From Paludibacteraceae bacterium (GTDB taxonomy: Bacteria > Bacteroidota > Bacteroidia > Bacteroidales > Paludibacteraceae): 64,000 bases of DNA. Position 1 is the first letter of the stretch; every line of letters begins with the position of its first letter. Below are positions 1-64,000 of this stretch, piece by piece. The translations under genes were made by a program, and so were the position numbers. The DNA lies in contig JAFTZQ010000022.1 of the NCBI GenBank assembly GCA_017464475.1, positions 24,288 to 88,287 on the forward strand. Reading direction: 5' to 3'. The notes below the pieces were generated by a model. That model ran no database searches. It worked only from the letters and a program-made list of their open reading frames with translations, and was not told the origin of the DNA.

Positions 1-61
1 CAAAACGAAGCCATTTGGCACGCTAATTTACCCCCTCCGATATAAAAAATCGCTCTAAAAA

Positions 62-93
62 TTTGCATATATCGAAAAAATGTACTATCTTTG
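62..93 (+). promoter_or_regulatory. Bacteroidota promoter of metK
   Basis: TTTG at 62-65 and TATCTTTG at 86-93 are separated by 20 nt, which fits the sigma-ABfr consensus TTTG-N19/21-TAnnTTTG. The -33 element is extended by GCATATATC and an A-tract, as in many other promoters of the window. Transcription should start near position 100, just before the riboswitch. Confidence 0.85.
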
Positions 94-100
94 CACCCGA

Positions 101-160
101 TTTTGATGTGAGGATGGATTTGACTGCTTGCAACCTCGTTAAAACAATGCTAAAACTTGT
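101..160 (+). promoter_or_regulatory. SAM-II (SAM-alpha) riboswitch in the metK leader
   Basis: The leader carries the SAM-II core: GATTTGACTG, then CTTGCAACCTCGTTA, then CAATGCTAAAAC. It aligns with the known SAM-II aptamer pattern GATTTAACCG..TTGCAA..GCTAAAAA. GAGG (110-113) can pair with CCTC (133-136) as P1, and the GCTAAAA segment supplies the pseudoknot strand. The position directly upstream of S-adenosylmethionine synthetase and directly downstream of the promoter agrees with feedback control by SAM. SAM-II is known mainly from Alphaproteobacteria and also from Bacteroidota. A covariance-model search was not possible here. Confidence 0.8.
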
Positions 161-161
161 G

Positions 162-197
162 CCGCAAGACCAAACAGTCACTTGCGGTTTTATTTTA
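162..197 (+). terminator. Intrinsic terminator following the SAM-II element
   Basis: CCGCAAG (162-168) pairs with CTTGCGG (181-187), and TTTTATTTT follows. It lies between the aptamer and the metK start codon at 210. The expression platform may therefore act by transcription termination rather than only by masking the ribosome site. Confidence 0.75.
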
Positions 198-209
198 GTA
201 AATTACTTT

Positions 210-1502
210 ATGCATTATTTATTTACAAGCGAATCGGTGTCTGAAGGACATCCGGACAAAGTGAGTGACCAGATATCGGACGCGATACTGGACAATATGT
301 TGGCGCAAGACCCGCAGGCTCATGTGGCGTGCGAGACCCTGTGCACGACAGGGCAAGTGGTGATTGCCGGAGAAGTGAGTTGCAAGGGCTGGGTGGACAT
401 TCAGCAGATCGCCCGCAAGACCATTGCCGAGATCGGTTACACCAAAGCGGAATACAAATTCGAGGCGGAGAGCTGCGGTATTCTGACCGCGCTGCATGCC
501 CAGAGCCAAGACATCAACATGGGCGTTTCGCGTGCCGAAGCCGACGAACAAGGAGCCGGTGACCAGGGAATGATGTTCGGTTATGCGACCGACGAAACGG
601 ACAATTACATGCCTCTGACGCTCGACCTGGCGCACACCTTAGTCTATACGCTTGCGCGCATCCGCAAAGAAGGCAAACAGATGCTTTACCTTCGTCCGGA
701 CAGCAAGAGCCAAGTGACTATCGAATACGACGAGCAGAACCGCCCCGTGCGCATCGACACGATCGTGCTGAGCACGCAACACGACGAGGAATTGAGAATT
801 GAGAATGGAGAATTGAGAATTGAAAAAAAGGTTACACCTGAGTTAATCAAGCAAGATGTGATTGATATTCTGTTGCCGCGTGTAGCAACGCGTGACAGCC
901 GTTACGGACACCTGCTGCACGATTTTCTGGAGGACAAGAACGCCAAACTATTGGTGAACCCGACGGGCAATTTCGTCATCGGCGGTCCTCACGGCGACAC
1001 GGGTCTGACCGGGCGCAAGATTATCGTGGATACGTACGGCGGTCGTGGCGCACACGGAGGCGGCGCATTCAGCGGAAAGGATCCGTCCAAAGTGGACCGT
1101 TCGGCAGCTTATGCAGCACGCTGGATCGCCAAACATCTGGTAGCCGCCGGAGTGGCGCACGAAGCGCTCGTTCAGGTCAGTTACGCCATAGGCGTAGCCA
1201 AACCCGTCTCGCTCTATGTCAACACGTACGGCACAGCCCAAGTGCCGATGAGCGACGCAGAGATAGCAGCCAAAGTGAACGAACTGTTCGACCTCCGTCC
1301 GGCAGCCATCATCCGCGACCTCAAACTGACGCAACCGATGTACGAAGAGACCGCCAAATACGGTCACGTCGGACGCACGAACGAAGTGGTCACAAAGACT
1401 TTCTTCGACGCAGACGGCAAAGAATTTACCCGCCAAGTAGAATTATTCACATGGGAGAAACTGAATCGATTAGAAGAAGTAAAAGCCAAGTTTGGCTTGT
1501 AA
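210..1502 (+). CDS. metK: S-adenosylmethionine synthetase
   Basis: The enzyme makes S-adenosylmethionine from methionine and ATP in the cytoplasm. The protein is 430 residues, starts [17 protein letters not shown] and carries the ATP-binding GHPDK motif, [12 protein letters not shown] and the loop [25 protein letters not shown], all typical of MetK. The frame is open upstream to 63, but that stretch covers the promoter and riboswitch, so the ATG at 210 is chosen. Residues about 194-205 ([12 protein letters not shown]) are encoded by a heptad repeat array not expected in MetK; the array falls in a variable loop between conserved segments. The 3' end overlaps lspA by 52 nt, which suggests translational coupling. 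Confidence 0.97.
789..824 (+). repeat. Heptad array (GAATTGA type) inside metK
   Basis: Tandem TGAGAAT heptads with one variant copy lie in frame within metK and are translated as [12 protein letters not shown]. The same heptad family recurs at 3099-3130, 31623-31665, 44890-44927 and 50051-50090. Confidence 0.9.
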
Positions 1503-2005
1503 TAGCGATCGTAGTGCTGTCGCTGGTCATTGATCAGGCGATCAAACTCTATATCGCTACGCATTTTGCACTGGGCGAGAGCCGCGAGATCTTCTCGTGG
1601 TTCTGGCTGTGCTATGTGGAGAACAACGGCATGGCGTTCGGCATCGAATGGTTCAGCAAGTTAGCCCTGACGCTCTTCCGGCTCGTTGCGGTCGGGCTGC
1701 TGGGATGGTACGTACACACGCTGATCTACAAACAGCAGGCGAAAACAGGCTATATAGCAACCATCGCGTTTATCATCGCCGGCGCATTGGGAAACATCAT
1801 CGACTGCGTCTTCTACGGCAAACTCTTCGGCTATGCCGGATGGTTCTACGGACGCGTGGTGGACATGTTCTATTTTCCGCTGATCCATAATAGCGCCGGC
1901 GAAGTGATCTTCTTCCGCCCGGTGTTCAACTTCGCGGACAGTTGTATAACGTGCGCCGTAGCGGTCATTCTGCTCTTTTATCTCAAAGAGCTGAATGGGA
2001 AATAA
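1451..2005 (+). CDS. lspA: Lipoprotein signal peptidase (signal peptidase II)
   Basis: The enzyme is an inner-membrane aspartic protease that cleaves signal peptides of diacylglyceryl-modified prolipoproteins after Lgt acts. The protein has 184 residues and four predicted membrane segments. The catalytic aspartates are in GNIIDC (D118) and FNFADS (D163), and the family motif ENNGMAFG is at about 57-64. It is slightly longer than the usual 160-170 residues. It overlaps the end of metK, and a DUF4296 lipoprotein gene follows, a common arrangement in Bacteroidota. The start is the ATG at 1451; the next in-frame methionine would remove the first membrane segment. Confidence 0.95.
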
Positions 2006-2044
2006 GCCCCACCCAGCCTCCCCTGAAGGGGAGGAGACAGGGGG
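2006..2044 (+). repeat. G/C-rich palindromic element, copy 1 (intergenic)
   Basis: The copy begins at the base after the lspA stop codon. Core CCTCCCCTGAAGGGGAGG is palindromic. On the minus strand it matches the consensus CCCTCCCTTGAGGGGAGGG followed by NTGGGGNGRGG. Confidence 0.8.
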
Positions 2045-2056
2045 AATGATGGATTG

Positions 2057-2563
2057 ATGAGAAATCAACTATACATAGTATTGCTTGTGCTAATGGTCCT
2101 TTTCTCCGGCTGCCGCCCGAAAGGGATTTTGAGTTCGCGGGAGATGCGCCAAGTGCTGGTCGATCTGCATAAGACCGACGGCATGCTGCAGACACGCGGC
2201 GCGCGGACCATGGAGTACGAAGACAGAGACCTGTACTACGCCCAAGTGCTGGCGAAACATCATGTGACGCAAGCGCAGTTTGACTCCTCGCTCGTCTGGT
2301 ACACCGCACACCCGCAGTTTTTCAATAAGATCTATCCGAAAGTGCTCAAAGACCTCGAAGCGGAGGAAGAAGCCTTCAACGAGCTCTACGCCGAAGAGTT
2401 GGCGGGCATGAGCAATAAGAAATCAGAAGTCAGCCCTCAGCATTCAACATTCAGCCGGACGGATCTGGACAGCGTGCTTTGGGTGATGCAGAACGGATAC
2501 GGAAACTCGTGGAGACGATGGGAAAGACCGCTCCCCACTCCTCCTTACAGAAGCGAAAAATAA
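2057..2563 (+). CDS. DUF4296 family lipoprotein
   Basis: This is a 168-residue lipoprotein of unknown function. The signal peptide MRNQLYIVLLVLMVLFSGC ends in the lipobox FSGC. The body ILSSREMRQVLVDLHKTDGML is the characteristic start of DUF4296, a family found in Bacteroidota and often encoded beside lspA, as here. A TTG three bases upstream is also possible, but the ATG at 2057 is preferred. Residues about 122-133 (KSEVSPQHSTFS) are encoded by a short degenerate heptad array, in the variable C-terminal part. The stop codon abuts the stop codon of the convergent holA with no spacer. Confidence 0.85.
   Translation: MRNQLYIVLLVLMVLFSGCRPKGILSSREMRQVLVDLHKTDGMLQTRGARTMEYEDRDLYYAQVLAKHHVTQAQFDSSLVWYTAHPQFFNKIYPKVLKDLEAEEEAFNELYAEELAGMSNKKSEVSPQHSTFSRTDLDSVLWVMQNGYGNSWRRWERPLPTPPYRSEK
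2422..2456 (+). repeat. Heptad array (TCAGCAT type) inside the DUF4296 gene
   Basis: Degenerate heptads of the form ATCAGAAGTCAGCCCTCAGC continue as CATTCAACATTCAGC. They are in frame in the coding sequence and resemble the array at 32389-32424 in queE. Confidence 0.75.
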
Positions 2564-3607
2564 TTAGTGCATGATCTTATAGATCAGCTCTTTCCATAGA
2601 TCGGGATCTTTCGCGGAAGGGTTATTGATACCTTTCAGACGCGCATCGGTCTCGCGCAAATACCCGATTATAAGAAATGTCTTACCCGCCGAATAGCGAC
2701 GAGCAGCCATCTCGTAATCCTTGACGAAATAAGGGTTGATACCCAATTCCTTTGCCACCACAGCCTGGGTCTTATTCGGCAGATAGTGGTACATCAGCAG
2801 GTTAGAAAAGAAGGTGAACAGAGGTGCCATCTCGCGAATCATGGGATGGTCCTTGCTACCGCCGAAATACTGCGCAATACGGTTCGCTTTCGCTACATCG
2901 CCGCGGATAAGCGCCGACTGAAGTTCCATAATATTATAATCCTTCGAGATACCTATATTGCGCTCCACCAAGGCTGCGTCAATCGTGTTCACCCCTTCCG
3001 GACGACCCGCAATCAGTTTATCCAATGCGCCAACGATAGCCGACAAGTCTGTTCCCAGATGGTCCGCCAGCAGCGGAGCGACCTTCGGATCTATTTTTAA
3101 TTGAGAATTGAGAATTGAGAATTGAGAATTATATTCGGCGATATAATTAAGAATCCATTTCTCCACCTCATAGTCGCGCAACTTGTCGGACTGCAGCCAG
3201 ACGACCTGCGGGTGTTCCGCCACTTTCTTCCAGAGGTTCTGCCGCTTGTCCGGCTTGCCGTTGTAGCAGATAACCAATACCGTCTGGGGCATAATGACAT
3301 TCAAATACGCCTCCAAAGCCTCCCATTTCTTGACCGCTTGCGCTTCGCGCACAATGACCACCTTGCGTCCTCCCATCATCGCATATCCGCGCGCGGCAGA
3401 AATCACCGGCGCAATGTCCGCTCCCTGCAGATCACGACCATAGACGGTCTGCTGGTCAAACTCACGCGCCATCTCATCCAAAGCGTGCGTGGCAATGAAA
3501 TCATACACGCGGTCGATATAATACGGCTCCTCGCCGCACAGAATATAAATCGGCGCGTACTTGTCGGCTCTCAAAGCCGCCATTATGTCGGAATATTTGG
3601 AGGTCAT
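2564..3607 (-). CDS. holA: DNA polymerase III delta subunit
   Basis: HolA is the clamp-loader subunit that opens the beta sliding clamp. The 347-residue protein shows the family start YAPIYILCGEEPYYIDRVYDFI, the middle segment VVIVREAQAVKKWEALEAYL and the C-terminal domain with helices such as FFSNLLMYHYL and GINPYFVKDYEMAARRYS. Residues about 159-169 ([10 protein letters not shown]) are encoded by a GAATTGA heptad array inserted between conserved parts. It is the last gene of the minus-strand series that begins with the NUDIX gene. A second kind of heptad array separates it from the upstream nucleotidyltransferase gene. Confidence 0.93.
   Translation of the reverse strand: MTSKYSDIMAALRADKYAPIYILCGEEPYYIDRVYDFIATHALDEMAREFDQQTVYGRDLQGADIAPVISAARGYAMMGGRKVVIVREAQAVKKWEALEAYLNVIMPQTVLVICYNGKPDKRQNLWKKVAEHPQVVWLQSDKLRDYEVEKWILNYIAEYNSQFSILNSQLKIDPKVAPLLADHLGTDLSAIVGALDKLIAGRPEGVNTIDAALVERNIGISKDYNIMELQSALIRGDVAKANRIAQYFGGSKDHPMIREMAPLFTFFSNLLMYHYLPNKTQAVVAKELGINPYFVKDYEMAARRYSAGKTFLIIGYLRETDARLKGINNPSAKDPDLWKELIYKIMH
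3099..3130 (-). repeat. Heptad array (GAATTGA type) inside holA
   Basis: Four and a half copies of TTGAGAA/TTGAGAAT on the plus strand, read in frame on the minus strand as part of HolA. Confidence 0.9.
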
Positions 3608-3608
3608 T

Positions 3609-3645
3609 TCTGATTTCTGATGGCTGATAGCTGATGGCTGATAGC
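3609..3645 (-). repeat. Heptad array (GATGGCT/GATAGCT) between holA and its upstream gene
   Basis: Alternating heptads GATGGCT and GATAGCT occupy nearly the whole spacer between holA and the nucleotidyltransferase gene. Confidence 0.9.
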
Positions 3646-3649
3646 TTAC

Positions 3650-4750
3650 TTACTCCCAGCGTCTGTCGGGCGCAAAGAGCCTTCGTGCGCCATGCAACAA
3701 AGTGGTCCACACCAAATGGCGGGCATAAGCGGGGCTGTATGGCGCTATTCGTTTGGCGTTCGCTATACGGGAACGCATCGTATAAATCTTGCGTGCAAGC
3801 CGCCCTTTCGGTGCTTGGTGTTCGTCCTTAGGCGTGCGCATTCTTCCGGATAACAAATCCTCTGTTATTCGCTCCGCACGCGCGGCTACTGCGTCGGTAT
3901 AGAAAAGCGCTTCTTCTTTCGGAAGCCCTAGATAAGCATGCATCACATAGGCATACAATTGCCATGCATCCATGAGCCGCAGCGAGCGCAGATACTTGCG
4001 CAGACGGGGCACATCAATCCTGTCCTTATAATGATGCAGCAGCAGCGTCAGATCGCATATCTGCCGCACATTCGCTCCGGCAGAGAGCAAGTGCTCCCAC
4101 GAATGAAGGAAGATGAGCAGCGCATTGAAGGTCGGCTCCGGCACACGCACCTCAAATCCATTGAGCAGAAGCGGCTCTGCCTGCTGCATTCCTTCTCGCT
4201 CATAATGCGCATAGAGCCGCTCGTCCCGCGGGTGTTGGAGGCTGACCGTCACGCGGTGCACCTCTATCGACACCCCGTCGGCAATGAGGTTATAGTGCTT
4301 GTAATGGTCCAACTCTTCGTCGAACTTAAGCGCATTAGGAAAAGTCTCCCGCATGACCGCACACGCCGGATGGTATTGCTCGGGCCCCACATAGAGGTCT
4401 ATATCCCCCCACGCGCGGTAATGCGGCTCCGGATAGAGCGCCGCAAGCCCTGCCCCTTTCATCAGCACGGCATGAATACCTGCGTTCTGGAATGCCGTCC
4501 AAGCTTTTTCCAATGTGTATTGGAGCGCCACTTGATTCTGCATCGTCGCCATACAGACACTCTTCATCTGCGCACGCACGGCAGCAGAGAGCGTCTCTTG
4601 GTTCAGAGCCGAAGGAAAGACCAGCGCACCTGTTCCCTGCTGCGCGTGAAGCGCCAAAAGGAGCGGTGTCTGCTCCTCCTGCCAAACAACTTGTTCGCCC
4701 CACAATGCAGCGCGAACGAGTGATAGATATGTAGAAAATTCTCTTCGCAC
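3650..4750 (-). CDS. Nucleotidyltransferase family protein (NTP_transf_5-like)
   Basis: The 366-residue protein has the minimal nucleotidyltransferase signature of the uncharacterised NTP_transf_5 family: AVLMKGAGLAALYPEPHYRAWGDIDLYV, with GDIDLYV as the metal-binding Asp-x-Asp motif, and the later EVHRVTV and LLIFLHSWEHLLSAG segments. Members often sit with surface polysaccharide genes, but here the neighbours are era and holA, so the substrate is unknown. The start is a GTG six bases after the era stop codon, which indicates an operon. The C-terminal 60 residues are basic. Confidence 0.8.
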   Translation of the reverse strand: MRREFSTYLSLVRAALWGEQVVWQEEQTPLLLALHAQQGTGALVFPSALNQETLSAAVRAQMKSVCMATMQNQVALQYTLEKAWTAFQNAGIHAVLMKGAGLAALYPEPHYRAWGDIDLYVGPEQYHPACAVMRETFPNALKFDEELDHYKHYNLIADGVSIEVHRVTVSLQHPRDERLYAHYEREGMQQAEPLLLNGFEVRVPEPTFNALLIFLHSWEHLLSAGANVRQICDLTLLLHHYKDRIDVPRLRKYLRSLRLMDAWQLYAYVMHAYLGLPKEEALFYTDAVAARAERITEDLLSGRMRTPKDEHQAPKGRLARKIYTMRSRIANAKRIAPYSPAYARHLVWTTLLHGARRLFAPDRRWE

Positions 4751-4756
4751 AGCAGA

Positions 4757-5695
4757 TTAAGTCAAATCATATCCGTAATGACGCAAGCGCCCTGTGTTGG
4801 AACGCCAGTCGCGATCCACCTTCACAAAGAGCTGCAAGAACACTTGTTTCTGGAAGAAATCCTCGATATCCTTGCGAGCCTGCGACCCGACGCGTTTGAG
4901 GGCTGCCCCGGCTTTGCCGATGATGATACCCTTCTGGCTCTCGCGCTCACAATAGATCACCGCGGAGATGCGGATGAGGTGCTCTTCCTCTTGGAATGAC
5001 TCCACCTCTACCTCCACCGAATAAGGGATTTCTTTGTCGTAATTGAGCAGCACTTTCTCGCGGATGATCTCGTTCACAAAGAATCGCTCGGACTTGTCGG
5101 TCAGCTGATCTTTCGGGAAGAAAGGAGGTCCGACCGGAAGTGCCTCCTTGATCGCATCGAAGAGCTGCGCTACGCCGAAACGCTCTTGCGCCGAGATGGG
5201 AAAAATCTCCGCTTCGGGCAACTGGCTATGCCAGAACGCGACAAGCGACTCAAGGGTCTCTTGGGTCGTCAGGTCAATCTTGTTAATAACGAGGAAAACT
5301 CTCGTCCCCGCAGCCGCCATCCGCTTCACTTTCTCCAGAAAGTCGGGATTACGGTCGATGGTGTCCTGCGGCTCGGTCACATAGAGCAACACATCTGCGT
5401 CCACCAGCGCCGAACGGCTGAACTCCAGCATTTTCTCTTGCAGCCTGTAGTTAGGCGAAAGGACGCCCGGAGTGTCGGAATAGACCATTTGGAAATCCTC
5501 GCCGTTGACGATCCCCATAATACGGTGGCGGGTGGTTTGCGCCTTCGATGTGATGATCGACAGACGCTCCCCCACCAGCGCGTTCATTAACGTAGATTTG
5601 CCAACATTGGGGTTACCAACAATGTTCACAAACCCACTACGGTGGGCCTGTGAACATTGCTGATTGCTGATTGCTGATTGCTGTTTGCTCATCAT
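4757..5695 (-). CDS. era: GTPase Era, 16S rRNA processing and 30S assembly
   Basis: Era binds the 3' end of 16S rRNA during 30S maturation. The G1 motif GNPNVGKS is at residues 27-34, the G3 motif DTPG follows, the G4 motif is NKID, and a C-terminal KH domain includes ERESQKGIIIGKAGAALKRVG. The protein has 312 residues. The first about 14 residues (MMSKQQSAISNQQC) come from a heptad array and precede the usual Era start AHRSGFVNIVG, so the repeat has created or extended the N terminus. The start ATG overlaps the stop codon of the upstream M16 protease gene (TAATG), which suggests coupling. The second ATG at 5692 is also possible. Confidence 0.95.
   Translation of the reverse strand: MMSKQQSAISNQQCSQAHRSGFVNIVGNPNVGKSTLMNALVGERLSIITSKAQTTRHRIMGIVNGEDFQMVYSDTPGVLSPNYRLQEKMLEFSRSALVDADVLLYVTEPQDTIDRNPDFLEKVKRMAAAGTRVFLVINKIDLTTQETLESLVAFWHSQLPEAEIFPISAQERFGVAQLFDAIKEALPVGPPFFPKDQLTDKSERFFVNEIIREKVLLNYDKEIPYSVEVEVESFQEEEHLIRISAVIYCERESQKGIIIGKAGAALKRVGSQARKDIEDFFQKQVFLQLFVKVDRDWRSNTGRLRHYGYDLT
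5657..5689 (-). repeat. Heptad array (GCTGATT) forming the 5' end of era
   Basis: Four GCTGATT-type heptads on the plus strand, translated on the minus strand as repeats of QQSAISN at the N terminus of Era. Confidence 0.9.
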
Positions 5696-8604
5696 TACAT
5701 TACTGCGTCATACAGCTCATCTACGGAGTTGAACAGCTTAGCCGGCGAGAGTTTGGTAACCTTGCAGCCTAACTTCTTCTCGATAGCCTTCAGGTCAATC
5801 TTCTTCGGATCACCCATCAGAACGATTGTTACCGGTTTGCCCTGTATGTTCTCTTTGTAGAACTTCTCGATATCGTTGAAAGTCAGCGCGTCGATAGCCG
5901 CTGCATTGACTTTGGCAGGGTCGTCTTTGTAACCCAGACGCTGCCAGTGCTCATACGCTGCAGCTTTGGAACGCATGGACGGTTTAGCCGTCTGTGCAGC
6001 CTGTTTGAGAGCCGCCTTGAGGGCAACGAGATTAGTAGAGTCAGCCGGCATTTCGTTCAGGATGTCCATATACACGCTGATCGCATCGTTGACCTTGTCG
6101 CTCTGCGTGCCCACATAGCCGATGAAATAGCAGTCCTTACCCGGCAGTTCCGGCGTAGCGTCCACACCATAAGCGGAATAAGCCATGGAGCGTTTTACAC
6201 GGATCTCATTGAGCACGATACCCGTGAAGCCACCGGACATATACTGGTTGAAGGCGTCAGATGCTACATCCGAAGCGATGTCATACGGGCGACCGTTGAT
6301 GTAGAAATAGAGATCCGCCTGCTGTACGTTGCTGTTCGGCAAGAAGAGCACAGTCGGTTTGTCATATTTCTGACGGTCCTGTACGAACGGCGATTTGGAC
6401 GGCTTCATACCTTCTGTCAGCGGCAGGTTAGCCACCAGTTGGTCCTGAGGCAGAGTACCGCAATAGAATACATCCAGCGCGTACTCACGAGCCTGAGCGA
6501 TGAGCGACTGCACTTTCGGCAGACCCATTCCCCAGATGTCCGCGAACGGTACTTCGTCCAGATAAGAGGACTTCTTGCCGTACATAGCGTATTGCATCAA
6601 AGCGGATTTCTGAACGGCTGTCTGTTTCTGACGGATCAGACGGGAAACGAACACACTACCCTTTACTGCATCCAGCTGTTTCTGCTCCAGATAAGGCATG
6701 AGGAGCTGGCGGTTGACCAGATTCATGATCTTTGCCATGTTGCCGTCCTCACCGGTAATAGCAATATAGAAATAGGAGTCGTTGCTACCATAATCCACAG
6801 AAGCACCCAGTTCCGCCATCTGCTGTTTGAAATCCTTACCCTCGGTAGCCGGAGATCCCATGATACCGGCGTTACTCATCAGCGCAGCAGCATAAGGCAG
6901 CAGCGGCATCTCATGCTCACCTACACCGTAGCGGAGAATGAGCGAGAAGATATCATTCTTGTTGTTCGGGGTATAGCGCAGTGTCACGTTCTCGCCCAAC
7001 GAGCTGACTTTCACATCATTGAAATCGTTGAAGGTCTGTTTGAGCGTGCCCTTCGGCAGTTTCTGGAAAGCCTCAGCATAGGCAGTCTTGGCGTTCTTCA
7101 CCGGATCAAGCGGTTTGATATTCGGCTTCGGCAGCGGTTTTGCCTTCATGCTCTTGGTGTCCTCGTCAAAGGAGATGGTCATGTGGTCTGCATCGAAGTA
7201 TTTCTTCGCTACGCGTGCGATCTCCTCTTTGGTGAGGGACTGTATCTTCTCGTTAGCCGTGAAGATGTCATCTACGGGTTTCGCATATGTGAACGCATCC
7301 ACGAGGACATTCATCTTGGTAGAAGGAGACTCATTGAAACTCTTGTAGCTCTGCGCGTACATGTGTTTTACGTTCGCAATCAGTTCATCGGATATCTCGC
7401 CGCGTTTGATCTTGTCGATCTCCTTCATGATGATAGCCTCGGTAGCCTTGTCAGACTCATACATCCGCTGGTTGGCATCGTAGTACGGAACTGCCATTAC
7501 GAACACGCGTCCGTCATTACGACGGGAATCCGAGAAGGCATATGCCTGTCCTACGTCACCCTTGGTGTTCACCTGGTCCAGCAGACCGGTCTGGCCGTTA
7601 TAGAGGAGATTGCATACGAACTCCAATATATCCTGGTCAGGATCACCTTCCTTCACTCCCTGGTAAACCCACGCTACTTGCGGAGTGTAACCCAAGTTAT
7701 AGTGTTTCTTGCCTGTCAGCTGAACAGACGGATAGCTCGGACGGGCAGGCAACTCTTTCGGTTGCAGACGGCCGAAGGTCTCTGCAATCATAGGCTTCGT
7801 GCTCTCGGTATCGAAGTCACCCACAATGATCAATGCCATGTTGTTAGGCACATACCATGTGTTGTAGAACTCGATCAAGCGAGACAGACGCGGATTCTTC
7901 AGGTGCTCCGGCAGACCGATCACGTCACGCTCGTACGGAGAACCTTTGTACACATCCTCCATCAGTTTCTTCTGTGCCTGCGAAGACGGTTCGTTGGCGT
8001 ACATGTTGTACTCCTCAAACACGTTCTCCAACTCAGCCTGGAACGTACGGAACACCGGATCAATCAGACGGTCGGAGAAGATCGTCAGCCAGCGGTACAT
8101 CTCTGCTGCAGGGAACGAGTTGTGGTACGCCGTCAGGTCATAGGACGTGTAAGCGTTCACACCCTCGGCACCGATGAGGTCCAGCATGTTGAAGAAATCT
8201 TCGGTCGAAGAGATCTTCGCTTCACGCATGGAGCATTCGTTGATCTGCGTAGCGAGTTGCTCACGTACTTTCGGATCGGTGGCATCGCTGTACTGGTCGT
8301 AGAGCGCGATGATCGAGTCATAGATCGGTTTCTCTTTCTCCCAGTCGAGGGCGCCGATACGCTGTGTGCCCTTGAAGAGCATGTGCTCCAGATAGTGTGC
8401 CAAACCGGTATATTCGCCCGGTTCGTCCACAGCACCTGCGCGAACTACTACATAGCCCGTTACATCCGGCGCATCGTGGTCTTCCCACAAAAGCACAGTG
8501 AGACCGTTTTCCAACTTGTACTCTGTCAAACCCTCACGGGATTGAGCGGAGAGAAATGCGATGCTGCATACCAGCAGCAGAGCGCTAAGTAAATACTTTC
8601 TCAT
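5695..8604 (-). CDS. M16 family zinc metallopeptidase, secreted, two-domain
   Basis: This is an insulinase/PqqL-like protease of 969 residues with signal peptide MRKYLLSALLLVCSIAFLSAQ. The inverted zinc motif HxxEH is GLAHYLEHMLFKGT (H70, E73, H74), and the downstream glutamate lies in the following helical region. A second M16-like half begins near residue 500 and lacks the zinc motif, as is usual. It probably acts in the periplasm on peptides. It is in the minus-strand series between tdh and era. Its stop codon overlaps the era start. Confidence 0.93.
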   Translation of the reverse strand: MRKYLLSALLLVCSIAFLSAQSREGLTEYKLENGLTVLLWEDHDAPDVTGYVVVRAGAVDEPGEYTGLAHYLEHMLFKGTQRIGALDWEKEKPIYDSIIALYDQYSDATDPKVREQLATQINECSMREAKISSTEDFFNMLDLIGAEGVNAYTSYDLTAYHNSFPAAEMYRWLTIFSDRLIDPVFRTFQAELENVFEEYNMYANEPSSQAQKKLMEDVYKGSPYERDVIGLPEHLKNPRLSRLIEFYNTWYVPNNMALIIVGDFDTESTKPMIAETFGRLQPKELPARPSYPSVQLTGKKHYNLGYTPQVAWVYQGVKEGDPDQDILEFVCNLLYNGQTGLLDQVNTKGDVGQAYAFSDSRRNDGRVFVMAVPYYDANQRMYESDKATEAIIMKEIDKIKRGEISDELIANVKHMYAQSYKSFNESPSTKMNVLVDAFTYAKPVDDIFTANEKIQSLTKEEIARVAKKYFDADHMTISFDEDTKSMKAKPLPKPNIKPLDPVKNAKTAYAEAFQKLPKGTLKQTFNDFNDVKVSSLGENVTLRYTPNNKNDIFSLILRYGVGEHEMPLLPYAAALMSNAGIMGSPATEGKDFKQQMAELGASVDYGSNDSYFYIAITGEDGNMAKIMNLVNRQLLMPYLEQKQLDAVKGSVFVSRLIRQKQTAVQKSALMQYAMYGKKSSYLDEVPFADIWGMGLPKVQSLIAQAREYALDVFYCGTLPQDQLVANLPLTEGMKPSKSPFVQDRQKYDKPTVLFLPNSNVQQADLYFYINGRPYDIASDVASDAFNQYMSGGFTGIVLNEIRVKRSMAYSAYGVDATPELPGKDCYFIGYVGTQSDKVNDAISVYMDILNEMPADSTNLVALKAALKQAAQTAKPSMRSKAAAYEHWQRLGYKDDPAKVNAAAIDALTFNDIEKFYKENIQGKPVTIVLMGDPKKIDLKAIEKKLGCKVTKLSPAKLFNSVDELYDAVM

Positions 8605-8628
8605 TGTTGTTAATTATTTAGTTTTGTT

Positions 8629-8671
8629 CTAGTTTATCTAGTTTAACTAGTTGTACTAGTTTATCTAGTTT
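8629..8671 (-). repeat. Nonamer array (CTAGTTTAT) downstream of tdh
   Basis: Tandem nine-base units CTAGTTTAT, CTAGTTTAA, CTAGTTGTA and CTAGTTTAT fill the spacer between tdh and the M16 gene. The same family occurs between kbl and tdh. Confidence 0.9.
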
Positions 8672-8674
8672 TCT

Positions 8675-9700
8675 TTACCATTCCAGCAATACTTTGCCGC
8701 ATTGCCCGCTTACCATGACGTCGAAGCCCTTTTGGAAGTCCTCGAATTGGAATCGGTGGGTGATGACCGGACTGAGGTCCAAGCCTCCGAGCAACATCTG
8801 CTCCATCTGGTACCAAGTCTCCCACATGCGGCGTCCGGTGATGCCTTTGATGGTCAGGGCGTTGAAGATCACATCGGACCAATTGACCTTGGTGTCACTC
8901 GGCAGTATACCTAATTGGGCAATGTTGGCACCTTTATACATATGTGCGATCATGTCGTTGAATGCCGCAGGCGCACCGCTCATCTCTAGTCCCACATCGA
9001 AACCTTTGATGCCTAATTGCTTCATCGCGCCTTCAATAGTCTCGCCCTTTGAGCCATCCACCGTCAGCGTCGCACCCATCTTCTTGGCGATCTCCAGCCG
9101 AAGCGGGTTGATGTCCGTCACCACAATATGTTTGGCTCCGGCGTAGCGGCAAATGCCTGCTGCCATCGTACCGATGAGTCCTGCTCCCGTGATCAGCACA
9201 TCTTCGCCCAAGAGCGGAAAAGCAAGAGCTGTATGGGTGGCGTTGCCGAACGGATCCATGATCGCTGCGAAATCATCGGGGATCTCCGGACGCAACTTAA
9301 CCACATTACTCTCCGGGATCGTCACGTACTCCGCGAAACAACCGTCTTTGCCCATGATACCCACCGAGATCGTGTTCTCGCACACATGTCCCATGCCTCT
9401 GCGGCAGTTGCGGCAGTGTCCGCAAACGATATGTCCTTCCGCCGTGACGCGTTCGCCGACCTTGAAATTGCGCACACCTGCTCCCACTTCGGCTACGATA
9501 CCCACAAACTCATGTCCCATCGTATAAGGCGGTTTGCAGTGGCTTTGCGACCATGCGTCCCATTTATACATGTGCAGGTCTGTTCCGCAGATAGCGGCTT
9601 TGATGACCTTGATCAGCACGTCGTTCACGCCCACTTCCGGCATCGGCACTTCTTCCATCCAAATGCCCGGCTCCGCATATTTCTTAACTAACGCTTTCAT
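8675..9700 (-). CDS. tdh: L-threonine 3-dehydrogenase
   Basis: The enzyme oxidises L-threonine to 2-amino-3-ketobutyrate with NAD+, the first step of threonine degradation to glycine. The 341-residue zinc alcohol-dehydrogenase-type protein shows the catalytic zinc site CGTDLHMYKWD and GHEFVGIV, four structural-zinc cysteines in CGHCRNCRRGMGHVC, and the Rossmann motif GAGLIGTMAAG. The frame is open upstream into the nonamer array and kbl, but MKALVKKYAEPG is the family start and is used here. It follows kbl, whose product handles the unstable intermediate. Confidence 0.95.
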   Translation of the reverse strand: MKALVKKYAEPGIWMEEVPMPEVGVNDVLIKVIKAAICGTDLHMYKWDAWSQSHCKPPYTMGHEFVGIVAEVGAGVRNFKVGERVTAEGHIVCGHCRNCRRGMGHVCENTISVGIMGKDGCFAEYVTIPESNVVKLRPEIPDDFAAIMDPFGNATHTALAFPLLGEDVLITGAGLIGTMAAGICRYAGAKHIVVTDINPLRLEIAKKMGATLTVDGSKGETIEGAMKQLGIKGFDVGLEMSGAPAAFNDMIAHMYKGANIAQLGILPSDTKVNWSDVIFNALTIKGITGRRMWETWYQMEQMLLGGLDLSPVITHRFQFEDFQKGFDVMVSGQCGKVLLEW

Positions 9701-9705
9701 TTTTT

Positions 9706-9748
9706 CTAGTTTATCTAGTTTAACTAGTTCTTCTAGTTTGACTAGTTC
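9706..9748 (-). repeat. Nonamer array (CTAGTTTAT) between kbl and tdh
   Basis: Five units of CTAGTTNNN. The TAG stop codon of kbl (9742-9744) lies inside the array, and the tdh start codon lies six bases beyond it. Confidence 0.9.
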
Positions 9749-10938
9749 TTTTTCAATACTGCAAGTTCCGTGCCAATCTTTGTAAAGGCGGCGATACATT
9801 TATCCAATTGTTCGCGCGTGTGAGCCGCAGAAACCTGCACGCGGATACGCGCCTGACCTTTCGGAACGACCGGATAATAGAAGCCCGTGACGTATATTCC
9901 TTCTTTCTGGAGAGCCGCAGCAAACTCCTGACTCAGCCGTGCGTCATACAGCATAACTGCGCAGATAGCGGACTGCGTCGGCTTGATATCAAATCCTGCC
10001 GCTTTCATCTTTTCTACGAAGTACGCCGTGTTCTCGTGCAGACGGTCCTGCAACTCGTTGCTCCGTGTCAAAATCTCAAACGTCTTGATACCTGCCGCAG
10101 CAATCATCGGCGGAATGGAGTTCGAGAACAGATACGGACGGCTGCGCTGACGCAGAAGATCAATGATCTCTTTCTTACCCGTGGTGAAACCGCCTACCGA
10201 ACCGCCGAACGCTTTGCCAAGCGTGCCGGTGATAATCTCCACTTTGCCGCGCATGTTGTACAGCTCGGTCACACCGTGTCCGGTCTTGCCGACTACACCT
10301 GCCGAGTGGCTCTCATCCACCATGACCAGCGCGTTGTATTTCTGCGCCAGTTCATAAATCTTATCCAGCGGACACACGTTTCCGTCCATGGAGAACACAC
10401 CGTCCGTTGCGATAATACGGAAACGCTGTGCCTGCGCTTTCTTCAGTTGCTCCTCCAAGTCCGCCATGTCGCCGTTCGCATAACGGTAACGAACCGCCTT
10501 GCAGAGCCGTACGCCATCGATGATAGAAGCGTGGTTGAGGGCGTCGGAGATGATCGCATCTTCTTCGGTCAGCAGCGGTTCAAACAAACCGCCGTTCGCG
10601 TCAAAGCACGCCGCATAAAGGATCGTGTCTTCCGTTCCGAAGAAATCGGAGATCACCTTCTCCAGCTCTTTGTGCGTGTCCTGCGTGCCGCAGATAAAAC
10701 GCACAGAAGCCATTCCGTAGCCGCGTGCGTCCATACGCGCCTTCGCTGCCTCAATCAACTCTTTATTGTCCGCCAAACCCAGATAGTTATTCGCACAGAA
10801 GTTGATCACTTCCTGTCCGCCTTCTACTTTGATTCCGCTTGACTGCGGAGTGATGATCACCCGCTCGTTCTTATATAGTCCTGCTTCCTTGATCTCCGCC
10901 AAGGTCTGCTGCAGGTGTTTCTGAAATTCCTGATACAT
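9742..10938 (-). CDS. kbl: Glycine C-acetyltransferase (2-amino-3-ketobutyrate CoA ligase)
   Basis: The PLP enzyme cleaves 2-amino-3-ketobutyrate with CoA to glycine and acetyl-CoA. The protein has 398 residues and the alpha-oxoamine synthase features NFCANNYLGLADN, DESHSAGVVG and the PLP-lysine motif GTLGKAFGGSVGG. It is next to tdh, so the two genes form the complete threonine to glycine route. The upstream gdhA would dispose of or supply amino nitrogen. The stop codon is supplied by the nonamer array. Confidence 0.96.
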   Translation of the reverse strand: MYQEFQKHLQQTLAEIKEAGLYKNERVIITPQSSGIKVEGGQEVINFCANNYLGLADNKELIEAAKARMDARGYGMASVRFICGTQDTHKELEKVISDFFGTEDTILYAACFDANGGLFEPLLTEEDAIISDALNHASIIDGVRLCKAVRYRYANGDMADLEEQLKKAQAQRFRIIATDGVFSMDGNVCPLDKIYELAQKYNALVMVDESHSAGVVGKTGHGVTELYNMRGKVEIITGTLGKAFGGSVGGFTTGKKEIIDLLRQRSRPYLFSNSIPPMIAAAGIKTFEILTRSNELQDRLHENTAYFVEKMKAAGFDIKPTQSAICAVMLYDARLSQEFAAALQKEGIYVTGFYYPVVPKGQARIRVQVSAAHTREQLDKCIAAFTKIGTELAVLKKN

Positions 10939-10942
10939 AGTT

Positions 10943-10976
10943 GTTTTGTCGCTTAGTACTTTGTCCCTTTGTCACT
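10943..10976 (-). repeat. Degenerate short repeat between gdhA and kbl
   Basis: Loose heptads TTTTGTC, ACTTTGTCCC and TTTGTCAC fill the 38-base spacer. The repeat is weaker than the other arrays. Confidence 0.5.
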
Positions 10977-12320
10977 TTAAATGATTCCTTGCTCCAACAT
11001 AGCTGTCGCCACTTTCATGAATCCGGCGATGTTCGCGCCCTTCACATAATCGATCGTGCCGTCTTTCTGCGTGCCGTAACGAACACATTGTTCATGAATC
11101 GACTCCATGATATGATGCAGTCGCTCATCCACCTCTTTTCCTGTCCAACTCAGGTGCTCGGCGTTCTGGGTCATTTCCAGACCGCTTGTAGCCACACCGC
11201 CTGCGTTAACCGCCTTGCCCGGTGCAAAGAGCACTCCGTTGTGTTGGAAGAAATGAATTGCTCCCGGCTGGCAGCCCATGTTCGAAACCTCGCAGCAACA
11301 CCAGCAACCGTTTGCCTTCAGCTCCTTTGCGTCCTCTTCGCTCAACTCGTTCTGGAACGCACACGGTAGCGCTATGTCGCACGGTACCGACCATGCCTTC
11401 TTGCCTGCAGTAAACGCACAGAGCTCCGGGAACTTATCCGCCATGTCTTGCACTTTATTGCGATTCGAAGCACGCATAACGAGCATATAATCAATCATCT
11501 CTTTGGTAATACCACTCTTAATTACCACTACGCCGTCCGGTCCGCTGATTGCTACTACTTGCGCGCCCAACTCAACCGCTTTCGTCGCAGCTCCCCAAGC
11601 CACATTACCGAAGCCCGAAATAGCCACTTTCTTTCCCTTGATATCTTTGCCGGCTTTGTGCAGCAGGTGTTGCGTGAAATAGAGTGCGCCGAAACCGGTT
11701 GCTTCCGGTCGCAGGATACTTCCGCCCCAAGTCATTCCTTTGCCTGTCAAAACGCCTGTATGGTATTCGCGCGCGAGCTTCTGATACATTCCGTTCAAGA
11801 ATCCGATCTCGCGTCCGCCGACACCCACATCGCCTGCCGGAATATCTTGATCGGGACCGATGCAACGCCATAACTCCAGCATGAACGCTTGGCAGAATCG
11901 CATAATCTCCGCGTCGCTCTTACCTACCGGATCAAAGTCCGAACCGCCTTTCGCGCCACCCATCGGCAGCGTCGTCAGCGCGTTCTTGAACGTCTGCTCG
12001 AAGCCTAAGAACTTCAGCATCGATGGCGTCACGGCTCTATGGAAACGCAAACCGCCTTTGTACGGACCGATCGCGCTGTTGAACTGAACGCGGTAACCGA
12101 GGTTCGTCTGCACTTCGCCCTGATCATCAATCCATGTCACGCGAAATGTAAAGATTCGATCCGGCTCCACCATCCGCTCCACGATCTTCGCCTGCTCAAA
12201 CTCCGGGTGTTGGTTGTACACCTCTTCGATCGACTCCAATACTTCCTGAACCGCCTGCAGGTACTCTGCTTCCCCCGGGTGTTTCGCAGCCAAACGCTGC
12301 ATAATGTCTTGTACTTTCAT
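10977..12320 (-). CDS. gdhA: Glutamate dehydrogenase (hexameric, probably NADP-specific)
   Basis: The enzyme interconverts glutamate with 2-oxoglutarate and ammonium. The 447-residue protein has the family motifs GPYKGGLRFH, the catalytic-lysine segment LPMGGAKGGSDFDP and the Rossmann segment ISGFGNVAWGA. The start MKVQDIMQRLAAKHPGE is the usual one; the open frame upstream crosses the NUDIX gene. Oddities are the run NGCWCCCEVSNMGCQPG, where most relatives have a C- or G-E-G/S-ANMP sequence, giving five cysteines in about 14 residues. It follows the NUDIX gene by 13 bases and was probably co-transcribed from the promoter at 12918-12949. Confidence 0.95.
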   Translation of the reverse strand: MKVQDIMQRLAAKHPGEAEYLQAVQEVLESIEEVYNQHPEFEQAKIVERMVEPDRIFTFRVTWIDDQGEVQTNLGYRVQFNSAIGPYKGGLRFHRAVTPSMLKFLGFEQTFKNALTTLPMGGAKGGSDFDPVGKSDAEIMRFCQAFMLELWRCIGPDQDIPAGDVGVGGREIGFLNGMYQKLAREYHTGVLTGKGMTWGGSILRPEATGFGALYFTQHLLHKAGKDIKGKKVAISGFGNVAWGAATKAVELGAQVVAISGPDGVVVIKSGITKEMIDYMLVMRASNRNKVQDMADKFPELCAFTAGKKAWSVPCDIALPCAFQNELSEEDAKELKANGCWCCCEVSNMGCQPGAIHFFQHNGVLFAPGKAVNAGGVATSGLEMTQNAEHLSWTGKEVDERLHHIMESIHEQCVRYGTQKDGTIDYVKGANIAGFMKVATAMLEQGII

Positions 12321-12333
12321 TATTTTGTGTTTT

Positions 12334-12894
12334 TTATGGTTGATTAAGTGCAAAGTATTTCCACAGCGGCGCGGCATGCAGCGCTTGGATGATCTCTCCG
12401 TCTTCCAGCATTTCTCGAACCTGCTCCTTCTCCATGATATCCACATGAATGTCCTCTGTCGCCTCCTGGTGTTGTTCGCGGCGTTTCTCCACGCCCGTTG
12501 CCAAAAACGTATAAGAAAGGTTATTATGATTCGTCGGATTCGGCGAAAGGGTCATGAACAAGCTCCATTCCCCACCCTCGTATCCGGTTTCTTCGCTCAA
12601 CTCGCGTTTAGCTGCCTCCAGCGGCGTCTCACCCGGATCGATCACACCTGCCACCAGCTCATAATGGGTCTCACCCAGCGCGTGACGGTATTGATCGACC
12701 ATGACCATCTTGCCTTCTTTGGTAATGGCAACCACGTTAACCCAGTTCGGAAACTCCAACACGAACCATGTTGGTATCTGCTTGCCCGAAGGCAACTCCA
12801 CGCACTCCTGACGCACAGACAGCCACGGTCCCAACCGCAGTATATTCTCGCTGTGCACTACACGCCATGGACGATTATCAATTTTCGGATACAT
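12334..12894 (-). CDS. NUDIX hydrolase, ADP-ribose pyrophosphatase-like
   Basis: The 186-residue protein contains a complete Nudix box, GVIDPGETPLEAAKRELSEETG, which fits GX5EX7REUXEEXGU. The N-terminal part, with WVNVVAITKEGKMVMVDQYRH, resembles ADP-ribose pyrophosphatases, which hydrolyse ADP-ribose to AMP and ribose 5-phosphate. The exact substrate is not determined by the sequence. It is the first gene of the minus-strand series and lies directly downstream of a strong promoter. Confidence 0.88.
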   Translation of the reverse strand: MYPKIDNRPWRVVHSENILRLGPWLSVRQECVELPSGKQIPTWFVLEFPNWVNVVAITKEGKMVMVDQYRHALGETHYELVAGVIDPGETPLEAAKRELSEETGYEGGEWSLFMTLSPNPTNHNNLSYTFLATGVEKRREQHQEATEDIHVDIMEKEQVREMLEDGEIIQALHAAPLWKYFALNQP

Positions 12895-12917
12895 TGCTAT
12901 TCTTCCAATTTTGCCTG

Positions 12918-12949
12918 CAAAATTACTACTTTTTTTTCATATATGCAAG
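12918..12949 (-). promoter_or_regulatory. Promoter of the nudix-gdhA-kbl-tdh series
   Basis: On the minus strand CTTG (12946-12949) and TAATTTTG (12918-12925) are spaced by 20 nt. The -33 element is extended by CATATATG and an A-tract. Confidence 0.8.
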
Positions 12950-12997
12950 TGCGCGCGCGTTTTCTATAAAAAAAAGTGCAATTTTACGAAGCCGGAA

Positions 12998-13029
12998 TTT
13001 GGATATATGGGATTTTTGTTGTATTTTTG
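12998..13029 (+). promoter_or_regulatory. Orphan promoter pointing into a gene-free block
   Basis: TTTG at 12998-13001 and TATTTTTG at 13022-13029, spaced by 20 nt on the plus strand. No plus-strand gene follows; a structured block and a terminator do. Confidence 0.65.
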
Positions 13030-13101
13030 TACCAGATTTGGGAGAAAGTTTTCTTTGCGCCCTTTTCTTGCGCTTTTCTCCCGGTCACGGCAGCCGAATC
13101 T

Positions 13102-13150
13102 CCCCCTAATCACCCCGTAATAACCCCCTAATCACCCCCTTATCACCCCC
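13102..13150 (-). repeat. C/G-tract repeat, G-quadruplex capable
   Basis: Five runs of four or five C, separated by 7-8 bases (CCCCCTAATCACCCC pattern repeated). The complementary strand has matching G-runs that could form a G-quadruplex. Confidence 0.7.
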
Positions 13151-13218
13151 TTTTGAGTGCTAAAAAAGAGGGAAAAGAAAGGACGGATATACGGAAGAAT
13201 GGAGGCGAGGACGGGAGG

Positions 13219-13263
13219 GGCGGGCAATATTATTGCCCGGAAACTACCAAGAAAGAAAAAGCC
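13219..13263 (+). repeat. Dispersed hairpin element, copy A
   Basis: GGCGGGCAATATTATTGCCC is followed by GGAAACTACCAAGAA and an A-rich end. It matches copy B at 39438-39476 outside and inside the stem, with one compensatory base-pair change. Confidence 0.75.
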
Positions 13264-13266
13264 GAC

Positions 13267-13332
13267 TGGCAGACGGCGAAACTGCCAAGGATATAAAGCC
13301 ACATGGCAGACGGCGAAACTGCCAAGGATATA
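13267..13332 (+). repeat. Two 29-base direct repeats, each a hairpin
   Basis: Identical copies at 13267-13295 and 13304-13332, 37 bases apart. Each carries TGGCAG and CTGCCA as a stem with a nine-base loop, then AAGGATATA. Confidence 0.9.
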
Positions 13333-13405
13333 TGGGCGGCATGTTATACCGTGTAATGGATGCTGTAGAAAACCCGATTTAATCGGGCGCAAGGGAAGAA
13401 AGAAA

Positions 13406-13442
13406 AAGAACCGATTCCTTATACGATGGAGTCGGTTCTTTT
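13406..13442. terminator. Bidirectional intrinsic terminator
   Basis: AAGAACCGATTCC (13406-13418) pairs with GGAGTCGGTTCTT (13428-13440) with one mismatch, and there are T-runs on both sides. It would end the gene at 13463 from the right and the candidate RNA from the left. Confidence 0.85.
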
Positions 13443-13462
13443 CATTAATAACAGAGGATAAT

Positions 13463-14527
13463 TTACCAATTATCTCCTCCAGTCGTTCCGCCACCCGAAT
13501 ATGGATTTACGGGCATAGGCTGCTCCGATGAGCCATTGAGTGCATTGGTATATGTATTGATAAGTGCCTCTATTGCTGCGTCTCCAGAAAGGCCACTCAG
13601 TATAGCCTGTTGATATGCGATGGTGCCTTGTTCGAAACAATACTCATTTTTATTTAATTTGACAGCTAATTTGTTATTCTTGCAATATTCATCCCACTCT
13701 GTCGGATGTGTTTTGGAATATGATTCTAAATCCATGATTAATTGACTGTATTGTTCATTTGTGAGAGCTACATTAGTCGTTTTGTTATTATTGGAAACAT
13801 TCAATCTCCCTTTTTTAAGTTTATTCAGAGGTAACATAATCATTCTACCGCCGAAGTCAACTTTAACCATTGGACGAACTATCACAGAGCTGCCATTTTT
13901 AGATATACGGAACTCCAATTTGGCTCCTTTTTCTGCAGACAGAGGACGAATCGAAATGATGCTTGCCACTTTCTTATCAAAAGCAGACAAAATTTTTGCT
14001 TCTGTTTCTGTTACATAAGCAAAAGGAGTGGTACCAAGATATTCAAACTCAGGGTTAGGATTAGAACGTGTTATTGCTCTATATTCTACCGTCGCTCCAT
14101 CATAATCATGATCTGCTGCATAAAAATTAAGAACTGGCTTCCCATATGCGAGAATATTGAAATCGTTTGTTCCCCTACTCTCACTATATTCTACACTCAC
14201 GCTTGGTGAATATTGCCCGTATGATTGGTTGTTGCCAGCTTGTCCGGAACCGTCATCCCAACCAACATGACCCGTATTGTTCATCGGCTGTTCTTGAACT
14301 TGAGAAGCGGAAGGAGGAGTAACATACCGACCATCATCATACAATACACCCTCCACATCGGCAGACTGGATGGATTTCGCCTGACCATCTTGTGTGTATA
14401 GTACGTTTTCCGGAGTAATTGACTCTACTTTTACATCTTCAATGTTACCATTGGAACGTGTAACAATAATGTCAGCGTATGCCGCAAACGGAAGCGATAT
14501 ACACAAAACTAATAGTAATCGTTTCAT
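13463..14527 (-). CDS. Secreted protein of unknown function
   Basis: Not a recognised family. The 354-residue product starts with signal peptide MKRLLLVLCISLPFAAYA. The N-terminal region DIIVTRSNGNIEDVKVESITPENVLY resembles short beta-strand sequences seen before lipoprotein domains in Bacteroidota. A middle part (about residues 130-215), with YDGATVEYRAITRSNPNPEF and LGTTPFAY, is similar to the C-terminal domain of the upstream lipoprotein, so the two genes share a domain. The C-terminal 30 residues are rich in Gly, Pro and Thr. It is the last gene of a three-gene envelope operon and ends at the terminator at 13406-13442. Confidence 0.75.
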   Translation of the reverse strand: MKRLLLVLCISLPFAAYADIIVTRSNGNIEDVKVESITPENVLYTQDGQAKSIQSADVEGVLYDDGRYVTPPSASQVQEQPMNNTGHVGWDDGSGQAGNNQSYGQYSPSVSVEYSESRGTNDFNILAYGKPVLNFYAADHDYDGATVEYRAITRSNPNPEFEYLGTTPFAYVTETEAKILSAFDKKVASIISIRPLSAEKGAKLEFRISKNGSSVIVRPMVKVDFGGRMIMLPLNKLKKGRLNVSNNNKTTNVALTNEQYSQLIMDLESYSKTHPTEWDEYCKNNKLAVKLNKNEYCFEQGTIAYQQAILSGLSGDAAIEALINTYTNALNGSSEQPMPVNPYSGGGTTGGDNW

Positions 14528-14544
14528 AATCTCTTATATTTTAT

Positions 14545-15516
14545 TTATTCATCTTCAGGAACCAGACGGAACATATAACTAATGTCTTGTTCATCAATGA
14601 TTGAACGAACATCATATTTGCGCGTTTGCGTCATATACCCCTTCTTGCTCACCTTGATTTCTATTTGTACAAGTCCAGAATTATTATACGTTAGACCCTT
14701 TATATCCAATGTCTCTGTTCCTTCGTACGGAGTGGTCTCCAGATATTTGTAGTTCTGGTTCTTCACCTCCGGTGTTTTGGAAATGACGCGCCACTCCACA
14801 TCTGCTCCTTGCGGACGAGAGTTCACATTCCAATGAACTACCAAATGTTCTAGAGCGGTATTACCCTCACCTGCCACTTTCTTGTTGCCCTCTTTGCTCG
14901 GGTCATTGGAACGATGGAGGAAATAAGCAATTCTATCCCAATCCACATCGTCCAAAGCAGTTACAAATGCTTGGTTAATAGCCTGCTGGGCAAGTGAAAG
15001 AGAGGATGCGCTTCCATACACACTTGCACGTCCTGCTATCTCTGTAGTCGGATAAACGATAGAGCGGTTGTGATCAAAGACCTTAACATCCATGATAACT
15101 GTTCCTTGCCATCCTATGCCGGAAAGCCAGTCGGTGTGGAATTCCTTAATTGTGACCTGCATGAGGTAGTCTGTAGCAACATCGGCATCCATGTTGAAGC
15201 CCATTACACGCATGTAGCGGCGCATGCCTTCCGGTATAAATGAACCTATACCCGGATTAGCGTGGATAATTGGACGAGAAGTCGCTGCTGCATCGTATAT
15301 CTGTAGCAAACGTTTGTCTGCACGTCCATCTTGGATATTCAGACGGATGCCATACTCTAAGTTAGCGTACTTGTCTGCCTGAGGCGTACGAGCCAAAGCC
15401 AGATTAAGATTGTACTCTTGCGGTTGAGGAGCCGGTGCTACATAGCGGTTAGAAGAACATGATGTTGCAGCCAACGCAATGCATGCCATAGCAGCTAGAA
15501 TTGTTTTTGTTTTCAT
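14545..15516 (-). CDS. Lipoprotein, YajG-like N-terminal part with PEGA-like C-terminal domain
   Basis: The 323-residue lipoprotein has signal MKTKTILAAMACIALAATSC and lipobox AATSC. Residues about 35-190 (YGIRLNIQDGRADKRLLQIYD, then YLMQVTIKEFHTDWLSGIGWQG) resemble YajG-like outer-membrane lipoproteins. Residues about 230-310 (PQGADVEWRVISKTPEV, LETTPYEGTETLDIKGL, IEIKVSKKGYMTQTRKYDV) look like a PEGA-type beta domain, which is also present in the downstream protein. Function unknown. Spacings of 17 and 25 bases to its neighbours indicate an operon. Confidence 0.75.
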   Translation of the reverse strand: MKTKTILAAMACIALAATSCSSNRYVAPAPQPQEYNLNLALARTPQADKYANLEYGIRLNIQDGRADKRLLQIYDAAATSRPIIHANPGIGSFIPEGMRRYMRVMGFNMDADVATDYLMQVTIKEFHTDWLSGIGWQGTVIMDVKVFDHNRSIVYPTTEIAGRASVYGSASSLSLAQQAINQAFVTALDDVDWDRIAYFLHRSNDPSKEGNKKVAGEGNTALEHLVVHWNVNSRPQGADVEWRVISKTPEVKNQNYKYLETTPYEGTETLDIKGLTYNNSGLVQIEIKVSKKGYMTQTRKYDVRSIIDEQDISYMFRLVPEDE

Positions 15517-15541
15517 GATTTAATGAATTTAAAGATTAAAC

Positions 15542-16108
15542 TTATTTTGCATCTGTTTTCAGTTTGATGAGTTTGGCAGAAACGGTAGTCTTAAGGACAA
15601 TATCTCTACCGCGTTGCTCTACATTTGTAGAGATTACCGGTTCGATAATTCCATCTGCCCCACGCACTTTTGCCGCATTAATGATTCGATAGATTGCCAG
15701 ATTACGAACCATATAATGGGGAGCGATTACATCGGTATACGTATCCTCATAATCGTTAGTTAGAAAACCAAAACGTGCGATACCATCAAAATCTGCTCTA
15801 TAATATCGACCGTTTTCTTCATCTACTTTGAAGACAATTTTGAACTCTCCGTTTTCTTCTGAAATAGTGATTTGTTTGCCCTTCCTCTGTGTGGAATAAA
15901 TAATAGTAGCATCGGCAGTTACCGTATTTACAATAGTGTAATCTGTCCCATGTTTGAGATTTAATTCATCTAAACGCACAGAATTGATAGTATTTATCGC
16001 TTCTGGCATCATCACATAGGGTGTTATATGCTGCTTCGTACCACACGAAGTCATTATGAACATGCATGCCATCGTCATGGATGCAATAATCAGTTTTTTG
16101 TTAAACAT
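15542..16108 (-). CDS. Lipoprotein of unknown function
   Basis: Not recognised. The 188-residue product has signal MFNKKLIIASMTMACMFIMTSC with lipobox MTSC. The mature part is mixed beta with a segment IYRIINAAKVRGADGIIEPV that resembles 'heavy-metal-binding-like' or YbjQ-like folds, but this is not strong enough for a family call. It is the first gene of the three-gene envelope operon, downstream of the structured RNA at 16199-16385 and the promoter at 16456-16487. The AT content is higher than that of the metabolic genes to the left. Confidence 0.7.
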   Translation of the reverse strand: MFNKKLIIASMTMACMFIMTSCGTKQHITPYVMMPEAINTINSVRLDELNLKHGTDYTIVNTVTADATIIYSTQRKGKQITISEENGEFKIVFKVDEENGRYYRADFDGIARFGFLTNDYEDTYTDVIAPHYMVRNLAIYRIINAAKVRGADGIIEPVISTNVEQRGRDIVLKTTVSAKLIKLKTDAK

Positions 16109-16138
16109 AATAAATGCATTTAATTTATGTTATCTCTA

Positions 16139-16191
16139 CTCACTTAACGGCTTTTCGAATACTCCGTTAGCTCGCTTTGGAATCAGAGTGA
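16139..16191 (-). other. Stem-loop between the structured RNA and the lipoprotein operon
   Basis: CTCACT and AGTGAG close a stem that encloses a second stem TAACGG/CCGTTA. It lies in the leader of the lipoprotein at 16108. Confidence 0.55.
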
Positions 16192-16198
16192 GGCACAT

Positions 16199-16385
16199 AA
16201 AAAGAGCGTGGAGCTAAGCTGCTTCAATCTGGGTCTAAAGGATTTGCTGGACTACCTAACACACCAAATCTATACGAACAAAGCCCACGCTTTAACGTGA
16301 GCATTTCGGCTTGTTCCTTGGTGTGTTTTAAGTCTTAAGATAAGTGTCCAGCTTTCTTAGACCCAAGTATTTGAGCTAAAACGCT
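16199..16385 (-). ncRNA. Large structured RNA, single extended hairpin (6S-like candidate)
   Basis: The block folds into one long interrupted rod: AGCGT/ACGCT at the base, AGCT/AGCT, TGGGTCTAA/TTAGACCCA (16230-16238 with 16356-16364), GCTGGAC/GTCCAGC, AACACACCAA/TTGGTGTGTT, GAACA-GCC/GGC-TTGTTC, and CACG/CGTG at the tip. Internal loops interrupt it, and the largest is about 17 nt on one side. A T-run (CTTTTTA) follows the closing stem on the minus strand, and a good promoter lies about 60 nt upstream on the same strand. The shape and length resemble 6S-type RNAs, but identity with Rfam 6S or Bacteroidales-1 cannot be shown by eye. It may instead be a cis-acting leader of the lipoprotein operon. 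Confidence 0.55.
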
Positions 16386-16455
16386 ATTATTTATGTATGT
16401 TGCCTTTTAGTTGTGATGTTTCATAGGCATATATTTTTAGTTTTTATTTTGGCTG

Positions 16456-16487
16456 CAAAGGTACAACAAAAAAATGACACTTGCAAA
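16456..16487 (-). promoter_or_regulatory. Promoter of the structured RNA and lipoprotein operon
   Basis: On the minus strand TTTG (16484-16487) and TACCTTTG (16456-16463) are spaced by 20 nt. Confidence 0.8.
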
Positions 16488-16542
16488 TAAAAGTGCCATT
16501 TTTAATGATTTTACGGATGTTTCCCGACTAATAGCGGAATGG

Positions 16543-19032
16543 TTATTGTCCGATGGTGCCACCGCCGCCGAGACGGGACGATTCATCGAGATCACCCACT
16601 TTGCGGTATTTGGTGCGTTGCTGTTGACCGAACATCCATGTCACAGACAGCATCACACGCTGCTGGCGGACGGTATTCTTGTACCACGAACGGTAGCCCG
16701 GCTGCTGACCTAAATCGTCACTTTGGAAACTGAGCGAACGAAGCAGATCCTGCACATTAAGATTGAAAATCAGCCCTTTCTTCATCCACATCTTACGCAC
16801 GCCGAAGCTTGCAAAATAAGTACTTCCCGATCGGTTATAACCCGTGGTCATCGGCGAAGACCAGTTGCCGTCCAGCGTCAGCGTCCAGTCCTGCGGCAAA
16901 TAAGCAGAGAGCGTGCCTCCCACATAGCCGTAATGGTTCCTATTCTCATACACCGGCGTCCCATCCGCATTCTTCTCGTACGACTTGTTGATGAAATGCA
17001 ACCATCCGGCATTGACCGTAAGCGCCAGCCATGCGCCCTGCATCGATTTGGAACCGTCCTCCGCCTTAACATACTTCGGCACCAGCGGCAACTCCGTCAG
17101 CGAGACATTCACACCATGCGTGGTACATGTACCGAAATTCGACCATTGCGAAAGACCGATTCCGTTCGGCAGGATCGTCACTTTGGAAGAAAACATATCC
17201 TGCGTGTGCGCAAAATTGAAGGTCATATTGAGGTACTGCGTCCAGCTGAAATGCACCTCCACATCGTTGTTAAACTCCGGCGTCAAGTTGGTGTTTCCTT
17301 TCTGAATCGAATAAGCGTCCACGTACGAAGTAAACGGATTGAGCATCCAGTAATTCGGACGTTTAATACGCCGCGTATAACTCGCAGAAACGGCTATCGG
17401 CTGCTGCAACTTACCCAGCGGCTTCGTCGTATAGCCGATATAAGCGGTCGGGAACGGATCAAAATAGGATTTGTTGATGACCGAATCCAACCCATCATCC
17501 TTCCAGTCGCCGTGGGAGAACGTGTATTCGCCGCGCAGACCGATTTTGACAGACCAATGCTCGCCGAATTGCTTGCCGACAGAGATATATGCCGCCGCCA
17601 CGTGCTCGTCATAGCGGAAGGCGTTATGATCCGTGGGACGCACTACTCCATTTCGCGTCGAATCGGTAGTCATGTTATTGTCCGTCGAAGAGAGCGCATA
17701 CTTGACGCCGCACTCGATCATACCGGTTTTCCAGAACTTGGTCTGAAAATCCATCTTCGCAGAATAAATATTGACGATCTGCTTGCTTTTAATATCAATC
17801 CCAAGCGCGCTAATACCATTAAAAGGCTTGTCGTAACGCGTCTCCTGGAAATTGGAAGAACCATTATTATACCTATTGTAGTCGATATTAACGGTCAACT
17901 CGCGCTCCAAGTCCTCCGAGAACGTGTGCGTGTAGTTGAGGTTCGCCGTGTGCTGCGGAGCTTTCAGACGATTCTGCGAATTGGTCGTACTGTTCGTCGT
18001 GTCCGTTCCTTGGATCATATAAGCGGCATTGAGTCCCGGCACGATATGTTGGTCCACGTCCATGAACGGCACTTGGAGAATGAAACCGAGCGTGTTGAGC
18101 GAATCCACATACCAGTCGTTACCGACCTTGAGCATGTAGTACTGGAAATTGATGTTGTAATCCGAATAGGAGTAGTTCTTCAGCATCGGCGTTTCGCGCG
18201 AAGACTCAAAGTCGATATCGTTCTGCGCAAAGACCTGCGTAAACTGACCGAAAGTATAGGTTTTCTCTCCGCGGTAATTGAGCATGAGCGAAACCATTTC
18301 CTGATTCAGCCAACGTTTCACATCGCCGAAATACATTCCTCCATAACCGGCAGAAAGCATTCCGTTCAGACCTTTCATCATATTCCTTTTGGTCTTGATA
18401 TTGATGATTCCGCCTTGACCCGAAGCGTCGTATTTGGCGGAAGGATTCGAGATAATTTCGATCTTTTCTATCGTGTTTCCGTCTGTTCCGTCCAACATGG
18501 CTTTGAGCTGCTGACCGCTGAGGTACGAAGGTTTGCCATCGACATAGATTTCCACCGACTTACCGTTCACGGTAATATTGCCGTCCTTGTCGATCCGCAC
18601 ACCGGGCGAACGACGGAGAATATCATTTCCGTTAGAACCAGCAGCCAGCGGCGAAGCAGAGACGTTCACCACCAGCTTGTCCATCTGCCGCTCAATAAGC
18701 GGTTTCTTGGCTTTCACCTCCACCTCTTTGAGCCGTTCGGTCTCTTCGCGCAGCACAAAATCCGGTCCACCGAACGCCGTCTGGTAACCGATATACGAAG
18801 CCTGGATTAAGAACCCCTCCCCAGCCCTCCCCTCAAGGGAGGGAGCAGAAATCTCATATTTGCCTTCTTCGTCGGTGATCGCACCTGTGAGGAGGGTTGA
18901 ATCCTGCGCAAGCACAGAAATCGTCACATACGGCATCGCCTCGCCGCGGCTGTCCACCACACTTCCTTTGATCGTCTCCGCCTTTGCTGCTACAGAGACA
19001 AACAGAGCAAATAATAAAACAAGCTTTTTCAT
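16543..19032 (-). CDS. TonB-dependent receptor family outer-membrane protein
   Basis: The 829-residue protein has signal peptide MKKLVLLFALFVSVAAKA, a carboxypeptidase-regulatory-like domain (about 20-95, IKGSVVDSRGEAMPYVTISV), a plug-like domain (about 105-215, with VYVDGKPSYLSG-type and IEIISNPSAKYDASGQGGIINIKTK) and a beta-barrel of the outer_membrane_beta-barrel_3 type to the C terminus. Such proteins import or bind ligands at the outer membrane; no substrate can be inferred. Residues about 63-73 (APSLEGRAGEG) come from an in-frame copy of the G/C-rich palindrome, in the carboxypeptidase-like domain. The C terminus ends in a Gly-rich tail. Confidence 0.88.
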   Translation of the reverse strand: MKKLVLLFALFVSVAAKAETIKGSVVDSRGEAMPYVTISVLAQDSTLLTGAITDEEGKYEISAPSLEGRAGEGFLIQASYIGYQTAFGGPDFVLREETERLKEVEVKAKKPLIERQMDKLVVNVSASPLAAGSNGNDILRRSPGVRIDKDGNITVNGKSVEIYVDGKPSYLSGQQLKAMLDGTDGNTIEKIEIISNPSAKYDASGQGGIINIKTKRNMMKGLNGMLSAGYGGMYFGDVKRWLNQEMVSLMLNYRGEKTYTFGQFTQVFAQNDIDFESSRETPMLKNYSYSDYNINFQYYMLKVGNDWYVDSLNTLGFILQVPFMDVDQHIVPGLNAAYMIQGTDTTNSTTNSQNRLKAPQHTANLNYTHTFSEDLERELTVNIDYNRYNNGSSNFQETRYDKPFNGISALGIDIKSKQIVNIYSAKMDFQTKFWKTGMIECGVKYALSSTDNNMTTDSTRNGVVRPTDHNAFRYDEHVAAAYISVGKQFGEHWSVKIGLRGEYTFSHGDWKDDGLDSVINKSYFDPFPTAYIGYTTKPLGKLQQPIAVSASYTRRIKRPNYWMLNPFTSYVDAYSIQKGNTNLTPEFNNDVEVHFSWTQYLNMTFNFAHTQDMFSSKVTILPNGIGLSQWSNFGTCTTHGVNVSLTELPLVPKYVKAEDGSKSMQGAWLALTVNAGWLHFINKSYEKNADGTPVYENRNHYGYVGGTLSAYLPQDWTLTLDGNWSSPMTTGYNRSGSTYFASFGVRKMWMKKGLIFNLNVQDLLRSLSFQSDDLGQQPGYRSWYKNTVRQQRVMLSVTWMFGQQQRTKYRKVGDLDESSRLGGGGTIGQ
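18814..18844 (-). repeat. G/C-rich palindromic element, copy 2, inside the receptor gene
   Basis: On the minus strand the copy reads CCCTCCCTTGAGGGGAGGG followed by CTGGGGAGGGG. It is in frame and translated as PSLEGRAGEG. Confidence 0.9.
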
Positions 19033-19054
19033 AACTCAAATTTCAAATCCGGTG

Positions 19055-19086
19055 CAAAAGTACTGCTTTTCTTGCGCCCGGTATAT
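19055..19086 (-). promoter_or_regulatory. Probable promoter of the receptor gene
   Basis: TACTTTTG (19055-19062, minus strand) is a good -7 element 23 bases before the start codon. No good -33 element is seen at the expected position. Confidence 0.5.
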
Positions 19087-19110
19087 GAAAAAACGGACAT
19101 TATGTATTTA

Positions 19111-19971
19111 TTACGCAAAAAAGACAGAAAAATCTTCTGTCAACGGAATACCTAACATTCGGAACTGTCCCGGCGAGACACAACCCATCTGCTGAAACTC
19201 CAGCGCAGCATGGCTCAGGTCGTAATAGCCGTGCCGCAAAACCGTAGCCAATAAATCGATAGATTTGCCCTGTGCAGCCTGTTGCTGCATGTCCTGTATG
19301 GTTCGGTGAAAACGCCTTAGGCGCACAAACTGCTTCGGCGGGATTCCTACATAATTGCGGAAGACACGCAGAAACTGCCGTTCACCCAGACAGGCTATAG
19401 ATGCCATTTCGGCAGCAGAGATATTACCTTTCGCTTCGTCGCAAGCGGCGATCACCTTTCTTATACGCGCGTAATGGGGAGCTTCCTTTAGCGGAAGACG
19501 CCCCATAAAGAACGCGTCTAACTGCGGCGCAATTTCCTCTGCTTTGGGCGAGGTTTGGAAGATCTGATTCAAATGCATCAGACCTTCGTCGCCACTTTCT
19601 CGGGCTGTCAGCACTTTGCCGGATAACTGCTGCAAGTCGATGCCTGTCAAGACGTGCATTCCTCCCGGCTCGAAATCCATCATCATTCCTTCAAACCAAC
19701 CGCTGAGGGTTGTCAAACCCAAGGTAGTCTGATTTGCACCGAGTAGCATTAACTCACCGGATTGTTTGCCTCCGATTTCCACTACGGCATTTCTGACGAA
19801 GATGAAACTACCGTAGTTGGGCAACAGCGGCTGTACGTGCTTCCCGTTTACAAAGTGTGGATCATCTGCAGGAGGTGTCATCGTGTCCGTCGAACCCTCC
19901 GCGCGCACAAACACATAACGGGAGATATACGGTCGCAATGATTCGGAAGGAGAAAGAATCTTAAAAATCAT
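19111..19971 (-). CDS. AraC family transcriptional regulator
   Basis: The 286-residue protein has an N-terminal ligand-type region that begins FKILSPSESLRPYISRYVFVRAEG, and a C-terminal AraC/XylS DNA-binding domain (about 180-275) with two helix-turn-helix motifs. The recognisable segments are ISAAEMASIACLGERQFLRVFRNYVGIPPKQF and the second helix region YYDLSHAALEFQQMGCVSPGQFR. The start codon overlaps the stop codon of the sensor kinase gene (ATGA), so the pair is probably one operon. It could control the receptor gene immediately downstream; this is inferred from position only. Confidence 0.88.
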   Translation of the reverse strand: MIFKILSPSESLRPYISRYVFVRAEGSTDTMTPPADDPHFVNGKHVQPLLPNYGSFIFVRNAVVEIGGKQSGELMLLGANQTTLGLTTLSGWFEGMMMDFEPGGMHVLTGIDLQQLSGKVLTARESGDEGLMHLNQIFQTSPKAEEIAPQLDAFFMGRLPLKEAPHYARIRKVIAACDEAKGNISAAEMASIACLGERQFLRVFRNYVGIPPKQFVRLRRFHRTIQDMQQQAAQGKSIDLLATVLRHGYYDLSHAALEFQQMGCVSPGQFRMLGIPLTEDFSVFFA

Positions 19972-21407
19972 TTTTTGCGCAGATAGATAAAGAAAGTGGT
20001 GCCCTTGGGCGAAGTGGCAAACTCAATACGTCCGCCGGAACCCTCCACGATATGTTTCGAGATCGCCAAGCCAAGTCCGTTTCCGTTGGACTTGGTGGTG
20101 AAGTTCGGCTGGAAAATACGCGCCTGAATATCCTTCGGTATTCCTGTTCCGTCGTCGGAAATGGAGATTTGCACTTCGCGGTCCGAATAAGCGGCATTGA
20201 GCACCACGATGATATCCGTCGGCGAAGCCTGCAAGGCATTGCGGATGATATTGACGAAAACCTGACTGATCTGCTCTCTGTCCGCACGTACCATGACGCC
20301 GGAGTCGGCGCCCACATACCGCACAGGGATCTGCTCATCATTCGCGCGCTGGAGAGTAATGACATTCGACAGTTTCTCGGCGATATCCACTTCGGTCGTA
20401 ATGACCTCCGGCTGCTTGGCAAAAGCCGAAAAAGACTGCGCGATATGCGCCAGATTATCAATCTCTGCAATCAGCATCTTAGTCGTCTTGTCGAAATACT
20501 CGTCGAATCCCTCTTTGCCGCGTTTGAGTTGCAGTTTCTGAACCGACAATTTCATCGGCGTCAGCGGGTTATTGATCTCATGCGCAATCTGGCGTGCCAT
20601 CGTTCGCCAAGCTCCTTCGCGCTCCGCGCGAGCCAGCTGTTCCGCACTCTCTTCTACCCGATCGACCAGCATGTTATAGCGTTCAACAAGTGCACCCAAC
20701 TCATCGTGATACGGATACTCGATATGATTGTCCCGTCCGCCGATCTCAAACTGGCGCATTTTATCCGTCAACATGGAGATCGGAGCGGTCATTGATCGCG
20801 TGGCAAAATAAGAGACCAGCAGCGAGAACAGAAGCGCTAACAGGAACGCCGGAATAAGCCGCTTAAGCAGAGATTGCACCTCCGCCTGACGCGTCTGTTC
20901 GCTCAAAAAATAAGGAACCGCAATATACCCGATCGTCACAAAAGCACCATTATGAAACGGCAGGTAAGCGATAAGATACGGTTCATCCTTGATCTGCTCA
21001 TAGAATAGCGCGATATGGTCGTCGCTGAAGAAAGGCTTGTTGGGATTCATGTTCCGCGACAGGATGCCGCCGTCAAACAACTGCGGAGAGGAAGAAGCCA
21101 ATAATTCGCCATTCAGCGCATAGACATGAATATCCTGCTGCATATCGATACTCAGATCGCGCAAGTCTATCGTCAAACCGTCCGCCTGCAACGGAGTCAG
21201 CGTCACATCCCAATAATAAAGCGACCGCAAATACGACTGGATATACTCCGCGCGAGTGGTCAGATCACGACGCTGTTGCGCCTCAACGCTGGCATGAACA
21301 TAGAGAATGGACATGACCAACATGAAGATGAAAATCACCGACACGCAAGCCAACACCACCACCATGATTCGCGATGTGATCGGTATATTTCGCAAAGATT
21401 TCTTCAT
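19968..21407 (-). CDS. Sensor histidine kinase, NtrY-like
   Basis: The 479-residue membrane kinase has two transmembrane segments (about 12-35 and 185-205) around a periplasmic sensor region, then a HAMP domain, a HisKA dimerisation helix with the phospho-acceptor in MARQIAHEINNPLTPMKLSVQ, and an ATPase domain with N box VNIIRNALQAS, G1 DDGTGIP and G2 GNGLGLAISKHIV. The PLTP and SVQKL sequence is typical of NtrY relatives. The start MKKSLRNIPITS is preferred to the extension into the promoter. No response regulator gene is adjacent; the downstream AraC gene overlaps by 4 bases. Confidence 0.9.
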   Translation of the reverse strand: MKKSLRNIPITSRIMVVVLACVSVIFIFMLVMSILYVHASVEAQQRRDLTTRAEYIQSYLRSLYYWDVTLTPLQADGLTIDLRDLSIDMQQDIHVYALNGELLASSSPQLFDGGILSRNMNPNKPFFSDDHIALFYEQIKDEPYLIAYLPFHNGAFVTIGYIAVPYFLSEQTRQAEVQSLLKRLIPAFLLALLFSLLVSYFATRSMTAPISMLTDKMRQFEIGGRDNHIEYPYHDELGALVERYNMLVDRVEESAEQLARAEREGAWRTMARQIAHEINNPLTPMKLSVQKLQLKRGKEGFDEYFDKTTKMLIAEIDNLAHIAQSFSAFAKQPEVITTEVDIAEKLSNVITLQRANDEQIPVRYVGADSGVMVRADREQISQVFVNIIRNALQASPTDIIVVLNAAYSDREVQISISDDGTGIPKDIQARIFQPNFTTKSNGNGLGLAISKHIVEGSGGRIEFATSPKGTTFFIYLRKK

Positions 21408-21437
21408 CTGAACGAGCAAACAAACATTTTTCGCTTG

Positions 21438-21468
21438 CAAAATTACAACAATTTTTGCACATGTCAAA
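21438..21468 (-). promoter_or_regulatory. Promoter of the sensor kinase-AraC operon
   Basis: TAATTTTG (21438-21445) with a TTTG about 19 nt upstream on the minus strand. It overlaps the divergent promoter of the permease gene, so the two may be co-regulated. Confidence 0.75.
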
Positions 21469-21485
21469 ATTATTTTGTACCTTTG
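21454..21485 (+). promoter_or_regulatory. Promoter of the ArsG/CcdA-like gene
   Basis: TTTG (21454-21457) and TACCTTTG (21478-21485) are spaced by 20 nt on the plus strand, interleaved with the divergent promoter. Confidence 0.85.
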
Positions 21486-21512
21486 CACGCTTTTTTAGCA
21501 AAAATACACATT

Positions 21513-22244
21513 ATGGTACAAATTTTTACAGCTTTTCTATTAGGATTGCTCACGATATTGGATCCTTGCACGCTGGTGACAAGTATTACCGCCATCAGTT
21601 ATATAGACAAGGAAATCAATAATAAACGCAAGGTATTGAGCAACGGCGCGATGTTTGTGCTGGGCAAACTGGCGACGTACGTTCTACTCAGTATTCCGTT
21701 TCTCATGGGCGCACAGACCGATGGTATTCAGCATGTGCTGAGCCATTGGGGCGAACCGATCTTAGCGGGGTTCATGCTCGTCTGCGGTGTCGTGCTCCTT
21801 TTCAGCGGTCATCACCACCACACCCACGACCATGGTATCAGCAAATTCCTCCAAAACGCGGACTCCAATGCCAGCTGGCTATGGTCTTTCATCCTTGGTA
21901 TCTTCTTCGCTATCGCTTTCTGTCCGCATCGTTTGGTCTATTTCCTGACCATGATAGATATCACTCTGACGCTGCCGAACACATGGAATTGGCTCATGCC
22001 GGTGATTTTCGGTCTCGGAACAGGTCTGCCAATCATGCTCATCGCGTGGCTCGTAAGCTACAGCGCAGTCAGCATCGGCAATCTGACCCAGAAAATGACT
22101 CATTTCGAGAAATGGTTCCGACATATTTGCGCCGTTCTTTTCATCGGAATAGGTATCTATCTGTGTATCCACTGCGTGATCGAAGCGCACGAACACGAAC
22201 ACGGAGATTGCTGCCACCATGAGCATACAGAATTGGTAAAATAA
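21513..22244 (+). CDS. CcdA/ArsG-like integral membrane protein with His-rich metal-binding segments
   Basis: The 243-residue protein has six or seven membrane segments. Its start FTAFLLGLLTILDPCTLVTSITAISYI resembles ArsG-type efflux permeases and the CcdA/DsbD membrane domain. Conserved cysteines are in LDPCTL and in AIAFCPHRLVYF, one in each half, as in the thiol-transfer fold. A loop HHHHTHDHG and the C-terminal tail HEHEHGDCCHHEH suggest metal binding. It may move electrons or a thiol-reactive metal; the substrate is unknown. The open frame extends far upstream through the kinase gene, but the ATG at 21513, 28 bases after the -7 element, is chosen. trmN6 follows. Confidence 0.75.
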   Translation: MVQIFTAFLLGLLTILDPCTLVTSITAISYIDKEINNKRKVLSNGAMFVLGKLATYVLLSIPFLMGAQTDGIQHVLSHWGEPILAGFMLVCGVVLLFSGHHHHTHDHGISKFLQNADSNASWLWSFILGIFFAIAFCPHRLVYFLTMIDITLTLPNTWNWLMPVIFGLGTGLPIMLIAWLVSYSAVSIGNLTQKMTHFEKWFRHICAVLFIGIGIYLCIHCVIEAHEHEHGDCCHHEHTELVK

Positions 22245-22279
22245 CCAAATCGCCCAATCGTAAATCGTCCAATCGTCAA
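22245..22279 (+). repeat. Heptad-like array (CCAATCG/AATCGTC) before trmN6
   Basis: Units of CCAAATCG, CCCAATCG, TAAATCGT and CCAATCGTC fill the spacer. The last unit runs into the trmN6 start codon at 22279. Confidence 0.85.
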
Positions 22280-23049
22280 TGAACTTGGGATTTCAGTTCA
22301 AGCAATTCTTCGTCCGGCACGACCGTTGTGCAATGAAAGTGGGCACCGACGGGGTGTTGTTGGGCTGCTGGAATGGCTATGATGCAGCCGCTGCCGGGTC
22401 GCCTACAATACCACATCGTTACCACTACGCAAGGTGCCTTGACATTGGCACCGGTTCCGGCTTAATCGCGCTCATGCTCGCCCAGCGTTTTCCCGACGCG
22501 CTTATTGACGCTATCGACATAGACAAAGCCGCCGTAGAGCAAGCCGCAGAGAATTTCGCCGCCTCACCTTGGTCCGACCGCCTGCATGCCTTCCATGCCC
22601 ACCTGCAAGAGTGGCAAAGCCATTCAGCCTACTCCCTCATCGTCTCCAACCCGCCTTATTTCCAAAACAGTCTAAAAAATCCGGACAAAGGGCGGCAGAC
22701 CGCACGCCATACGGACACATTGAGTTTCAGCGAGTTAATCCATCATAGCACACGCCTCTTATCCGAAAATGGTATTCTGGCACTTATCCTGCCTACCGAA
22801 GCCGAATCGGAAGTGTGCGAATTAGCGCAGGCAGAAGGGCTGTCTCTCACGCGCATAACACGCGTATATAGTAAGGAGTCCAAACCCGCGCGGAGAGTTC
22901 TATTAGCCTTCGGGAAATCGAAATCTCGAAATACCGATATATCGACATCTCGAAATACCGCTCCCGTTGAAGACACCCTCGTCCTTGAAGACGAAATAGG
23001 CGGCCGTTCAGCCGCCTATCGGGAATTAACAAAGGACTTCTACCTATAG
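22279..23049 (+). CDS. trmN6: tRNA1(Val) adenine(37)-N6-methyltransferase
   Basis: The enzyme methylates A37 of tRNA-Val (YfiC/TrmN6 family). The 256-residue protein shows the family signature FQFKQFFVRHDRCAMKVGTDGVLLGCW, the SAM motif LDIGTGSGLIALMLAQR and the amino-methylase motif NPPYF. Residues about 213-228 (GKSKSRNTDISTSRNT) are encoded by an in-frame repeat array near the C terminus. The last codons overlap a hairpin (23031-23061) and the final residues ELTKDFYL form a normal end for the family. Confidence 0.9.
   Translation: MNLGFQFKQFFVRHDRCAMKVGTDGVLLGCWNGYDAAAAGSPTIPHRYHYARCLDIGTGSGLIALMLAQRFPDALIDAIDIDKAAVEQAAENFAASPWSDRLHAFHAHLQEWQSHSAYSLIVSNPPYFQNSLKNPDKGRQTARHTDTLSFSELIHHSTRLLSENGILALILPTEAESEVCELAQAEGLSLTRITRVYSKESKPARRVLLAFGKSKSRNTDISTSRNTAPVEDTLVLEDEIGGRSAAYRELTKDFYL
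22914..22960 (+). repeat. Octad-like array (CGAAATACC/CGAAATCT) inside trmN6
   Basis: Units of GAAATC, TCGAAATACC, GATATATCGACATCTCGAAATACC repeat in frame. Related sequences (GATATATCG) recur in the arrays at 49629-49681 and 53268-53316. Confidence 0.75.
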
Positions 23050-23061
23050 GCGGAAGTCCTT
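23031..23061 (+). terminator. Probable terminator overlapping the end of trmN6
   Basis: AAAGGACTT (23031-23039) pairs with AAGTCCTTT (23053-23061), followed by a weak T-run. Confidence 0.6.
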
Positions 23062-23066
23062 TCTGT

Positions 23067-23086
23067 ATCAGCCATGCATGGCTGAT
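23067..23086. other. Perfect 20-base palindrome at the rny stop codon
   Basis: ATCAGCCATGCATGGCTGAT is a perfect inverted repeat with no loop. It may be part of the terminator for convergent trmN6 and rny transcription. Confidence 0.8.
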
Positions 23087-24618
23087 TATTTGGCTACATT
23101 GATCGCACGCACCTCGCGGATGACGGTCACTTTGATCTGACCCGGATATGTCATCTCGTCTTGGATACGTTTCGCGAGATCGAACGACAGCAACTCCACA
23201 TCCTTGTCGGACACTTTGTCGGCTCCCACGATCACGCGCAACTCACGACCGGCTTGCAGCGCGTATGTCTTGACAACACCTGGGAACGACATAGCGAGGT
23301 TCTCCAGGTCATTCAGTCGCTTCACATAACTCTCGACGATCTCTCGACGAGCTCCCGGCCGAGCACCTGAGATCGCATCGCAAGCCTGTACGATCGGCGC
23401 AATCAGCGTCTTCATCTCGCACTCGTCATGGTGAGCACCTACCGCATTGCAGATATCCGGTTTCTCACCGTATTTCTCGCAAAGTTTCATACCCAACTCT
23501 GCATGCGGCAGCTCGACATCGTCATCTGCCACTTTACCGATATCGTGCAATAATCCGGCGCGCTTAGCCGCCTTGACGTTCAGACCCAACTCACCTGCCA
23601 TAGCGGCACATAGGTTCGCGGTCTCGCGGGCATGCTGTAGCAAGTTCTGGCCATACGAAGAACGATATTTCATCTTTCCTACCAAGCGGATCAATTCCGG
23701 ATGCAGACCGTGAATACCGAGGTCAATCGTAGTACGTTTACCTGTCTCAACGATCTCTTCCTCCACCTGCTTGGTCACTTTCGCTACCACTTCCTCGATA
23801 CGCGCAGGATGGATACGTCCGTCCTGAACCAGCTGGTGCAACGACAGACGCGCGATCTCGCGACGTACCGGGTCGAACGCAGAAAGGGTGATCGCCTCCG
23901 GCGTATCGTCCACAACGATCTCCACACCCGTAGCGGCCTCCAGCGCGCGGATATTACGTCCCTCGCGGCCGATGATACGACCTTTCACTTCGTCGTTCTC
24001 GATATGGAAGACAGACACCGTGCTCTCGGCTGCGGTCTCCGAAGCCACACGCTGGATAGTCTGAATAATGATTTTCTTCGCTTCTTTGTTTGCCTCCAGA
24101 CGCGCATTGTCCATGATCTCGTTCACATAAGACATGGCTGCAGTCTTGGCTTCGTCTTTCAAAGCCTCTACCAACTGCACTTTCGCTTCCTCGGCACTCA
24201 TGCCGCTCAGTTGCTCTAACTGACGTTGTGCCTCGTGGTGCATTTTCTCGATCTCCTGCTGACGATAATCCAACGCCTGCTGACGCTGCTCTATCACCTG
24301 CATCTTCTGATTCGTCTCATTGAGGGTCCGTTGAATCTCGCCTTGACGCTGGTTCAACTGCTGCTCGCGCTGCTGTAAACGTTGCTCTTGCTGTTGTATA
24401 CGTTTCTCCTGCTCGCGCACGGCATTGTCGTGCTCCAGTTTCAGGGCGATAAATTTCTCCTTCGCCTCAACAATCTTGTTTTTCTTCACCACCTCTGCTT
24501 CTTCGGTCGCCTTCTTTATTATGTTGGCAGCCGCGATGCGGGAGATGAGGTAGTAGATCCCTGCTCCGAGAAAGAGTCCCACTACGGCACTAATAATAAG
24601 TAAGATTGCTGTATTCAT
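23086..24618 (-). CDS. rny: Ribonuclease Y
   Basis: This is a membrane-anchored endoribonuclease that starts mRNA decay. The 510-residue protein has an N-terminal membrane helix (about 5-25), a long coiled coil with Q/E-rich repeats (about 40-160), a KH domain (about 200-265, [24 protein letters not shown]), and an HD domain with LHDIGK and HHDECE metal ligands. All family parts are present and the length is normal. zapA lies 30 bases upstream on the same strand. Confidence 0.96.
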
Positions 24619-24647
24619 GTATTTGTTGTTTTGTTATTAATTATAGT

Positions 24648-24959
24648 TCACTCGTTCACTCCCTTTTCATGAGAAGTCAGGTAAGGTCTAATCTCTTCAT
24701 TCAGTTTCTTCAATTCTCTCTCCACGGGTTCCAAACTCTTCTCCCGTGCATCGGATTGTAACGCCACTGCTACTTCGAGCGCCGTGTACATCCATAATTG
24801 TTCCGCCGAAGCGTTGGGGCGTAGTTTCAGGTAATACTGATAACGCCTGTTCAGCAACTCCGCCGCGTTGCGGTAGTTCGGCTCCGCCTCGCGTGGCACA
24901 TCCAATCCCACCGTGTGGGCATCCAGATGCAGGTTGATATGTTGCTTGTCCGATAACAA
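24648..24959 (-). CDS. zapA: Cell division protein ZapA
   Basis: ZapA crosslinks and stabilises FtsZ filaments. The 103-residue protein has the family pattern INLHLDAHTVGLDVPREAEPNYRNAAELLNRRYQYY, then an amphipathic helix LWMYTALEVAVALQSDAR and a coiled coil. The start codon appears to be TTG at 24959, because no ATG or GTG fits; it lies just after a short repeat array. The coiled-coil protein upstream and rny downstream form a conserved Bacteroidota gene group. Confidence 0.88.
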   Translation of the reverse strand: MLSDKQHINLHLDAHTVGLDVPREAEPNYRNAAELLNRRYQYYLKLRPNASAEQLWMYTALEVAVALQSDAREKSLEPVERELKKLNEEIRPYLTSHEKGVNE

Positions 24960-24960
24960 T

Positions 24961-24988
24961 TCTTCAAATCTTCAAATTATCAAATTAG
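24961..24988 (-). repeat. Short array (TTCAAATC) before zapA
   Basis: Units TTCTTCAAATC, TTCAAATTA and TCAAATTA lie between the coiled-coil gene stop and the zapA TTG start. They resemble the arrays at 35626-35667 and 43124-43164. Confidence 0.75.
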
Positions 24989-25260
24989 CGCTTCAGCGCG
25001 CTTATTGCTCGGTCCACTTGTGCTATCAGCGCGTTTATTCGCTTCGTCGCTTCCTCAGTTCCCTCTGCCGCCGTCATGGCGTTCGCGGTGGCCAGCCGAC
25101 GATTCTGTTGCTGCAACTCCAGCAACTCGCTGTGCGTGCGGATCAGTTCCCCCCGCTGCCGCTCTATGTCCTCGCGCAAACGTACATTCTCTTGCTGCAA
25201 CGCCTGATAGCGCTCCAACAAAAGATGTACGTTTTCTGAAAGTTGATCTAACGCTTGCAC
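24985..25260 (-). CDS. Coiled-coil protein, ZapB-like or cell division associated
   Basis: The 91-residue protein is almost entirely coiled coil (LLERYQALQQENVRLREDIERQRGELIRTHSELLELQQQNRRL) and ends with a basic helix. In Bacteroidota such a protein commonly precedes zapA, which supports a role at the division septum, but it has no certain homologue by eye. The start is GTG. The gene is followed by a G/C-rich palindrome copy on its upstream side. Confidence 0.75.
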   Translation of the reverse strand: MQALDQLSENVHLLLERYQALQQENVRLREDIERQRGELIRTHSELLELQQQNRRLATANAMTAAEGTEEATKRINALIAQVDRAISALKR

Positions 25261-25271
25261 ACAAGTCCTTT

Positions 25272-25303
25272 CTCCCTCCCTTGAGGGGAGGGCTGGGGAG
25301 AGG
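25272..25303 (+). repeat. G/C-rich palindromic element, copy 3 (intergenic)
   Basis: CCCTCCCTTGAGGGGAGGG followed by CTGGGGAGAGG, between the coiled-coil gene and the DUF3078 gene. Confidence 0.92.
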
Positions 25304-25305
25304 TT

Positions 25306-26568
25306 TTAGAAACTATATCCGACACCCAGACCGATCACGCCTTTGAACTGGCAGCGCTCACTCAGATTGCCTTCTTTGTCTGCAATCAGAGTTCCGTTGT
25401 AGTATTTCAGGCTGGTCTGCAGAGTAATTTGCAGACATTTCAGGAACTGATAGCTCAGCGCGCAGTCCCAGTCCACATCGAAATGACCGAAATAACGGTT
25501 GTTGTTCGAATACTCGTAGTAATTCTCGTTCTTGTCGCGAGTCTCCCATGAACCTGCGCCGTACGTATTCTCATAGAGGTCCTTCAGACTGAAGCCCTTG
25601 CCTTGATACGGAGAGAAAAGAGCCAGCGTAGTGCTAAGTTTCAAATCTTTGTATGTATAAGCAATACCACCCTTGAAACTCAGACCGAACTCAGCACGCG
25701 CATTGCGGTAAACCTTGTTTCCGGCTGCGTCATATACATAAGTACCATATGCTTTCTGCATTTTGGTGCGCAAATCCTCTCCTGCTGCGGTCTGCAAATC
25801 AAAACCGCCACCATTATCATATGCTAAAGCAGCTGCGTCATATGCAGTCTGCGCAGCGGTGCGCTCTGCAGTTGTTTTTGCCTGATCCAGTGCATATTGG
25901 AAGGCACCCAAAGCTGCCTCGCGGCTGTATTTTCTATTCCAGGCATCGCCGGTGTAAGCCGTTGTGACACGACCGGCAATCGGAGACAGATAGATTGAGA
26001 AATCCGCTCCTTTGTAACTCTTCTTCCAGTCAATACCGACAGAAATATCGGTGTAAGAAGGAGCAAGCCATTTGGAAATAATGTCGTTGTAGCCGTCCAC
26101 GTAGTTGCGACCCAGCGCATACTGGCTTTGGAAACTTCCTAAAACGGTCAAATACCAGCTCTCTTTGAACTCCCAACCGAACTTGGTAGCCAGCTTGATA
26201 TTATCGCTCGATTTCTGGAATGCATCCTCTTTCTGGTCAATCCAGGTCATACCGAAATCGGTATCAAAATTGGTCTCCCATGCAATCGCATTCTTATGGT
26301 ACAGCAAGTGCAACTTGGCATACACAATACCATTCACGTTGTTCTTACCACCGGCAGCCCAGTTAACCAATCCGGTTGCAGCAGCATTCAAACCCACTGT
26401 TCCGTCAAACTTCCAAGCCTTCTCCGCATTCTCCAGTTTCTGCAAATCCGCTCCGGCTTTCTCAGCAGCATCCGCATTGCCCGTTACGGTAGCTTTATCT
26501 ACCGTCTGGGCGGAAACAGCAAACATGGTCATCATGGCCATTACAACAGATAAAATAGTTTTCTTCAT
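25306..26568 (-). CDS. DUF3078 family outer-membrane-like protein
   Basis: The 420-residue secreted protein has signal MKKTILSVVMAMMTMFAVSAQ. The mature part starts AWKFDGTVGLNAAATGLVNWAAGGKNNVNG and continues with WETNFDTDFGMTW and WKKSYKGADFSIYLSPIAGR, which fits the DUF3078 beta-barrel-like family of Bacteroidota. It ends VGLGVGYSF, a typical outer-membrane C terminus. An Ala-rich insertion (about 205-245) is unusual. A second DUF3078 gene lies at 43733-44899. Confidence 0.82.
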   Translation of the reverse strand: MKKTILSVVMAMMTMFAVSAQTVDKATVTGNADAAEKAGADLQKLENAEKAWKFDGTVGLNAAATGLVNWAAGGKNNVNGIVYAKLHLLYHKNAIAWETNFDTDFGMTWIDQKEDAFQKSSDNIKLATKFGWEFKESWYLTVLGSFQSQYALGRNYVDGYNDIISKWLAPSYTDISVGIDWKKSYKGADFSIYLSPIAGRVTTAYTGDAWNRKYSREAALGAFQYALDQAKTTAERTAAQTAYDAAALAYDNGGGFDLQTAAGEDLRTKMQKAYGTYVYDAAGNKVYRNARAEFGLSFKGGIAYTYKDLKLSTTLALFSPYQGKGFSLKDLYENTYGAGSWETRDKNENYYEYSNNNRYFGHFDVDWDCALSYQFLKCLQITLQTSLKYYNGTLIADKEGNLSERCQFKGVIGLGVGYSF

Positions 26569-26616
26569 TTTTATTCTAAATTGTTTGTTATACAGTAATT
26601 TTTAAAAAATCGGGCA

Positions 26617-26648
26617 CAAAATTACAAAAAATTTCTCATATACGCAAA
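26617..26648 (-). promoter_or_regulatory. Promoter of the DUF3078 gene
   Basis: TTTG (26645-26648) and TAATTTTG (26617-26624) are spaced by 20 nt on the minus strand. Confidence 0.85.
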
Positions 26649-26741
26649 TAAATAATGTACGCGCGCGACTTTTTTCAACAAAAGTGTCAATTTTTACACA
26701 TTTTTTTTTAATATGTACACATTTATATGCAAAAAAAGCAG

Positions 26742-26749
26742 TAATTTTG
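26742..26749 (+). promoter_or_regulatory. Probable promoter of the Big2 secreted protein gene
   Basis: TAATTTTG is a good -7 element. The -33 region is weak (only T-rich at the expected position). Confidence 0.55.
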
Positions 26750-26797
26750 CAGCGTGAATTAATATCCGCCAATACGTGCATGCCGATACGGCAAATT

Positions 26798-26832
26798 TAC
26801 GAGACGAATACGAGACACATACCCGACGATAG
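26798..26832 (+). repeat. 35-base dispersed repeat, copy A, in the leader of the Big2 gene
   Basis: The block begins TACGAGAC, has a second TACGAGACAC and ends GACGATAG. An inverted-orientation copy with 29 of 35 matches lies at 59862-59896. Each has the internal tandem unit TACGAGAC. Confidence 0.8.
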
Positions 26833-26850
26833 AAACAAAAAAACAACAAT

Positions 26851-29800
26851 ATGACAAACACATTTAAAAAGAGTTTTCTCATCCTCGCTGCCTACTTCTT
26901 GGCTAGTACGCTATGGGCTCAAAAAACGTACACTTTTGACGACAATGTGGCCCTTGCTACTGACTGGACGGTAAACAAAACTGTTCCCGATGGAGGAAAC
27001 GGAGACTGCACGATTGCGGCTCCTAGCAAATTCAGCGCAAAGAATGGAAATTACTTGTACTTTGTTTTTGAGAACAAGAGCGGAATCGTTATTTCTATTA
27101 CCAGCACTGCTTCCTTCAATAACATCAGTAATATCACATTTGATGCGGTTTCAAACGATAATAGCAAACCGAGTTGGGCATTGGATATCGTGGATGATAA
27201 TGGAAATGTTGTAAAAAACATCTATAGCGGCTACGGCACTAAAGCTAATTTCGACACCGGAGGAACCAACAAATGGGGTGTTTCTAATAGCGATGTCAAT
27301 CCAGCTACATCCGGTCATGTCAGACTAACACTTACTGCATCCTCGTCCGGTAAATATGCGGCTATAGATAATTTAGTCGTAACCTACTCTGCCGGTCCCG
27401 TTGCTGTTAGCGATGTTTCGCTCAACAAAACAGCCACTTCGATTGAAGCCGGTCAGTCCGAGCAGCTGACAGCGACGGTATCACCCGCAGGAGCAGACGA
27501 TCCTTCCGTCACATGGTCCAGCGACAACACTTCTGTTGCTACTGTGGATCAAAACGGAAATGTCAGTGCTTTGGCTCCCGGTACTGCTACCATTACAGTT
27601 ACTACTACCGACGGCAATAAAACAGCTACTTGTACCGTTACTGTTACTGCACCGCCTGCACCAATTGATGTACAAAGCATCAGCATGAAATCTACTGCCA
27701 CCATCGGCATTGGCGCCTCTGAAACACTAACTGTGACTTATGACCCTGTAGATGCGAACACCGGCAAAGCGCTCACATGGAGCAGCAGCGATAATTCCGT
27801 TGCGACCGTTGACGAGAACGGCAAAGTAACCGGTGTTGCAGCCGGAACGGCTACTATTACTGCCACTACAGCCAATAATAAAACCGCCACATGCACCGTT
27901 ACGGTACAAGCCGTTGCGGTCACAGGAGTAACGCTCAGCAAGACATCTGTCTCGCTCCAAATAGGCGGTACCGAGACACTCACCGCTACTATAGCGCCGG
28001 CCGATGCCACCAACAAAAACGTCACTTGGGAAAGCAGCAATCCTGCCGTAGCAACAGTAAACAACGGTCAAGTGAAAGGTATTGCAGCAGGTTCCACTAC
28101 TATCACGGTTAAAACTGTTGATGGCGAGAAAACGGCGACCTGCTCTGTTACGGTGACAGCCGCTCCTCCTGTTCCCTCAACAGACCTTGCTGTACACGAG
28201 CCCGAGATATACGAAGCCAAAGAAATTGCCGGTGGCTACAATGGCACATTAAGTGTCGTCAACGGACGCGAATACGAGGTCTATTACATCAACCGTGACG
28301 GAAATAGCAAGTTATCCGTCAACACTTCCAATACGGACAAAACAGGAGCTATTACAAATACAGAAGGAGACAACGGATGCCGCGCAATAGATAATTGGTT
28401 CTATGTCGCTTCTGCAGGTTCTGGTGGAGATACTAACGGAGCGGCCAAAGATGAGTTTGAGCAATCTATCCGAAAAGTGAATATGAAAGAGGGCAATGTC
28501 ATTGAATTGCATGTAGATGGATTTGACCAATTTTCTTTTTACGGAAAAGATAATAGTAATAGTTCTACAAAATGCTTCGAAGTTTATATCAATGATGTGA
28601 AACAATCCACCACACCGGATAACAGCTATTCGATTCGTAGATTTGCGCTTAATGGCAGAAGTCTCATTCGTGTACAGGCGTTGAGTTCGAGTAACAGCAA
28701 TTTTGTTGCCTTCTCCCTCCGTCTGGCGCAAGAGCCGCGAACGAAATGGGTCAAAGGAAATGACTCCACCCAGGTCGTTTATCAAACAGGCTCTATCAAT
28801 CCGATCACGTACTCCACCAAGTACAACAACATTCCCGGAGCAGAAACGGCTTTGGTATGGGATGGACCGGAAGCAACCGGTATTAGTTTGACCAAACATA
28901 ATGGTACGTTGAGCGACACGCTGATCTTGAGTGGTCAGGCAAATTGCCCCGTGGGCACGTATAAGTACCATATCGTGGCTCATTACAACGGCATGGAAAC
29001 CAACCGCGTATCCGGTAAGTTTATCGTTAAATCTTCTATTGCCGCCAAATCTGAATTGGACGCATTGGCATATACAGGCGAAGAGATGGATCAAATCATT
29101 TTCTCCTATTATGCGCTGTCGCCCAACGATGTACAGCTGACATGGCCCAATGGACAGCCGGAGGGCATCAGCGGCTCCGGCAGCAATGGTAGATATATCA
29201 TAGGCGGTACTCCTTCCGTCTCTACAGGCACGTATCCCTATTCGATCACTACTGCCGGAGGTGACACTACGTTCACCGGTACGATCTCTGTGATCACGCC
29301 GAACTACGGTTCCAAATCAGTCTTGTACCTGTGCAAAAACGCCAAGGACTTCAACAAAGATGCGGTATATCAAACATTAAACGGCACAGGTTCCAACCAA
29401 TGGGATCTCTTCCCTCGCAAACAGAAAGAAGACGGACCGCGGCCTGCTGAACAATACACCAACTATAAATGGATTCTGATCTCCGAGGACGCCGATGCGG
29501 ACAACATCGAAGTGCTGGAGGTCATTCGCGGCGCCGCTAACTTGCCGGTTCTGAGCATGAAAGGCTTCACGTATGCGCAAGGACGTCTGGGTTGGGGAGA
29601 ACCGAACAACGGCGCGATCGATACCACTCTGAATACCAAGAACAAAGGTACCAAACTATACATCGAGCAACCCTCGCATCCGATCTTTGCACGGTTGGGT
29701 AGTAGTCTGAAGAAAGGCGACTCTATCCAGATCCTGAGCAACTATGAGTTGAATGGTATCATGCCGGTTGACGTCAAATTACCGGGCACCTATTGCCTTG

Positions 29801-30444
29801 CTACCGCTTATACGCGCGACATCAACGACTACTACAAAAACGGCGAACTACAAACAGCGCTGCACGAAGTGCCGGCTAACATGCGCGGCGGACAGAAATA
29901 TATCTGCCTGCCGTTGGCTAAAGGTGTTACTTTCACCCCGCAAGGAAAGAACCTGCTCAACGGAATTATCTCGTACCTGCTGAGTTCTACCCAAGCATCC
30001 ATTGAGGCGCCGGAGCTGCAGATCAACAGTTTCGAACTTCTGGGTGTGAAAGCCACCATTAACCAAAGCGAGAACACGATCTCGCTGGCACTCACGGAAG
30101 AACAAAGTGCGCAACTGGAAGGAGCTGAACCGACGATTAAGATAGCCGATGAAGCCAACACCCATGTCACCACTTCTGCGGTTCCGCTGCAATATGCGCT
30201 CTACACCCCGAAGATCTATGTGGTCACCGACTATATCAACCGCCGCGCGTACAGCCTGACCATCGATGTCTATTCGCCGGAAGGAATAGAGAATGTATAT
30301 GAAGCCGGCGAATGGGTGAATATCTATGATATTTATGGTCGCAAGGTAGCTACGACGAACGAGAATATTTATACGATGGATCTGCCGAGAGGAATGTACA
30401 TCATTGTGACCGAAAGCGGCGAGACCCTCAAAATTATGCGTTAA
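26851..30444 (+). CDS. Large secreted protein with three Big2 domains and a type IX secretion signal
   Basis: The 1197-residue protein has signal peptide [24 protein letters not shown]. Residues about 25-180 form a jelly-roll-like domain. Three bacterial Ig-like group 2 domains follow (about 184-267, 272-351, 353-436), each ending in the motif GTATITVTT or similar and TCTVTV. A large middle part of unrecognised beta structure follows. The C-terminal 45 residues, with [30 protein letters not shown], are a type A type IX secretion sorting domain, so the protein is probably exported and attached to the surface. It may be an adhesin or enzyme; no catalytic motif is evident. queF follows by 7 bases, probably by chance placement. 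Confidence 0.85.
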
Positions 30445-30451
30445 AACAGAA

Positions 30452-30928
30452 ATGCGAACAGAAAACGAATTAGAGGGGGTAACTCTCTTGGGAAACCAGC
30501 ACGTGCAATATAGCGACAACTATAATCCCTCCGTGCTGGAGACGTTCCCGAACAAACACCCCGAGAACGACTACCTCGTTACCTTCAACTGTCCGGAGTT
30601 CACTACCCTTTGTCCCAAGACAGGGCAACCCGATTTCGGACATCTGTACATCAGTTATATTCCGCGGGAGCGAATGGTGGAGAGCAAGAGCCTCAAGTTA
30701 TACCTCTTCTCCTTCCGAAACCACGGCGATTTCCATGAGGACTGCGTGAATATTATCATGAAAGACCTCGTCCGACTGATGGATCCTAAATATCTGGAGG
30801 TCATCGGTTATTTCATGCCCCGCGGCGGAATCAGCATCTATCCCTTTGCCAATTATGCCGACAAAGAGCACGAGGAACTGAAGGCACAACGCCTCCGCGA
30901 ACAATTCACACTAAACACGAAACACTAA
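30452..30928 (+). CDS. queF: NADPH-dependent 7-cyano-7-deazaguanine reductase
   Basis: QueF reduces preQ0 to preQ1 in queuosine synthesis. The 158-residue length is that of the unimodular form. The catalytic Cys54 and Asp61 are in [15 protein letters not shown], and the NADPH-binding QueF motif ESKSLK is at 78-83. The gene lies in a tight cluster with queC, queD and queE, which together make preQ0 from GTP-derived 6-carboxytetrahydropterin. Confidence 0.96.
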
Positions 30929-30941
30929 ACAAAATCCCATC

Positions 30942-30972
30942 TCCCTCCCTTGAGGGGAGGGATGGGGAGAGG
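30942..30972 (+). repeat. G/C-rich palindromic element, copy 4 (between queF and queC)
   Basis: CCCTCCCTTGAGGGGAGGG followed by ATGGGGAGAGG. It ends five bases before the queC start codon. Confidence 0.92.
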
Positions 30973-30977
30973 TTATT

Positions 30978-31631
30978 ATGAAGGATACCCTTATCGTCCT
31001 TTCCGGTGGACTGGACTCCACCACAATGCTTTATGAGTACCGCTTTCGCATCGGCATGGCGGTCTCGTTTCACTATGGCAGCAACCATAATGACCGCGAG
31101 TTAGAGTTTGCCAAACTCCATTGCGAGCGGCTCGGAATACCCCATCTGGTCATCCGCCTGCCGTTTATCAAGCAGTTCTTTAAATCCTCGCTGCTCGAAG
31201 GAGCCGAAGCGATACCCGAAGGCAACTACGACGAAGAGAATATGAAATCAACCGTCGTACCTTTTCGCAATGGTATTATGCTCTCCATTGCCGCAGGCAT
31301 TGCGGAGAACAACAAGATGCAATATGTGATGCTGGCGAATCATGCCGGAGACCACACGATCTATCCTGACTGTCGCCCTGAGTTCGTGGACGCAATGAAC
31401 AAAGCTATCCATTTCGGCACATGGAATGGGGTCCAACTCCTCACGCCTTATACCAATCTCACCAAAGCGGAGATAGCCTCCAAAGGCAAAGAACTGAATA
31501 TCGACTACTCCGAGACTTGGAGCTGTTACAAGGGCGGCGAGCACCACTGCGGCGTCTGCGGTACCTGCCGCGAGCGCAAAGAAGCCCTCGCGCAAGCCGG
31601 CATTGAAGATAACACCATTTATGATAATTGA
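30978..31631 (+). CDS. queC: 7-cyano-7-deazaguanine synthase
   Basis: QueC converts 7-carboxy-7-deazaguanine to preQ0 with ATP and ammonia. The 217-residue protein has the PP-loop SGGLDS at 9-14 and the C-terminal zinc cysteines in SCYKGGEHHCGVCGTC. The stop TGA is the first codon of the heptad array that follows, so the array touches the coding end. Confidence 0.95.
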   Translation: MKDTLIVLSGGLDSTTMLYEYRFRIGMAVSFHYGSNHNDRELEFAKLHCERLGIPHLVIRLPFIKQFFKSSLLEGAEAIPEGNYDEENMKSTVVPFRNGIMLSIAAGIAENNKMQYVMLANHAGDHTIYPDCRPEFVDAMNKAIHFGTWNGVQLLTPYTNLTKAEIASKGKELNIDYSETWSCYKGGEHHCGVCGTCRERKEALAQAGIEDNTIYDN

Positions 31632-31665
31632 GAATTGAGAATTGATAATTGATAATTGAGAATTA
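31623..31665 (+). repeat. Heptad array (GATAATT/GAGAATT) between queC and queD
   Basis: Six heptads (TGATAAT, TGAGAAT type). The first contains the queC stop codon and the last ends directly at the queD ATG (31665). Confidence 0.92.
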
Positions 31666-31997
31666 TGTACTACGTAGAAAAAAGAGTAGAGATCTCGGCG
31701 GCGCATAATCTGACGCTGTCATACGAAAGCAAATGCGAGAACCTGCATGGCCATAACTGGATTATTGTGGTCTATTGCAAAGCCAAGGAACTGAACAAAG
31801 ACGGGATGGTGACTGACTTCACCCACATCAAAAAAGTTGTGAAGGACACCTTTGACCATAAATATATCAACGAAATACTGGACGTTAATCCGTCGGCGGA
31901 GAACATCGCCCGCTGGATTTGCGACCATGTAGAGAATTGCTACAAAGTCTCCGTCCAAGAGTCCGAAGGCAACACCGCTATTTATGAGAGAGACTAG
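31665..31997 (+). CDS. queD: 6-carboxytetrahydropterin synthase
   Basis: QueD makes 6-carboxy-5,6,7,8-tetrahydropterin from dihydroneopterin triphosphate. The 110-residue protein has zinc histidines H14 (SAAHNL), H28 and H30 in CENLHGHNW, with catalytic C24. The start MYYVEKRVEI is chosen over a TTG three codons upstream, which lies in the repeat. The stop TAG is supplied by the CTAGG-type array. Confidence 0.95.
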   Translation: MYYVEKRVEISAAHNLTLSYESKCENLHGHNWIIVVYCKAKELNKDGMVTDFTHIKKVVKDTFDHKYINEILDVNPSAENIARWICDHVENCYKVSVQESEGNTAIYERD

Positions 31998-32030
31998 GAT
32001 CCTAGGAAACTAGGGCCCTAGGATACTAGT
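31993..32030 (+). repeat. Array (ACTAGGNNC) between queD and queE
   Basis: Units ACTAGGATC, CTAGGAAACTAGGGCC, CTAGGATACTAGT. It includes the TAG stop of queD and ends two bases before the queE start. Confidence 0.85.
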
Positions 32031-32031
32031 A

Positions 32032-32685
32032 ATGTACCGAGTTAACGAAATATTCTTTACCTTGCAGGGCGAGGGCGCGCACAGCGGTATTCCCGCTGTG
32101 TTTGTTCGCTTTAGCGGCTGCAATCTGCGCTGCCCTTGGTGCGACACCGACTTTGCCGAGTTTACCGAAATGAGTGCATCGGAGATCGTAGCGGAGATGT
32201 GCGCGCTGTACGACGCTCCTAATGAGCGGCGTAAGATGTGCGTCCTCACCGGAGGCGAACCGAGCCTGCAGGTGGACAAACCGCTCATTGACGCGCTACA
32301 CGAAGCGGGGTTCTATATCTGCATCGAGACCAACGGCACACGCCCGCTGCCCGAGGGGATCGACTGGATCACTTGTTCTCCCAAAGAGTTCAGCCTTCAG
32401 CATTCGGCAATAAGCCATCAGCCGCCTTTGGCGCTCAAGAGAGTGAACGAAGTAAAAGTGGTCTTCACCGGCACGTACGACCCGGAGATTTGGCGCACAC
32501 ATATAGAAGCAGAGCATTGGATGCTCCAGCCCCTGCGCTACAACGGCGATCTGCTCATGGAGAGCGGGATCGACGAATGGTCGGAGGACAACAACGATAA
32601 CTTGGACGAAACGGTCCGCTATATCCTCGCCCACCCTTTCTGGCGACTCAGCGTCCAACTCCATAAGATTATCGGTCTTCGATAA
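32032..32685 (+). CDS. queE: 7-carboxy-7-deazaguanine synthase
   Basis: QueE is a radical SAM enzyme that converts 6-carboxytetrahydropterin to 7-carboxy-7-deazaguanine. The 217-residue protein has the cluster-binding cysteines C30, C34 and C37 in CNLRCPWCDTDF and the family start FFTLQGEG. Residues about 120-131 (FSLQHSAISHQP) are encoded by an in-frame repeat array. It is the last gene of the queuosine cluster and ends before a terminator. Confidence 0.95.
   Translation: MYRVNEIFFTLQGEGAHSGIPAVFVRFSGCNLRCPWCDTDFAEFTEMSASEIVAEMCALYDAPNERRKMCVLTGGEPSLQVDKPLIDALHEAGFYICIETNGTRPLPEGIDWITCSPKEFSLQHSAISHQPPLALKRVNEVKVVFTGTYDPEIWRTHIEAEHWMLQPLRYNGDLLMESGIDEWSEDNNDNLDETVRYILAHPFWRLSVQLHKIIGLR
32389..32424 (+). 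repeat. Heptad array (TTCAGCC/ATTCGGC type) inside queE
   Basis: Units TTCAGCC, TTCAGCA, TTCGGCA, TAAGCCA, TCAGCCG in frame in queE. It is related to the array at 2422-2456. Confidence 0.8.
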
Positions 32686-32716
32686 AAAAACAGACGCCCG
32701 AAAGCGTCTGTTTTCA
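32686..32716. terminator. Terminator between queE and the convergent TerB-like gene
   Basis: AAACAGACGC pairs with GCGTCTGTTT around CCGAAA, followed by TTTT. It can work in both directions. Confidence 0.9.
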
Positions 32717-32733
32717 TATTTCCGTGGTTCGTA

Positions 32734-33123
32734 TTAGAAATCAACACCTTCTACGAGCAGCGACGGATCTTTCTTCAGCTGCTGCAGGAACTTGATCGTT
32801 ACGTACTGCGCACCCCAGCCGAAGTTTTCACAAGCGGTGTGAACGCGTTGCATCTCTTTGATAGCGATGCGGTTGTCTGCGATCGAAATACGTACCATAC
32901 CGAAGATTGCCAGGTCTTTGTCATCCTCGCTCATCAGCGGAGTAAGAGCTGCGAGGTTCGTCGGGTGATCTACCTCAGCAGCACAAGCGCGGAGCACGGC
33001 ACTACGGTCCAAACCGTTAGCGGCAGCCAAATCGCCGATACGCTCTACCTCAGAGTCATACAGATTGCCATCTACGATTGCGATGTTCGTGGCAAAAGCA
33101 GCAAAAATTTGTTCTCTTGTCAT
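32734..33123 (-). CDS. TerB-like helical protein
   Basis: The 129-residue, all-helical protein has a pattern that resembles the TerB fold: IFAAFATNIAIVDGNLYDSEVERIGDLAAANGL, with the Asp/Glu positions that bind metal in TerB-like proteins, then MVRISIADNRIAIKEMQRVH as the mirror half. Function unknown. It is the last gene of the series pdxJ-exbB-exbD-tonB-DJ-1-TerB. Confidence 0.6.
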   Translation of the reverse strand: MTREQIFAAFATNIAIVDGNLYDSEVERIGDLAAANGLDRSAVLRACAAEVDHPTNLAALTPLMSEDDKDLAIFGMVRISIADNRIAIKEMQRVHTACENFGWGAQYVTIKFLQQLKKDPSLLVEGVDF

Positions 33124-33147
33124 AATAGTAAAAATTTGTGGTTAATA

Positions 33148-33675
33148 TTAATATTGAGCAGCGTCATATACGGCGTCCGCTATCTCGGCGCCCGCTAGAC
33201 GTTCTATGATGCAGAAGGCGAAATCAGAACTCAGACCCGGTCCCTTGCCTGTGATAATATTCTTGCTTTCAACGACTAATCCGCCGACATAGCTCTCACC
33301 CAGCGCGGCTTGCAGACCGGGATAACAAGTAGCCTGTTTGCCCTCCAGAATGCCTAATTTAGCCAGCACGGTCGGAGCAGCACAAATCGCCGCGATCAGT
33401 TTGTCGGCTTTGTTATGCTCGACGAGCAGCTCGCACAATGCGGAACATTCGCCCAACTTGGTCTGTCCGCCAGGAAGAATCAGCATCTCGGCGTCCGAGA
33501 AATCAATCTTCTCCATCAGTCCGTCTGCTTCCACGGCGATGTTATGCGCCCCGAGAACCATCGGATTGCCGGTTACAGACACTGTCGTCAATGCGATTTT
33601 TGCGCGACGCAGCAAATCAATCGTGGTAACTGCTTCGATCTCCTCGAAACCATTGTCAAGAAACAAGTAGTTCAT
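33148..33675 (-). CDS. DJ-1/PfpI family protein
   Basis: The 175-residue protein has the nucleophile-elbow cysteine C98 in AAICAAPTVL and the conserved glutamate in NGFEEIEA, as in DJ-1, YajL and ThiJ-type proteins. The length is usual. Possible roles are glyoxalase or deglycase activity or an oxidative-stress sensor; the sequence does not choose between them. It lies 30 bases from tonB in the same operon. Confidence 0.85.
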   Translation of the reverse strand: MNYLFLDNGFEEIEAVTTIDLLRRAKIALTTVSVTGNPMVLGAHNIAVEADGLMEKIDFSDAEMLILPGGQTKLGECSALCELLVEHNKADKLIAAICAAPTVLAKLGILEGKQATCYPGLQAALGESYVGGLVVESKNIITGKGPGLSSDFAFCIIERLAGAEIADAVYDAAQY

Positions 33676-33679
33676 AACG

Positions 33680-33710
33680 TAATTTACAATTTAGTAATTT
33701 ACAATTTAGT
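33680..33710 (-). repeat. Fifteen-base repeat (AATTTACAATTTAGT) before the DJ-1 gene
   Basis: Two tandem copies lie in the 30-base spacer between tonB and the DJ-1 gene. Confidence 0.8.
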
Positions 33711-34521
33711 TAAACTTGAAATTATAGGTAATTGTTCCGATCTGGTCATGGTCGCCCTCGGTAAACTTCGCCTTCTTGGCGGCGTCGAGAGCGAGTTGGA
33801 TAGTTTGTTTATCCGATATATTGGTGCCCGTTGTTTCCCGCGCGTCCACTACTTGCCCTGCGGCATTCACGCGGATCTGGACTACTACTTTGCCTGCTTG
33901 GTTAAAGGTGTTGGACGGTTGCGGCAACGTACCTTTGATACTCCGTCCACCCAGCGACCAACTATTGCCACCTTGCGAACCGTGTCCCACAGGATTGCCT
34001 TTCTGTCCGGCTCCTTGGCTGTTGCCCGATCCGGTCGTGTTACCGGATTGACCGAACAACGAACCCATCTGGTTTGCTTTGGCAATCGCTTCAGCCTGCT
34101 TGGCTTTCTCTGCCGCTTCGGCTGCTTCACGCGCTTTGCGCTCCGCTTCTAACCGCGCCTGCTCTTCGCGTTGACGCTGTTTCTCCGCAGCTTCTGCCTG
34201 CTTGCGCTCACGCTCTTTGCGTTCCTGCTCTTTCTGCAGCGCCAGCGACTCCTCGTCCTCCTGTGTCATCAGGTCGTTATTCGAAGGAGCGGAAGGCTGC
34301 TCTGGAGCGGCTGCAGACGGCTGCTCCAAAGGAACCGCCTCCGATTGCTCCGCCATGTAGCCTCCGGCTTCCATCACTTCGCCGAACGCTACCTCCACGC
34401 CTTCTTCCTCTTCCGGCACTACGGCAGTCAAGCGAATGAACCAAAGCAGTAGAAACACCAGAAGCAGGAACAGGACCGTACCCGTCGTTGCTACAATATG
34501 TCGTTCTTGTTTTTTGGTCAT
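33706..34521 (-). CDS. tonB: TonB-like energy transducer
   Basis: The 271-residue protein has an N-terminal membrane anchor (VLFLLLVFLLLWFIRL), an Asp/Glu-rich then long Ala/Glu/Lys/Arg helical linker (about 90-150), and a C-terminal TonB/TolA-type domain (about 195-271: TFNQAGKVVVQIRVNAAGQVVDA). With exbB and exbD it transmits proton-motive force to outer-membrane receptors such as the one at 16543. The linker is TolA-like. The start codon overlaps the exbD stop codon (ATGA). Confidence 0.85.
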   Translation of the reverse strand: MTKKQERHIVATTGTVLFLLLVFLLLWFIRLTAVVPEEEEGVEVAFGEVMEAGGYMAEQSEAVPLEQPSAAAPEQPSAPSNNDLMTQEDEESLALQKEQERKERERKQAEAAEKQRQREEQARLEAERKAREAAEAAEKAKQAEAIAKANQMGSLFGQSGNTTGSGNSQGAGQKGNPVGHGSQGGNSWSLGGRSIKGTLPQPSNTFNQAGKVVVQIRVNAAGQVVDARETTGTNISDKQTIQLALDAAKKAKFTEGDHDQIGTITYNFKFN

Positions 34522-34925
34522 TTCTTAGTCGCCACTACCAGCCGCATGTGGTGTTCGTTCGCTATGTCCAGCACGCGCACCACTTCCTTGTACGCTACAT
34601 CCTCGTCGGCATGCAGCGCAATATACATCGTGCTGTCCGAAGCCTGAATACCGCTCAGGTATCCCTCCAAACTCTCCGGGTCGATTGCCACCGGTTTGGC
34701 TTTGCCGATCGCCACATAATAGTTACCGAGGTTGTCAATCGACACTTTGGCTACCTGCGGACGGGTCGCTTTCTGCGAACGCGAAGTCGGCAGGTTGATC
34801 TTGATATCGTTGGGCGAAGACATCGTGGACGCCATGACGAAGAACAGCAGTAACAGGAACACCAAGTCCGTCATGGAGCTCATCGCGAACGTCGCTTCTA
34901 CCCTATTGCGTCTCTTTAGTGCCAT
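34518..34925 (-). CDS. exbD: ExbD/TolR-type biopolymer transport protein
   Basis: The 135-residue protein has one membrane helix with the functional aspartate in MSSMTDLVFLLLLFFVMAS and a periplasmic domain ending VRVLDIANEHHMRLVVATKK. It forms the proton channel with ExbB. It is tightly placed between exbB (2 bases) and tonB (4-base overlap). Confidence 0.93.
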   Translation of the reverse strand: MALKRRNRVEATFAMSSMTDLVFLLLLFFVMASTMSSPNDIKINLPTSRSQKATRPQVAKVSIDNLGNYYVAIGKAKPVAIDPESLEGYLSGIQASDSTMYIALHADEDVAYKEVVRVLDIANEHHMRLVVATKK

Positions 34926-34927
34926 AC

Positions 34928-35617
34928 TTATGCGGGCTCATTCAAAAGGTCCATAAACTCCAGCGTGCGGCTCTCCAGCAGACGTACCACGCGGTCGATA
35001 CGCGACACCAAGTAGTTGTACGCAAACATCGCCAGAATACCGACGATCAGACCGCCGATAGTGGTCACCATCGCTTGGTACATACCCGTGGACAGCGCGC
35101 TCATCTCGATCACGCCGCCGGACGTCTGCGCCATGTTATAGAAGGTCTGAACCATACCGAGTACCGTTCCGAGGAATCCTAACATCGGAGCACCGGCTGC
35201 GATCGTCGCCATGATCACAAGTCCCTTTTCGAGACGTCCGACCTCCAGATTACCGACGTTCTCCACTGCCACCTGCACGTCCTGCATCGGACGGCCTATA
35301 CGCGTGATTCCTTTCTCTATCATGTGCGCGGACGGCGTGTCCGTCTGCTTGCAGAGGTTCAGCGCCGAGTCGATCTTGCCTTCGTGGATATAATCGCGAA
35401 TGCGGTCCATGAACGATTTATCCTCGCGCGTGGCTTGCTTGATCACCACCAGACGAGCGATAAAAATATAACATGCAATCGCCAGCAGGATTGCCAGAAT
35501 GACCATGATCCAGCCGCCGTATTGCGCCATTTCCCATAAGTTGATAGATTCCTGCACAGCCTCTTCCTGTGCTACCATGTCCTCCGCGAGGGCAATTGTG
35601 TCAATTTGTAATAACAT
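34928..35617 (-). CDS. exbB: ExbB/TolQ-type proton channel subunit
   Basis: The 229-residue protein has three membrane helices: about 30-52 (WIMVILAILLAIACYIFIARL), about 130-155 (IAAGAPMLGFLGTVLGMVQTF) and about 165-190 (GMYQAMVTTIGGLIVGILAMFAYNYLV), the last two typical of MotA/TolQ/ExbB. The start MLLQIDTIALAEDM is chosen; a TTG four codons upstream lies in the repeat array. Confidence 0.93.
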   Translation of the reverse strand: MLLQIDTIALAEDMVAQEEAVQESINLWEMAQYGGWIMVILAILLAIACYIFIARLVVIKQATREDKSFMDRIRDYIHEGKIDSALNLCKQTDTPSAHMIEKGITRIGRPMQDVQVAVENVGNLEVGRLEKGLVIMATIAAGAPMLGFLGTVLGMVQTFYNMAQTSGGVIEMSALSTGMYQAMVTTIGGLIVGILAMFAYNYLVSRIDRVVRLLESRTLEFMDLLNEPA

Positions 35618-35625
35618 ATTAATTT

Positions 35626-35667
35626 TCAAATATCAAATATCAAATGTCAAATGTCAAATATCAAATG
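35626..35667 (-). repeat. Heptad array (TCAAATA/TCAAATG) between pdxJ and exbB
   Basis: Six heptads TCAAATA, TCAAATA, TCAAATG, TCAAATG, TCAAATA, TCAAATG fill the spacer. The array ends three bases before the pdxJ stop codon. Confidence 0.95.
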
Positions 35668-35669
35668 AC

Positions 35670-36383
35670 TTACTTTAGTAAGTCCAAATATTCCTGTATC
35701 GTCTCTTGGATGCCCAGATAGAGCGCGTTGCAGACGATGGCATGTCCGATTGACACCTCCGCGGTCCAAGGGAATGCCTGAATGAACGGCTTCAGGTTCT
35801 TCAGATTCAAGTCGTGTCCGGCATTCATACCCAGACCCAGCTCGTGCGCTTTCTCCGCCGCCGGACGGTATTTCTCGATCGCCTTCTTCGGGTCCTCGTT
35901 AAAGAGCTCCGCGTAAGGTCCCGTGTACAGCTCCACGCGGTCGGCTCCCGTGCGCAAGGCGTACTCCACCATCACCGGATCCGGATCCACGAAAATGCTC
36001 ACGCGGATACGATGGGAGTGCAACTCATTCACCACGCCCTTCAGAAAATCCAGATGCCGCTTGGTGTCCCAACCATGATTAGAGGTCAGCTGATTCGGGT
36101 CGTCCGGCACCAGCGTCACTTGCGTCGGACGGATGTCCGTCACCAGCGCCATAAACTCCTCCGTCGGATTGCCCTCTACGTTCAGCTCCGTCTTCACCAT
36201 CGATTTCAACTGATAGACGTCCTCTTTGCGGATATGCCGCTCATCGGGACGCGGATGAACCGTAATCCCCTGCGCACCGAACAACTCGCAATCCACCGCA
36301 AAACGCTCCACGTCCGGCAAGTTACCTCCGCGCGCATTGCGTAGAGTAGCCACTTTGTTGATATTTACACTCAGTCTTGTCAT
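35670..36383 (-). CDS. pdxJ: Pyridoxine 5'-phosphate synthase
   Basis: PdxJ makes pyridoxine 5'-phosphate from 1-deoxyxylulose 5-phosphate and 3-amino-2-oxopropyl phosphate. The 237-residue protein has the expected start TRLSVNINKVATLRNARGG and catalytic segments GITVHPRPDERHI, VELYTGPYA, GLGMNAGHDLNLKNL and EVSIGHAIV. The open frame upstream crosses the promoter, so MTRLSVNINK is the start. The first gene of the exbB-tonB series. Confidence 0.95.
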   Translation of the reverse strand: MTRLSVNINKVATLRNARGGNLPDVERFAVDCELFGAQGITVHPRPDERHIRKEDVYQLKSMVKTELNVEGNPTEEFMALVTDIRPTQVTLVPDDPNQLTSNHGWDTKRHLDFLKGVVNELHSHRIRVSIFVDPDPVMVEYALRTGADRVELYTGPYAELFNEDPKKAIEKYRPAAEKAHELGLGMNAGHDLNLKNLKPFIQAFPWTAEVSIGHAIVCNALYLGIQETIQEYLDLLK

Positions 36384-36405
36384 AGCGAAAAATCTAAATT
36401 TGCCG

Positions 36406-36437
36406 CAAAGATACAACAAAAATTGCATATACGCAAA
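36406..36437 (-). promoter_or_regulatory. Promoter of the pdxJ-exbB-exbD-tonB series
   Basis: TTTG (36434-36437) and TATCTTTG (36406-36413) are spaced by 20 nt on the minus strand, with the extended GCGTATATGC. Confidence 0.85.
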
Positions 36438-36461
36438 TTTTTTTAGAAAAATATACTTATA

Positions 36462-36493
36462 TTTGCGAGTATAAAATATTTTTAGTACCTTTG
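36462..36493 (+). promoter_or_regulatory. Promoter of the structured leader and MBOAT gene
   Basis: TTTG (36462-36465) and TACCTTTG (36486-36493) are spaced by 20 nt on the plus strand. It diverges from the pdxJ promoter. Confidence 0.85.
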
Positions 36494-36499
36494 CACCCG

Positions 36500-36810
36500 C
36501 AAACTGCGTTGGGCGGAGCGTTCCCACCTTGATTTGGAAAAAAGACCGTGTCCGTTCCGCCTAAGAGGGTTTGTGACATATTTAATGGCGTTTACTAACG
36601 CTTGTTTTGGGCCATTTGAAACCTGAGAAACTTCAAATTTGAAACTCGAAAACAAGGCAGTAGTAGATGCCCATGGGTGTATTTATACCCGTGCGTATCA
36701 GTATTATGGTACGTGCGTGTGCGTATATACACGGCGTGGGTTTCTGCGTTGCTTATTCGGTTTCAAGGGTTTTCTCAGGACCTCAAATGGCGGATAAGTA
36801 AGAAAAGAAA
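36500..36810 (+). ncRNA. Long structured leader or RNA upstream of the MBOAT gene
   Basis: The 310-nt stretch contains no protein and has extensive long-range pairing. A first hairpin is closed by GGCGGA/TCCGCC (36515-36560 area), a second contains ATGGC/GCCAT. A long stem follows: CCATTTG..CCTGAGAAA (about 36613-36632) pairs with TTTCTCAGG..CAAATGG (about 36770-36791), and inside it TTGAAAC..CGAA pairs with TTCGGTTTCAA. Smaller hairpins GGCA/TGCC, GGGT/ACCC and GTGT/ACAC lie between. No known riboswitch consensus was recognised. It could be a cis-regulatory leader or an independent RNA. Confidence 0.55.
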
Positions 36811-36821
36811 TCCGCGTTTTT

Positions 36822-38378
36822 ATGCTCTTTAACTCAATCGAATTTGCGTTCTTTTTGCCCATCGTGTTCCTTATTTATTGGGCAATCGGGTACGCGCACA
36901 TAAACGGAAATACCAAACTCAGGCTGCAAAATGCCTTTGTCCTCATCGCCAGCTATGTCTTTTACGGCTGGTGGGACTGGAGGTTTCTGTTGCTCATCGC
37001 TTTCACGAGCTTTTGCTCTTGGGGAAGCGGTCTATTGATCGGCAAATCTGTTTCATCTGTTCAATCTGTGGACGGTCATAAAAAAGCCAAGTTCTGGATG
37101 ATAGCCAACATCGTTTTGAACCTCGGCATCCTATTCACCTTCAAATACTACAATTTCTTCATAGAAGAGTTCTGCCAGTTATTCCCCTCCCTTGAGGGGA
37201 GGTCGGGTGGGGTTATTTCCCTCATCCTCCCTGTCGGCATTTCGTTCTATACCTTCCAGGCACTTTCGTATTCGATAGATGTCTATCGCCAAAAGATCGA
37301 ACCGACCAAAGACATTATTGCCTTCTTTGCGTTTATTGCGTTCTTTCCGCAGCTGGTGGCGGGACCTATTGAGCGCGCCACAAACCTTCTGCCGCAGTTC
37401 TTGCAAAACCGCAAATTCTCATACGACCAAGCGACAGACGGAATGCGGCAAATCCTTTGGGGTCTATTCAAGAAGATTGTTGTAGCCGATAATTGCGCAA
37501 CGTACGTTGACCAAGTTTGGGCAACATACGACACCCAAACCGGTTCTACACTTTTATTAGCAGCCATTCTCTTTACGTTCCAAATCTACGGCGACTTCTC
37601 CGGCTATAGCGACATTGCCATCGGAACAGCCAAACTCTTTGGAATCAAACTGATGCGCAACTTCAACAATCCGTATTTCTCCCGTGACATAGCGGAGTTT
37701 TGGAGACGCTGGCATATATCTTTGACCACTTGGTTCCGCGATTACGTATATATCCCTCTCGGCGGTTCTCGTCCGGAAATCCCTGCTAACATCCAAAATC
37801 CCGACCGCTACAAGAAACTAATCATCATCCGCAACACGTTTGTCATCTTCCTCCTCTCCGGTTTCTGGCATGGTGCCAATTGGACTTTTATAGCCTGGGG
37901 CGCATACCATGCCCTCCTCTTCCTCCCTCTCATCCTCCTCGGTAAGAACCGCAAATACACGAACCAAGTTGGCTCTTATCTTGACGCCTCCGGCTCCGAG
38001 CGTCTCCGCCTTCTCCCCACATGGCGCGAATCCCTCCAAATCCTCTGTACCTTCCTTCTCGTCGTCTTCGGCTGGATCATTTTCCGCGCTCCCCACATGC
38101 CCACCTTATTCCATTATTTAGAAGGAATGTGTGATGCATCTATATTTACCATTCCTTGGCTGATGAATAAAGGATTCTACCTCCCTTTGTTTTCCGCAAT
38201 ACTAATAATGCTTTCTATTGAATGGCTTAGCAGAAACAACGAGCACGCTCTCCAAAATATAGAGTGTCATAAAATATTGAATAATACATTTGTACGCGTT
38301 GTTTTATATGCTCTTTCCCTTTTCTTAATATTGGCTTTTAGAGGAGGAACAGTTGAGTTTATTTATTTTCAGTTCTAA
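36822..38378 (+). CDS. MBOAT family O-acyltransferase (AlgI/DltB-like)
   Basis: The 518-residue integral membrane protein belongs to the MBOAT family that transfers acetyl groups to extracellular polysaccharides. It shows the family start LFNSIEFAFFLPIVFLIYW, the segment AEFWRRWHISLTTWFRDYVYIPLGG and the active-site region GFWHGANWTFIAWGAYHALL with the conserved histidine. Residues about 121-130 (FPSLEGRSGG) come from an in-frame G/C-rich palindrome. The second half becomes AT-rich from about 38100 on. The partner gene downstream begins 3 bases later. Confidence 0.92.
   Translation: MLFNSIEFAFFLPIVFLIYWAIGYAHINGNTKLRLQNAFVLIASYVFYGWWDWRFLLLIAFTSFCSWGSGLLIGKSVSSVQSVDGHKKAKFWMIANIVLNLGILFTFKYYNFFIEEFCQLFPSLEGRSGGVISLILPVGISFYTFQALSYSIDVYRQKIEPTKDIIAFFAFIAFFPQLVAGPIERATNLLPQFLQNRKFSYDQATDGMRQILWGLFKKIVVADNCATYVDQVWATYDTQTGSTLLLAAILFTFQIYGDFSGYSDIAIGTAKLFGIKLMRNFNNPYFSRDIAEFWRRWHISLTTWFRDYVYIPLGGSRPEIPANIQNPDRYKKLIIIRNTFVIFLLSGFWHGANWTFIAWGAYHALLFLPLILLGKNRKYTNQVGSYLDASGSERLRLLPTWRESLQILCTFLLVVFGWIIFRAPHMPTLFHYLEGMCDASIFTIPWLMNKGFYLPLFSAILIMLSIEWLSRNNEHALQNIECHKILNNTFVRVVLYALSLFLILAFRGGTVEFIYFQF
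37184..37212 (+). repeat. G/C-rich palindromic element, copy 5, inside the MBOAT gene
   Basis: CCCCTCCCTTGAGGGGAGG followed by TCGGGTGGGG, in frame and translated FPSLEGRSGG. Confidence 0.9.
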
Positions 38379-38380
38379 AA

Positions 38381-39283
38381 ATGAAAAAATTTATCACAAA
38401 TAGCCTCTTATGCTTCTGCATATTTATGTGTATTTGGTGTGTAGCTGAGTATGCTAAAGAAAAAATCTATTTGCCTAATGCTTATTCCTACAAGTATAAA
38501 CACGTGAAGGGCAACTCATCTATTAAAACGCTTTTAATAGGTCACTCTCATTTTGAGAATAGTATAAATCCTTATTTAATGGGAGATAGTATCTATGATT
38601 TCGCTATTAGTGGCAGAAGATGGATATATTGGGATGTGAAATTGGCGGAACAACTATTACCCACTATGCCAAATCTGAAATATGTTCTTTTCCCATTAGG
38701 CTATGCTATGCCTTATGAATCGCCGCATTTTCAACCGCTGACAGATGTTATAGAAGAAAACATCTACCAATACGGAAAGAATATGCATGTTATGTACGAC
38801 AGATTTCCGGAAAATTATTGGTATAAATCATCCCTTGTCAGAAACGATATGAAAATTCATTTCTGGCGTGAGAAAAATCAAGACAAATTAGGTTATTATA
38901 AATTGGAAGGTCAATCCGAGGAATGTGCAACTGACCAAAATGTAGATTCTAATATTTACGAAGGAGAAGTTGCTCAGCTATGTTTGAATGAATATAAGGA
39001 ATACTTCATCCAATTAGCAAAAATCTGCAATGAAAACAACATTCGCTTTATTGCCGTCACATGTCCTTGTGCTGATAGTTATATACAAAACACACGTCCT
39101 CAAGGAATTAAGAATCTCTACGACTTGGTAGATAGTGTTCGCACGTACTATCCGATAGAGTATTATAATTATTTGGATGATCCGGAATTTCGTGCAGATT
39201 CATTATACTATAACTGCTCGCACTTAAATTCCATAGGAGCCGATAAATTTGCGATTCGTCTAAAAAACGACTTAGGTCTGTAA
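38381..39283 (+). CDS. SGNH-hydrolase-like membrane-anchored protein, partner of the MBOAT acyltransferase
   Basis: The 300-residue protein has an N-terminal membrane anchor (about 5-22), then an SGNH-type first block TLLIGHSHFENSINP and a C-terminal block CSHLNSIGADKFA that contains the Asp/His-like end of SGNH folds. Such proteins cooperate with MBOAT transferases (AlgJ, AlgX or DltD type). The canonical GDS serine is replaced by H-S-H, so the exact activity is not certain. The gene is clearly AT-richer than the surrounding genes, which suggests transfer or divergence of the pair. Confidence 0.65.
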   Translation: MKKFITNSLLCFCIFMCIWCVAEYAKEKIYLPNAYSYKYKHVKGNSSIKTLLIGHSHFENSINPYLMGDSIYDFAISGRRWIYWDVKLAEQLLPTMPNLKYVLFPLGYAMPYESPHFQPLTDVIEENIYQYGKNMHVMYDRFPENYWYKSSLVRNDMKIHFWREKNQDKLGYYKLEGQSEECATDQNVDSNIYEGEVAQLCLNEYKEYFIQLAKICNENNIRFIAVTCPCADSYIQNTRPQGIKNLYDLVDSVRTYYPIEYYNYLDDPEFRADSLYYNCSHLNSIGADKFAIRLKNDLGL

Positions 39284-39390
39284 TCCCTTTCTTTTCTTAT
39301 TTATCATGATACTCCTTTTTGCTTGTTCCTTTTCGGATCATGCTTGGCTCTTTAGCCTGCTCCTTTTTTGCCGTCCTCTCTGTGCATTTC

Positions 39391-39410
39391 TCGCGCATTC
39401 TTGCGCGAGC
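39391..39410. other. Strong stem-loop in a gene-free stretch
   Basis: CTCGCGCA and TGCGCGAG pair perfectly around TTCT. The stretch 39284-39647 contains no gene before the weak ORF at 39648; it holds this hairpin, the dispersed hairpin element at 39438-39476 and a promoter. Confidence 0.6.
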
Positions 39411-39437
39411 CTTATGTTGTTCCTTTCGTCTTTTTAT

Positions 39438-39476
39438 TCTTGGTAGTTTCAGGGCGATGCCATCGCCCGCCCTTGC
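39438..39476 (-). repeat. Dispersed hairpin element, copy B
   Basis: On the minus strand GGCGGGCGATGGCATCGCCC is followed by TGAAACTACCAAGAA and an A-rich end. Copy A is at 13219-13263 on the plus strand with the stem changed from GGGCGAT/ATCGCCC to GGGCAAT/ATTGCCC. Confidence 0.75.
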
Positions 39477-39492
39477 GTTTTTTATCAAAAAA

Positions 39493-39524
39493 TTTGCATA
39501 TTCCAAATATTTTTTGTACCTTTG
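39493..39524 (+). promoter_or_regulatory. Promoter upstream of the unknown gene at 39648
   Basis: TTTG (39493-39496) and TACCTTTG (39517-39524) are spaced by 20 nt on the plus strand. Confidence 0.8.
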
Positions 39525-39647
39525 CACCCGAAATGAAGTCCAAATCGACCCCAAATAAGCCCCGCATCGGGGTACTTTCGTGGTAGTCCTAGACTTTGTT
39601 AATTGATACTACGACACACAAGACTGAATATCAGTACATTACGCGCC

Positions 39648-40325
39648 ATGGCAATGCACTTGAAAACCATAGTGATTAACCGTTTGAAATGGGACGGATT
39701 CGATTTTGTCTCACTTCCGCGGACGGACACGCCTCATAAACGGGGTGTGCACTATTTCCATACCCCTGTGGAAGTGAAAACTCTATGGGGCGCCATGGAC
39801 ACGCGGAAGGAAGGCCGGCACTACAAAAAACGCATCGTCGTACGCCCTTCTCGCTTCCGTTTGGGGCTCTTCGAACTCTATACATACCACTTCCCGACCC
39901 ACTGGTCCAAAGCCTGCGTAGCCAACCGCGAACTGATCAAAGAAGCCCAAAAACAAGCGCACGCCATCGAGCACGACCATTCGCTGGAGGCGCTTACTTG
40001 GCGCGTGCGGTTCTTTAACCATTATTTTTCTGTTGTCAAAGGCGGCGCAAAGCCCGAAGAAGGCATGAAGCGCTACGCCCGTTTCTACCAATACACATAC
40101 GTCTCCATCTACCGCCAACTGCAAGCCGAGCGCAAGAAAGCACAGGAACCGGAATCCATCTCTTTTGAGCCCGTTACTTCCGACCAACCCTTCCGTCTCC
40201 AGCGACACACCTTCCAAACCGCAACAAACATGGTTTGGGACGCTCAAAAAATTGCAGAAAATAGAATTTTTAACAAAGGCTCTTGCATATATGCAAAAAA
40301 AGTAGTACCTTTGTGCCCAAATTAG
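39648..40325 (+). CDS. Hypothetical protein
   Basis: Not recognised. The 225-residue basic protein begins MAMHLKTIVINRLKWDGFDFVSL and ends in a region overlapping the nadK promoter. It has no signal peptide or membrane helix, and there are blocks of Arg/Lys and aromatic residues (GRHYKKRIVVRPSRFRLG, WRVRFFNHYF, RYARFYQYTYVSIYRQL). A promoter and a GC hairpin precede it, which supports transcription. The start could also be the TTG at 39603. Because the last about 18 codons coincide with a promoter, the annotated end may not be conserved. Confidence 0.55.
   Translation: MAMHLKTIVINRLKWDGFDFVSLPRTDTPHKRGVHYFHTPVEVKTLWGAMDTRKEGRHYKKRIVVRPSRFRLGLFELYTYHFPTHWSKACVANRELIKEAQKQAHAIEHDHSLEALTWRVRFFNHYFSVVKGGAKPEEGMKRYARFYQYTYVSIYRQLQAERKKAQEPESISFEPVTSDQPFRLQRHTFQTATNMVWDAQKIAENRIFNKGSCIYAKKVVPLCPN
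40282..40313 (+). promoter_or_regulatory. Promoter of nadK-lgt-fmt
   Basis: CTTG (40282-40285) and TACCTTTG (40306-40313) are spaced by 20 nt, with the extended GCATATATGC and an A-tract. Confidence 0.85.
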
Positions 40326-40344
40326 ATTAGCGAGGAATCGCCTT

Positions 40345-41238
40345 ATGACAATAGCAATATTTGGAAATGCAATGAAGTCGCAGACTTTGGTAGAGGTGCG
40401 ACACATTTTGGAATTCATGACGGCGAATGGCGTGCATGTGTTGCTCTCGCAGGAATTACGGCAAGAATTAGACTTGCGCGAGTACCCCGGATTTCCTGAA
40501 AATTGGGACAGCGACGAGCAGCCGGAGAACGTCTATGGCGAGCCGATTGATTTTGCTCTTTCGGTCGGCGGCGACGGCACGTTTTTAACTTCCGCTGCCG
40601 TGATCGGCAACAAGAACATTCCGATCCTTGGTGTCAACGTCGGACATTTGGGATTTTTGGCAGACGTGCAATCGCAAGACTTGGACGATATACTCCAAAA
40701 GTTAGTAGCCGGTGAATACACGATTGAGCGCCGTAGCCTGCTGAATGTCAAAGTCTTAGACAAAGAAGGCATCTTGCGCAACGACCTCGTCATGGCGCCG
40801 AATGCGCTGAACGAAGTAGCGATCTTGAAGCAAGGTCTGACCAACATGCTGACCATCGAGACAAAGGTGAACGGCGAGTTGCTGCACACGTACCATTCGG
40901 ACGGTCTGGTCATCTCCACGCCGACCGGCAGTACGGCTTACAACCTCTCTATCGGCGGTCCGCTGGTCGTGCCGCAGAACAGGACGATCATCCTGACTCC
41001 GATCGCGCCGCACAGTCTGACGGTCAAACCGATCGTGGTGCCGGACGACTGGACATTCGACATCCGCGTCAACAGCCGCTACGACACCTACATGGTCTCG
41101 GTCGATGGTCGCAGCCAGAGTCTGAGCACCGACATGAGTCTGCATATCGAGCGCGCTAATTACACCGTCAAAGTAGTACAAATCGGCGATAACAGCTTCT
41201 TGAAATCACTACGGACAAAACTGAACTGGGGAAAATGA
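40345..41238 (+). CDS. nadK: NAD kinase
   Basis: The enzyme phosphorylates NAD to NADP. The 297-residue protein has the GGDGT motif at 75-79, NEVAI, and the conserved GSTAYNLSIGGP segment. The start MTIAIFGNAMKSQ is normal for the family. lgt overlaps its stop codon by 4 bases (ATGA). Confidence 0.96.
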   Translation: MTIAIFGNAMKSQTLVEVRHILEFMTANGVHVLLSQELRQELDLREYPGFPENWDSDEQPENVYGEPIDFALSVGGDGTFLTSAAVIGNKNIPILGVNVGHLGFLADVQSQDLDDILQKLVAGEYTIERRSLLNVKVLDKEGILRNDLVMAPNALNEVAILKQGLTNMLTIETKVNGELLHTYHSDGLVISTPTGSTAYNLSIGGPLVVPQNRTIILTPIAPHSLTVKPIVVPDDWTFDIRVNSRYDTYMVSVDGRSQSLSTDMSLHIERANYTVKVVQIGDNSFLKSLRTKLNWGK

Positions 41239-42194
41239 TATTAGATTCTATAGTTTGGGATGTGGACCCGATCTTAATTCATATCGGGGACGGAGGCATA
41301 CGATGGTATGGCTTGTTGTGGGCGATTGGTCTGTATATCTGCTGGCAGGTAAACGAACGGATGTATAAGCGCGAGCATTGCCCGGCGGAATGGGCGGACC
41401 AGTTATTCTTCTGGATGGCTGCCGGCGTGATCATCGGTGCGCGGCTTGGGCACTGCTGGTTTTACGAGTGGCACGACGTCACGAACCCTGCTCTGGCAGG
41501 TTATTGCGAGTACATGCGAATCTCTACCAAACCCTGGCATTTCATCGCGTGGGAGTTCGCTTATCGCAACCCCTATATCGAGCACCCGCTGATGTTGCTC
41601 AAGATCTGGGAAGGAGGACTCAGCAGCCACGGCGGCGCGATAGGTCTCATCACCGCGGCGGTTCTGCTCAATAAATATAAGTTCAGCCGCTATCCGCAAT
41701 TCGGCACCAGTTGGCTCTGGATCCTTGATCGCCTTTGCGTCGGTGTCTGCTTCACGGCTATGCTGATCCGCCTGGGAAACCTGATGAATAGCGAGATCTA
41801 CGGCGGACCGACCGACCTGCCATGGGGATTTATTTTCGTTCGCGACGGGCAGACCGTTCCCTGCCACCCGACGCAGATATACGAGATCCTCTATTGCTTT
41901 GCGGCGCTTTGCGTGACATGGCCGCTCTATTGGCACACCGACGCACGGAGACGCGAAGGACTGCTGCTCGGAATCTTCTTTGAGATTGTGTTTGTGACGC
42001 GATTCCTGCTGGAGTTTATCAAGAACGACCAAGAGGCGTTTGAGGCGGGGCATGTGCTGAATATGGGTCAGCTGCTGAGTATTCCGTTCATTCTGCTGGG
42101 TATATACCTTATTATACGCGCGTACATGCGCCCGTTAAGCCCTGTGGTGGATGTGCGTCCGAAGAGTTTGGAGAAAAATTATCAAGACAAATGA
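41235..42194 (+). CDS. lgt: Prolipoprotein diacylglyceryl transferase
   Basis: Lgt adds diacylglyceryl to the lipobox cysteine of prolipoproteins, upstream of LspA in the same pathway. The 319-residue membrane protein has seven segments and the family signatures GARLGHCWFYEW, GGLSSHGGAIGL and the Lgt signature LIRLGNLMNSEIYGGPT. It overlaps nadK and fmt by 4 bases at each end, which suggests coupled translation. Confidence 0.96.
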   Translation: MILDSIVWDVDPILIHIGDGGIRWYGLLWAIGLYICWQVNERMYKREHCPAEWADQLFFWMAAGVIIGARLGHCWFYEWHDVTNPALAGYCEYMRISTKPWHFIAWEFAYRNPYIEHPLMLLKIWEGGLSSHGGAIGLITAAVLLNKYKFSRYPQFGTSWLWILDRLCVGVCFTAMLIRLGNLMNSEIYGGPTDLPWGFIFVRDGQTVPCHPTQIYEILYCFAALCVTWPLYWHTDARRREGLLLGIFFEIVFVTRFLLEFIKNDQEAFEAGHVLNMGQLLSIPFILLGIYLIIRAYMRPLSPVVDVRPKSLEKNYQDK

Positions 42195-43123
42195 CAAAGA
42201 AAGATTTACGTATCATATTTCTCGGCACGCCGGAGTTTGCGGTAGCGAGCCTGCAGGCGTTGGTAGAAGGCGGCTATAATGTGGTCGCGGTGGTCACCAT
42301 GCCGGACAAGCCGGCAGGCAGAGGACACCAGCTGCAGTTCTCGGACGTGAAGAAATATGCGCTGTCGGTCGGTCTGCCGGTGTTACAGCCGGAGAAACTG
42401 AAAGACGAAGCGTTCCTCGAAGAGCTGCGTTCGTACCATGCGGACCTGCAGATCGTAGTGGCATTCCGCATGTTGCCGGAGGTCGTTTGGGCTATGCCAC
42501 GGCTCGGCACGTTCAACTTGCACGCGTCGCTTTTGCCCCAATACCGCGGCGCAGCGCCGATCAACTGGGCGGTCATCAACGGCGACAAAGAGACCGGAGC
42601 AACCACTTTCATGCTCAAACAAGAGATCGACACCGGTAACATGATCCTGCAGGAGAAGATTGCTATCGGCGAGGACGAGAACGTCGGTTCGGTACACGAC
42701 CGACTGATGGAGATGGGAACCGGATTAGTGACCCGCACGGTGGATCTGATCATTGAATGCGAGACCAACGGCACGCCGCTGCCGACCACTCCGCAGCCGG
42801 AGATAGCTGAGCTGCGCCCTGCGCCGAAACTGTTCAAAGAGACCTGCGAGATCCGTTTCGATGAGATGAGTGCCGAACAGGTGCATAATTTCGTTCGCGG
42901 TCTCAGTCCTTACCCTGCCGCATGGGCGAACCTGACGATCCACGGACAGAGCTTCGAAAACGTCAAGATCTATCAAGTGGAAGCAATAACCCCACCCCAA
43001 CCCTTTCCTCAAGGGAGGGAGCTCATCATCCCTTGCCGCGAAGGGGCGGTGCGGATTCTGGAGCTGCAAGTGCCGGGCAAGAAACGAATGGACGCAAAAG
43101 CGTTTCTCAATGGACTACATTAA
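42191..43123 (+). CDS. fmt: Methionyl-tRNA formyltransferase
   Basis: Fmt formylates initiator Met-tRNA. The 310-residue protein has the formyl-transferase motif NLHASLLPQYRGAAPINWAV and the C-terminal OB-like domain. Residues about 267-277 (TPPQPFPQGRE) are encoded by an in-frame G/C-rich palindrome in the C-terminal domain. The HD gene follows after a repeat array. Confidence 0.95.
   Translation: MTKKDLRIIFLGTPEFAVASLQALVEGGYNVVAVVTMPDKPAGRGHQLQFSDVKKYALSVGLPVLQPEKLKDEAFLEELRSYHADLQIVVAFRMLPEVVWAMPRLGTFNLHASLLPQYRGAAPINWAVINGDKETGATTFMLKQEIDTGNMILQEKIAIGEDENVGSVHDRLMEMGTGLVTRTVDLIIECETNGTPLPTTPQPEIAELRPAPKLFKETCEIRFDEMSAEQVHNFVRGLSPYPAAWANLTIHGQSFENVKIYQVEAITPPQPFPQGRELIIPCREGAVRILELQVPGKKRMDAKAFLNGLH
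42990..43020 (-). repeat. G/C-rich palindromic element, copy 6, inside fmt
   Basis: On the minus strand TCCCTCCCTTGAGGAAAGGG followed by TTGGGGTGGGG. It is in frame in fmt. Confidence 0.88.
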
Positions 43124-43164
43124 GAATTTGAAGATTTGAAGATTTGAGAATTTGAAGATTTGAA
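43124..43164 (+). repeat. Octad/heptad array (GAAGATTT/GAATTT) between fmt and the HD gene
   Basis: Units AATTTGAA, GATTTGAA, GATTTGA, GAATTTGAA, GATTTGAA. The HD gene TTG start codon (43160) lies in the last unit. Confidence 0.9.
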
Positions 43165-43708
43165 TTATTTAGCGCTCATAGATAAGTACTACGGCGAGAG
43201 TCCTGAGTTGCGGCATGTGTTAGTGACGCACAGCAGGCAGGTGGCAGACCGTGCGCTGCGGATTGTTGACGCCCATCCGCAATGGGAGGCGGAAGGGCTG
43301 GTGGATCGCACGTTCATCGAAGAAGCCGCCATGCTGCACGACATCGGTATTATCTATTGCAACGCGCCGAAGATATACTGCAACGGTCCGCACGCCTATA
43401 TCGAGCATGGCTATTTAGGCGCAGAGTTATTGCGCAGCGAAGGTCTGCCGAAGCATGCCTTGGTCGCCGAACGGCACACCGGAACAGGTATCACGATCGA
43501 GCAGATCGAGCGCGAAGAATTGCCGATCCCCGAACGCAATTATTGCCCGCAGAGTCTCGAAGAGAAAATTATCTGCTATGCCGACAAATTCTATTCGAAA
43601 AGCCACCTCGGCGAGGAAGTGGCTTTAGAGAAAATCAAATACAATATCTGGAAATACGGTCACGAAGCGTTCGTCAGGTGGCAGGAGCTGGAGGCTCTGT
43701 GCAACTGA
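43160..43708 (+). CDS. HD domain phosphohydrolase
   Basis: The 182-residue protein has the HD motif in HDIGIIY with flanking HSRQVADRAL and ERHTGTG, typical of HDIG/HD-hydrolases acting on nucleotides or similar. The substrate is unknown. The only possible start is TTG at 43160, because a stop codon lies 15 bases upstream in frame. The TTG is supplied by the repeat array. The stop TGA lies at the beginning of the next array. Confidence 0.82.
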   Translation: MNYLALIDKYYGESPELRHVLVTHSRQVADRALRIVDAHPQWEAEGLVDRTFIEEAAMLHDIGIIYCNAPKIYCNGPHAYIEHGYLGAELLRSEGLPKHALVAERHTGTGITIEQIEREELPIPERNYCPQSLEEKIICYADKFYSKSHLGEEVALEKIKYNIWKYGHEAFVRWQELEALCN

Positions 43709-43734
43709 CAACTGATGGCTGATAACTGACGGCT
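43704..43734 (-). repeat. Heptad array (ACTGATGG/CTGATAA) between the HD gene and DUF3078 gene
   Basis: Units AACTGAC, AACTGATGGCTGATAACTGACGGCT. It begins within the stop codon of the HD gene and ends at the stop of the convergent DUF3078 gene. Confidence 0.85.
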
Positions 43735-44899
43735 ACCTGAACTTATGGGCGAAACCGACGGAGAGCAGTTCGCGGAACTGGATCTTGGCGTGCGTGTCGC
43801 CTTCCATAATGACCGATGTGTCGTAGCGCGGGTGCAGCATAAGCCGTGCAGACATGAAGCGGTTGATGATAAAATCACAGTTGATCTCCAAGTCCAACTC
43901 TACATGGCGGTAGTTGGTGTACATGTAGAATTTAGACTCCAACGCCACCTCTCGCACCGGCTTCCATGTATATTCCACGCGGACGGACGAACCGATATTA
44001 TGCTGGGTTCGCTGTCCAGCTTCCAAACCATACTCCGTAGCTTTCACCCGCGCCGTGTCCATGACGTGGATCACTTTGTATGAGACCGGCGAGACGGAGA
44101 TAGAGAGCCCTTTCACGGGCTTGTAGTCAATACCGAACGCGGCATTGAAGCGGAAGGGCGAGAAAGGACCCGATTTCAGCTCCATCGAGTTGGATTTATA
44201 GGTCGGCAGGAGGCGCGTCTCGAGTTCGACAGAGAGAGAAGTAAAGAGTTTGGGCACGATCCGGAGGTTCGCTTTCGAATAGAGCCGCAGCAGATCGTCG
44301 GTCGTGTTGACCTTATGCAGACTGTCGGCAGAGATCGTCGATCCGCCGATGCGCCATTCGCCCGTGTTCTCCCATGTAAAACGCTCGGTAATATAACTGA
44401 TCTGCCCTTTGGCGATGCCGAGTCCGGCAAAAGAGGACGAACCGCCCTGATACCAGTTAGAAGTAACGTAGTTCTGGGTGACCTGGAGCATGAGCGTCGC
44501 TTCGCGCCGCCAAGGCGACCGCAAGTCGCGGATAGCGCGCAGCACGTCGTTGCGGTCCTCCACCTCATCCTTGATCCATGATTTCTCTATCACAATCTCC
44601 GGCGCTTTGGGGATCTTTTGCAACTCCAGCGCGGCATTGACCGTCTTGAGCGAATCGACTTCCGCTATCTCGCGTTGGATTGAATCCAGCCGCATGATCT
44701 CCGCGAGGGTCAGGGTGTCCACGGTGTCCGAGGCATGAATCTGTTCGCTCTGGCGGGAGACCATGTCCAGCAAGAGCGCATCCATGTCGGCTGTGCTCTG
44801 CTGGTCGGACAGTTTGAAGGTGTCCGTATATAATTGTTGCGCCGTCATACTCATGGCGGCGCAAATCAATCCTAATATAATTGATACTCTAATTCTCAA
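43733..44899 (-). CDS. DUF3078 family protein, second copy
   Basis: The 388-residue secreted protein has signal MRIRVSIILGLICAAMSMTAQ. The family pattern is clearest from residue 130 onward: WRREATLMLQVTQNYVTSNWYQGGSSSFAGLGIAKG, then RFTWENTGEWRIGG and the barrel-like C terminus SVGFAHKFR. Its start codon is TTG at 44899 in the heptad array; a shorter start would remove the signal peptide. Function unknown, outer-membrane location likely. Confidence 0.8.
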   Translation of the reverse strand: MRIRVSIILGLICAAMSMTAQQLYTDTFKLSDQQSTADMDALLLDMVSRQSEQIHASDTVDTLTLAEIMRLDSIQREIAEVDSLKTVNAALELQKIPKAPEIVIEKSWIKDEVEDRNDVLRAIRDLRSPWRREATLMLQVTQNYVTSNWYQGGSSSFAGLGIAKGQISYITERFTWENTGEWRIGGSTISADSLHKVNTTDDLLRLYSKANLRIVPKLFTSLSVELETRLLPTYKSNSMELKSGPFSPFRFNAAFGIDYKPVKGLSISVSPVSYKVIHVMDTARVKATEYGLEAGQRTQHNIGSSVRVEYTWKPVREVALESKFYMYTNYRHVELDLEINCDFIINRFMSARLMLHPRYDTSVIMEGDTHAKIQFRELLSVGFAHKFR

Positions 44900-44927
44900 T
44901 TTTCAATTCTCAATTATCAATTATCAG
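44890..44927 (-). repeat. Heptad array (GAATTGA/GATAATT) between secA and the DUF3078 gene
   Basis: Units TTCTCAAT, TTTCAATTCTCAATTATCAATTATCAG. Read on the minus strand it supplies the TTG start of the DUF3078 gene and abuts the secA stop codon. Confidence 0.92.
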
Positions 44928-47900
44928 ACTCCAGTCGCTCCGGGGCGTCCGTGACATTGTTTGTATTTCTTACCTGAACCGCAAGGACAGGGATCATTGG
45001 GTCTCGGTTTCTTATCCACGTGAATCGGTTCGGGGCGTTGTTGCTCGCGGGTGTCGCGTCCGGCAGCCTGCGACATACCGGAAGCCTGTGCAGCTTGCTG
45101 TACCGCATCTTTCTGGGTGCGATAGCGGCTGTAGTCCATGCGGCGTTGCTGTTGCGCCTGTTGCACCTTGTCCGGCTCCTGCACATGGATCTGACCACGC
45201 AGCAGGATCGCCAGCGCACGGCGGTTCAGGGTGTCCAGCATCTCACGGAAGATATTGAAGGACTCCAGTTTGTAGATCAACAGCGGATCTTTCTGCTCGT
45301 ACGAAGCGTTCTGCACGCTCTGCTTCAGGTCGTCCAACTGACGAAGGTGCTCTTTCCACTCGTCGTCAATGACATAGAGCAGCATTCGTTTCTCGAACTC
45401 CTTGACCACTTCCTTGCTGTGGCTCTCCGCCGCCGACTTGAGGTTCACGGCGATGTTATAGACCTTCTTGCCGTCGGTTATAGGAATCAGGATATTCTCG
45501 TACATCTGTCCTTTGGTCTCATAGACGTACTGGATCTGCGGGTCAGCGGTCTGGGTCAGTTTGTCCATACGGCGCTTGAAGCTCTCCAGCGCTGCCTCTG
45601 CGATCTGTTCGCTCAGCTCCTGACGCTTGCCGCGAGAGAAGGTCTCTTCGTCGAACGGCACCTCGATAGCGAAAGTCTGCATCACGTCGTATTGCAATCC
45701 CTCGTAGTCGCCGGCTTGGCGTGCCTCATTGAGGATGCCTTCGGCGGTCTCGTAGATCATATTGGTGATATCCACACCTATACGCTCACCCATCAGGGCG
45801 TGGCGACGCTTGGCGTAGATGAGGTTTCGCTGCTGGTTCATGACATCGTCGTACTCGATCAGGCGCTTACGAATACCGAAGTTGTTCTCCTCCACTTTCT
45901 TCTGCGCCCGCTCGATAGAGCTGGAGATCATGGAGTGCTCAATCATCTCACCCTCTTGGAATCCCATTCGGTCCATGACGCCGGCTATACGCTCGGAACC
46001 GAACATACGCATCAGATCGTCCTCCAGCGAGACATAGAAGACAGACGATCCCGGGTCTCCTTGACGTCCGGCACGTCCGCGCAGCTGGCGGTCCACACGA
46101 CGGCTCTCATGGCGCTCTGTACCGATGATAGCGAGACCTCCTGCTTTCTTCACCTCCGGCGTCAGCTTGATATCGGTACCACGACCCGCCATGTTGGTTG
46201 CAATCGTCACAACGCCCGGTCTGCCCGCTTCGGCAACGACTTGCGCCTCCTGCTGGTGCAGCTTGGCGTTCAGCACATTATGCTTGATCTTACGGATATT
46301 GAGCATCTTGCTCAACAACTCGGATATCTCGACGGAAGTCGTACCGACAAGCACCGGACGACCTTGGTTCACCATATTCACGATCTCGTCGATCACGGCG
46401 TTGTATTTCTCGCGCTTGGTACGATAAATACGGTCGTTCATGTCAATTCGGGCGATGGGTTTGTTGGTCGGGATGACCACTACGTCCAGTTTGTAAATAT
46501 TCCAGAACTCACCCGCTTCGGTCTCTGCCGTACCGGTCATACCTGCGAGTTTGTGGTACATACGGAAATAGTTCTGCAGGGTGATCGTAGCGAAAGTCTG
46601 GGTCGCGCCTTCTACCTTGACGTTCTCCTTGGCTTCCACCGCTTGGTGGAGTCCGTCGGACCAACGGCGTCCCTCCATAATACGTCCGGTCTGCTCATCC
46701 ACGATCTTCACCTCGCCTCCGTCGATGATATAGTCCACATCTTTCTCGAAGAGGGTGTATGCTTTGAGGAGCTGGTGCACGGTGTGCACGCGCTCGGATT
46801 TAATGGAATAATTGGTCAGGATGTCGTCCTTCTTCTGCTGTTTCTCCTCGGCTGACATCTGGCTGCTGAGGGCTTCTTGCTCCAGCTCCGCCATCTCGCT
46901 TCCCACGTCGGGCAGAACGAAGAAATCGGGGTCGTCGGTCGTGCCGGTCAGGGCATCAATACCCTTGTCGGTCAGCTCGATAGACTTGTTCTTCTCGTCA
47001 ATGACGAAATAGAGTTCGTCGGTGGCGATATGCATGTTCTTCTCGTTCTCCTGGAGGTAGAACTCCTCGGTTTTCTGGAGCCGCACTTTGATTCCCGGCT
47101 CGGAGAGGAACTTGATAAGCGCCTTCGATTTCGGCATTCCCTTGAAGGAACGGAAGAGCGCTAACTCGCCTTCCTCACGCACTTTCTCGTCCTCGGAACT
47201 CATCTTGGCTTTCGCCTCAGCGAGAAGTTTGGTCGTGAGAGTCGTCTGGGTGCGCACGAGCGCCGCTACGCGGTCTTTGTATTCGTCGAACATCTGATCC
47301 TCGCCGCGGGGCACAGGACCGGAGATAATAAGCGGCGTACGGGCGTCGTCGATCAGGACGGAGTCCACCTCATCCACGATCGCGTAGTTATGTCCGCGCT
47401 GCACGAGATCGAGCGGACTGATCGCCATGTTATCGCGCAGGTAGTCGAAACCGAACTCGTTGTTGGTTCCGAACGTGATATCGCACGCATAGGCTTTGCG
47501 GCGCTCGTCGGAGTTGGGTTTATAGCGGTCGATGCAGTCCACGGTCAGACCGAGGAACATATAGAGCGGACCGTTCCACTCGCAGTCACGTTTGGCGAGG
47601 TAGTCATTGACGGTGACCACATGCACGCCTTCGTGGGTGAGGGCGTTGAGGTACACCGGCAGCGTTGCGACGAGGGTCTTACCTTCACCGGTAGCCATCT
47701 CGGCGATCTTACCTTGGTGCAAAACGACACCGCCGAAGAGCTGGACGTCATAATGGATCATGTCCCAAGTGATCTCATTTCCGCCCGCCATCCAATGGTT
47801 GTGGTAGATCGCTTGGTCGCCCTCTATGTCGAGGAAATCATGTTCCGCCGCCAAGTCGCGGTCAAGGTCGGTAGCTATGACCGAAATCTTCTCGTTCTGC

Positions 47901-48265
47901 GCAAAACGGCGTGCTGCCGATTTGACGATAGCGTACGCTTCCGGCAGAATCTCATTCATCACGCGCTCGTACTCGTCCTTGATCTCCTTCTCCAGACGGT
48001 CCACTTCATTGTAGATCTTCTCGCGTTTCTCGATCGGCGTGCCTTCGATAGAAGCTTTGAGTTCGGCGATGCGGTTCTTGCGGTCCGCTACTGCGGCTTG
48101 CAACTTGTCCATCAGGGCGTACGAGTGCGCACGGAGTTCGTCATGCGAGAGCGCGTCAATCTTCTCGTACTGCTCCTTGATCTTGTCCACTATCGGCTGA
48201 ATGGCGCGCATATCTTTCTGCGCCTTGTTACCGAATAGTTTGGTGATAATTTCTAAAAAATTCAT
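44924..48265 (-). CDS. secA: Preprotein translocase ATPase SecA
   Basis: SecA drives protein export through SecYEG. The 1113-residue protein has the Walker A MATGEGKT with surrounding [31 protein letters not shown], motif [23 protein letters not shown] and helical scaffold regions, and a C-terminal zinc motif [20 protein letters not shown]. The length is longer than in most bacteria (about 900 residues), as is common in Bacteroidota because of insertions. Confidence 0.97.
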
Positions 48266-48288
48266 ATATCGTTTCGTTATTTACATAA

Positions 48289-48330
48289 AATGCGGCTAAT
48301 TAGCCGTTTTTCTCGTGCTTAACAGCACTC
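48289..48330 (-). other. Two hairpins in the secA leader
   Basis: Leader of about 75 nt with CGGCTAATTAGCCG (48291-48304) and GTGCT/AGCAC (near 48315-48329). They may influence secA expression; this is inferred. Confidence 0.5.
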
Positions 48331-48344
48331 GATAAAAAACCGTG

Positions 48345-48376
48345 CAAAGGTACAACTTTTTTTCGATATATGCAAG
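48345..48376 (-). promoter_or_regulatory. Promoter of secA
   Basis: CTTG (48373-48376) and TACCTTTG (48345-48352) are spaced by 20 nt on the minus strand, with the extended CATATATCG and an A-tract. Confidence 0.85.
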
Positions 48377-48418
48377 TACAAAATGCATGCCGTGCGATTT
48401 TTACTGCCAAAATGGCAT

Positions 48419-48457
48419 AGAAAAAGCGCCCCGAGGGGTTTTCGGGACGCTTTTCTG
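48419..48457 (-). terminator. Terminator of the DUF5692-like gene
   Basis: AAAAAGCG..CCCGA and the matching GGG..CGCTTTT form a stem around GGGGTTTTC, followed by a T-run on the minus strand. Confidence 0.8.
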
Positions 48458-48496
48458 AGATTTCTACATTCAGCTATGAGCCTTCGACGTTTTGCC

Positions 48497-49591
48497 TTAG
48501 CAGTTAACTTCTGCGCGAGCCATCGCGTCTTTGTAGTACTTCTGGTCAACGAAGACATCCTCCTTATACGGGTTGATGTTGCGTTTCTTAGCCTGGTACA
48601 TGATGTAGCAGAAAGCTACGATGTTGGTGATCAGCGCGAGTGCGGAGATGCAGAGCATTGCGTTCGGGTTAGCAGCCACGGTATCAACCGTTGTTCCGGT
48701 AACAGCAGCCTCACCGCCGGCAACCTCATACAGTTTCTCGATCGTTGCAAAACCGTCCACGTACTGCGTCGGCAGCACAACCCAGCTGAACTTATGGAAA
48801 CCGTCCTTGAAGATCTCTTGGAAGAGCGGGAAGACTTGCGCAAACATACACCAGATAGCGAGGGTGTTAGCACGGTTCTGAATCCATCCGCCGCGGTTCC
48901 AGCAGATAGCAGCTACCGTCGGAGCCAGCAACAGCGCGATACCGCAATACCAGCTATGGGTCGGCAGGCAGTTGTAGGTGTAAGCGAAGTTCCAGATGTC
49001 ATACACGAGGATATACACCCAGGTCATGTCCGCCCAGATCATATCCTTGCGGTCCTTGGACGGATATACGTTCCACCAAGCGGTCATACAGAAGATGTTA
49101 AACAGTCCGGCAACGCCGTTGAACACATTGTGCCAGCCGCCATACAACCATACACCTTCGCTCGACAGCCACCATTTGTTCCAACCCATGATAGCGGACT
49201 CGAAATCCGATACCACAGCAATCAGAATGTTAATAGCCACAATGATGAACGGGAAGGGCTTGAACCAGCGTTTTGCACCGATACCCCACTCGTACTTGAT
49301 CATCATGAAACCGATACAGCCGGTCAGGGCAGCATACAGTTTGGCATAATGGAACCAGCCGTTCATGTAGAGGTGGGTCTGGTTCGTCAGTGCCCATTCG
49401 GCACCCATGCGGGCGCCCACTGCGATGGCGATGAAATAGATCGTCAGCGCCAGCGGAATGGCAAAGAACGTGATTGCACCGCCGAGTTTGGTGCGGCGTG
49501 CGAACTCATTCCACAAGATCAGTCCTGCGAGGACTGCAAAAAGCATTACCCATTGGATCAGGGCATGCTCTCCATACACTTGAAAAAACAT
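48497..49591 (-). CDS. Polytopic membrane protein, DUF5692-like
   Basis: The 364-residue protein has about ten membrane segments, for example VMLFAVLAGLILWNEFA and ITFFAIPLALTIYFIAIAVG, with conserved-looking loops WNKWWLSSEGVWLYGGWHNVFNGVAG and WADMTWVYILVYDIWNFAYTYNC. It resembles proteins annotated DUF5692 in gut Bacteroidota and Firmicutes. Function unknown. It may form an operon with the small membrane protein at 49661. Confidence 0.6.
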   Translation of the reverse strand: MFFQVYGEHALIQWVMLFAVLAGLILWNEFARRTKLGGAITFFAIPLALTIYFIAIAVGARMGAEWALTNQTHLYMNGWFHYAKLYAALTGCIGFMMIKYEWGIGAKRWFKPFPFIIVAINILIAVVSDFESAIMGWNKWWLSSEGVWLYGGWHNVFNGVAGLFNIFCMTAWWNVYPSKDRKDMIWADMTWVYILVYDIWNFAYTYNCLPTHSWYCGIALLLAPTVAAICWNRGGWIQNRANTLAIWCMFAQVFPLFQEIFKDGFHKFSWVVLPTQYVDGFATIEKLYEVAGGEAAVTGTTVDTVAANPNAMLCISALALITNIVAFCYIMYQAKKRNINPYKEDVFVDQKYYKDAMARAEVNC

Positions 49592-49628
49592 AGATTAGAA
49601 TTTTTTAAGATTAAATGATTGATTATTA

Positions 49629-49681
49629 TCGGTATATCGACCTTTCGGTATATCGAGTTTTCAACTTTCAACTTTCAACTC
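49629..49681 (-). repeat. Composite array (GGTATATCGA and TTCAACT)
   Basis: Two units GGTATATCGA followed by heptads TTTCAACT, TTCAACT, TTCAACT. The second type contains the TGA stop of the gene at 49661. Confidence 0.85.
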
Positions 49682-49948
49682 TTTCCGCTCCTTGGCATAG
49701 CACCAGATCGCCCAGACCGCCGTGACGACCACGGACATTGGCACGCCGATCGTCAGCACTTCGCGTAAGTTCCATGCGAAAAGTTCGCCGTTGACCAGAT
49801 GGTCAATGAGCAGCATGATAGATCCGCCCCAGAGCATCAGTTCCAGAGTCTTTAGGTTACGTCCGACAAACGTGTCGGTCTGTTTCGTTACTTTGCGGTA
49901 AATAGTTGTCGCTACCGCCTGCGTTAATGGTACAATAAAACAAGCCAT
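49661..49948 (-). CDS. Small membrane protein of unknown function
   Basis: The 95-residue protein has two membrane helices (LMLWGGSIMLLIDHLV and VLTIGVPMSVVVTAVWAIWCY) and a basic C terminus. The last residues (KELKVES) are encoded by the heptad array, which supplies the stop codon. No family is recognised. Confidence 0.65.
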   Translation of the reverse strand: MACFIVPLTQAVATTIYRKVTKQTDTFVGRNLKTLELMLWGGSIMLLIDHLVNGELFAWNLREVLTIGVPMSVVVTAVWAIWCYAKERKELKVES

Positions 49949-50050
49949 ATTATTATAAAATTTCCAAAATGTTCAATTTTGTTTTATCGGGGTTTTGTCG
50001 TGGTTGTTTCGGGGTTTTTCCCTTCTTCCAATGTTCCATTTTTCCCCCTT

Positions 50051-50090
50051 CAATTCTCAACTCTCAATTCTCAACTCTCAATTCTCAATT
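50051..50090 (-). repeat. Heptad array (CTCAATT/CTCAACT) at the end of hypA
   Basis: Units CAATTCT, CAACTCT, CAATTCT, CAACTCT, CAATTCT. On the minus strand it encodes the last residues of HypA (ELRIES) and its stop codon. Confidence 0.92.
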
Positions 50091-50418
50091 CCTTTATCTC
50101 CACCTCGTTGCCGCGAAGGAGCCATGTCTTCTCGCTCCCGCAATGAGGGCAGATCTTGCCGTGCGCCACAGTGGGATAGTCCTTTCCGCACCCGTCGCAA
50201 TGGGTCACAGCAGGTATGGGTTCGATCCTCAACTCGCAGCCCCGCAGCAAGTCCTCTTTATCCGCCGCCCACCGCCAGCAGTCAGTCAGGTACTCCGGAA
50301 TGATCGTACTCACCTCGCCTATGTTCATCACAACAGTCGAGACGTGCTCCACCCCATTCTCCTCCGCCGCTTTCTTCACGTCACGGATGATATAGAAAAC
50401 GATCCCCAGTTCGTGCAT
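50071..50418 (-). CDS. hypA: Hydrogenase/urease nickel incorporation protein HypA
   Basis: HypA delivers nickel together with HypB during maturation of [NiFe] hydrogenase or related enzymes. The 115-residue protein begins with the nickel-binding MHE and has the zinc cysteines CDGCGKDY and CPHCGS. The last 6 residues come from the heptad array. Its start overlaps the stop codon of the oxidoreductase gene. Confidence 0.9.
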   Translation of the reverse strand: MHELGIVFYIIRDVKKAAEENGVEHVSTVVMNIGEVSTIIPEYLTDCWRWAADKEDLLRGCELRIEPIPAVTHCDGCGKDYPTVAHGKICPHCGSEKTWLLRGNEVEIKELRIES

Positions 50419-53261
50419 TATTTTTTCGGGCTTAGTCCGGAAATAAGGATCTTTCCGCCTCTCTTGATCATGTAGGGCAGGATGCCGTCGAACTTGTTCT
50501 CCGAGGTGCGCATGACGCTGGCTTCAGGATGTTCACGGTGCAGATGGATCGCGTCGAAGCCACACTTGGTAGTACAAATACCGCAACCGATACAGCGGTT
50601 TTCATCGACCACCGACGCGCCGCAACTGAGACAGCGGGCAGTCTCTATCTTCACCTGCTCTTCGGTCAGCGTACCGTGGTATTCAGCGAATTGGCTCTTC
50701 GTCGGAATAACGCCCGGCTCCTGGCGGCTGCTGTTGTCGTACTGCTCTACGCGGATGTCACTCTTGTCCAGTTCAATGAAATCGCGACGGTTGCGACCGA
50801 TGGTCATGTGACCGTGCTGCACGAAGCGGTGCAGACTCTCGGCGGCCTCTTTACCTGCCGCGATAGCGTCGATAGCGAACTTCGGACCGGTGAACACATC
50901 GCCACCCACGAAAATATCCTCTTCAGCGGTCTGGTACGTCAGTTTGTCGGCTACCGGGTACACACCGCGAACGAACTCCACCTTGGTGTCCTTCAGCAGG
51001 TCTTTCAATACCACCGTCTGACCGATCGCAAAGATCACGAGATCAGCCTCCAGCGTAAGAGTCTCGTTCTCGTCGAACTTCGGCGCAAACTTATGCTGCT
51101 CGTCGAATACAGACACGCACTTCTTGAAGGTGATTCCTTTCACCTTTCCACTTTCACCTTTCACTTCCATCGGTCCCCATCCCGGGTTGATGATCACGCC
51201 GTCCTCACGCGCCTCCATGCGCTCTTCGAGCGAAGCAGGCATGATATCTTCGGTCTCCAGCGACAGCATGGTCACTTCTGCCGCGCCGCTGCGTTTGGCT
51301 ACACGCGCAGCATCGATAGCGACGTTTCCGCCGCCGACTACCACCACTTTGCCGCTGATCTTCTTGCCTCCGCAATTCGCCTCGTGCAGGAAATCAATCG
51401 CCGTCGTTGTGCCCTCCAAATCCTGTCCCGGGATACCAGGCAGACGACCGCCTTGGCAACCGATCGCGACATAGAAACCCTTGTAACCCTCTTTGCGCAG
51501 GTCTGCGATGGTAACATCCTTTCCGACCTCTACGCCACAACGGATCTCCACGCCGATCTCACGCATGATATCGATCTCGGCTTTGATGACCTCTTTGTCC
51601 AGTTTGTAGGACGGAATACCATACCGCAGCATACCGCCCGGCTCTTCGTTCTTCTCAAAGACCGTGGGCTTGTAACCCATCGTCGCCAGATAATAAGCAC
51701 AACTCAGTCCGGCAGGACCGCCGCCAATGATAGCGATTTTCTCTTCCCAGCGCTCTTGCACATTGGAGCATATATTGACCTCCGGAATGAATCGTGTCTC
51801 GGCATGCAGGTCGCGGTCGGCAATGAATTTCTTCACAGCGTCGATAGCGATCGCGCGGTCTATCGTGCCGCGGGTACAAGCGTCCTCGCAACGGCGGTTG
51901 CAGACCCTTCCGCAGACTGCCGGGAACGGATTCTCGCGTTTGATCAACTCCAACGCCTCGGTGTATTTGCCTTCCGCAGCTTTCTTGAGGTAACCCTGCA
52001 CAGCGATATGTGCCGGACAAGCGGTCTTGCAGGGCGCCGTTCCGGTCGGATAACAATTGACACGGTTGTCGTCGCGGTAGTTCTCGTTCCATTTCTCCGG
52101 TCCCCATTTGGTCGCGTCCGGCAATTCCTGCTTCGGATAAGTCTGCGGTCCGTGCGCAGTGCATAGTTTCTGACCCAACTTGACAGCACCCGCAGGGCAG
52201 TACTCCACGCACCGTCCGCAGGCAACACATTTCTTCGGATCGACCTCCGCCACGTACGCGCTACGCGACATATTAGGTGTATTGAACAGCTGCGACGTAC
52301 GGAGCGCGTTGCATATCTTGACGTTGCAGTTGCAAATCGCGAAGATCTTTCCCTCTCCGTCGATATTGGTCACTTGGTGCACAAAACCGTGATCTTCGGC
52401 TTTCTTGAGGATCGCCATTGCCTCGTCGTATGTGATGTCGTGTCCTCGTCCGGTCTCGCGCAGGTAGTCCGCCATGTCGCCCACACCGATACACCAGTCG
52501 CGGTAGTCGTCTGCACAGCCCTCATCCAGTTTCTTGCGGCCGTAGCGGCAGGAACAGATTCCGACACCGATATGCCCCTCGTATTTCTTGAGCCAGTAAC
52601 TGATATGCTCTATATCGACCGACTGGTTCTCCATCGAGATCGCTTTCTCCACCGGAATGACGTGCATACCGATTCCGCTGCCGCCCATCGGTACCATCGG
52701 CGTGATCTTCTCCAGCGGCAGGAACGTCATGCGCTCGAAGAACATCGCCAACTCGGGGTGACGGTCCATCAGCTCGGTGTTCATATTGGTATATTCGGCG
52801 CTTCCTGGCACAAACATCGGCACCCAGTAGATCCTGTCCTCGCGGTTGAAAGTAGTGCCAGCATCCGGTCCCTGACCGTTGGTGTAATGGTCGCCGTAAT
52901 CGTACTCCAGCATGCCGAAATACGCCAATTTGTCCAGCAACTCGTCGAAACTCTTGTCGTCCGGCGTGTAGTGTTTCTTGGCGTTCATCTCGTGCAACTG
53001 CGCGTACGTGTGGTGCTTGCGTACCTTAAAGAAATTACCGGGCAGCATGTCCAGCAACAGATCCAGCGACGCCTCACGCGTCACCGCATCCATCTCGTCC
53101 TCAAAGATACAGGCGAGGCCCCAATACTCCGGGGCGTCGGTAGTCATCTTGATCTTTCCGGGAATCCGGTCCGTCACGTGGCGGACGAACTTCAACAACT
53201 TCGGATTCGGATTCTTGTCCCCTTTGTGCTTCGGGACAAACTTCTTTGACATTTCAGGCAT
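50418..53261 (-). CDS. FAD/NAD(P)-binding oxidoreductase, glutamate-synthase small-subunit-like, with ferredoxin domains
   Basis: The 947-residue protein has an N-terminal region (about 1-350) of unknown type with cysteine-rich segments GICSCRYGRKKL and ICNCNVKICN. A 4Fe-4S ferredoxin segment follows (ACGRCVEYCPAGAVK, about 345-360), then the GltD-like part with CGRVCNRRCEDACTRG, the FAD motif IIGGGPAGLSCAYYLATMGY, and the NADPH motif VVVGGGNVAIDAARVAKRSG. The C terminus has a second ferredoxin-type cluster CIGCGICTTKCGFDAIHL. It resembles NADPH-dependent glutamate synthase/NfnB-type electron carriers. Residues about 698-708 come from an in-frame array. The location between hypA and hypB suggests a role in hydrogenase-linked redox chemistry. 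Confidence 0.8.
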   Translation of the reverse strand: MPEMSKKFVPKHKGDKNPNPKLLKFVRHVTDRIPGKIKMTTDAPEYWGLACIFEDEMDAVTREASLDLLLDMLPGNFFKVRKHHTYAQLHEMNAKKHYTPDDKSFDELLDKLAYFGMLEYDYGDHYTNGQGPDAGTTFNREDRIYWVPMFVPGSAEYTNMNTELMDRHPELAMFFERMTFLPLEKITPMVPMGGSGIGMHVIPVEKAISMENQSVDIEHISYWLKKYEGHIGVGICSCRYGRKKLDEGCADDYRDWCIGVGDMADYLRETGRGHDITYDEAMAILKKAEDHGFVHQVTNIDGEGKIFAICNCNVKICNALRTSQLFNTPNMSRSAYVAEVDPKKCVACGRCVEYCPAGAVKLGQKLCTAHGPQTYPKQELPDATKWGPEKWNENYRDDNRVNCYPTGTAPCKTACPAHIAVQGYLKKAAEGKYTEALELIKRENPFPAVCGRVCNRRCEDACTRGTIDRAIAIDAVKKFIADRDLHAETRFIPEVNICSNVQERWEEKIAIIGGGPAGLSCAYYLATMGYKPTVFEKNEEPGGMLRYGIPSYKLDKEVIKAEIDIMREIGVEIRCGVEVGKDVTIADLRKEGYKGFYVAIGCQGGRLPGIPGQDLEGTTTAIDFLHEANCGGKKISGKVVVVGGGNVAIDAARVAKRSGAAEVTMLSLETEDIMPASLEERMEAREDGVIINPGWGPMEVKGESGKVKGITFKKCVSVFDEQHKFAPKFDENETLTLEADLVIFAIGQTVVLKDLLKDTKVEFVRGVYPVADKLTYQTAEEDIFVGGDVFTGPKFAIDAIAAGKEAAESLHRFVQHGHMTIGRNRRDFIELDKSDIRVEQYDNSSRQEPGVIPTKSQFAEYHGTLTEEQVKIETARCLSCGASVVDENRCIGCGICTTKCGFDAIHLHREHPEASVMRTSENKFDGILPYMIKRGGKILISGLSPKK
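51136..51167 (-). repeat. Heptad array (CACTTTC/CACCTTT) inside the oxidoreductase gene
   Basis: Units CTTTCACCTTTCCACTTTCACCTTTCACTTCC, in frame. On the minus strand they give EVKGESGKVKG. Confidence 0.8.
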
Positions 53262-53267
53262 GGTATT

Positions 53268-53316
53268 ATTTACGATTTAATGATTTACAATTTTTCGATA
53301 TGTCGATATATCGGTA
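53268..53316 (-). repeat. Composite array (TACGATTTAATGATTTACAATTT and CGATATGTCGATATATCGG)
   Basis: Two motif types in the spacer between the oxidoreductase gene and hypB. The second resembles the arrays at 22914-22960 and 49629-49681. Confidence 0.75.
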
Positions 53317-53319
53317 TTC

Positions 53320-54036
53320 CTATTCCTTCCAACGAGCAACTTCCTTCATCAGCCACTCGGCAAACGCCTCCACTCCTTCGCCGGTCTTGGCGCAGATGGG
53401 GATGACGGTCGCTTTCGGGTTGCGCATGTGGATGTACTCCTTGCATTTCTCCATATCGAAATCGAAGTACGGCAGGACATCAATCTTGTTGATCACTACC
53501 ACGTCGCAGATAGAGAACATAAGCGGATATTTGAGCGGTTTGTCATGCCCCTCGGGCACAGAAAGGATCATAGCGTTCTTCACGGCGCCGGTGTCGAACT
53601 CCGCCGGACAAACGAGGTTCCCCACGTTCTCCAAAATAACGAGGTCGGGACTTTCTCCCTCTCTTGGCTCCCTCTCTTGAGGAGAGGGCGGGGGGAGAGG
53701 TTGGGCAAGGGCATTCAACCCCTGCTCCGTCATCTCTGCGTCCAGATGGCACATGCCTCCGGTATGCAGCTGGATCGACTCCACGCCGGTTGCCTCTTTG
53801 ATCTTGATGGCATCCACGTCGCTGTCTATATCCGCTTCCATCACGGCAATACGGATCTTGTCCTTCAGACGGTTGATGGTCTGAATGAGCGTAGTCGTCT
53901 TGCCGCTGCCGGGCGAAGACATCAGATTGAGGAGAAAGACGCCTTTCTTTTTCAGTTCTCCGCGCAAAGCGTCAGCAGCGCGATCGTTATTCTCGAAGAC
54001 ACTCTTCTTGATCTCGATGATTTTTACGTTTTCCAT
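53320..54036 (-). CDS. hypB: Hydrogenase nickel incorporation protein HypB (GTPase)
   Basis: HypB is a GTPase that delivers nickel with HypA. The 238-residue protein begins MENVKIIEIKKSVF, has the P-loop SPGSGKTT at 41-48, EADIDSDVDA, and the zinc/nickel-linked HTGGMCHLD and ENVGNLVCPAEFD segments, ending in an Asp/Gly-type GTPase C terminus. Residues about 112-130 (QPLPPPSPQEREPREGESP) come from a G/C-rich palindrome copy in frame between two conserved parts. The frame is open upstream through the structured region, but a start near 54036 (or the ATG at 54051) fits the promoter at 54069-54100. Confidence 0.92.
   Translation of the reverse strand: MENVKIIEIKKSVFENNDRAADALRGELKKKGVFLLNLMSSPGSGKTTTLIQTINRLKDKIRIAVMEADIDSDVDAIKIKEATGVESIQLHTGGMCHLDAEMTEQGLNALAQPLPPPSPQEREPREGESPDLVILENVGNLVCPAEFDTGAVKNAMILSVPEGHDKPLKYPLMFSICDVVVINKIDVLPYFDFDMEKCKEYIHMRNPKATVIPICAKTGEGVEAFAEWLMKEVARWKE
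53655..53700 (+). repeat. G/C-rich palindromic element, copy 7, inside hypB
   Basis: CCCTCTCTTGAGGAGAGGG with a duplicated first arm and followed by CGGGGGGAGAGG, in frame in hypB. Confidence 0.85.
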
Positions 54037-54068
54037 GGTCTTTCGGGACATTCCGTCCATTTCGGCTG

Positions 54069-54100
54069 CAAAATTACTACATTTTTTTGATATATGCAAA
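54069..54100 (-). promoter_or_regulatory. Promoter of hypB
   Basis: TTTG (54097-54100) and TAATTTTG (54069-54076) are spaced by 20 nt on the minus strand, with the extended CATATATC and an A-tract. Confidence 0.85.
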
Positions 54101-54195
54101 TTTTGGGGCGATTTTCTTAAATTTGTGTCGGTTTGGGTTTCCCTGGAGAAAGAAAAAAAAAAAAAGAAAAGAACCAAAAGAATAATAAAAAAGAA

Positions 54196-54289
54196 AGTCC
54201 GACCGACTAGTCTACCACCTTTATAAAGGTGGTGGTCACGCGTATACGCGTGGAGATGCCGATGAAGCGGCATGGCGGTCGGTCGGACT
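54196..54289 (-). ncRNA. Cruciform or cloverleaf-forming element with three hairpins
   Basis: A 12-base outer stem, AGTCCGACCGAC (54196-54207) with GTCGGTCGGACT (54278-54289), encloses three hairpins: ACCACCTTTATAAAGGTGGT (perfect palindrome, 54214-54233), CACGCGTATACGCGTG (perfect, 54237-54252) and ATGCCG/CGGCAT around six bases (54256-54273). On the minus strand the outer stem is followed by a T-rich tract (TTCTTTTTT), so the element could end a transcript. No known RNA or recombination site was recognised. Confidence 0.7.
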
Positions 54290-54309
54290 AATTTTTAAAG
54301 AATTAATTT

Positions 54310-54440
54310 TTAGGATGTCCTTCGGACTTCGGCGGGTCGTTCCCGGGACATGGTCCCGTGATGGTCATGTGCTTAATCCGATATAGGAACGTGTTTGCCT
54401 TGTTATGGGAATGTGCTTCCATCCGCCTTACCATCACGGG
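54310..54440. other. Second structured block between hypB and the DUF3791 operon
   Basis: Contains GTCC/GGAC hairpin (54316-54326), GGGACATGGTCCC, and a long-range stem CCCGTGATGGT/ACCATCACGGG (about 54355-54365 with 54430-54440), plus direct repeats of ATGTGCTTNNATCCG. No gene is recognised in 54300-54560; a 76-codon open frame on the minus strand is not convincing. Confidence 0.55.
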
Positions 54441-54566
54441 ATCATCTTCCGAGGAAAGGCTAATCAAAAGCGACTCACAACCGAGAGATGACCGAGAGAA
54501 GAAACCGTATAAAGTAGCTTGAAAAATAGACATTCTTGTGATTATAACCGAAAAAATGCCATAAAA

Positions 54567-54598
54567 TTTGGCGGTTTCAAAAAAAAGCAGTAACTTTG
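54567..54598 (+). promoter_or_regulatory. Promoter of the DUF3791-DUF3990 cassette
   Basis: TTTG (54567-54570) and TAACTTTG (54591-54598) are spaced by 20 nt on the plus strand. Confidence 0.85.
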
Positions 54599-54622
54599 CA
54601 CCCGAAAAACGCAGTTAATCGT

Positions 54623-54670
54623 TCCCTTTAGGGATAAGAAAAACTTTTTTCTCCCTTTAGGGATAAGAAA
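54623..54670 (+). repeat. Two 19-base direct repeats in the DUF3791 leader
   Basis: TCCCTTTAGGGATAAGAAA at 54623-54641 and 54652-54670. Each contains TCCC/GGGA as a short hairpin. They lie between the expected transcription start and the first gene, a position suited to an autoregulatory operator. Confidence 0.85.
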
Positions 54671-54689
54671 GTTGCAAAGATGTTTGCAC

Positions 54690-54914
54690 ATGGCACGAGA
54701 AGAACGAAATATGATCGGTTTTACGGTTGCACTCATTAGTGAGTTTGCAAGCCGTTACGGTGTGGAGACACGCCAAGCCTATGCCTACATGAAACGCTAC
54801 AAAGGGCTGGAGCATTTGCGTCAGCACTATGCCGTTTTGCACACGCAATCTTTCGCGGATACGGTAGAAACGATGGCACAGGTTTGCGCCAATAACGGAG
54901 GAGGACTCAGATGA
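54690..54914 (+). CDS. DUF3791 family protein, antitoxin-like
   Basis: The 74-residue protein has the DUF3791 pattern MIGFTVALISEFASRYGVETRQAYAYMKRYKGLEHLRQHYAVLHT. The family is helical, and usually occurs directly upstream of a DUF3990 gene. The start ATG is preferred over the TTG at 54672. It overlaps the DUF3990 start by 4 bases. A role as antidote or regulator of the DUF3990 protein is inferred from gene context. Confidence 0.78.
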   Translation: MAREERNMIGFTVALISEFASRYGVETRQAYAYMKRYKGLEHLRQHYAVLHTQSFADTVETMAQVCANNGGGLR

Positions 54915-55393
54915 TGAAGCTATACCACGGTTCCAATGTGTCTGTTGAACTGCCCGACCTGAGTTTCTCCAAACCGGACAAGGATTTCGGAAAGGGTTTC
55001 TATCTGTCTGCAGACCGTCAGCAAGCAGTTGAAATGGCGGAGCAGAAACTGAGCCAAATCAAGAGCGGCAGCGTGTGCGTATCCACGTTTCTTTTTGATG
55101 AGAACCTGCTCTATTCGGATGAATTGAAAGTCAAGATTTTCAATGACTACAGCGAGGAATGGGCAAATTTCGTACTTGCTAACCGAACGCAAGGAGACAA
55201 AAAGCCGGTTCACGATTACGACATTGTGTATGGTCCGATAGCAGACGACGGTGTCACTTTCCAACTCCGCCGTTACATTGGAGGCGTGATTTCCCTTCAA
55301 CGGCTGGTTGAAGAACTACACTATGCAAAGGGTATCACCTTCCAGTATTATTTCGGAACGGAACGGGCGTTAAATACTTTAAAACGAATCTAA
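54911..55393 (+). CDS. DUF3990 protein, ADP-ribosyltransferase-like fold
   Basis: The 160-residue protein begins MMKLYHGSNVSVELPDLSF and carries SKPDKDFGKGFYLSADRQQAVEMA, which is the DUF3990 signature. The YHGS and GKGFYL segments resemble the His-Tyr blocks of the ADP-ribosyltransferase fold of PARP-type toxins, and a third acidic block is in the C-terminal half. Its task is probably a toxin-like modification, held in check by the flanking DUF3791 proteins; this is inferred from family context. It is followed in 1 base by the third gene. Confidence 0.75.
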   Translation: MMKLYHGSNVSVELPDLSFSKPDKDFGKGFYLSADRQQAVEMAEQKLSQIKSGSVCVSTFLFDENLLYSDELKVKIFNDYSEEWANFVLANRTQGDKKPVHDYDIVYGPIADDGVTFQLRRYIGGVISLQRLVEELHYAKGITFQYYFGTERALNTLKRI

Positions 55394-55394
55394 T

Positions 55395-55625
55395 ATGGCA
55401 TTGACGAAGGAGCAAATACAACTGATGAAAGACGACCTTTGTACGGAGTTGGCAGGTCTGTTGATAGACGAATACCACTATGATCCGCAGGAGGCTATTG
55501 ATGTGCTATATACGTCAGAGACTTTCGAGCGTCTGCAAGACGACTCCACGGGTTTGTATTACCAAAGTCCCGGTTACGTCTATTCGTTCCTCCAAAACGA
55601 ACTAACCACCGCAAAGGTGTGTTGA
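55395..55625 (+). CDS. DUF3791-like protein, third gene of the cassette
   Basis: The 76-residue protein has the pattern LAGLLIDEYHYDPQEAIDVLYTSETFERLQDDSTGLYYQSPGYVYSFLQNEL, typical of the second DUF3791 gene in such cassettes. It is likely co-translated with the DUF3990 gene. Confidence 0.72.
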   Translation: MALTKEQIQLMKDDLCTELAGLLIDEYHYDPQEAIDVLYTSETFERLQDDSTGLYYQSPGYVYSFLQNELTTAKVC

Positions 55626-55696
55626 TACACGTCCCTCTCCGAGCGGTGCTTCCGAGCACTCCGGGCAAGGAGAAATGATATAGATTCGTTTGGTAT

Positions 55697-56374
55697 ATGA
55701 TCGATATTTTAAAACAATTCAAAGGAGTTGTTGACATACCCACCGAAAAGGAGAAATTGGATTCTCTAGATGAACAATTTCGCTTAATGGCTAAGGAACT
55801 GCTTTATGGTGGCTACTTTCTTATTGAGGGAGAAAAGCGTTTATATTTAGACGATATAGAGTTTTACTATCATGAGGAAATGGCAGATGGATTGAAAGAT
55901 CCTATAATGTACCATACTAATGAAAATGAAGGAAAGGGGAAAGAGATTCCATATTTCAAATTAGGAAGGCTTAATCTTCATATTTCCGGTGTTGATGTTA
56001 CATTTGAGAATCCCGATAAACACTACCGCGCTTCATTCCTAATTCGGGGTTTTCATATCGGCAGTAGTGCATATGATCCTCATGCATATGATTCTCATTC
56101 TACGCATGTTTATTCTGAAATGCTTTATATGGGAGTACCATTAGGCAAAACTATTGAGATAAAATGGGTGAATGAAAAACAACCTGAAAAGGAAACTTAT
56201 ATTCCAAAAGGTGAGTGGAGGCAGAATGTGGCAGAGTACGAATATATAGAAGGAAAATATTCTAAAATTGAGTGCAACGAGAAGAATTTTGATTCAGACA
56301 AGTATTTTCGCTATTCCGGTCATGTGTTCAAGAAATGCCCGAGAAAATGGCGATTTAAGAAATATTATTTATAA
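55697..56374 (+). CDS. Hypothetical protein in an AT-rich region
   Basis: Not recognised. The 225-residue soluble protein begins MIDILKQFKGVVDIPTEKEKLDSL. Notable segments are LYGGYFLIEGEKRLYLDDIEFYYHEEMADGLKDPIMYHT and GRLNLHISGVDVTFENPDKHYRASFLIRGFHIG. The C terminus is basic (KCPRKWRFKKYYL). The base composition is much lower in GC than the flanking housekeeping genes, so it is probably a recent acquisition. A strong terminator follows. Confidence 0.65.
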   Translation: MIDILKQFKGVVDIPTEKEKLDSLDEQFRLMAKELLYGGYFLIEGEKRLYLDDIEFYYHEEMADGLKDPIMYHTNENEGKGKEIPYFKLGRLNLHISGVDVTFENPDKHYRASFLIRGFHIGSSAYDPHAYDSHSTHVYSEMLYMGVPLGKTIEIKWVNEKQPEKETYIPKGEWRQNVAEYEYIEGKYSKIECNEKNFDSDKYFRYSGHVFKKCPRKWRFKKYYL

Positions 56375-56378
56375 TATT

Positions 56379-56401
56379 AGAGGACATAAGTCCTCTTTTT
56401 T
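56379..56401 (+). terminator. Intrinsic terminator of the cassette
   Basis: AGAGGACATAAGTCCTCT followed by a T-run. Confidence 0.9.
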
Positions 56402-56449
56402 GTTGTTAATATCTTCTGCCAAACTTTTAACAATTTTTAACAGAATATT

Positions 56450-56480
56450 TTTGGAAGTTAGCGAAAAAAGTTGACCTTTG
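56450..56480 (+). promoter_or_regulatory. Orphan promoter after the cassette
   Basis: TTTG (56450-56453) and GACCTTTG (56473-56480) with a 19-nt spacer on the plus strand. The first base of the -7 element differs from the consensus. Confidence 0.5.
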
Positions 56481-56486
56481 CACCGC

Positions 56487-56750
56487 TTAATGTGTAAGTG
56501 TACATCGGTGGACGCTTGCTCATAGCAAACGCTTTAATCGAGACCGCTGGCTTGTGAAAGTCGGCGGTTTGTTTTCGGACTTTTATCTTCCTCATCTTTT
56601 TTACGACTGTCTTTATTTGGGCGTTCCTATATACCTCTGCAGATCCACTCATCTCCAGAGCTACATCGGTCGGGCATTGCAGGGCTTCACAAGTTCCGCA
56701 TTGTTACACAATACCGTAGCCCTTCCAATCCCTAACGCGGGATTGGCTTA
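56487..56750 (+). ncRNA. Candidate small RNA downstream of an orphan promoter
   Basis: No protein gene is visible on the plus strand until the separate promoter at 57271. The stretch has hairpins GCTTGCTCATAGCAAACGC, CCGCTG/CGGCGG and, at the end, CCAATCCCTAACGCGGGATTGG. It ends where the convergent hxlR gene stops. Confidence 0.35.
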
Positions 56751-57113
56751 CGCTTCGAATTGCTGACGATGCTTCATGATCGTCGGCAGGTTCTTGGATG
56801 CCCACGCTGTCAGTTCCTGAACAATAGGCACCAACTCTGCGCCGATAGGCGTGAGGCTGTATTCTACATGTGGTGGAATCTCCGGATAAACCTTGCGGAC
56901 TATGAGGTCATCCGCTTCGAGCGTGCGCAGCGTGCCGCTTAAAACGCGCGTGCTGATGTCCTGAATAGCGCGGCTCAGATCGCTAAAACGAATCGTACCA
57001 TGCTCGCTGATGACGAGCAACACTAAAAATCCCCACTTATTGCCGAAGCGGGCTATCACATTGCGCACCGGGCACATCTCAAACATGGAGTTCTGGTTGT
57101 CTTTTTTACGCAT
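56748..57113 (-). CDS. HxlR family transcriptional regulator
   Basis: The 121-residue winged-helix protein starts MRKKDNQNSMFEMCPVRNV with the conserved cysteine C14, then IARFGNKWGFLVLLVISEHGTIRFSDLSRAIQDISTRVLSGTLRTLEADDLIVRKVYPEIPPHVEYSLTPIG. HxlR proteins often sense electrophiles or redox state through that cysteine. It is divergent from the nitroreductase and peptide genes and probably regulates them. The upstream extension to 57176 crosses the promoter and is not used. Confidence 0.9.
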   Translation of the reverse strand: MRKKDNQNSMFEMCPVRNVIARFGNKWGFLVLLVISEHGTIRFSDLSRAIQDISTRVLSGTLRTLEADDLIVRKVYPEIPPHVEYSLTPIGAELVPIVQELTAWASKNLPTIMKHRQQFEA

Positions 57114-57136
57114 AACATTTCTTTTAAAATCGACTG

Positions 57137-57168
57137 CAAAGTTACAACTTTTATCCCTAACATACAAC
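57137..57168 (-). promoter_or_regulatory. Promoter of hxlR
   Basis: TAACTTTG (57137-57144) with TTG about 20 nt upstream on the minus strand. Confidence 0.75.
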
Positions 57169-57270
57169 ACTTTCAAAAAAAAAGTAAGTTTTTTATAAAA
57201 ATATTATTCCTAAAATGCAAGTAATTTCCAAAATGGCTAAAAAAGTAACTATGTCACCTATTTGTAACCT

Positions 57271-57302
57271 CTTGCACATGTCAAAAAAAAGTAGTAATTT
57301 TG
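57271..57302 (+). promoter_or_regulatory. Promoter of the nitroreductase-peptide-radical SAM operon
   Basis: CTTG (57271-57274) and TAATTTTG (57295-57302) are spaced by 20 nt on the plus strand. Confidence 0.85.
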
Positions 57303-57321
57303 CACCCAAATTCGTGCTATT

Positions 57322-57900
57322 ATGAACTTTTTTGAACTCGTCAAATATCGTCGGTCGATACGCAAGTACGAGGATACGCAGATTCCTCGTGAAGACTTGG
57401 AGCGCATCATCGAAGCCGGTTCGTTCGCGCCTAATGCAGGCGGCGGGCAGCGCAGTATGATTGTGGCTATCCGTGACCGTGAGATAAGCGACAAACTCGG
57501 CAAACTGAATGTAGCAAGTCTGAGGCGTGACCATCTGATCGGTGGCAATGTTTCGGCAGAGCAGCCCAGTATCATTGATGATCCGACCATCAAAAGCGGT
57601 TTCTACGGAGCGCCGACAGTAGTGGTTGTGTTTGCCCAGCATAACTTTCTATACAGCGTGCCGGACGCTTTCTGTTGCGCAGAGAACATGGTGTTAGCGG
57701 CTACCGAACTGGGAATCTCGTCCTGCATCATCGCACGTGCGGAAGAAACCTTCTATAACGATTACGGCAAGGCGCTCATGGCACAATGGAACGTGCCGGA
57801 GAACTACGCCCCAAGGTGCTTTGTGCTGCTCGGTTACTGCAAAGGCGAATACCCGAAAATCAAACCCCGCAAAGAGAACAGAACACTCATTGTGGAATAA
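57322..57900 (+). CDS. Nitroreductase family FMN-dependent protein
   Basis: The 192-residue protein begins MNFFELVKYRRSIRKYEDTQIPREDLERIIEAGSFAPNAGG with the FMN-binding RRSIRKY block, and ends in GYCKGEYPKIKPRKENRTLIVE. It may reduce nitro compounds, quinones or a peptide-derived substrate. It is the first gene of the operon with the Cys-repeat peptide and the radical SAM enzyme, so a modifying role (for example dehydrogenation) is possible. Confidence 0.85.
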   Translation: MNFFELVKYRRSIRKYEDTQIPREDLERIIEAGSFAPNAGGGQRSMIVAIRDREISDKLGKLNVASLRRDHLIGGNVSAEQPSIIDDPTIKSGFYGAPTVVVVFAQHNFLYSVPDAFCCAENMVLAATELGISSCIIARAEETFYNDYGKALMAQWNVPENYAPRCFVLLGYCKGEYPKIKPRKENRTLIVE

Positions 57901-57902
57901 AC

Positions 57903-57951
57903 GCTCCAAAGGAGCTATAAACTTTATTAACTGCGCGTAAGCGCTATAAAC
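57903..57951 (+). other. Two hairpins each followed by TATAAAC, between the nitroreductase and peptide genes
   Basis: GCTCC/GGAGC (57903-57915) then TATAAAC, and GCGC/GCGC (57933-57944) then TATAAAC. The repeated arrangement may set the ratio of peptide to enzyme expression. Confidence 0.55.
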
Positions 57952-57961
57952 CCTTATTATT

Positions 57962-58165
57962 ATGAAACGTGTAAACGATTTGTATGTTCCCCACAGCGCA
58001 CAAGGAATGCTGTGCGAGGAGAAACCCGCTGCTTGCGGTAGTGCATGTGGCACTGGTGACAAACCCGAAGAGAAACCCGCTGCTTGCGGTAGCGCTTGTG
58101 GCGCAGGTGACAAACCCGAGAAACCCGCTGCTTGCGGTGCTTCCTGTGGAGCCGGAGATAAATAA
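57962..58165 (+). CDS. Cys-repeat peptide, probable radical SAM-modified RiPP precursor
   Basis: The 67-residue peptide has a leader MKRVNDLYVPHSAQGMLC and three tandem repeats of about 16 residues, KPAACGSACGTGDKP, KPAACGSACGAGDKP and KPAACGASCGAGDK, with seven cysteines (C18, C25, C29, C42, C46, C58, C62). The repeat resembles the ACGX-type peptides paired with radical SAM/SPASM enzymes in the classification of Haft and Basu. The gene lies 2 bases before the radical SAM gene. The maturation chemistry is not known from the sequence; thioether or carbon-carbon crosslinks are possible. Confidence 0.82.
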   Translation: MKRVNDLYVPHSAQGMLCEEKPAACGSACGTGDKPEEKPAACGSACGAGDKPEKPAACGASCGAGDK

Positions 58166-58167
58166 GT

Positions 58168-59196
58168 ATGGAGTATTTTGCCTTTCAGTGGCACATAACC
58201 GACGAGTGCGACCAGCGGTGCAAACACTGCTATATCTTCGCCGAGGGACACCCTGCGTTGATTGAAACGCCGTGGGAACGGCTGGTCAGCACTCTCGATA
58301 ACATCTGTCGAATGGCGGAGCGCATGAACCGTGCTCCGTATCTCTATATAACCGGCGGAGATCCTATTCTCCATCGTCGTTTTTGGGATTTGTTGGAACT
58401 CGTCCAAAGTCGCGGAATTCCTTTCACGCTCATGGGCAATCCATTCCATCTCACATCCGAAGTGTGCCGTCGTATGCACGCACTCGGTTGCCGTAAGTAC
58501 CAACTCTCACTCGATGGACTCAGAGAGACGCACGACCGTTTCCGCAAACCCGGTTCGTTCGATGCCACTCTCGCAGCGATAAAAACCATCCGCGAAGCAG
58601 GCATGCATTGCGCTATAATGTCCACCATCAGCGCGGCAAACATCGATGAGATACCTGATCTGATAGATATCATCGTCGCCAACAAAGCGGACATCTTTGC
58701 CTTCGGTCGTTATTGTCCCACCTCCGAGGACAAAGCGCACAAAGAAACTTGGCACGTGGAGCCTTTGCGCTACCGCGAATTCTTGGATAAATGCTGGCAT
58801 AAGTTCGAGCTATACAAGGATTCCGAAACCACTTTCAATCTCAAGGACCATCTATGGACGCTCTATCTCTACGAGCGCGGTCTTTGGACAATCCCAGATA
58901 ACTTAGACCCGGACACTATCTACGATGGTTGCAACTGCGGCAACTGTCATTTTACTATCTCTGCCGATGGACGGCTGATGGCTTGCCGCCGTTTTGAGAG
59001 TTATGTCGGCTCTGTGGCAGAAGAGATGTACGACGTCTATCATGGCGATAAGATGAACGCTTATCGCGAGCATGAGCGCTTTGAGAAATGCGCCAAGTGC
59101 GAACTGCTGCGTTTCTGTCGCGGCTGTCCTGCCGTAGCCTTTGGCTACACCCACAACTTCTACGCTCCCGACCCGCAGTGCTGGAAAGAGGTGTGA
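58168..59196 (+). CDS. Radical SAM/SPASM maturase of the Cys-repeat peptide
   Basis: The 342-residue protein has the radical SAM cluster motif at C14, C18, C21 (CDQRCKHCYIF), the SAM-binding GGDP block ITGGDPILH and a C-terminal SPASM-type cysteine region CNCGNCHFTISADG, CAKCELLRFCRGCPA and a final Cys near the end. SPASM enzymes with this pattern modify Cys-rich peptides. It lies directly after the peptide gene, which is its likely substrate. No peptidase or transporter for export is seen nearby in the window. Confidence 0.88.
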   Translation: MEYFAFQWHITDECDQRCKHCYIFAEGHPALIETPWERLVSTLDNICRMAERMNRAPYLYITGGDPILHRRFWDLLELVQSRGIPFTLMGNPFHLTSEVCRRMHALGCRKYQLSLDGLRETHDRFRKPGSFDATLAAIKTIREAGMHCAIMSTISAANIDEIPDLIDIIVANKADIFAFGRYCPTSEDKAHKETWHVEPLRYREFLDKCWHKFELYKDSETTFNLKDHLWTLYLYERGLWTIPDNLDPDTIYDGCNCGNCHFTISADGRLMACRRFESYVGSVAEEMYDVYHGDKMNAYREHERFEKCAKCELLRFCRGCPAVAFGYTHNFYAPDPQCWKEV

Positions 59197-59329
59197 GTTA
59201 TTCCCTTTTACACTTACCTATGGTCTCCCATTTTTCTGTCACGTTTGTTCGCCCTTCGTCGGAAGCGACGATCAACGATTAAGTTACTGCGTAACAAATG
59301 TAGTTGTCATGCTTCCTCCTCTTCCCACA

Positions 59330-59354
59330 GATTAAAATCTGCGGGAGCCCTATT
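59330..59354 (+). other. Hairpin in the gene-free stretch 59197-60296
   Basis: The stretch holds TCCC-CAGATT/AATCTG-GGGA (about 59331-59354), TTACAGC/GCTGTAA farther on, octamer inverted repeats, a dispersed repeat, a near-tandem repeat of GAATCTTAATAATCGG (59810 and 59930) and, at 60032, a promoter. No gene is recognised; short open frames there have no family features. Confidence 0.4.
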
Positions 59355-59651
59355 ATTACAGCTGCGTCCATCACTCTACCTGCCGGTGGCTGTAACTACC
59401 TCTAATCGCGTTCGGCAAATGGATCGCAAAATACGATACCGCTCCGCCGAGAAAGGAACCAACCAACATAGACATAAATAATATGGTCTATAGGTCAATT
59501 GGAAACCTGCATTTTGGTCCGAGATGCAAAAAAATGAAGAAAGTTACGAAAGAGGTGATAGATTTTGCGACTTATTTAACTATATATAGAGGGGCATGGA
59601 TTTCGAAGTATAATAGTGGCGCGAGAGTGGCTTGAGAATGGCTGATTGAGT

Positions 59652-59793
59652 GCTACAATTCACAGATTCACAGATTCACACATCTGTGTGGCTTCAAAAA
59701 TACCTATAATAATATAATATTAATATTATATATTATCCAATAGACACGAACACAAAATTATGTGTGAATCTGTGAATCTGTGAATCTGTGATT
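59652..59793. repeat. Octamer arrays in inverted orientation (GATTCACA and TGTGAATC)
   Basis: Left arm 59652-59678 with repeated CACAGATT, and right arm 59761-59793 with repeated GTGAATCT. The arms can pair over about 27 bases across an AT-rich loop. Confidence 0.9.
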
Positions 59794-59861
59794 CTTAACA
59801 TTATGTTTGAATCTTAATAATCGGAAACTTTTGAGGGACGAAAAGAGGCGATTTTCGGGCT

Positions 59862-59896
59862 TCTATCGTCCCGTAGGTGTCTCGTAGGTGTCTCGT
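59862..59896 (-). repeat. 35-base dispersed repeat, copy B
   Basis: On the minus strand it begins TACGAGACACCTACGAGACA and ends GACGATAG. It matches copy A at 26798-26832 at 29 of 35 positions. Confidence 0.8.
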
Positions 59897-60031
59897 ACGC
59901 TGGTAGTAAGCCTTTCGAGTCCGCCCGAATCTTAATAATCGGCAATTTTTACCTTGGGGACAAAAAATGACGATTTTTCGTGACAAAAACGAAAAAAAAC
60001 GACACATTTGAATACATTTCATGCCAAAATC

Positions 60032-60063
60032 CTTGCATATGTCAAAAAAATGTAGTATCTTTG
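60032..60063 (+). promoter_or_regulatory. Promoter of the fimbrillin-like gene
   Basis: CTTG (60032-60035) and TATCTTTG (60056-60063) are spaced by 20 nt on the plus strand, with the extended CATATGTC and an A-tract. Confidence 0.85.
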
Positions 60064-60069
60064 CATAGT

Positions 60070-60296
60070 TTTTTTACATATTGCTAAATTAGGGTTCATA
60101 TGCTTACGTACTGCACATACGGCGCTCATATCCAACGAATTGTCCCCGCTGCCATACGGGGAGGGTATTCGCATACATCGCCTCCGCAGTCATATTGTAA
60201 GCACCCCACAGACCAACGCAACGCTATCACAGGCGGTGTCTGCAATTAGCGGGTGCCGCTTGCGCGTATATTGATAATTTTTGACTACCATAAATA
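60070..60296 (+). promoter_or_regulatory. Long leader of the fimbrillin-like gene
   Basis: About 227 bases with hairpins CCCCG/CGGGG and GCGG/CCGC, and no open frame of interest. No riboswitch consensus was recognised. Confidence 0.4.
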
Positions 60297-61406
60297 ATGA
60301 AGAAAATCTACGTTCAGCCACGCATAGAGACCGTGGCAACCACACCGCAGCAGATGCTCTGCGCCAGCGGAGGCATCAAAGCGCAAATCTCCGGCTATAA
60401 AAAGAACACCGGCAGCGGCTTCAGCCAGACTTTTGTATGGCTGGCAGGCATCGTCTGCTCGTCGCTGCTTTTTCTTGGCACGGCATGCAGCACCACTAAC
60501 AACCCCGACCAGCCCAAGCAGCAGGCGGAGCTCAAGCCCCGCACACTGGTGGTAAAAACCTCACCCCAGCCCTCTCCCCAGGAGAGGGGGATTCTGCGTC
60601 TTCCGCAGGCTACCATCACGGAGAACGGGGATGCGCTGGATGCTATCTGGAGCGCAGGCGACGAGATTTCTTTCCGTAATATGAGCCACGCGAGTTATAC
60701 CGATCCCCAAACCCAAGCAAGTGTTTACCTCGACGGCGTATTGTTAGCGGACAGGTCGGCGAGCATCGCTTCGTTCGCGAGCAATGCCAAAGTATGGTGT
60801 GCTTTGGGGGACAAAATACTGCTCGTCTATCCGAAGGCTACTGCCCCTGCTATCAGCGTGGAGGGTGATCCGCTGAGGGCTACATACACTATTTCCCTGG
60901 CTGATCAGAACGGCACGTTGGGCACAATAGCCAGCACGTATCACCACAGTTACGGTATCGCCACAATAACCGAGGTGACCCCCACAGTGGCAAATGCGGA
61001 GTTGGCTGAGATGCAGAACCTGCTGACGGTCTGCAAGTTCTCCTTTGTGGACGGAAGTAACCAACCCCTCACGATCACATCGCTTAGTATCAGCTACAAC
61101 GGCGGCGATTATGCCGGCACTTACCCGGAGACGGCGAGAGTAACTGTGACGCAGGGCACCAACTCTACGGCAACCGTGACGCCAGACAATCAAAATAAAG
61201 AGGCAGAAGGTGACCCCCTCACCATTGCCCCTGACGGCAACCCGGAGGTGGTCTATGTAGCGCTCTTCCCCGAAGCAAACGCCACTGAGTACTCCTTCAC
61301 CGTCACCAGCGGAGAGGATACCTACACCGGCACCGCTACAGCTCGGCTCAATGCAGGCGAGTTCGTAGTCGCTACCAACCTGAAACTGACAATAGTAAAT
61401 CCCTAA
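60297..61406 (+). CDS. Fimbrillin-like lipoprotein with an unusual N-terminal extension
   Basis: The 369-residue protein begins MKKIYVQPRIETVATTPQQMLCASGG, which is the pattern of a small Bacteroidota peptide family, and only then a lipoprotein signal, WLAGIVCSSLLFLGTAC with lipobox GTAC (C64). The mature part is Ser/Thr-rich beta sequence with IWSAGDEISF and GDPLTIAPDGNPEVVYVALFPEA, like fimbrillin/Mfa-type proteins of surface fibres. Residues about 89-98 (TSPQPSPQER) are an in-frame G/C-rich palindrome. The next gene begins 13 bases later. Confidence 0.7.
   Translation: MKKIYVQPRIETVATTPQQMLCASGGIKAQISGYKKNTGSGFSQTFVWLAGIVCSSLLFLGTACSTTNNPDQPKQQAELKPRTLVVKTSPQPSPQERGILRLPQATITENGDALDAIWSAGDEISFRNMSHASYTDPQTQASVYLDGVLLADRSASIASFASNAKVWCALGDKILLVYPKATAPAISVEGDPLRATYTISLADQNGTLGTIASTYHHSYGIATITEVTPTVANAELAEMQNLLTVCKFSFVDGSNQPLTITSLSISYNGGDYAGTYPETARVTVTQGTNSTATVTPDNQNKEAEGDPLTIAPDGNPEVVYVALFPEANATEYSFTVTSGEDTYTGTATARLNAGEFVVATNLKLTIVNP
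60560..60589 (+). repeat. G/C-rich palindromic element, copy 8, inside the fimbrillin-like gene
   Basis: On the minus strand CCCTCTCCTGGGGAGAGGG followed by CTGGGGTGAGG, in frame and translated TSPQPSPQER. Confidence 0.88.
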
Positions 61407-61418
61407 AATCGCTATACA

Positions 61419-64000
61419 ATGAAAAAATTATCTCTTATTCTGTTGACACTGCTGTGCGCAGTGGGAACGGCATCCGCCATTGCGGATTGGGTGCCGAGTG
61501 AGCAGTATTGCCGATTCTGTAACAACTTCAAGTTTGATCATGCATTTACGTTCTCCAGCCCCGGAGGAGAGGACAATGGTAGTATTTATTCGCCCGGCGT
61601 GGATTTTCAGGAGTGTCAGGGCGTGATTGCCTTCTCCGTGATGAGTTGGGACCGTTTCAATGCCGTAGGTACAAACTACGGTATGACGTGGCTGGAGGTA
61701 TATCTGACGGCAAGCGGTCAGAACGATATGTATCTTACCGATATCCATTTTACCGACCCCGGGCGAGCCGGTACGTGGGCGAACAGTTATAAAGAGTCGA
61801 ATTTCATCCAGGCGTATGACATGAACGGCTGTAAGACCTATTTCCTGCAGAAGCGGCAGTTCAAGGAGTATGACCGTTGCCAGTACTCGTACTTCAATAT
61901 CGTGTATAGCGAACTGGTGTACGACTATATCCATAATAACAAGAACAACAATCTGGGCCTGCGTCTGAAAGTGCGTTGGGACAATAGGAGTTTTGATGAA
62001 AAATTCACGTTCAAGAATGAGAAGGACGATATCCTACCTCGTACAAGTACCCCTACGCTGAGTAATTTCCAATGGACTAAGAACAGCAGCGGAGAGACGG
62101 TGCTTCGGTTCACGGCAAGCGAGATCGATCATGGCATTTATTATGAGCGTGCGGTAATAGATGGTAAAGCCGGTTCGGTGACACAGATCACCTCGAACGG
62201 TTCTGAGAATCGTGAGCGAACGGATGTAGCCGCTCTGACGCGCGATCAACTCAATCGTATGGCTCAAGCTAACGCGTCCTACGCCATCGAGGTGTCCCGT
62301 CGTGCCAACACCTATATCAGCAAATCCTACTACAATAACGACCATGGCGGTCCTGCTTCGCCGTTTGCCGGACCGCAGTCCGATTGGAAGAAAGTGTACG
62401 TGCCGGCGCTCTTTCTGCCGGAGAATGTGCAGCTCTCCCATACAGGCAGCGATAGCATCTATGTTGCCTTTGATATCCCCCGTAAGCCCCATGACCGTGA
62501 CGAAGATGAGTCGGCTATAGTGATTGAGTACTCGACGGATGAGAACTTCGGTTCGTATGAGACGGAGCGTGTGGATTTCAATACCTCCAACCGCCTCGTC
62601 AAGACCTCGTACAAGGTAGGTTTGCCCATCCCGATGAAGATGCTCAATCAAGGGCGCAAGACGTTCTATGTGCGCCTGAGCCGTGAATTTGTGGATCATA
62701 CGACGACCTGCGTCAAGGAGGATATTCTCATCAATACCGACCTCAGGAAATTGTCGGGAGTGAATGCGCATGATGAAGGCGGTAAGATTAAGGTCAGTTG
62801 GACGCACGAGGGCGACGACGAAGGCATTTGGACAGGAGATATGTACTATCGTGTACAGTATGTGGTGAGCGGTACGACCTACAGCCAGGAATATCCTAAT
62901 CGCAACCTGACATCAGTAGAGCTGACCGATGGCATCCCGACCTGTCTGCCCATCGAATATACGGTACAGATCCGTACGGATGCGAAGATCATTAGTTCCT
63001 GCAAGAGTAATTTAGAGACTATGGCTCCCACCCGCGATGCGGTCATCACTTCGCTGACCGCCACCAAGGGTGAGTCCAACAACCGCGTACGCCTGCAATG
63101 GACCGTCCCCAAGGACAAGAACGGCTTCTCTTATTTTACTATTACGCGTGCCCTGCGTGGCGACAGCGTGGCTACCACACTCGTGCCACAGATGCCGATG
63201 AACCCCGCGCTGACCACTTACACCTACGAGGATAACTCCATGGAACTCGGTACGTACTATAACTATACCGTAACGGGATTCCGCGATTGTGACGGATCGT
63301 TGTCGCCGATGAGTACGCTCACCACGACCGGATTCGCCCTGCCATACGGCGTTATAACCGGACAAATCACCTACGACGGACGCCAAGGTGTACCGGGCGT
63401 GCTCGTTACCGCTATCACCGAAGACGAAATTCCGGTGCCCAAGAGACTGAAGATGGATACGGTAATGAGAGATACCATTACTAACTTCCGCACGCTGAAA
63501 CCAACACATTATAATTATATTGGAGGACCCGGGTTTGAAGGTGAAAATCATACAGCCATGTTTTGGCTCCGTGCTGATGCTAACGCCATGCCACCAACCG
63601 ATGAAGCTTTACTATATATAGATAGAATATGTATGATACGATTAGGCACCAATGGTAACAATGGTAACATAATAGTTGAGAGGTATTATTTGAATGGTGC
63701 ATCTTATATTCTTCAACATCCACTGAACCTAAATACATGGAATCATGTGGCTGTAAGCATTACAAGGGATTCCGTGTTCCTATATATAAACGGACAAAAT
63801 GTTAGAAAAGACAGTAGGAAACCTATGGATTCGGACACACGTATCGGTGACTGGCGTTCCAGAGGATACGAAATGGCGGATGTGCGAGTCTATAATTATT
63901 GCATGGATTCCACGGAGATACGCAACTCCGCTCTCACTATTCCGCTCAAAGGGAATGAGCGAGGTCTGGAACTCTATTACTCCGCTTGCGAGCAAGGCAA
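61419..64000 (+). CDS. Giant secreted protein with fibronectin type III-like and LamG-like domains, cut by the window end
   Basis: The frame is open from the ATG at 61419 to the end of the window, so at least 860 residues; no stop codon is present. The signal peptide MKKLSLILLTLLCAVGTASA is clear. An N-terminal jelly-roll-like region is followed by several fibronectin type III-like repeats (segments such as IKVSWTHEGDDEGIW and NNRVRLQWTVPKDKNGFSYFTITR), a carboxypeptidase-regulatory-like segment (ITGQITYDGRQGVPGVLVTA) and a LamG/concanavalin-like domain near 63520-63930 (TAMFWLRADAN, WNHVAVSITRDSVFLYINGQN). It is probably a surface or type IX secreted protein; the C terminus is outside. The LamG part is AT-richer than the rest. 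Confidence 0.8.
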   Translation, partial: MKKLSLILLTLLCAVGTASAIADWVPSEQYCRFCNNFKFDHAFTFSSPGGEDNGSIYSPGVDFQECQGVIAFSVMSWDRFNAVGTNYGMTWLEVYLTASGQNDMYLTDIHFTDPGRAGTWANSYKESNFIQAYDMNGCKTYFLQKRQFKEYDRCQYSYFNIVYSELVYDYIHNNKNNNLGLRLKVRWDNRSFDEKFTFKNEKDDILPRTSTPTLSNFQWTKNSSGETVLRFTASEIDHGIYYERAVIDGKAGSVTQITSNGSENRERTDVAALTRDQLNRMAQANASYAIEVSRRANTYISKSYYNNDHGGPASPFAGPQSDWKKVYVPALFLPENVQLSHTGSDSIYVAFDIPRKPHDRDEDESAIVIEYSTDENFGSYETERVDFNTSNRLVKTSYKVGLPIPMKMLNQGRKTFYVRLSREFVDHTTTCVKEDILINTDLRKLSGVNAHDEGGKIKVSWTHEGDDEGIWTGDMYYRVQYVVSGTTYSQEYPNRNLTSVELTDGIPTCLPIEYTVQIRTDAKIISSCKSNLETMAPTRDAVITSLTATKGESNNRVRLQWTVPKDKNGFSYFTITRALRGDSVATTLVPQMPMNPALTTYTYEDNSMELGTYYNYTVTGFRDCDGSLSPMSTLTTTGFALPYGVITGQITYDGRQGVPGVLVTAITEDEIPVPKRLKMDTVMRDTITNFRTLKPTHYNYIGGPGFEGENHTAMFWLRADANAMPPTDEALLYIDRICMIRLGTNGNNGNIIVERYYLNGASYILQHPLNLNTWNHVAVSITRDSVFLYINGQNVRKDSRKPMDSDTRIGDWRSRGYEMADVRVYNYCMDSTEIRNSALTIPLKGNERGLELYYSACEQG

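Follow-up and report, generated by a model that had tools for sequence, protein, structure and literature searches.

Cyanobacterial STRR sequences are tandem heptanucleotides, which the arrays described here resemble in form only. The heptads GGGAATC and GGGGA(C/T)T of Xanthomonas and Nostoc are portrayed as G-rich and quadruplex-capable in the available text of PMC4692102, which links their preference for four units to that property and also mentions tandem heptads in Calothrix. One fixed unit, TAACTGA, was reported in five Bacteroidetes and proposed to be a translational regulator (PMC4679880). Elements of four tandem heptads occur 49 times in Geobacter metallireducens; this GC-rich, fixed family was predicted to be a regulatory RNA (PMC2700814). 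Rickettsia palindromic elements, as summarized in a MITE review (PMC10969869), are ~150 bp long, encode a conserved peptide and lie in frame in metabolic genes.

Here we analysed a 64,000-nt stretch of a Paludibacteraceae bacterium (assembly GCA_017464475.1, contig JAFTZQ010000022.1, positions 24,288 to 88,287, forward strand), referred to as the window; the host genus consists of gut bacteria. Like the Xanthomonas and Nostoc heptads in the published description available to us, the arrays are dispersed genome-wide, mostly intergenic with an intragenic minority, and related species share gene neighbours but differ greatly in array length and sequence; a four-unit preference there is matched by 4 to 5 units in our AATTGAG family. 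Unlike those heptads, AATTGAG has no G-tracts, there are many unit families, and varied inserts occupy one protein loop. With TAACTGA repeats, as described, our arrays share TGA-bearing heptads that lie mostly between genes, some over stop codons and few within genes in a stop-free orientation, whereas here the unit families vary from species to species and include arrays within loops of essential enzymes; TAACTGA itself is absent from the 25 unit classes of the 67 period-7 arrays in 528 kb of the window genome. The G. metallireducens elements also lie both between and within genes, but they are GC-rich and fixed, and the accessible text of that report mentions no replacement between species, which we observed here. 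In-frame insertion into conserved genes, a feature taken from the review of Rickettsia elements, was found in metK and queE, but our arrays are mostly tandem repeats of 30–40 nt, those in metK and holA being direct repeats of 32–35 nt. Hairpin-like inserts also occupy the metK, holA and queE loops and, in appearance, look nearer to the Rickettsia elements.

A literature search over titles and abstract openings, covering few subscription papers, returned no description of heptad arrays in Paludibacteraceae or of in-frame heptads in MetK, HolA, QueE or TrmN6. Loops in MetK and QueE that hold different peptides in sister species are in effect insertion experiments that nature has carried out repeatedly on essential enzymes. 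Such filled loops reveal at which points these proteins accept extraneous sequence and how conserved proteins come to acquire short peptides, and they bear on why heptads are favoured in many bacterial genomes.

In-frame arrays in conserved genes

An initial annotation had placed seven short arrays, in frame, inside conserved housekeeping genes, and all seven indeed lie in open genes of named families. Their existence is borne out by shuffle tests, although several annotated details were wrong. The whole window holds 9 period-7 arrays, whereas 20 shuffles averaged 0.0. When each site was scored at its best period from 6 to 11, metK, holA, era, the DUF4296 gene and trmN6 outscored everything in 10 shuffled windows, and the queE and oxidoreductase arrays scored at a level for which 0.1 occurrences per window and period are expected. 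The shuffles rule out chance from composition as the origin of the arrays. TRF at a score of 30 did not return the degenerate DUF4296 and queE arrays. Repeats in MAGs may be assembled wrongly. The annotated coordinates were good to within a few bases (metK 789–823, holA 3099–3130, era 5656–5689). Unit lengths of 7 to 10 had been proposed; we found 7 at six of the seven sites and 8 at trmN6, and none of 9 or 10. Nor does each site have its own repeat, as metK and holA share AATTGAG/AATTCTC and the DUF4296 gene and queE share TCAGCC-type units.

In metK, five copies of GAATTGA on the sense strand (789–823, + strand) encode 12 residues in a loop after STQHDE. The loop is 42 nt long in the window genome versus 3 nt in the sister genome, G075. 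Among 40 same-genus genes, our own included (drawn from 96 genomes with a metK match as the 37 best-scoring plus G074, G001 and G007), 17 loops are empty at 3 nt, the sister genome's among them, and 23 are filled. Loop length is a multiple of 3 in 39 of these 40 genes, and the sole array codon that would be TGA (807–809) reads GGA, in keeping with the annotation's argument that the frame must be restored or selected; the exception, G074, is out of frame, possibly through assembly error. Nine more distant metK genes of the genus that we read have a short loop, and the best solved MetK structure has a 9-residue gap opposite the array. A long loop that has no heptads occurs in other families within the order too, so the loop varies in any case. 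Our script flagged a tandem repeat in 5 of the 23 inserts, the remainder being typed by eye or plain-looking.

Degenerate TCAGCC heptads in queE (32389–32424, + strand; period 7, shuffle-scored) form an insert after CSPKE. Of 80 genomes that gave a queE match, the best 30 were read: 15 loops are empty and 15 are filled with at least seven kinds of insert; the window's own kind recurs in G075 and G033, and 12 genomes carry other inserts. Elsewhere in the protein, the same 30 genomes show one gap residue. Tandem repeats were flagged by script in 6 of the 15 inserts, others being recognized by eye or plain, and comparison with solved QueE structures gave a gap of 10 residues in 4njg and 3 in 6nhl.

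The annotation's view that arrays add residues, as tolerated insertions in variable loops or termini, thus stands for metK and queE, where empty sites are known; comparison with relatives yielded no empty site for holA or the DUF4296 gene. In the oxidoreductase gene (sense GGTGAAA heptads, 51136–51167, − strand; period 7, shuffle-scored), the array adds no length. The segment is equally long in three relatives, so an insertion was rejected there, and this is the one site of the seven that proved, on the annotation's own terms, to be ordinary protein sequence.

The holA array (3099–3130, − strand; TRF and open gene) reads (AATTCTC)4 in sense. Its loop has 11 residues here and 7–14 in nine aligned relatives by our own count, which also gave 10–13 residues without heptads in G008, G007 and G001; G075 has a hairpin-like repeat at the site and G015 has AACAGCC heptads. 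In relatives the repeat is thus replaced, within a length-variable stretch, and the insertion here is putative. The spacer between holA and the next gene (3606–3642, − strand) holds CTGATGG/CTGATAG heptads, and the unit is unchanged in G075, with lengths of 40 against 37 nt. Degenerate TCAGCNN heptads in the DUF4296 gene (2422–2456, + strand; period 7, score 14) lie in a variable linker whose length differs among relatives, such that an insertion, though conceivable, is not provable from alignment. In era (5656–5689, − strand; TRF and alignment), sense (CAGCAAT)n encodes the N-terminal extension SKQQSAISNQQ, which is missing in G015 and present in G018, the two relatives aligned there, and is also found in G075. 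The trmN6 octads (ATCGAAAT-like; 22917–22957, + strand; TRF, shuffle-scored) make that protein 4–7 residues longer than in five relatives by our own count, and the loop in five relatives holds, by eye, another 7- or 8-mer or CTCGACGAC-like sequence.

It is very improbable that these arrays are assembly or binning artefacts. The genus genomes are multi-contig drafts, two G018 contigs terminate within 5 nt of an array and the metK frame is broken in G074, but arrays are contig-internal with orthologous flanks on both sides across many separate assemblies, and nearly every metK gene keeps its frame.

Arrays outside genes and their orientation

The initial annotation missed three features: in the window genome arrays lie mostly outside genes, array families are dispersed in some species, and one loop is taken by different inserts in sister species. 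The 528 kb of the window genome contain 67 period-7 arrays in 25 unit classes, of which 14 are wholly intragenic and 53 are not, at 86.5% coding (binomial 1e-33); across 17 genomes, 62 of 175 heptad arrays are wholly intragenic, gene boundaries in these counts and in the orientation counts below coming from a simple caller of our own that may include false genes. Heptad arrays are thus depleted in coding DNA. Period 7 is the most frequent period in 7 of 8 genomes with at least 58 kb sampled, tying with 8 and 11 in G002, and 8 of 15 relatives had no period-7 arrays in the first 12–20 kb sampled. Further heptad arrays in the window, found by scanning, are TCAAATA (35626–35666, intergenic, compared with G075), AATTCTC at the end of a gene (44891–44926), TTTCAAC (49659–49680) and TCAATTC/TCAACTC (50050–50091).

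Among the 14 intragenic arrays of the window genome, the G-rich strand is antisense in 13, with metK as the exception. Over 17 genomes the sense unit contains a stop in 50 of 52 heptad arrays that overlap a gene 3' end, which is partly so by definition, and arrays beyond the stop codon have no clear orientation bias (29 sense versus 23 antisense of 44). A filter accounts for this lack of a clear bias better than a function tied to direction would, although the sense consensus unit contains a stop in 11 of the 62 intragenic arrays, which counts against the reading favoured below. For arrays past the stop, the absence of a clear bias gives no support to a directional role in regulation. Replication strand was also rejected as the cause of orientation: AATTGAG matches flip within several contigs, and orientation tracks stop-codon overlap instead.

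TAACTGA repeats mostly precede start codons closely and point forward. Junction arrays of the window genome are often in contact with stop and start codons, and the orientation bias is confined to arrays that overlap a stop. The arrays could be imagined as functional elements, acting as regulators or three-frame stops at junctions and as useful linkers or phase-variable switches in proteins. The stop-bearing units at gene ends, the out-of-frame metK loop of G074, the retention of some arrays over long divergence and the translational regulation that MacGregor proposed for TAACTGA repeats (PMC4679880) are on its side. We nevertheless hold such functions to be improbable: orientation bias is unclear past the stop codon, replacement is seen already at 95–97% identity, the same loop takes different inserts and the host genes named are housekeeping genes.

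Turnover, bursts and the origin of arrays

The reading that we consider probable is that slippage-edited heptads are copied within genomes and tolerated wherever the reading frame, the orientation and the loop allow it. It builds on the empty and filled sites in metK and queE, replacement, length change in unit steps, genic depletion, the orientation filter and bursts, all of which are observed. A repeat of ~30–40 nt would arise at a site, usually as 4 to 5 heptad copies and less often as an octad, a 9–11-mer or a hairpin-like sequence. Copy number would then shift by one unit, as in replication slippage, and a single heptad (AATTGAG in the window genome) would in some species be copied to dozens of sites, perhaps through a switch of template or through ectopic conversion from one array to another. 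Selection would leave survivors mainly in intergenic DNA; intragenic survivors would occupy loops or termini that tolerate changes in length, have a stop-free orientation or phase and add up to a multiple of three nucleotides. The same loop would be struck by separate events in different species because tolerant loops are few. Most arrays would be fast-changing and selectively tolerated, probably without function. The annotation's interpretation survives in its tolerated in-frame insertions (metK, queE) and its frame argument, and fails on repeat diversity and unit lengths.

The sister genome G075 is 95–97% identical, and the stretches compared with it contain 19 period-7 arrays, of which 18 were anchored. 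The unit persists in ten of these 18 (5 at exactly −7 nt, 3 equal and 2 other); another 4 have been remade with related units, and the last 4 are absent or have unrelated repeats in their place. Copy number changes in whole units. Not every array is short-lived, as at least 5 AATTGAG sites, two of them intragenic, are common to species whose flanks are 79–86% identical. Substitutions are raised within 60 bp of changed arrays (65/831 versus 133/3328 further out; Fisher 1.5e-5), in counts that are non-independent and partly reflect alignment noise or less constrained DNA.

The que gene junctions carry arrays as well. An AATTGAG array at queC/queD (31626–31664, + strand) spans the interval from the queC stop codon, inside which it begins, to the start of queD, and in G075 an octad CAACTAGT array stands there instead; spacers at this junction were examined in 30 species. 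CTAG-anchored octads at queD/queE (31993–32029, + strand) start at the queD stop TAG and are identical in G075. At both junctions the unit often opens, by eye, with the last codon and stop of the upstream gene, and periods differ between species. Together with the unit-step changes and the AATT at both array ends (below), which suits a slippage seed, these junctions speak for local birth only, in which arrays arise by on-site slippage between pre-existing short direct repeats, above all at stop codons, and likeness stems from composition and selection with no copying.

We regard local birth only as possible but doubtful, given the bursts and the array lengths. Three tandem AATTGAG units occur in 14 of 101 genus genomes, with up to 70 overlapping matches, against 1–2 control matches in 4 of 101, and in G000 AATTGAG is the unit of 21 of the 76 heptad arrays. 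The two-unit 11-mer AATTGAGAATT has 82 copies in 528 kb here versus 0 in 658 kb of six non-burst relatives, and chance seeds therefore fail to explain the burst. ACAAATC was rejected as a burst heptad, with 1–5 matches in 27 of 101 genomes and a reversed control matching in 15 of 101, up to 13 times. In the window genome, 16 of 34 AATTGAG arrays are 32–36 nt long and one is below 23 nt; other heptad arrays peak at 30–34 nt (53/153). Under plain slippage long arrays should be rarer than short ones, and a size peak near 32 nt is not predicted. Single-unit bursts, a size of 4–5 units without G-tracts and fast change make simple polymerase slippage alone insufficient.

The ~32-nt mode instead recalls a discrete mobile cassette of that length, species-specific in sequence, that an enzyme system would insert or write whole into junctions and loops. 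AATT stands at the start of 51 and the end of 44 of 85 AATTGAG arrays, against 12 expected, and G110 repeats 32-nt units with a 5-nt spacer between them; bursts and the raised substitutions near changed arrays point the same way. However, the same ends would follow from a slippage seed that has AATT on both sides, many arrays have other lengths, and octads, 10-mers and hairpin-like inserts occupy the same sites. With enzyme, target duplication and template all hypothetical, and the substitution counts limited as stated above, we judge a cassette unlikely. Unlikelier still, in our estimate, is the broader proposal that an active system writes or copies ~32-nt heptad cassettes (four units plus a partial one) into junctions and tolerant loops of Bacteroidales, each burst with its own cassette, and that the four-unit heptads of Xanthomonas, Nostoc and Geobacter reflect the same kind of process and not quadruplex selection. 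In an Rfam search, a TTGTAAA-flanked element gave two matches, which lie far below gathering scores and were taken as chance.

Heptad arrays in the window and beyond

The initial annotation had placed short tandem arrays inside seven conserved genes. The arrays are real: those in metK (methionine adenosyltransferase), holA (DNA polymerase III delta), era (Era), the gene for a DUF4296 protein and trmN6 score above all 10 shuffles at their best period; those in queE and the oxidoreductase gene reach a score that chance would give 0.1 times per window and period. The trmN6 (TrmN-like methyltransferase), queE (QueE-like enzyme) and oxidoreductase (GltD-like) products score below the curated cut-off of their best models. 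With TRF, the window contains 9 period-7 arrays, whereas 20 shuffled versions of it average 0.0. The window also holds a tandem repeat with a 51-bp unit (58019-58138, 2.4 copies).

The source genome (1.9 Mb, 36 contigs, 71% complete) yielded 47 matches to the 201 bases around the metK array, self and overlapping matches counted. We found 67 period-7 arrays in 528 kb of it (86.5% coding): 14 wholly within called genes, 30 spanning a gene end and 23 intergenic. Across 17 genomes (1,504 kb), 62 of 175 such arrays lay wholly within called genes. Density ranged from 8 to 27.5 arrays per 100 kb in eight genus genomes, our own included, each sampled over at least 58 kb; 8 of 15 relatives showed no period-7 array in the first 12-20 kb sampled. 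Named records (80 loci, 1,404 kb) contained 49 arrays at a density of 3.5 per 100 kb; six near relatives account for 11 of these. By MetK, the six nearest named relatives are listed as Bacteroidia, Bacteroidales or Paludibacteraceae bacterium, with isolate names pointing to red deer for two and pig for one. Separately, stretches of ~40-60 bp at window ~21436-21499, 36405-36442, 39479-39534, 48335-48384 and 54059-54105 match many scattered sites in the six relatives searched and are perhaps promoter-like leaders.

Protein loops filled by alternating repeats

We compared 40 of 96 same-genus metK genes, our own included (the 37 best-scoring plus those of genomes G074, G001 and G007). Seventeen have just 3 nt after STQHD (D-E-G-V or D-P-G); in the other 23 this stretch measures 18 to 66 nt. 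A script flagged tandem repeats in five inserts: AATTGAG in our genome, GGTGAAT and GGTGAAC in G003 and G006, GTCAAAA in G053 and a GTACAAT-like unit in G086. Visual inspection added six with GACAAAG/GTACAA-like units and four that look hairpin-like; the 21-nt inserts of G001 and G007 look plain. Other families of the order also have a long loop, without heptads, and the best solved MetK shows a 9-residue gap where the array lies.

In queE (the best 30 of 80 genomes with a match), the loop is empty in 15 and filled in 15, and elsewhere in the protein just one residue varies in length. Inserts are heptad arrays (TCAGCC, ACAAATC, AAAGTCG or GGCGAAG), a 10-mer, a 16- or 17-mer, a CCCC..GGGG hairpin-like repeat or another palindrome, 6 of the 15 being flagged by script and the remainder classed by eye. 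At this site solved structure 4njg has a gap of 10 residues and 6nhl one of 3 only. Tandem repeats were also flagged at the queC-queD junction in 15 of 30 species and at queD-queE in 13 of 30, with many different units that, by eye, often begin at the upstream gene's own stop; one spacer is common to our genome and its sister G075, and G002, G034 and G108 have the stop codon alone there. The literature searched held no report of different repeats alternating at one essential-enzyme loop across sister species.

The proposal that the arrays are in-frame insertions absent from relatives thus holds for metK and queE, which have empty sites, and fails for the oxidoreductase, whose segment is equally long here and in three relatives. 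In holA the repeat is replaced: the loop has 11 residues here, 7-9 in G002, G003, G004 and G006, 12 in G015 and 14 in G018, where it is made of other repeats. In G008, G007 and G001 it lacks heptads and has 10-13 residues, and none of the nine compared shows an empty state. In trmN6 the loop exceeds that of five relatives by 4-7 residues, and by eye these carry other repeats at that place; the era N-terminal extension is common to G018 and absent in G015; the DUF4296 array sits in a linker of variable length. By eye, CCCC...GGGG hairpin-like repeats occur at window ~2003-2047 and in loops filled by heptads here (metK of G018, holA of G018 and G075, queE of G034 and G102).

The expectation that the arrays keep the reading frame was borne out. 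Loop length is divisible by three in 39 of the 40 metK genes; in G074 (locus L324) a frame break at the repeat loop splits the gene into two frames, which may be an assembly error, and relatives have in-frame copies. Because AATTGAG contains TGA, every frame of a sense array has a stop within 21 nt. The would-be in-frame TGA of metK (codon 807-809) reads GGA and the array stops short of the next; in the other 13 of our genome's 14 intragenic arrays the G-rich strand is antisense. Among 62 intragenic heptad arrays from 17 genomes, the sense consensus unit carries a stop in 11 and the antisense unit in 42. At gene ends, the sense unit has one in 50 of 52 arrays that overlap the upstream stop, partly by definition; for arrays past the stop the sense and antisense counts are 29 and 23 of 44. 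Such a pattern would be expected from selection on frame and stop, and we hold with high confidence that such a filter shapes the arrays.

Turnover between sister genomes

Our genome and G075 are 94.9-96.8% identical over their four largest aligned blocks. The stretches compared contain 19 of our genome's period-7 arrays, and 18 of these were anchored in G075. Ten retain their unit there (five shorter by exactly 7 nt, three equal, two other), and four are rebuilt with related or partly matching units (contig positions C13:150527, 151396 and 151442; C28:25343). At the last four, G075 either lacks an array or carries unrelated sequence: metK is empty, holA hairpin-like, queC-queD carries an array of octad CAACTAGT and C13:152598 one of octad GATTTGAT. 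One G075 array is missing from our genome. Within the window, the length of three 9- and 11-nt arrays is unchanged; on C28 the two genomes are one unit apart at an 11-nt array. We have high confidence that slippage edits the arrays.

Substitutions were denser within 60 bp of changed arrays (65/831) than further out (133/3328; Fisher 1.5e-5; 0.002 for bases 20-60 bp out alone), although these counts are non-independent and in part alignment noise; around unit-keeping arrays the figures were 53/1193 and 161/4606 (Fisher 0.12).

Bursts, size and spread

Three exact AATTGAG units occur in 14 of 101 genus genomes, with 70, 52, 50, 33 (our own), 27, 18, 15, 7, 5, 5, 4, 3, 2 and 1 overlapping matches; the reversed heptad occurs in 4 of 101, with 1-2. 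Tripled ACAAATC gave 1-5 matches in 27 of 101 genomes, and its reversed control up to 13 in 15. Across the order, 19 of 393 genomes contain tripled AATTGAG, and families other than this one show bursts of 35, 15, 13 and 13. Since the reversed control itself bursts in other Bacteroidales (117, 31, 25 and 18 matches among genomes G467, G244, G201 and G200), bursts are not peculiar to AATTGAG. At home, the AATTGAG class makes up 21 of 76 heptad arrays, and the 11-mer AATTGAGAATT has 82 copies, whereas 658 kb from six relatives without a burst contain 0.

With slippage alone, array numbers should fall as length grows. Instead, 16 of our genome's 34 AATTGAG arrays span 32-36 nt and a single one is shorter than 23 nt, and the other heptads are commonest at 30-34 nt (53 of 153). 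AATT stands at the start of 51 and the end of 44 of 85 arrays from six genomes (12 expected), counts that are not independent, as arrays from outside our genome were picked by three exact units and some share sites or neighbours. A slippage seed flanked by AATT on both sides would account for the ends, not for size or dispersal. We have moderate confidence in a copying process that spreads heptads and low confidence in a dedicated writing system. In G110 (L266:973-1068 and 1419-1510), 32-nt (AATTGAG)4AATT units with a 5-nt spacer, CAGTC, form a higher-order repeat.

Some evidence speaks against a short life of the arrays. Species whose flanks are 79-86% identical have at least five AATTGAG sites in common: in genes for an AsmA-like protein (G000, our genome, with G018 and G110) and an M49 peptidase (G018, G053), and at three gene ends (G000, G018). 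The shared arrays aligned (two intragenic, one gene-end) show no more than a single-base difference in their common part. Around the peptidase array (L276, L287), by eye, a stretch of ~84 bp is nearly identical within 1.6 kb of 81% identity and may be a small tract of conversion or transfer. Shared arrays would be old, transferred, converted or re-inserted.

We place the arrays with heptameric repeats, as a variant of them. Xanthomonas and Nostoc have dispersed, mostly intergenic heptads that prefer four units and vary in length beside the same gene neighbours in related species (PMC4692102); Geobacter has four-heptad families (PMC2700814); TAACTGA repeats occur in Beggiatoaceae, Cyanobacteria and five Bacteroidetes (PMC4679880); and Rickettsia palindromic elements insert in frame within metabolic genes (cited in the review PMC10969869). 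A size preference in heptads without G-tracts was not found reported in the literature searched.

A further dispersed element has a conserved core of ~80 bp (AAAGCGTCC...GTACGG...AAGCCCTTTG) with TTGTNNA-like heptads on both sides in inverted orientation. Seven copies were aligned (L069:13468-13612, L053:9112-9255, L054:14085-14238, two on L063, and those on L060 and L072), and the element also occurs at the queD-queE junction of G086.
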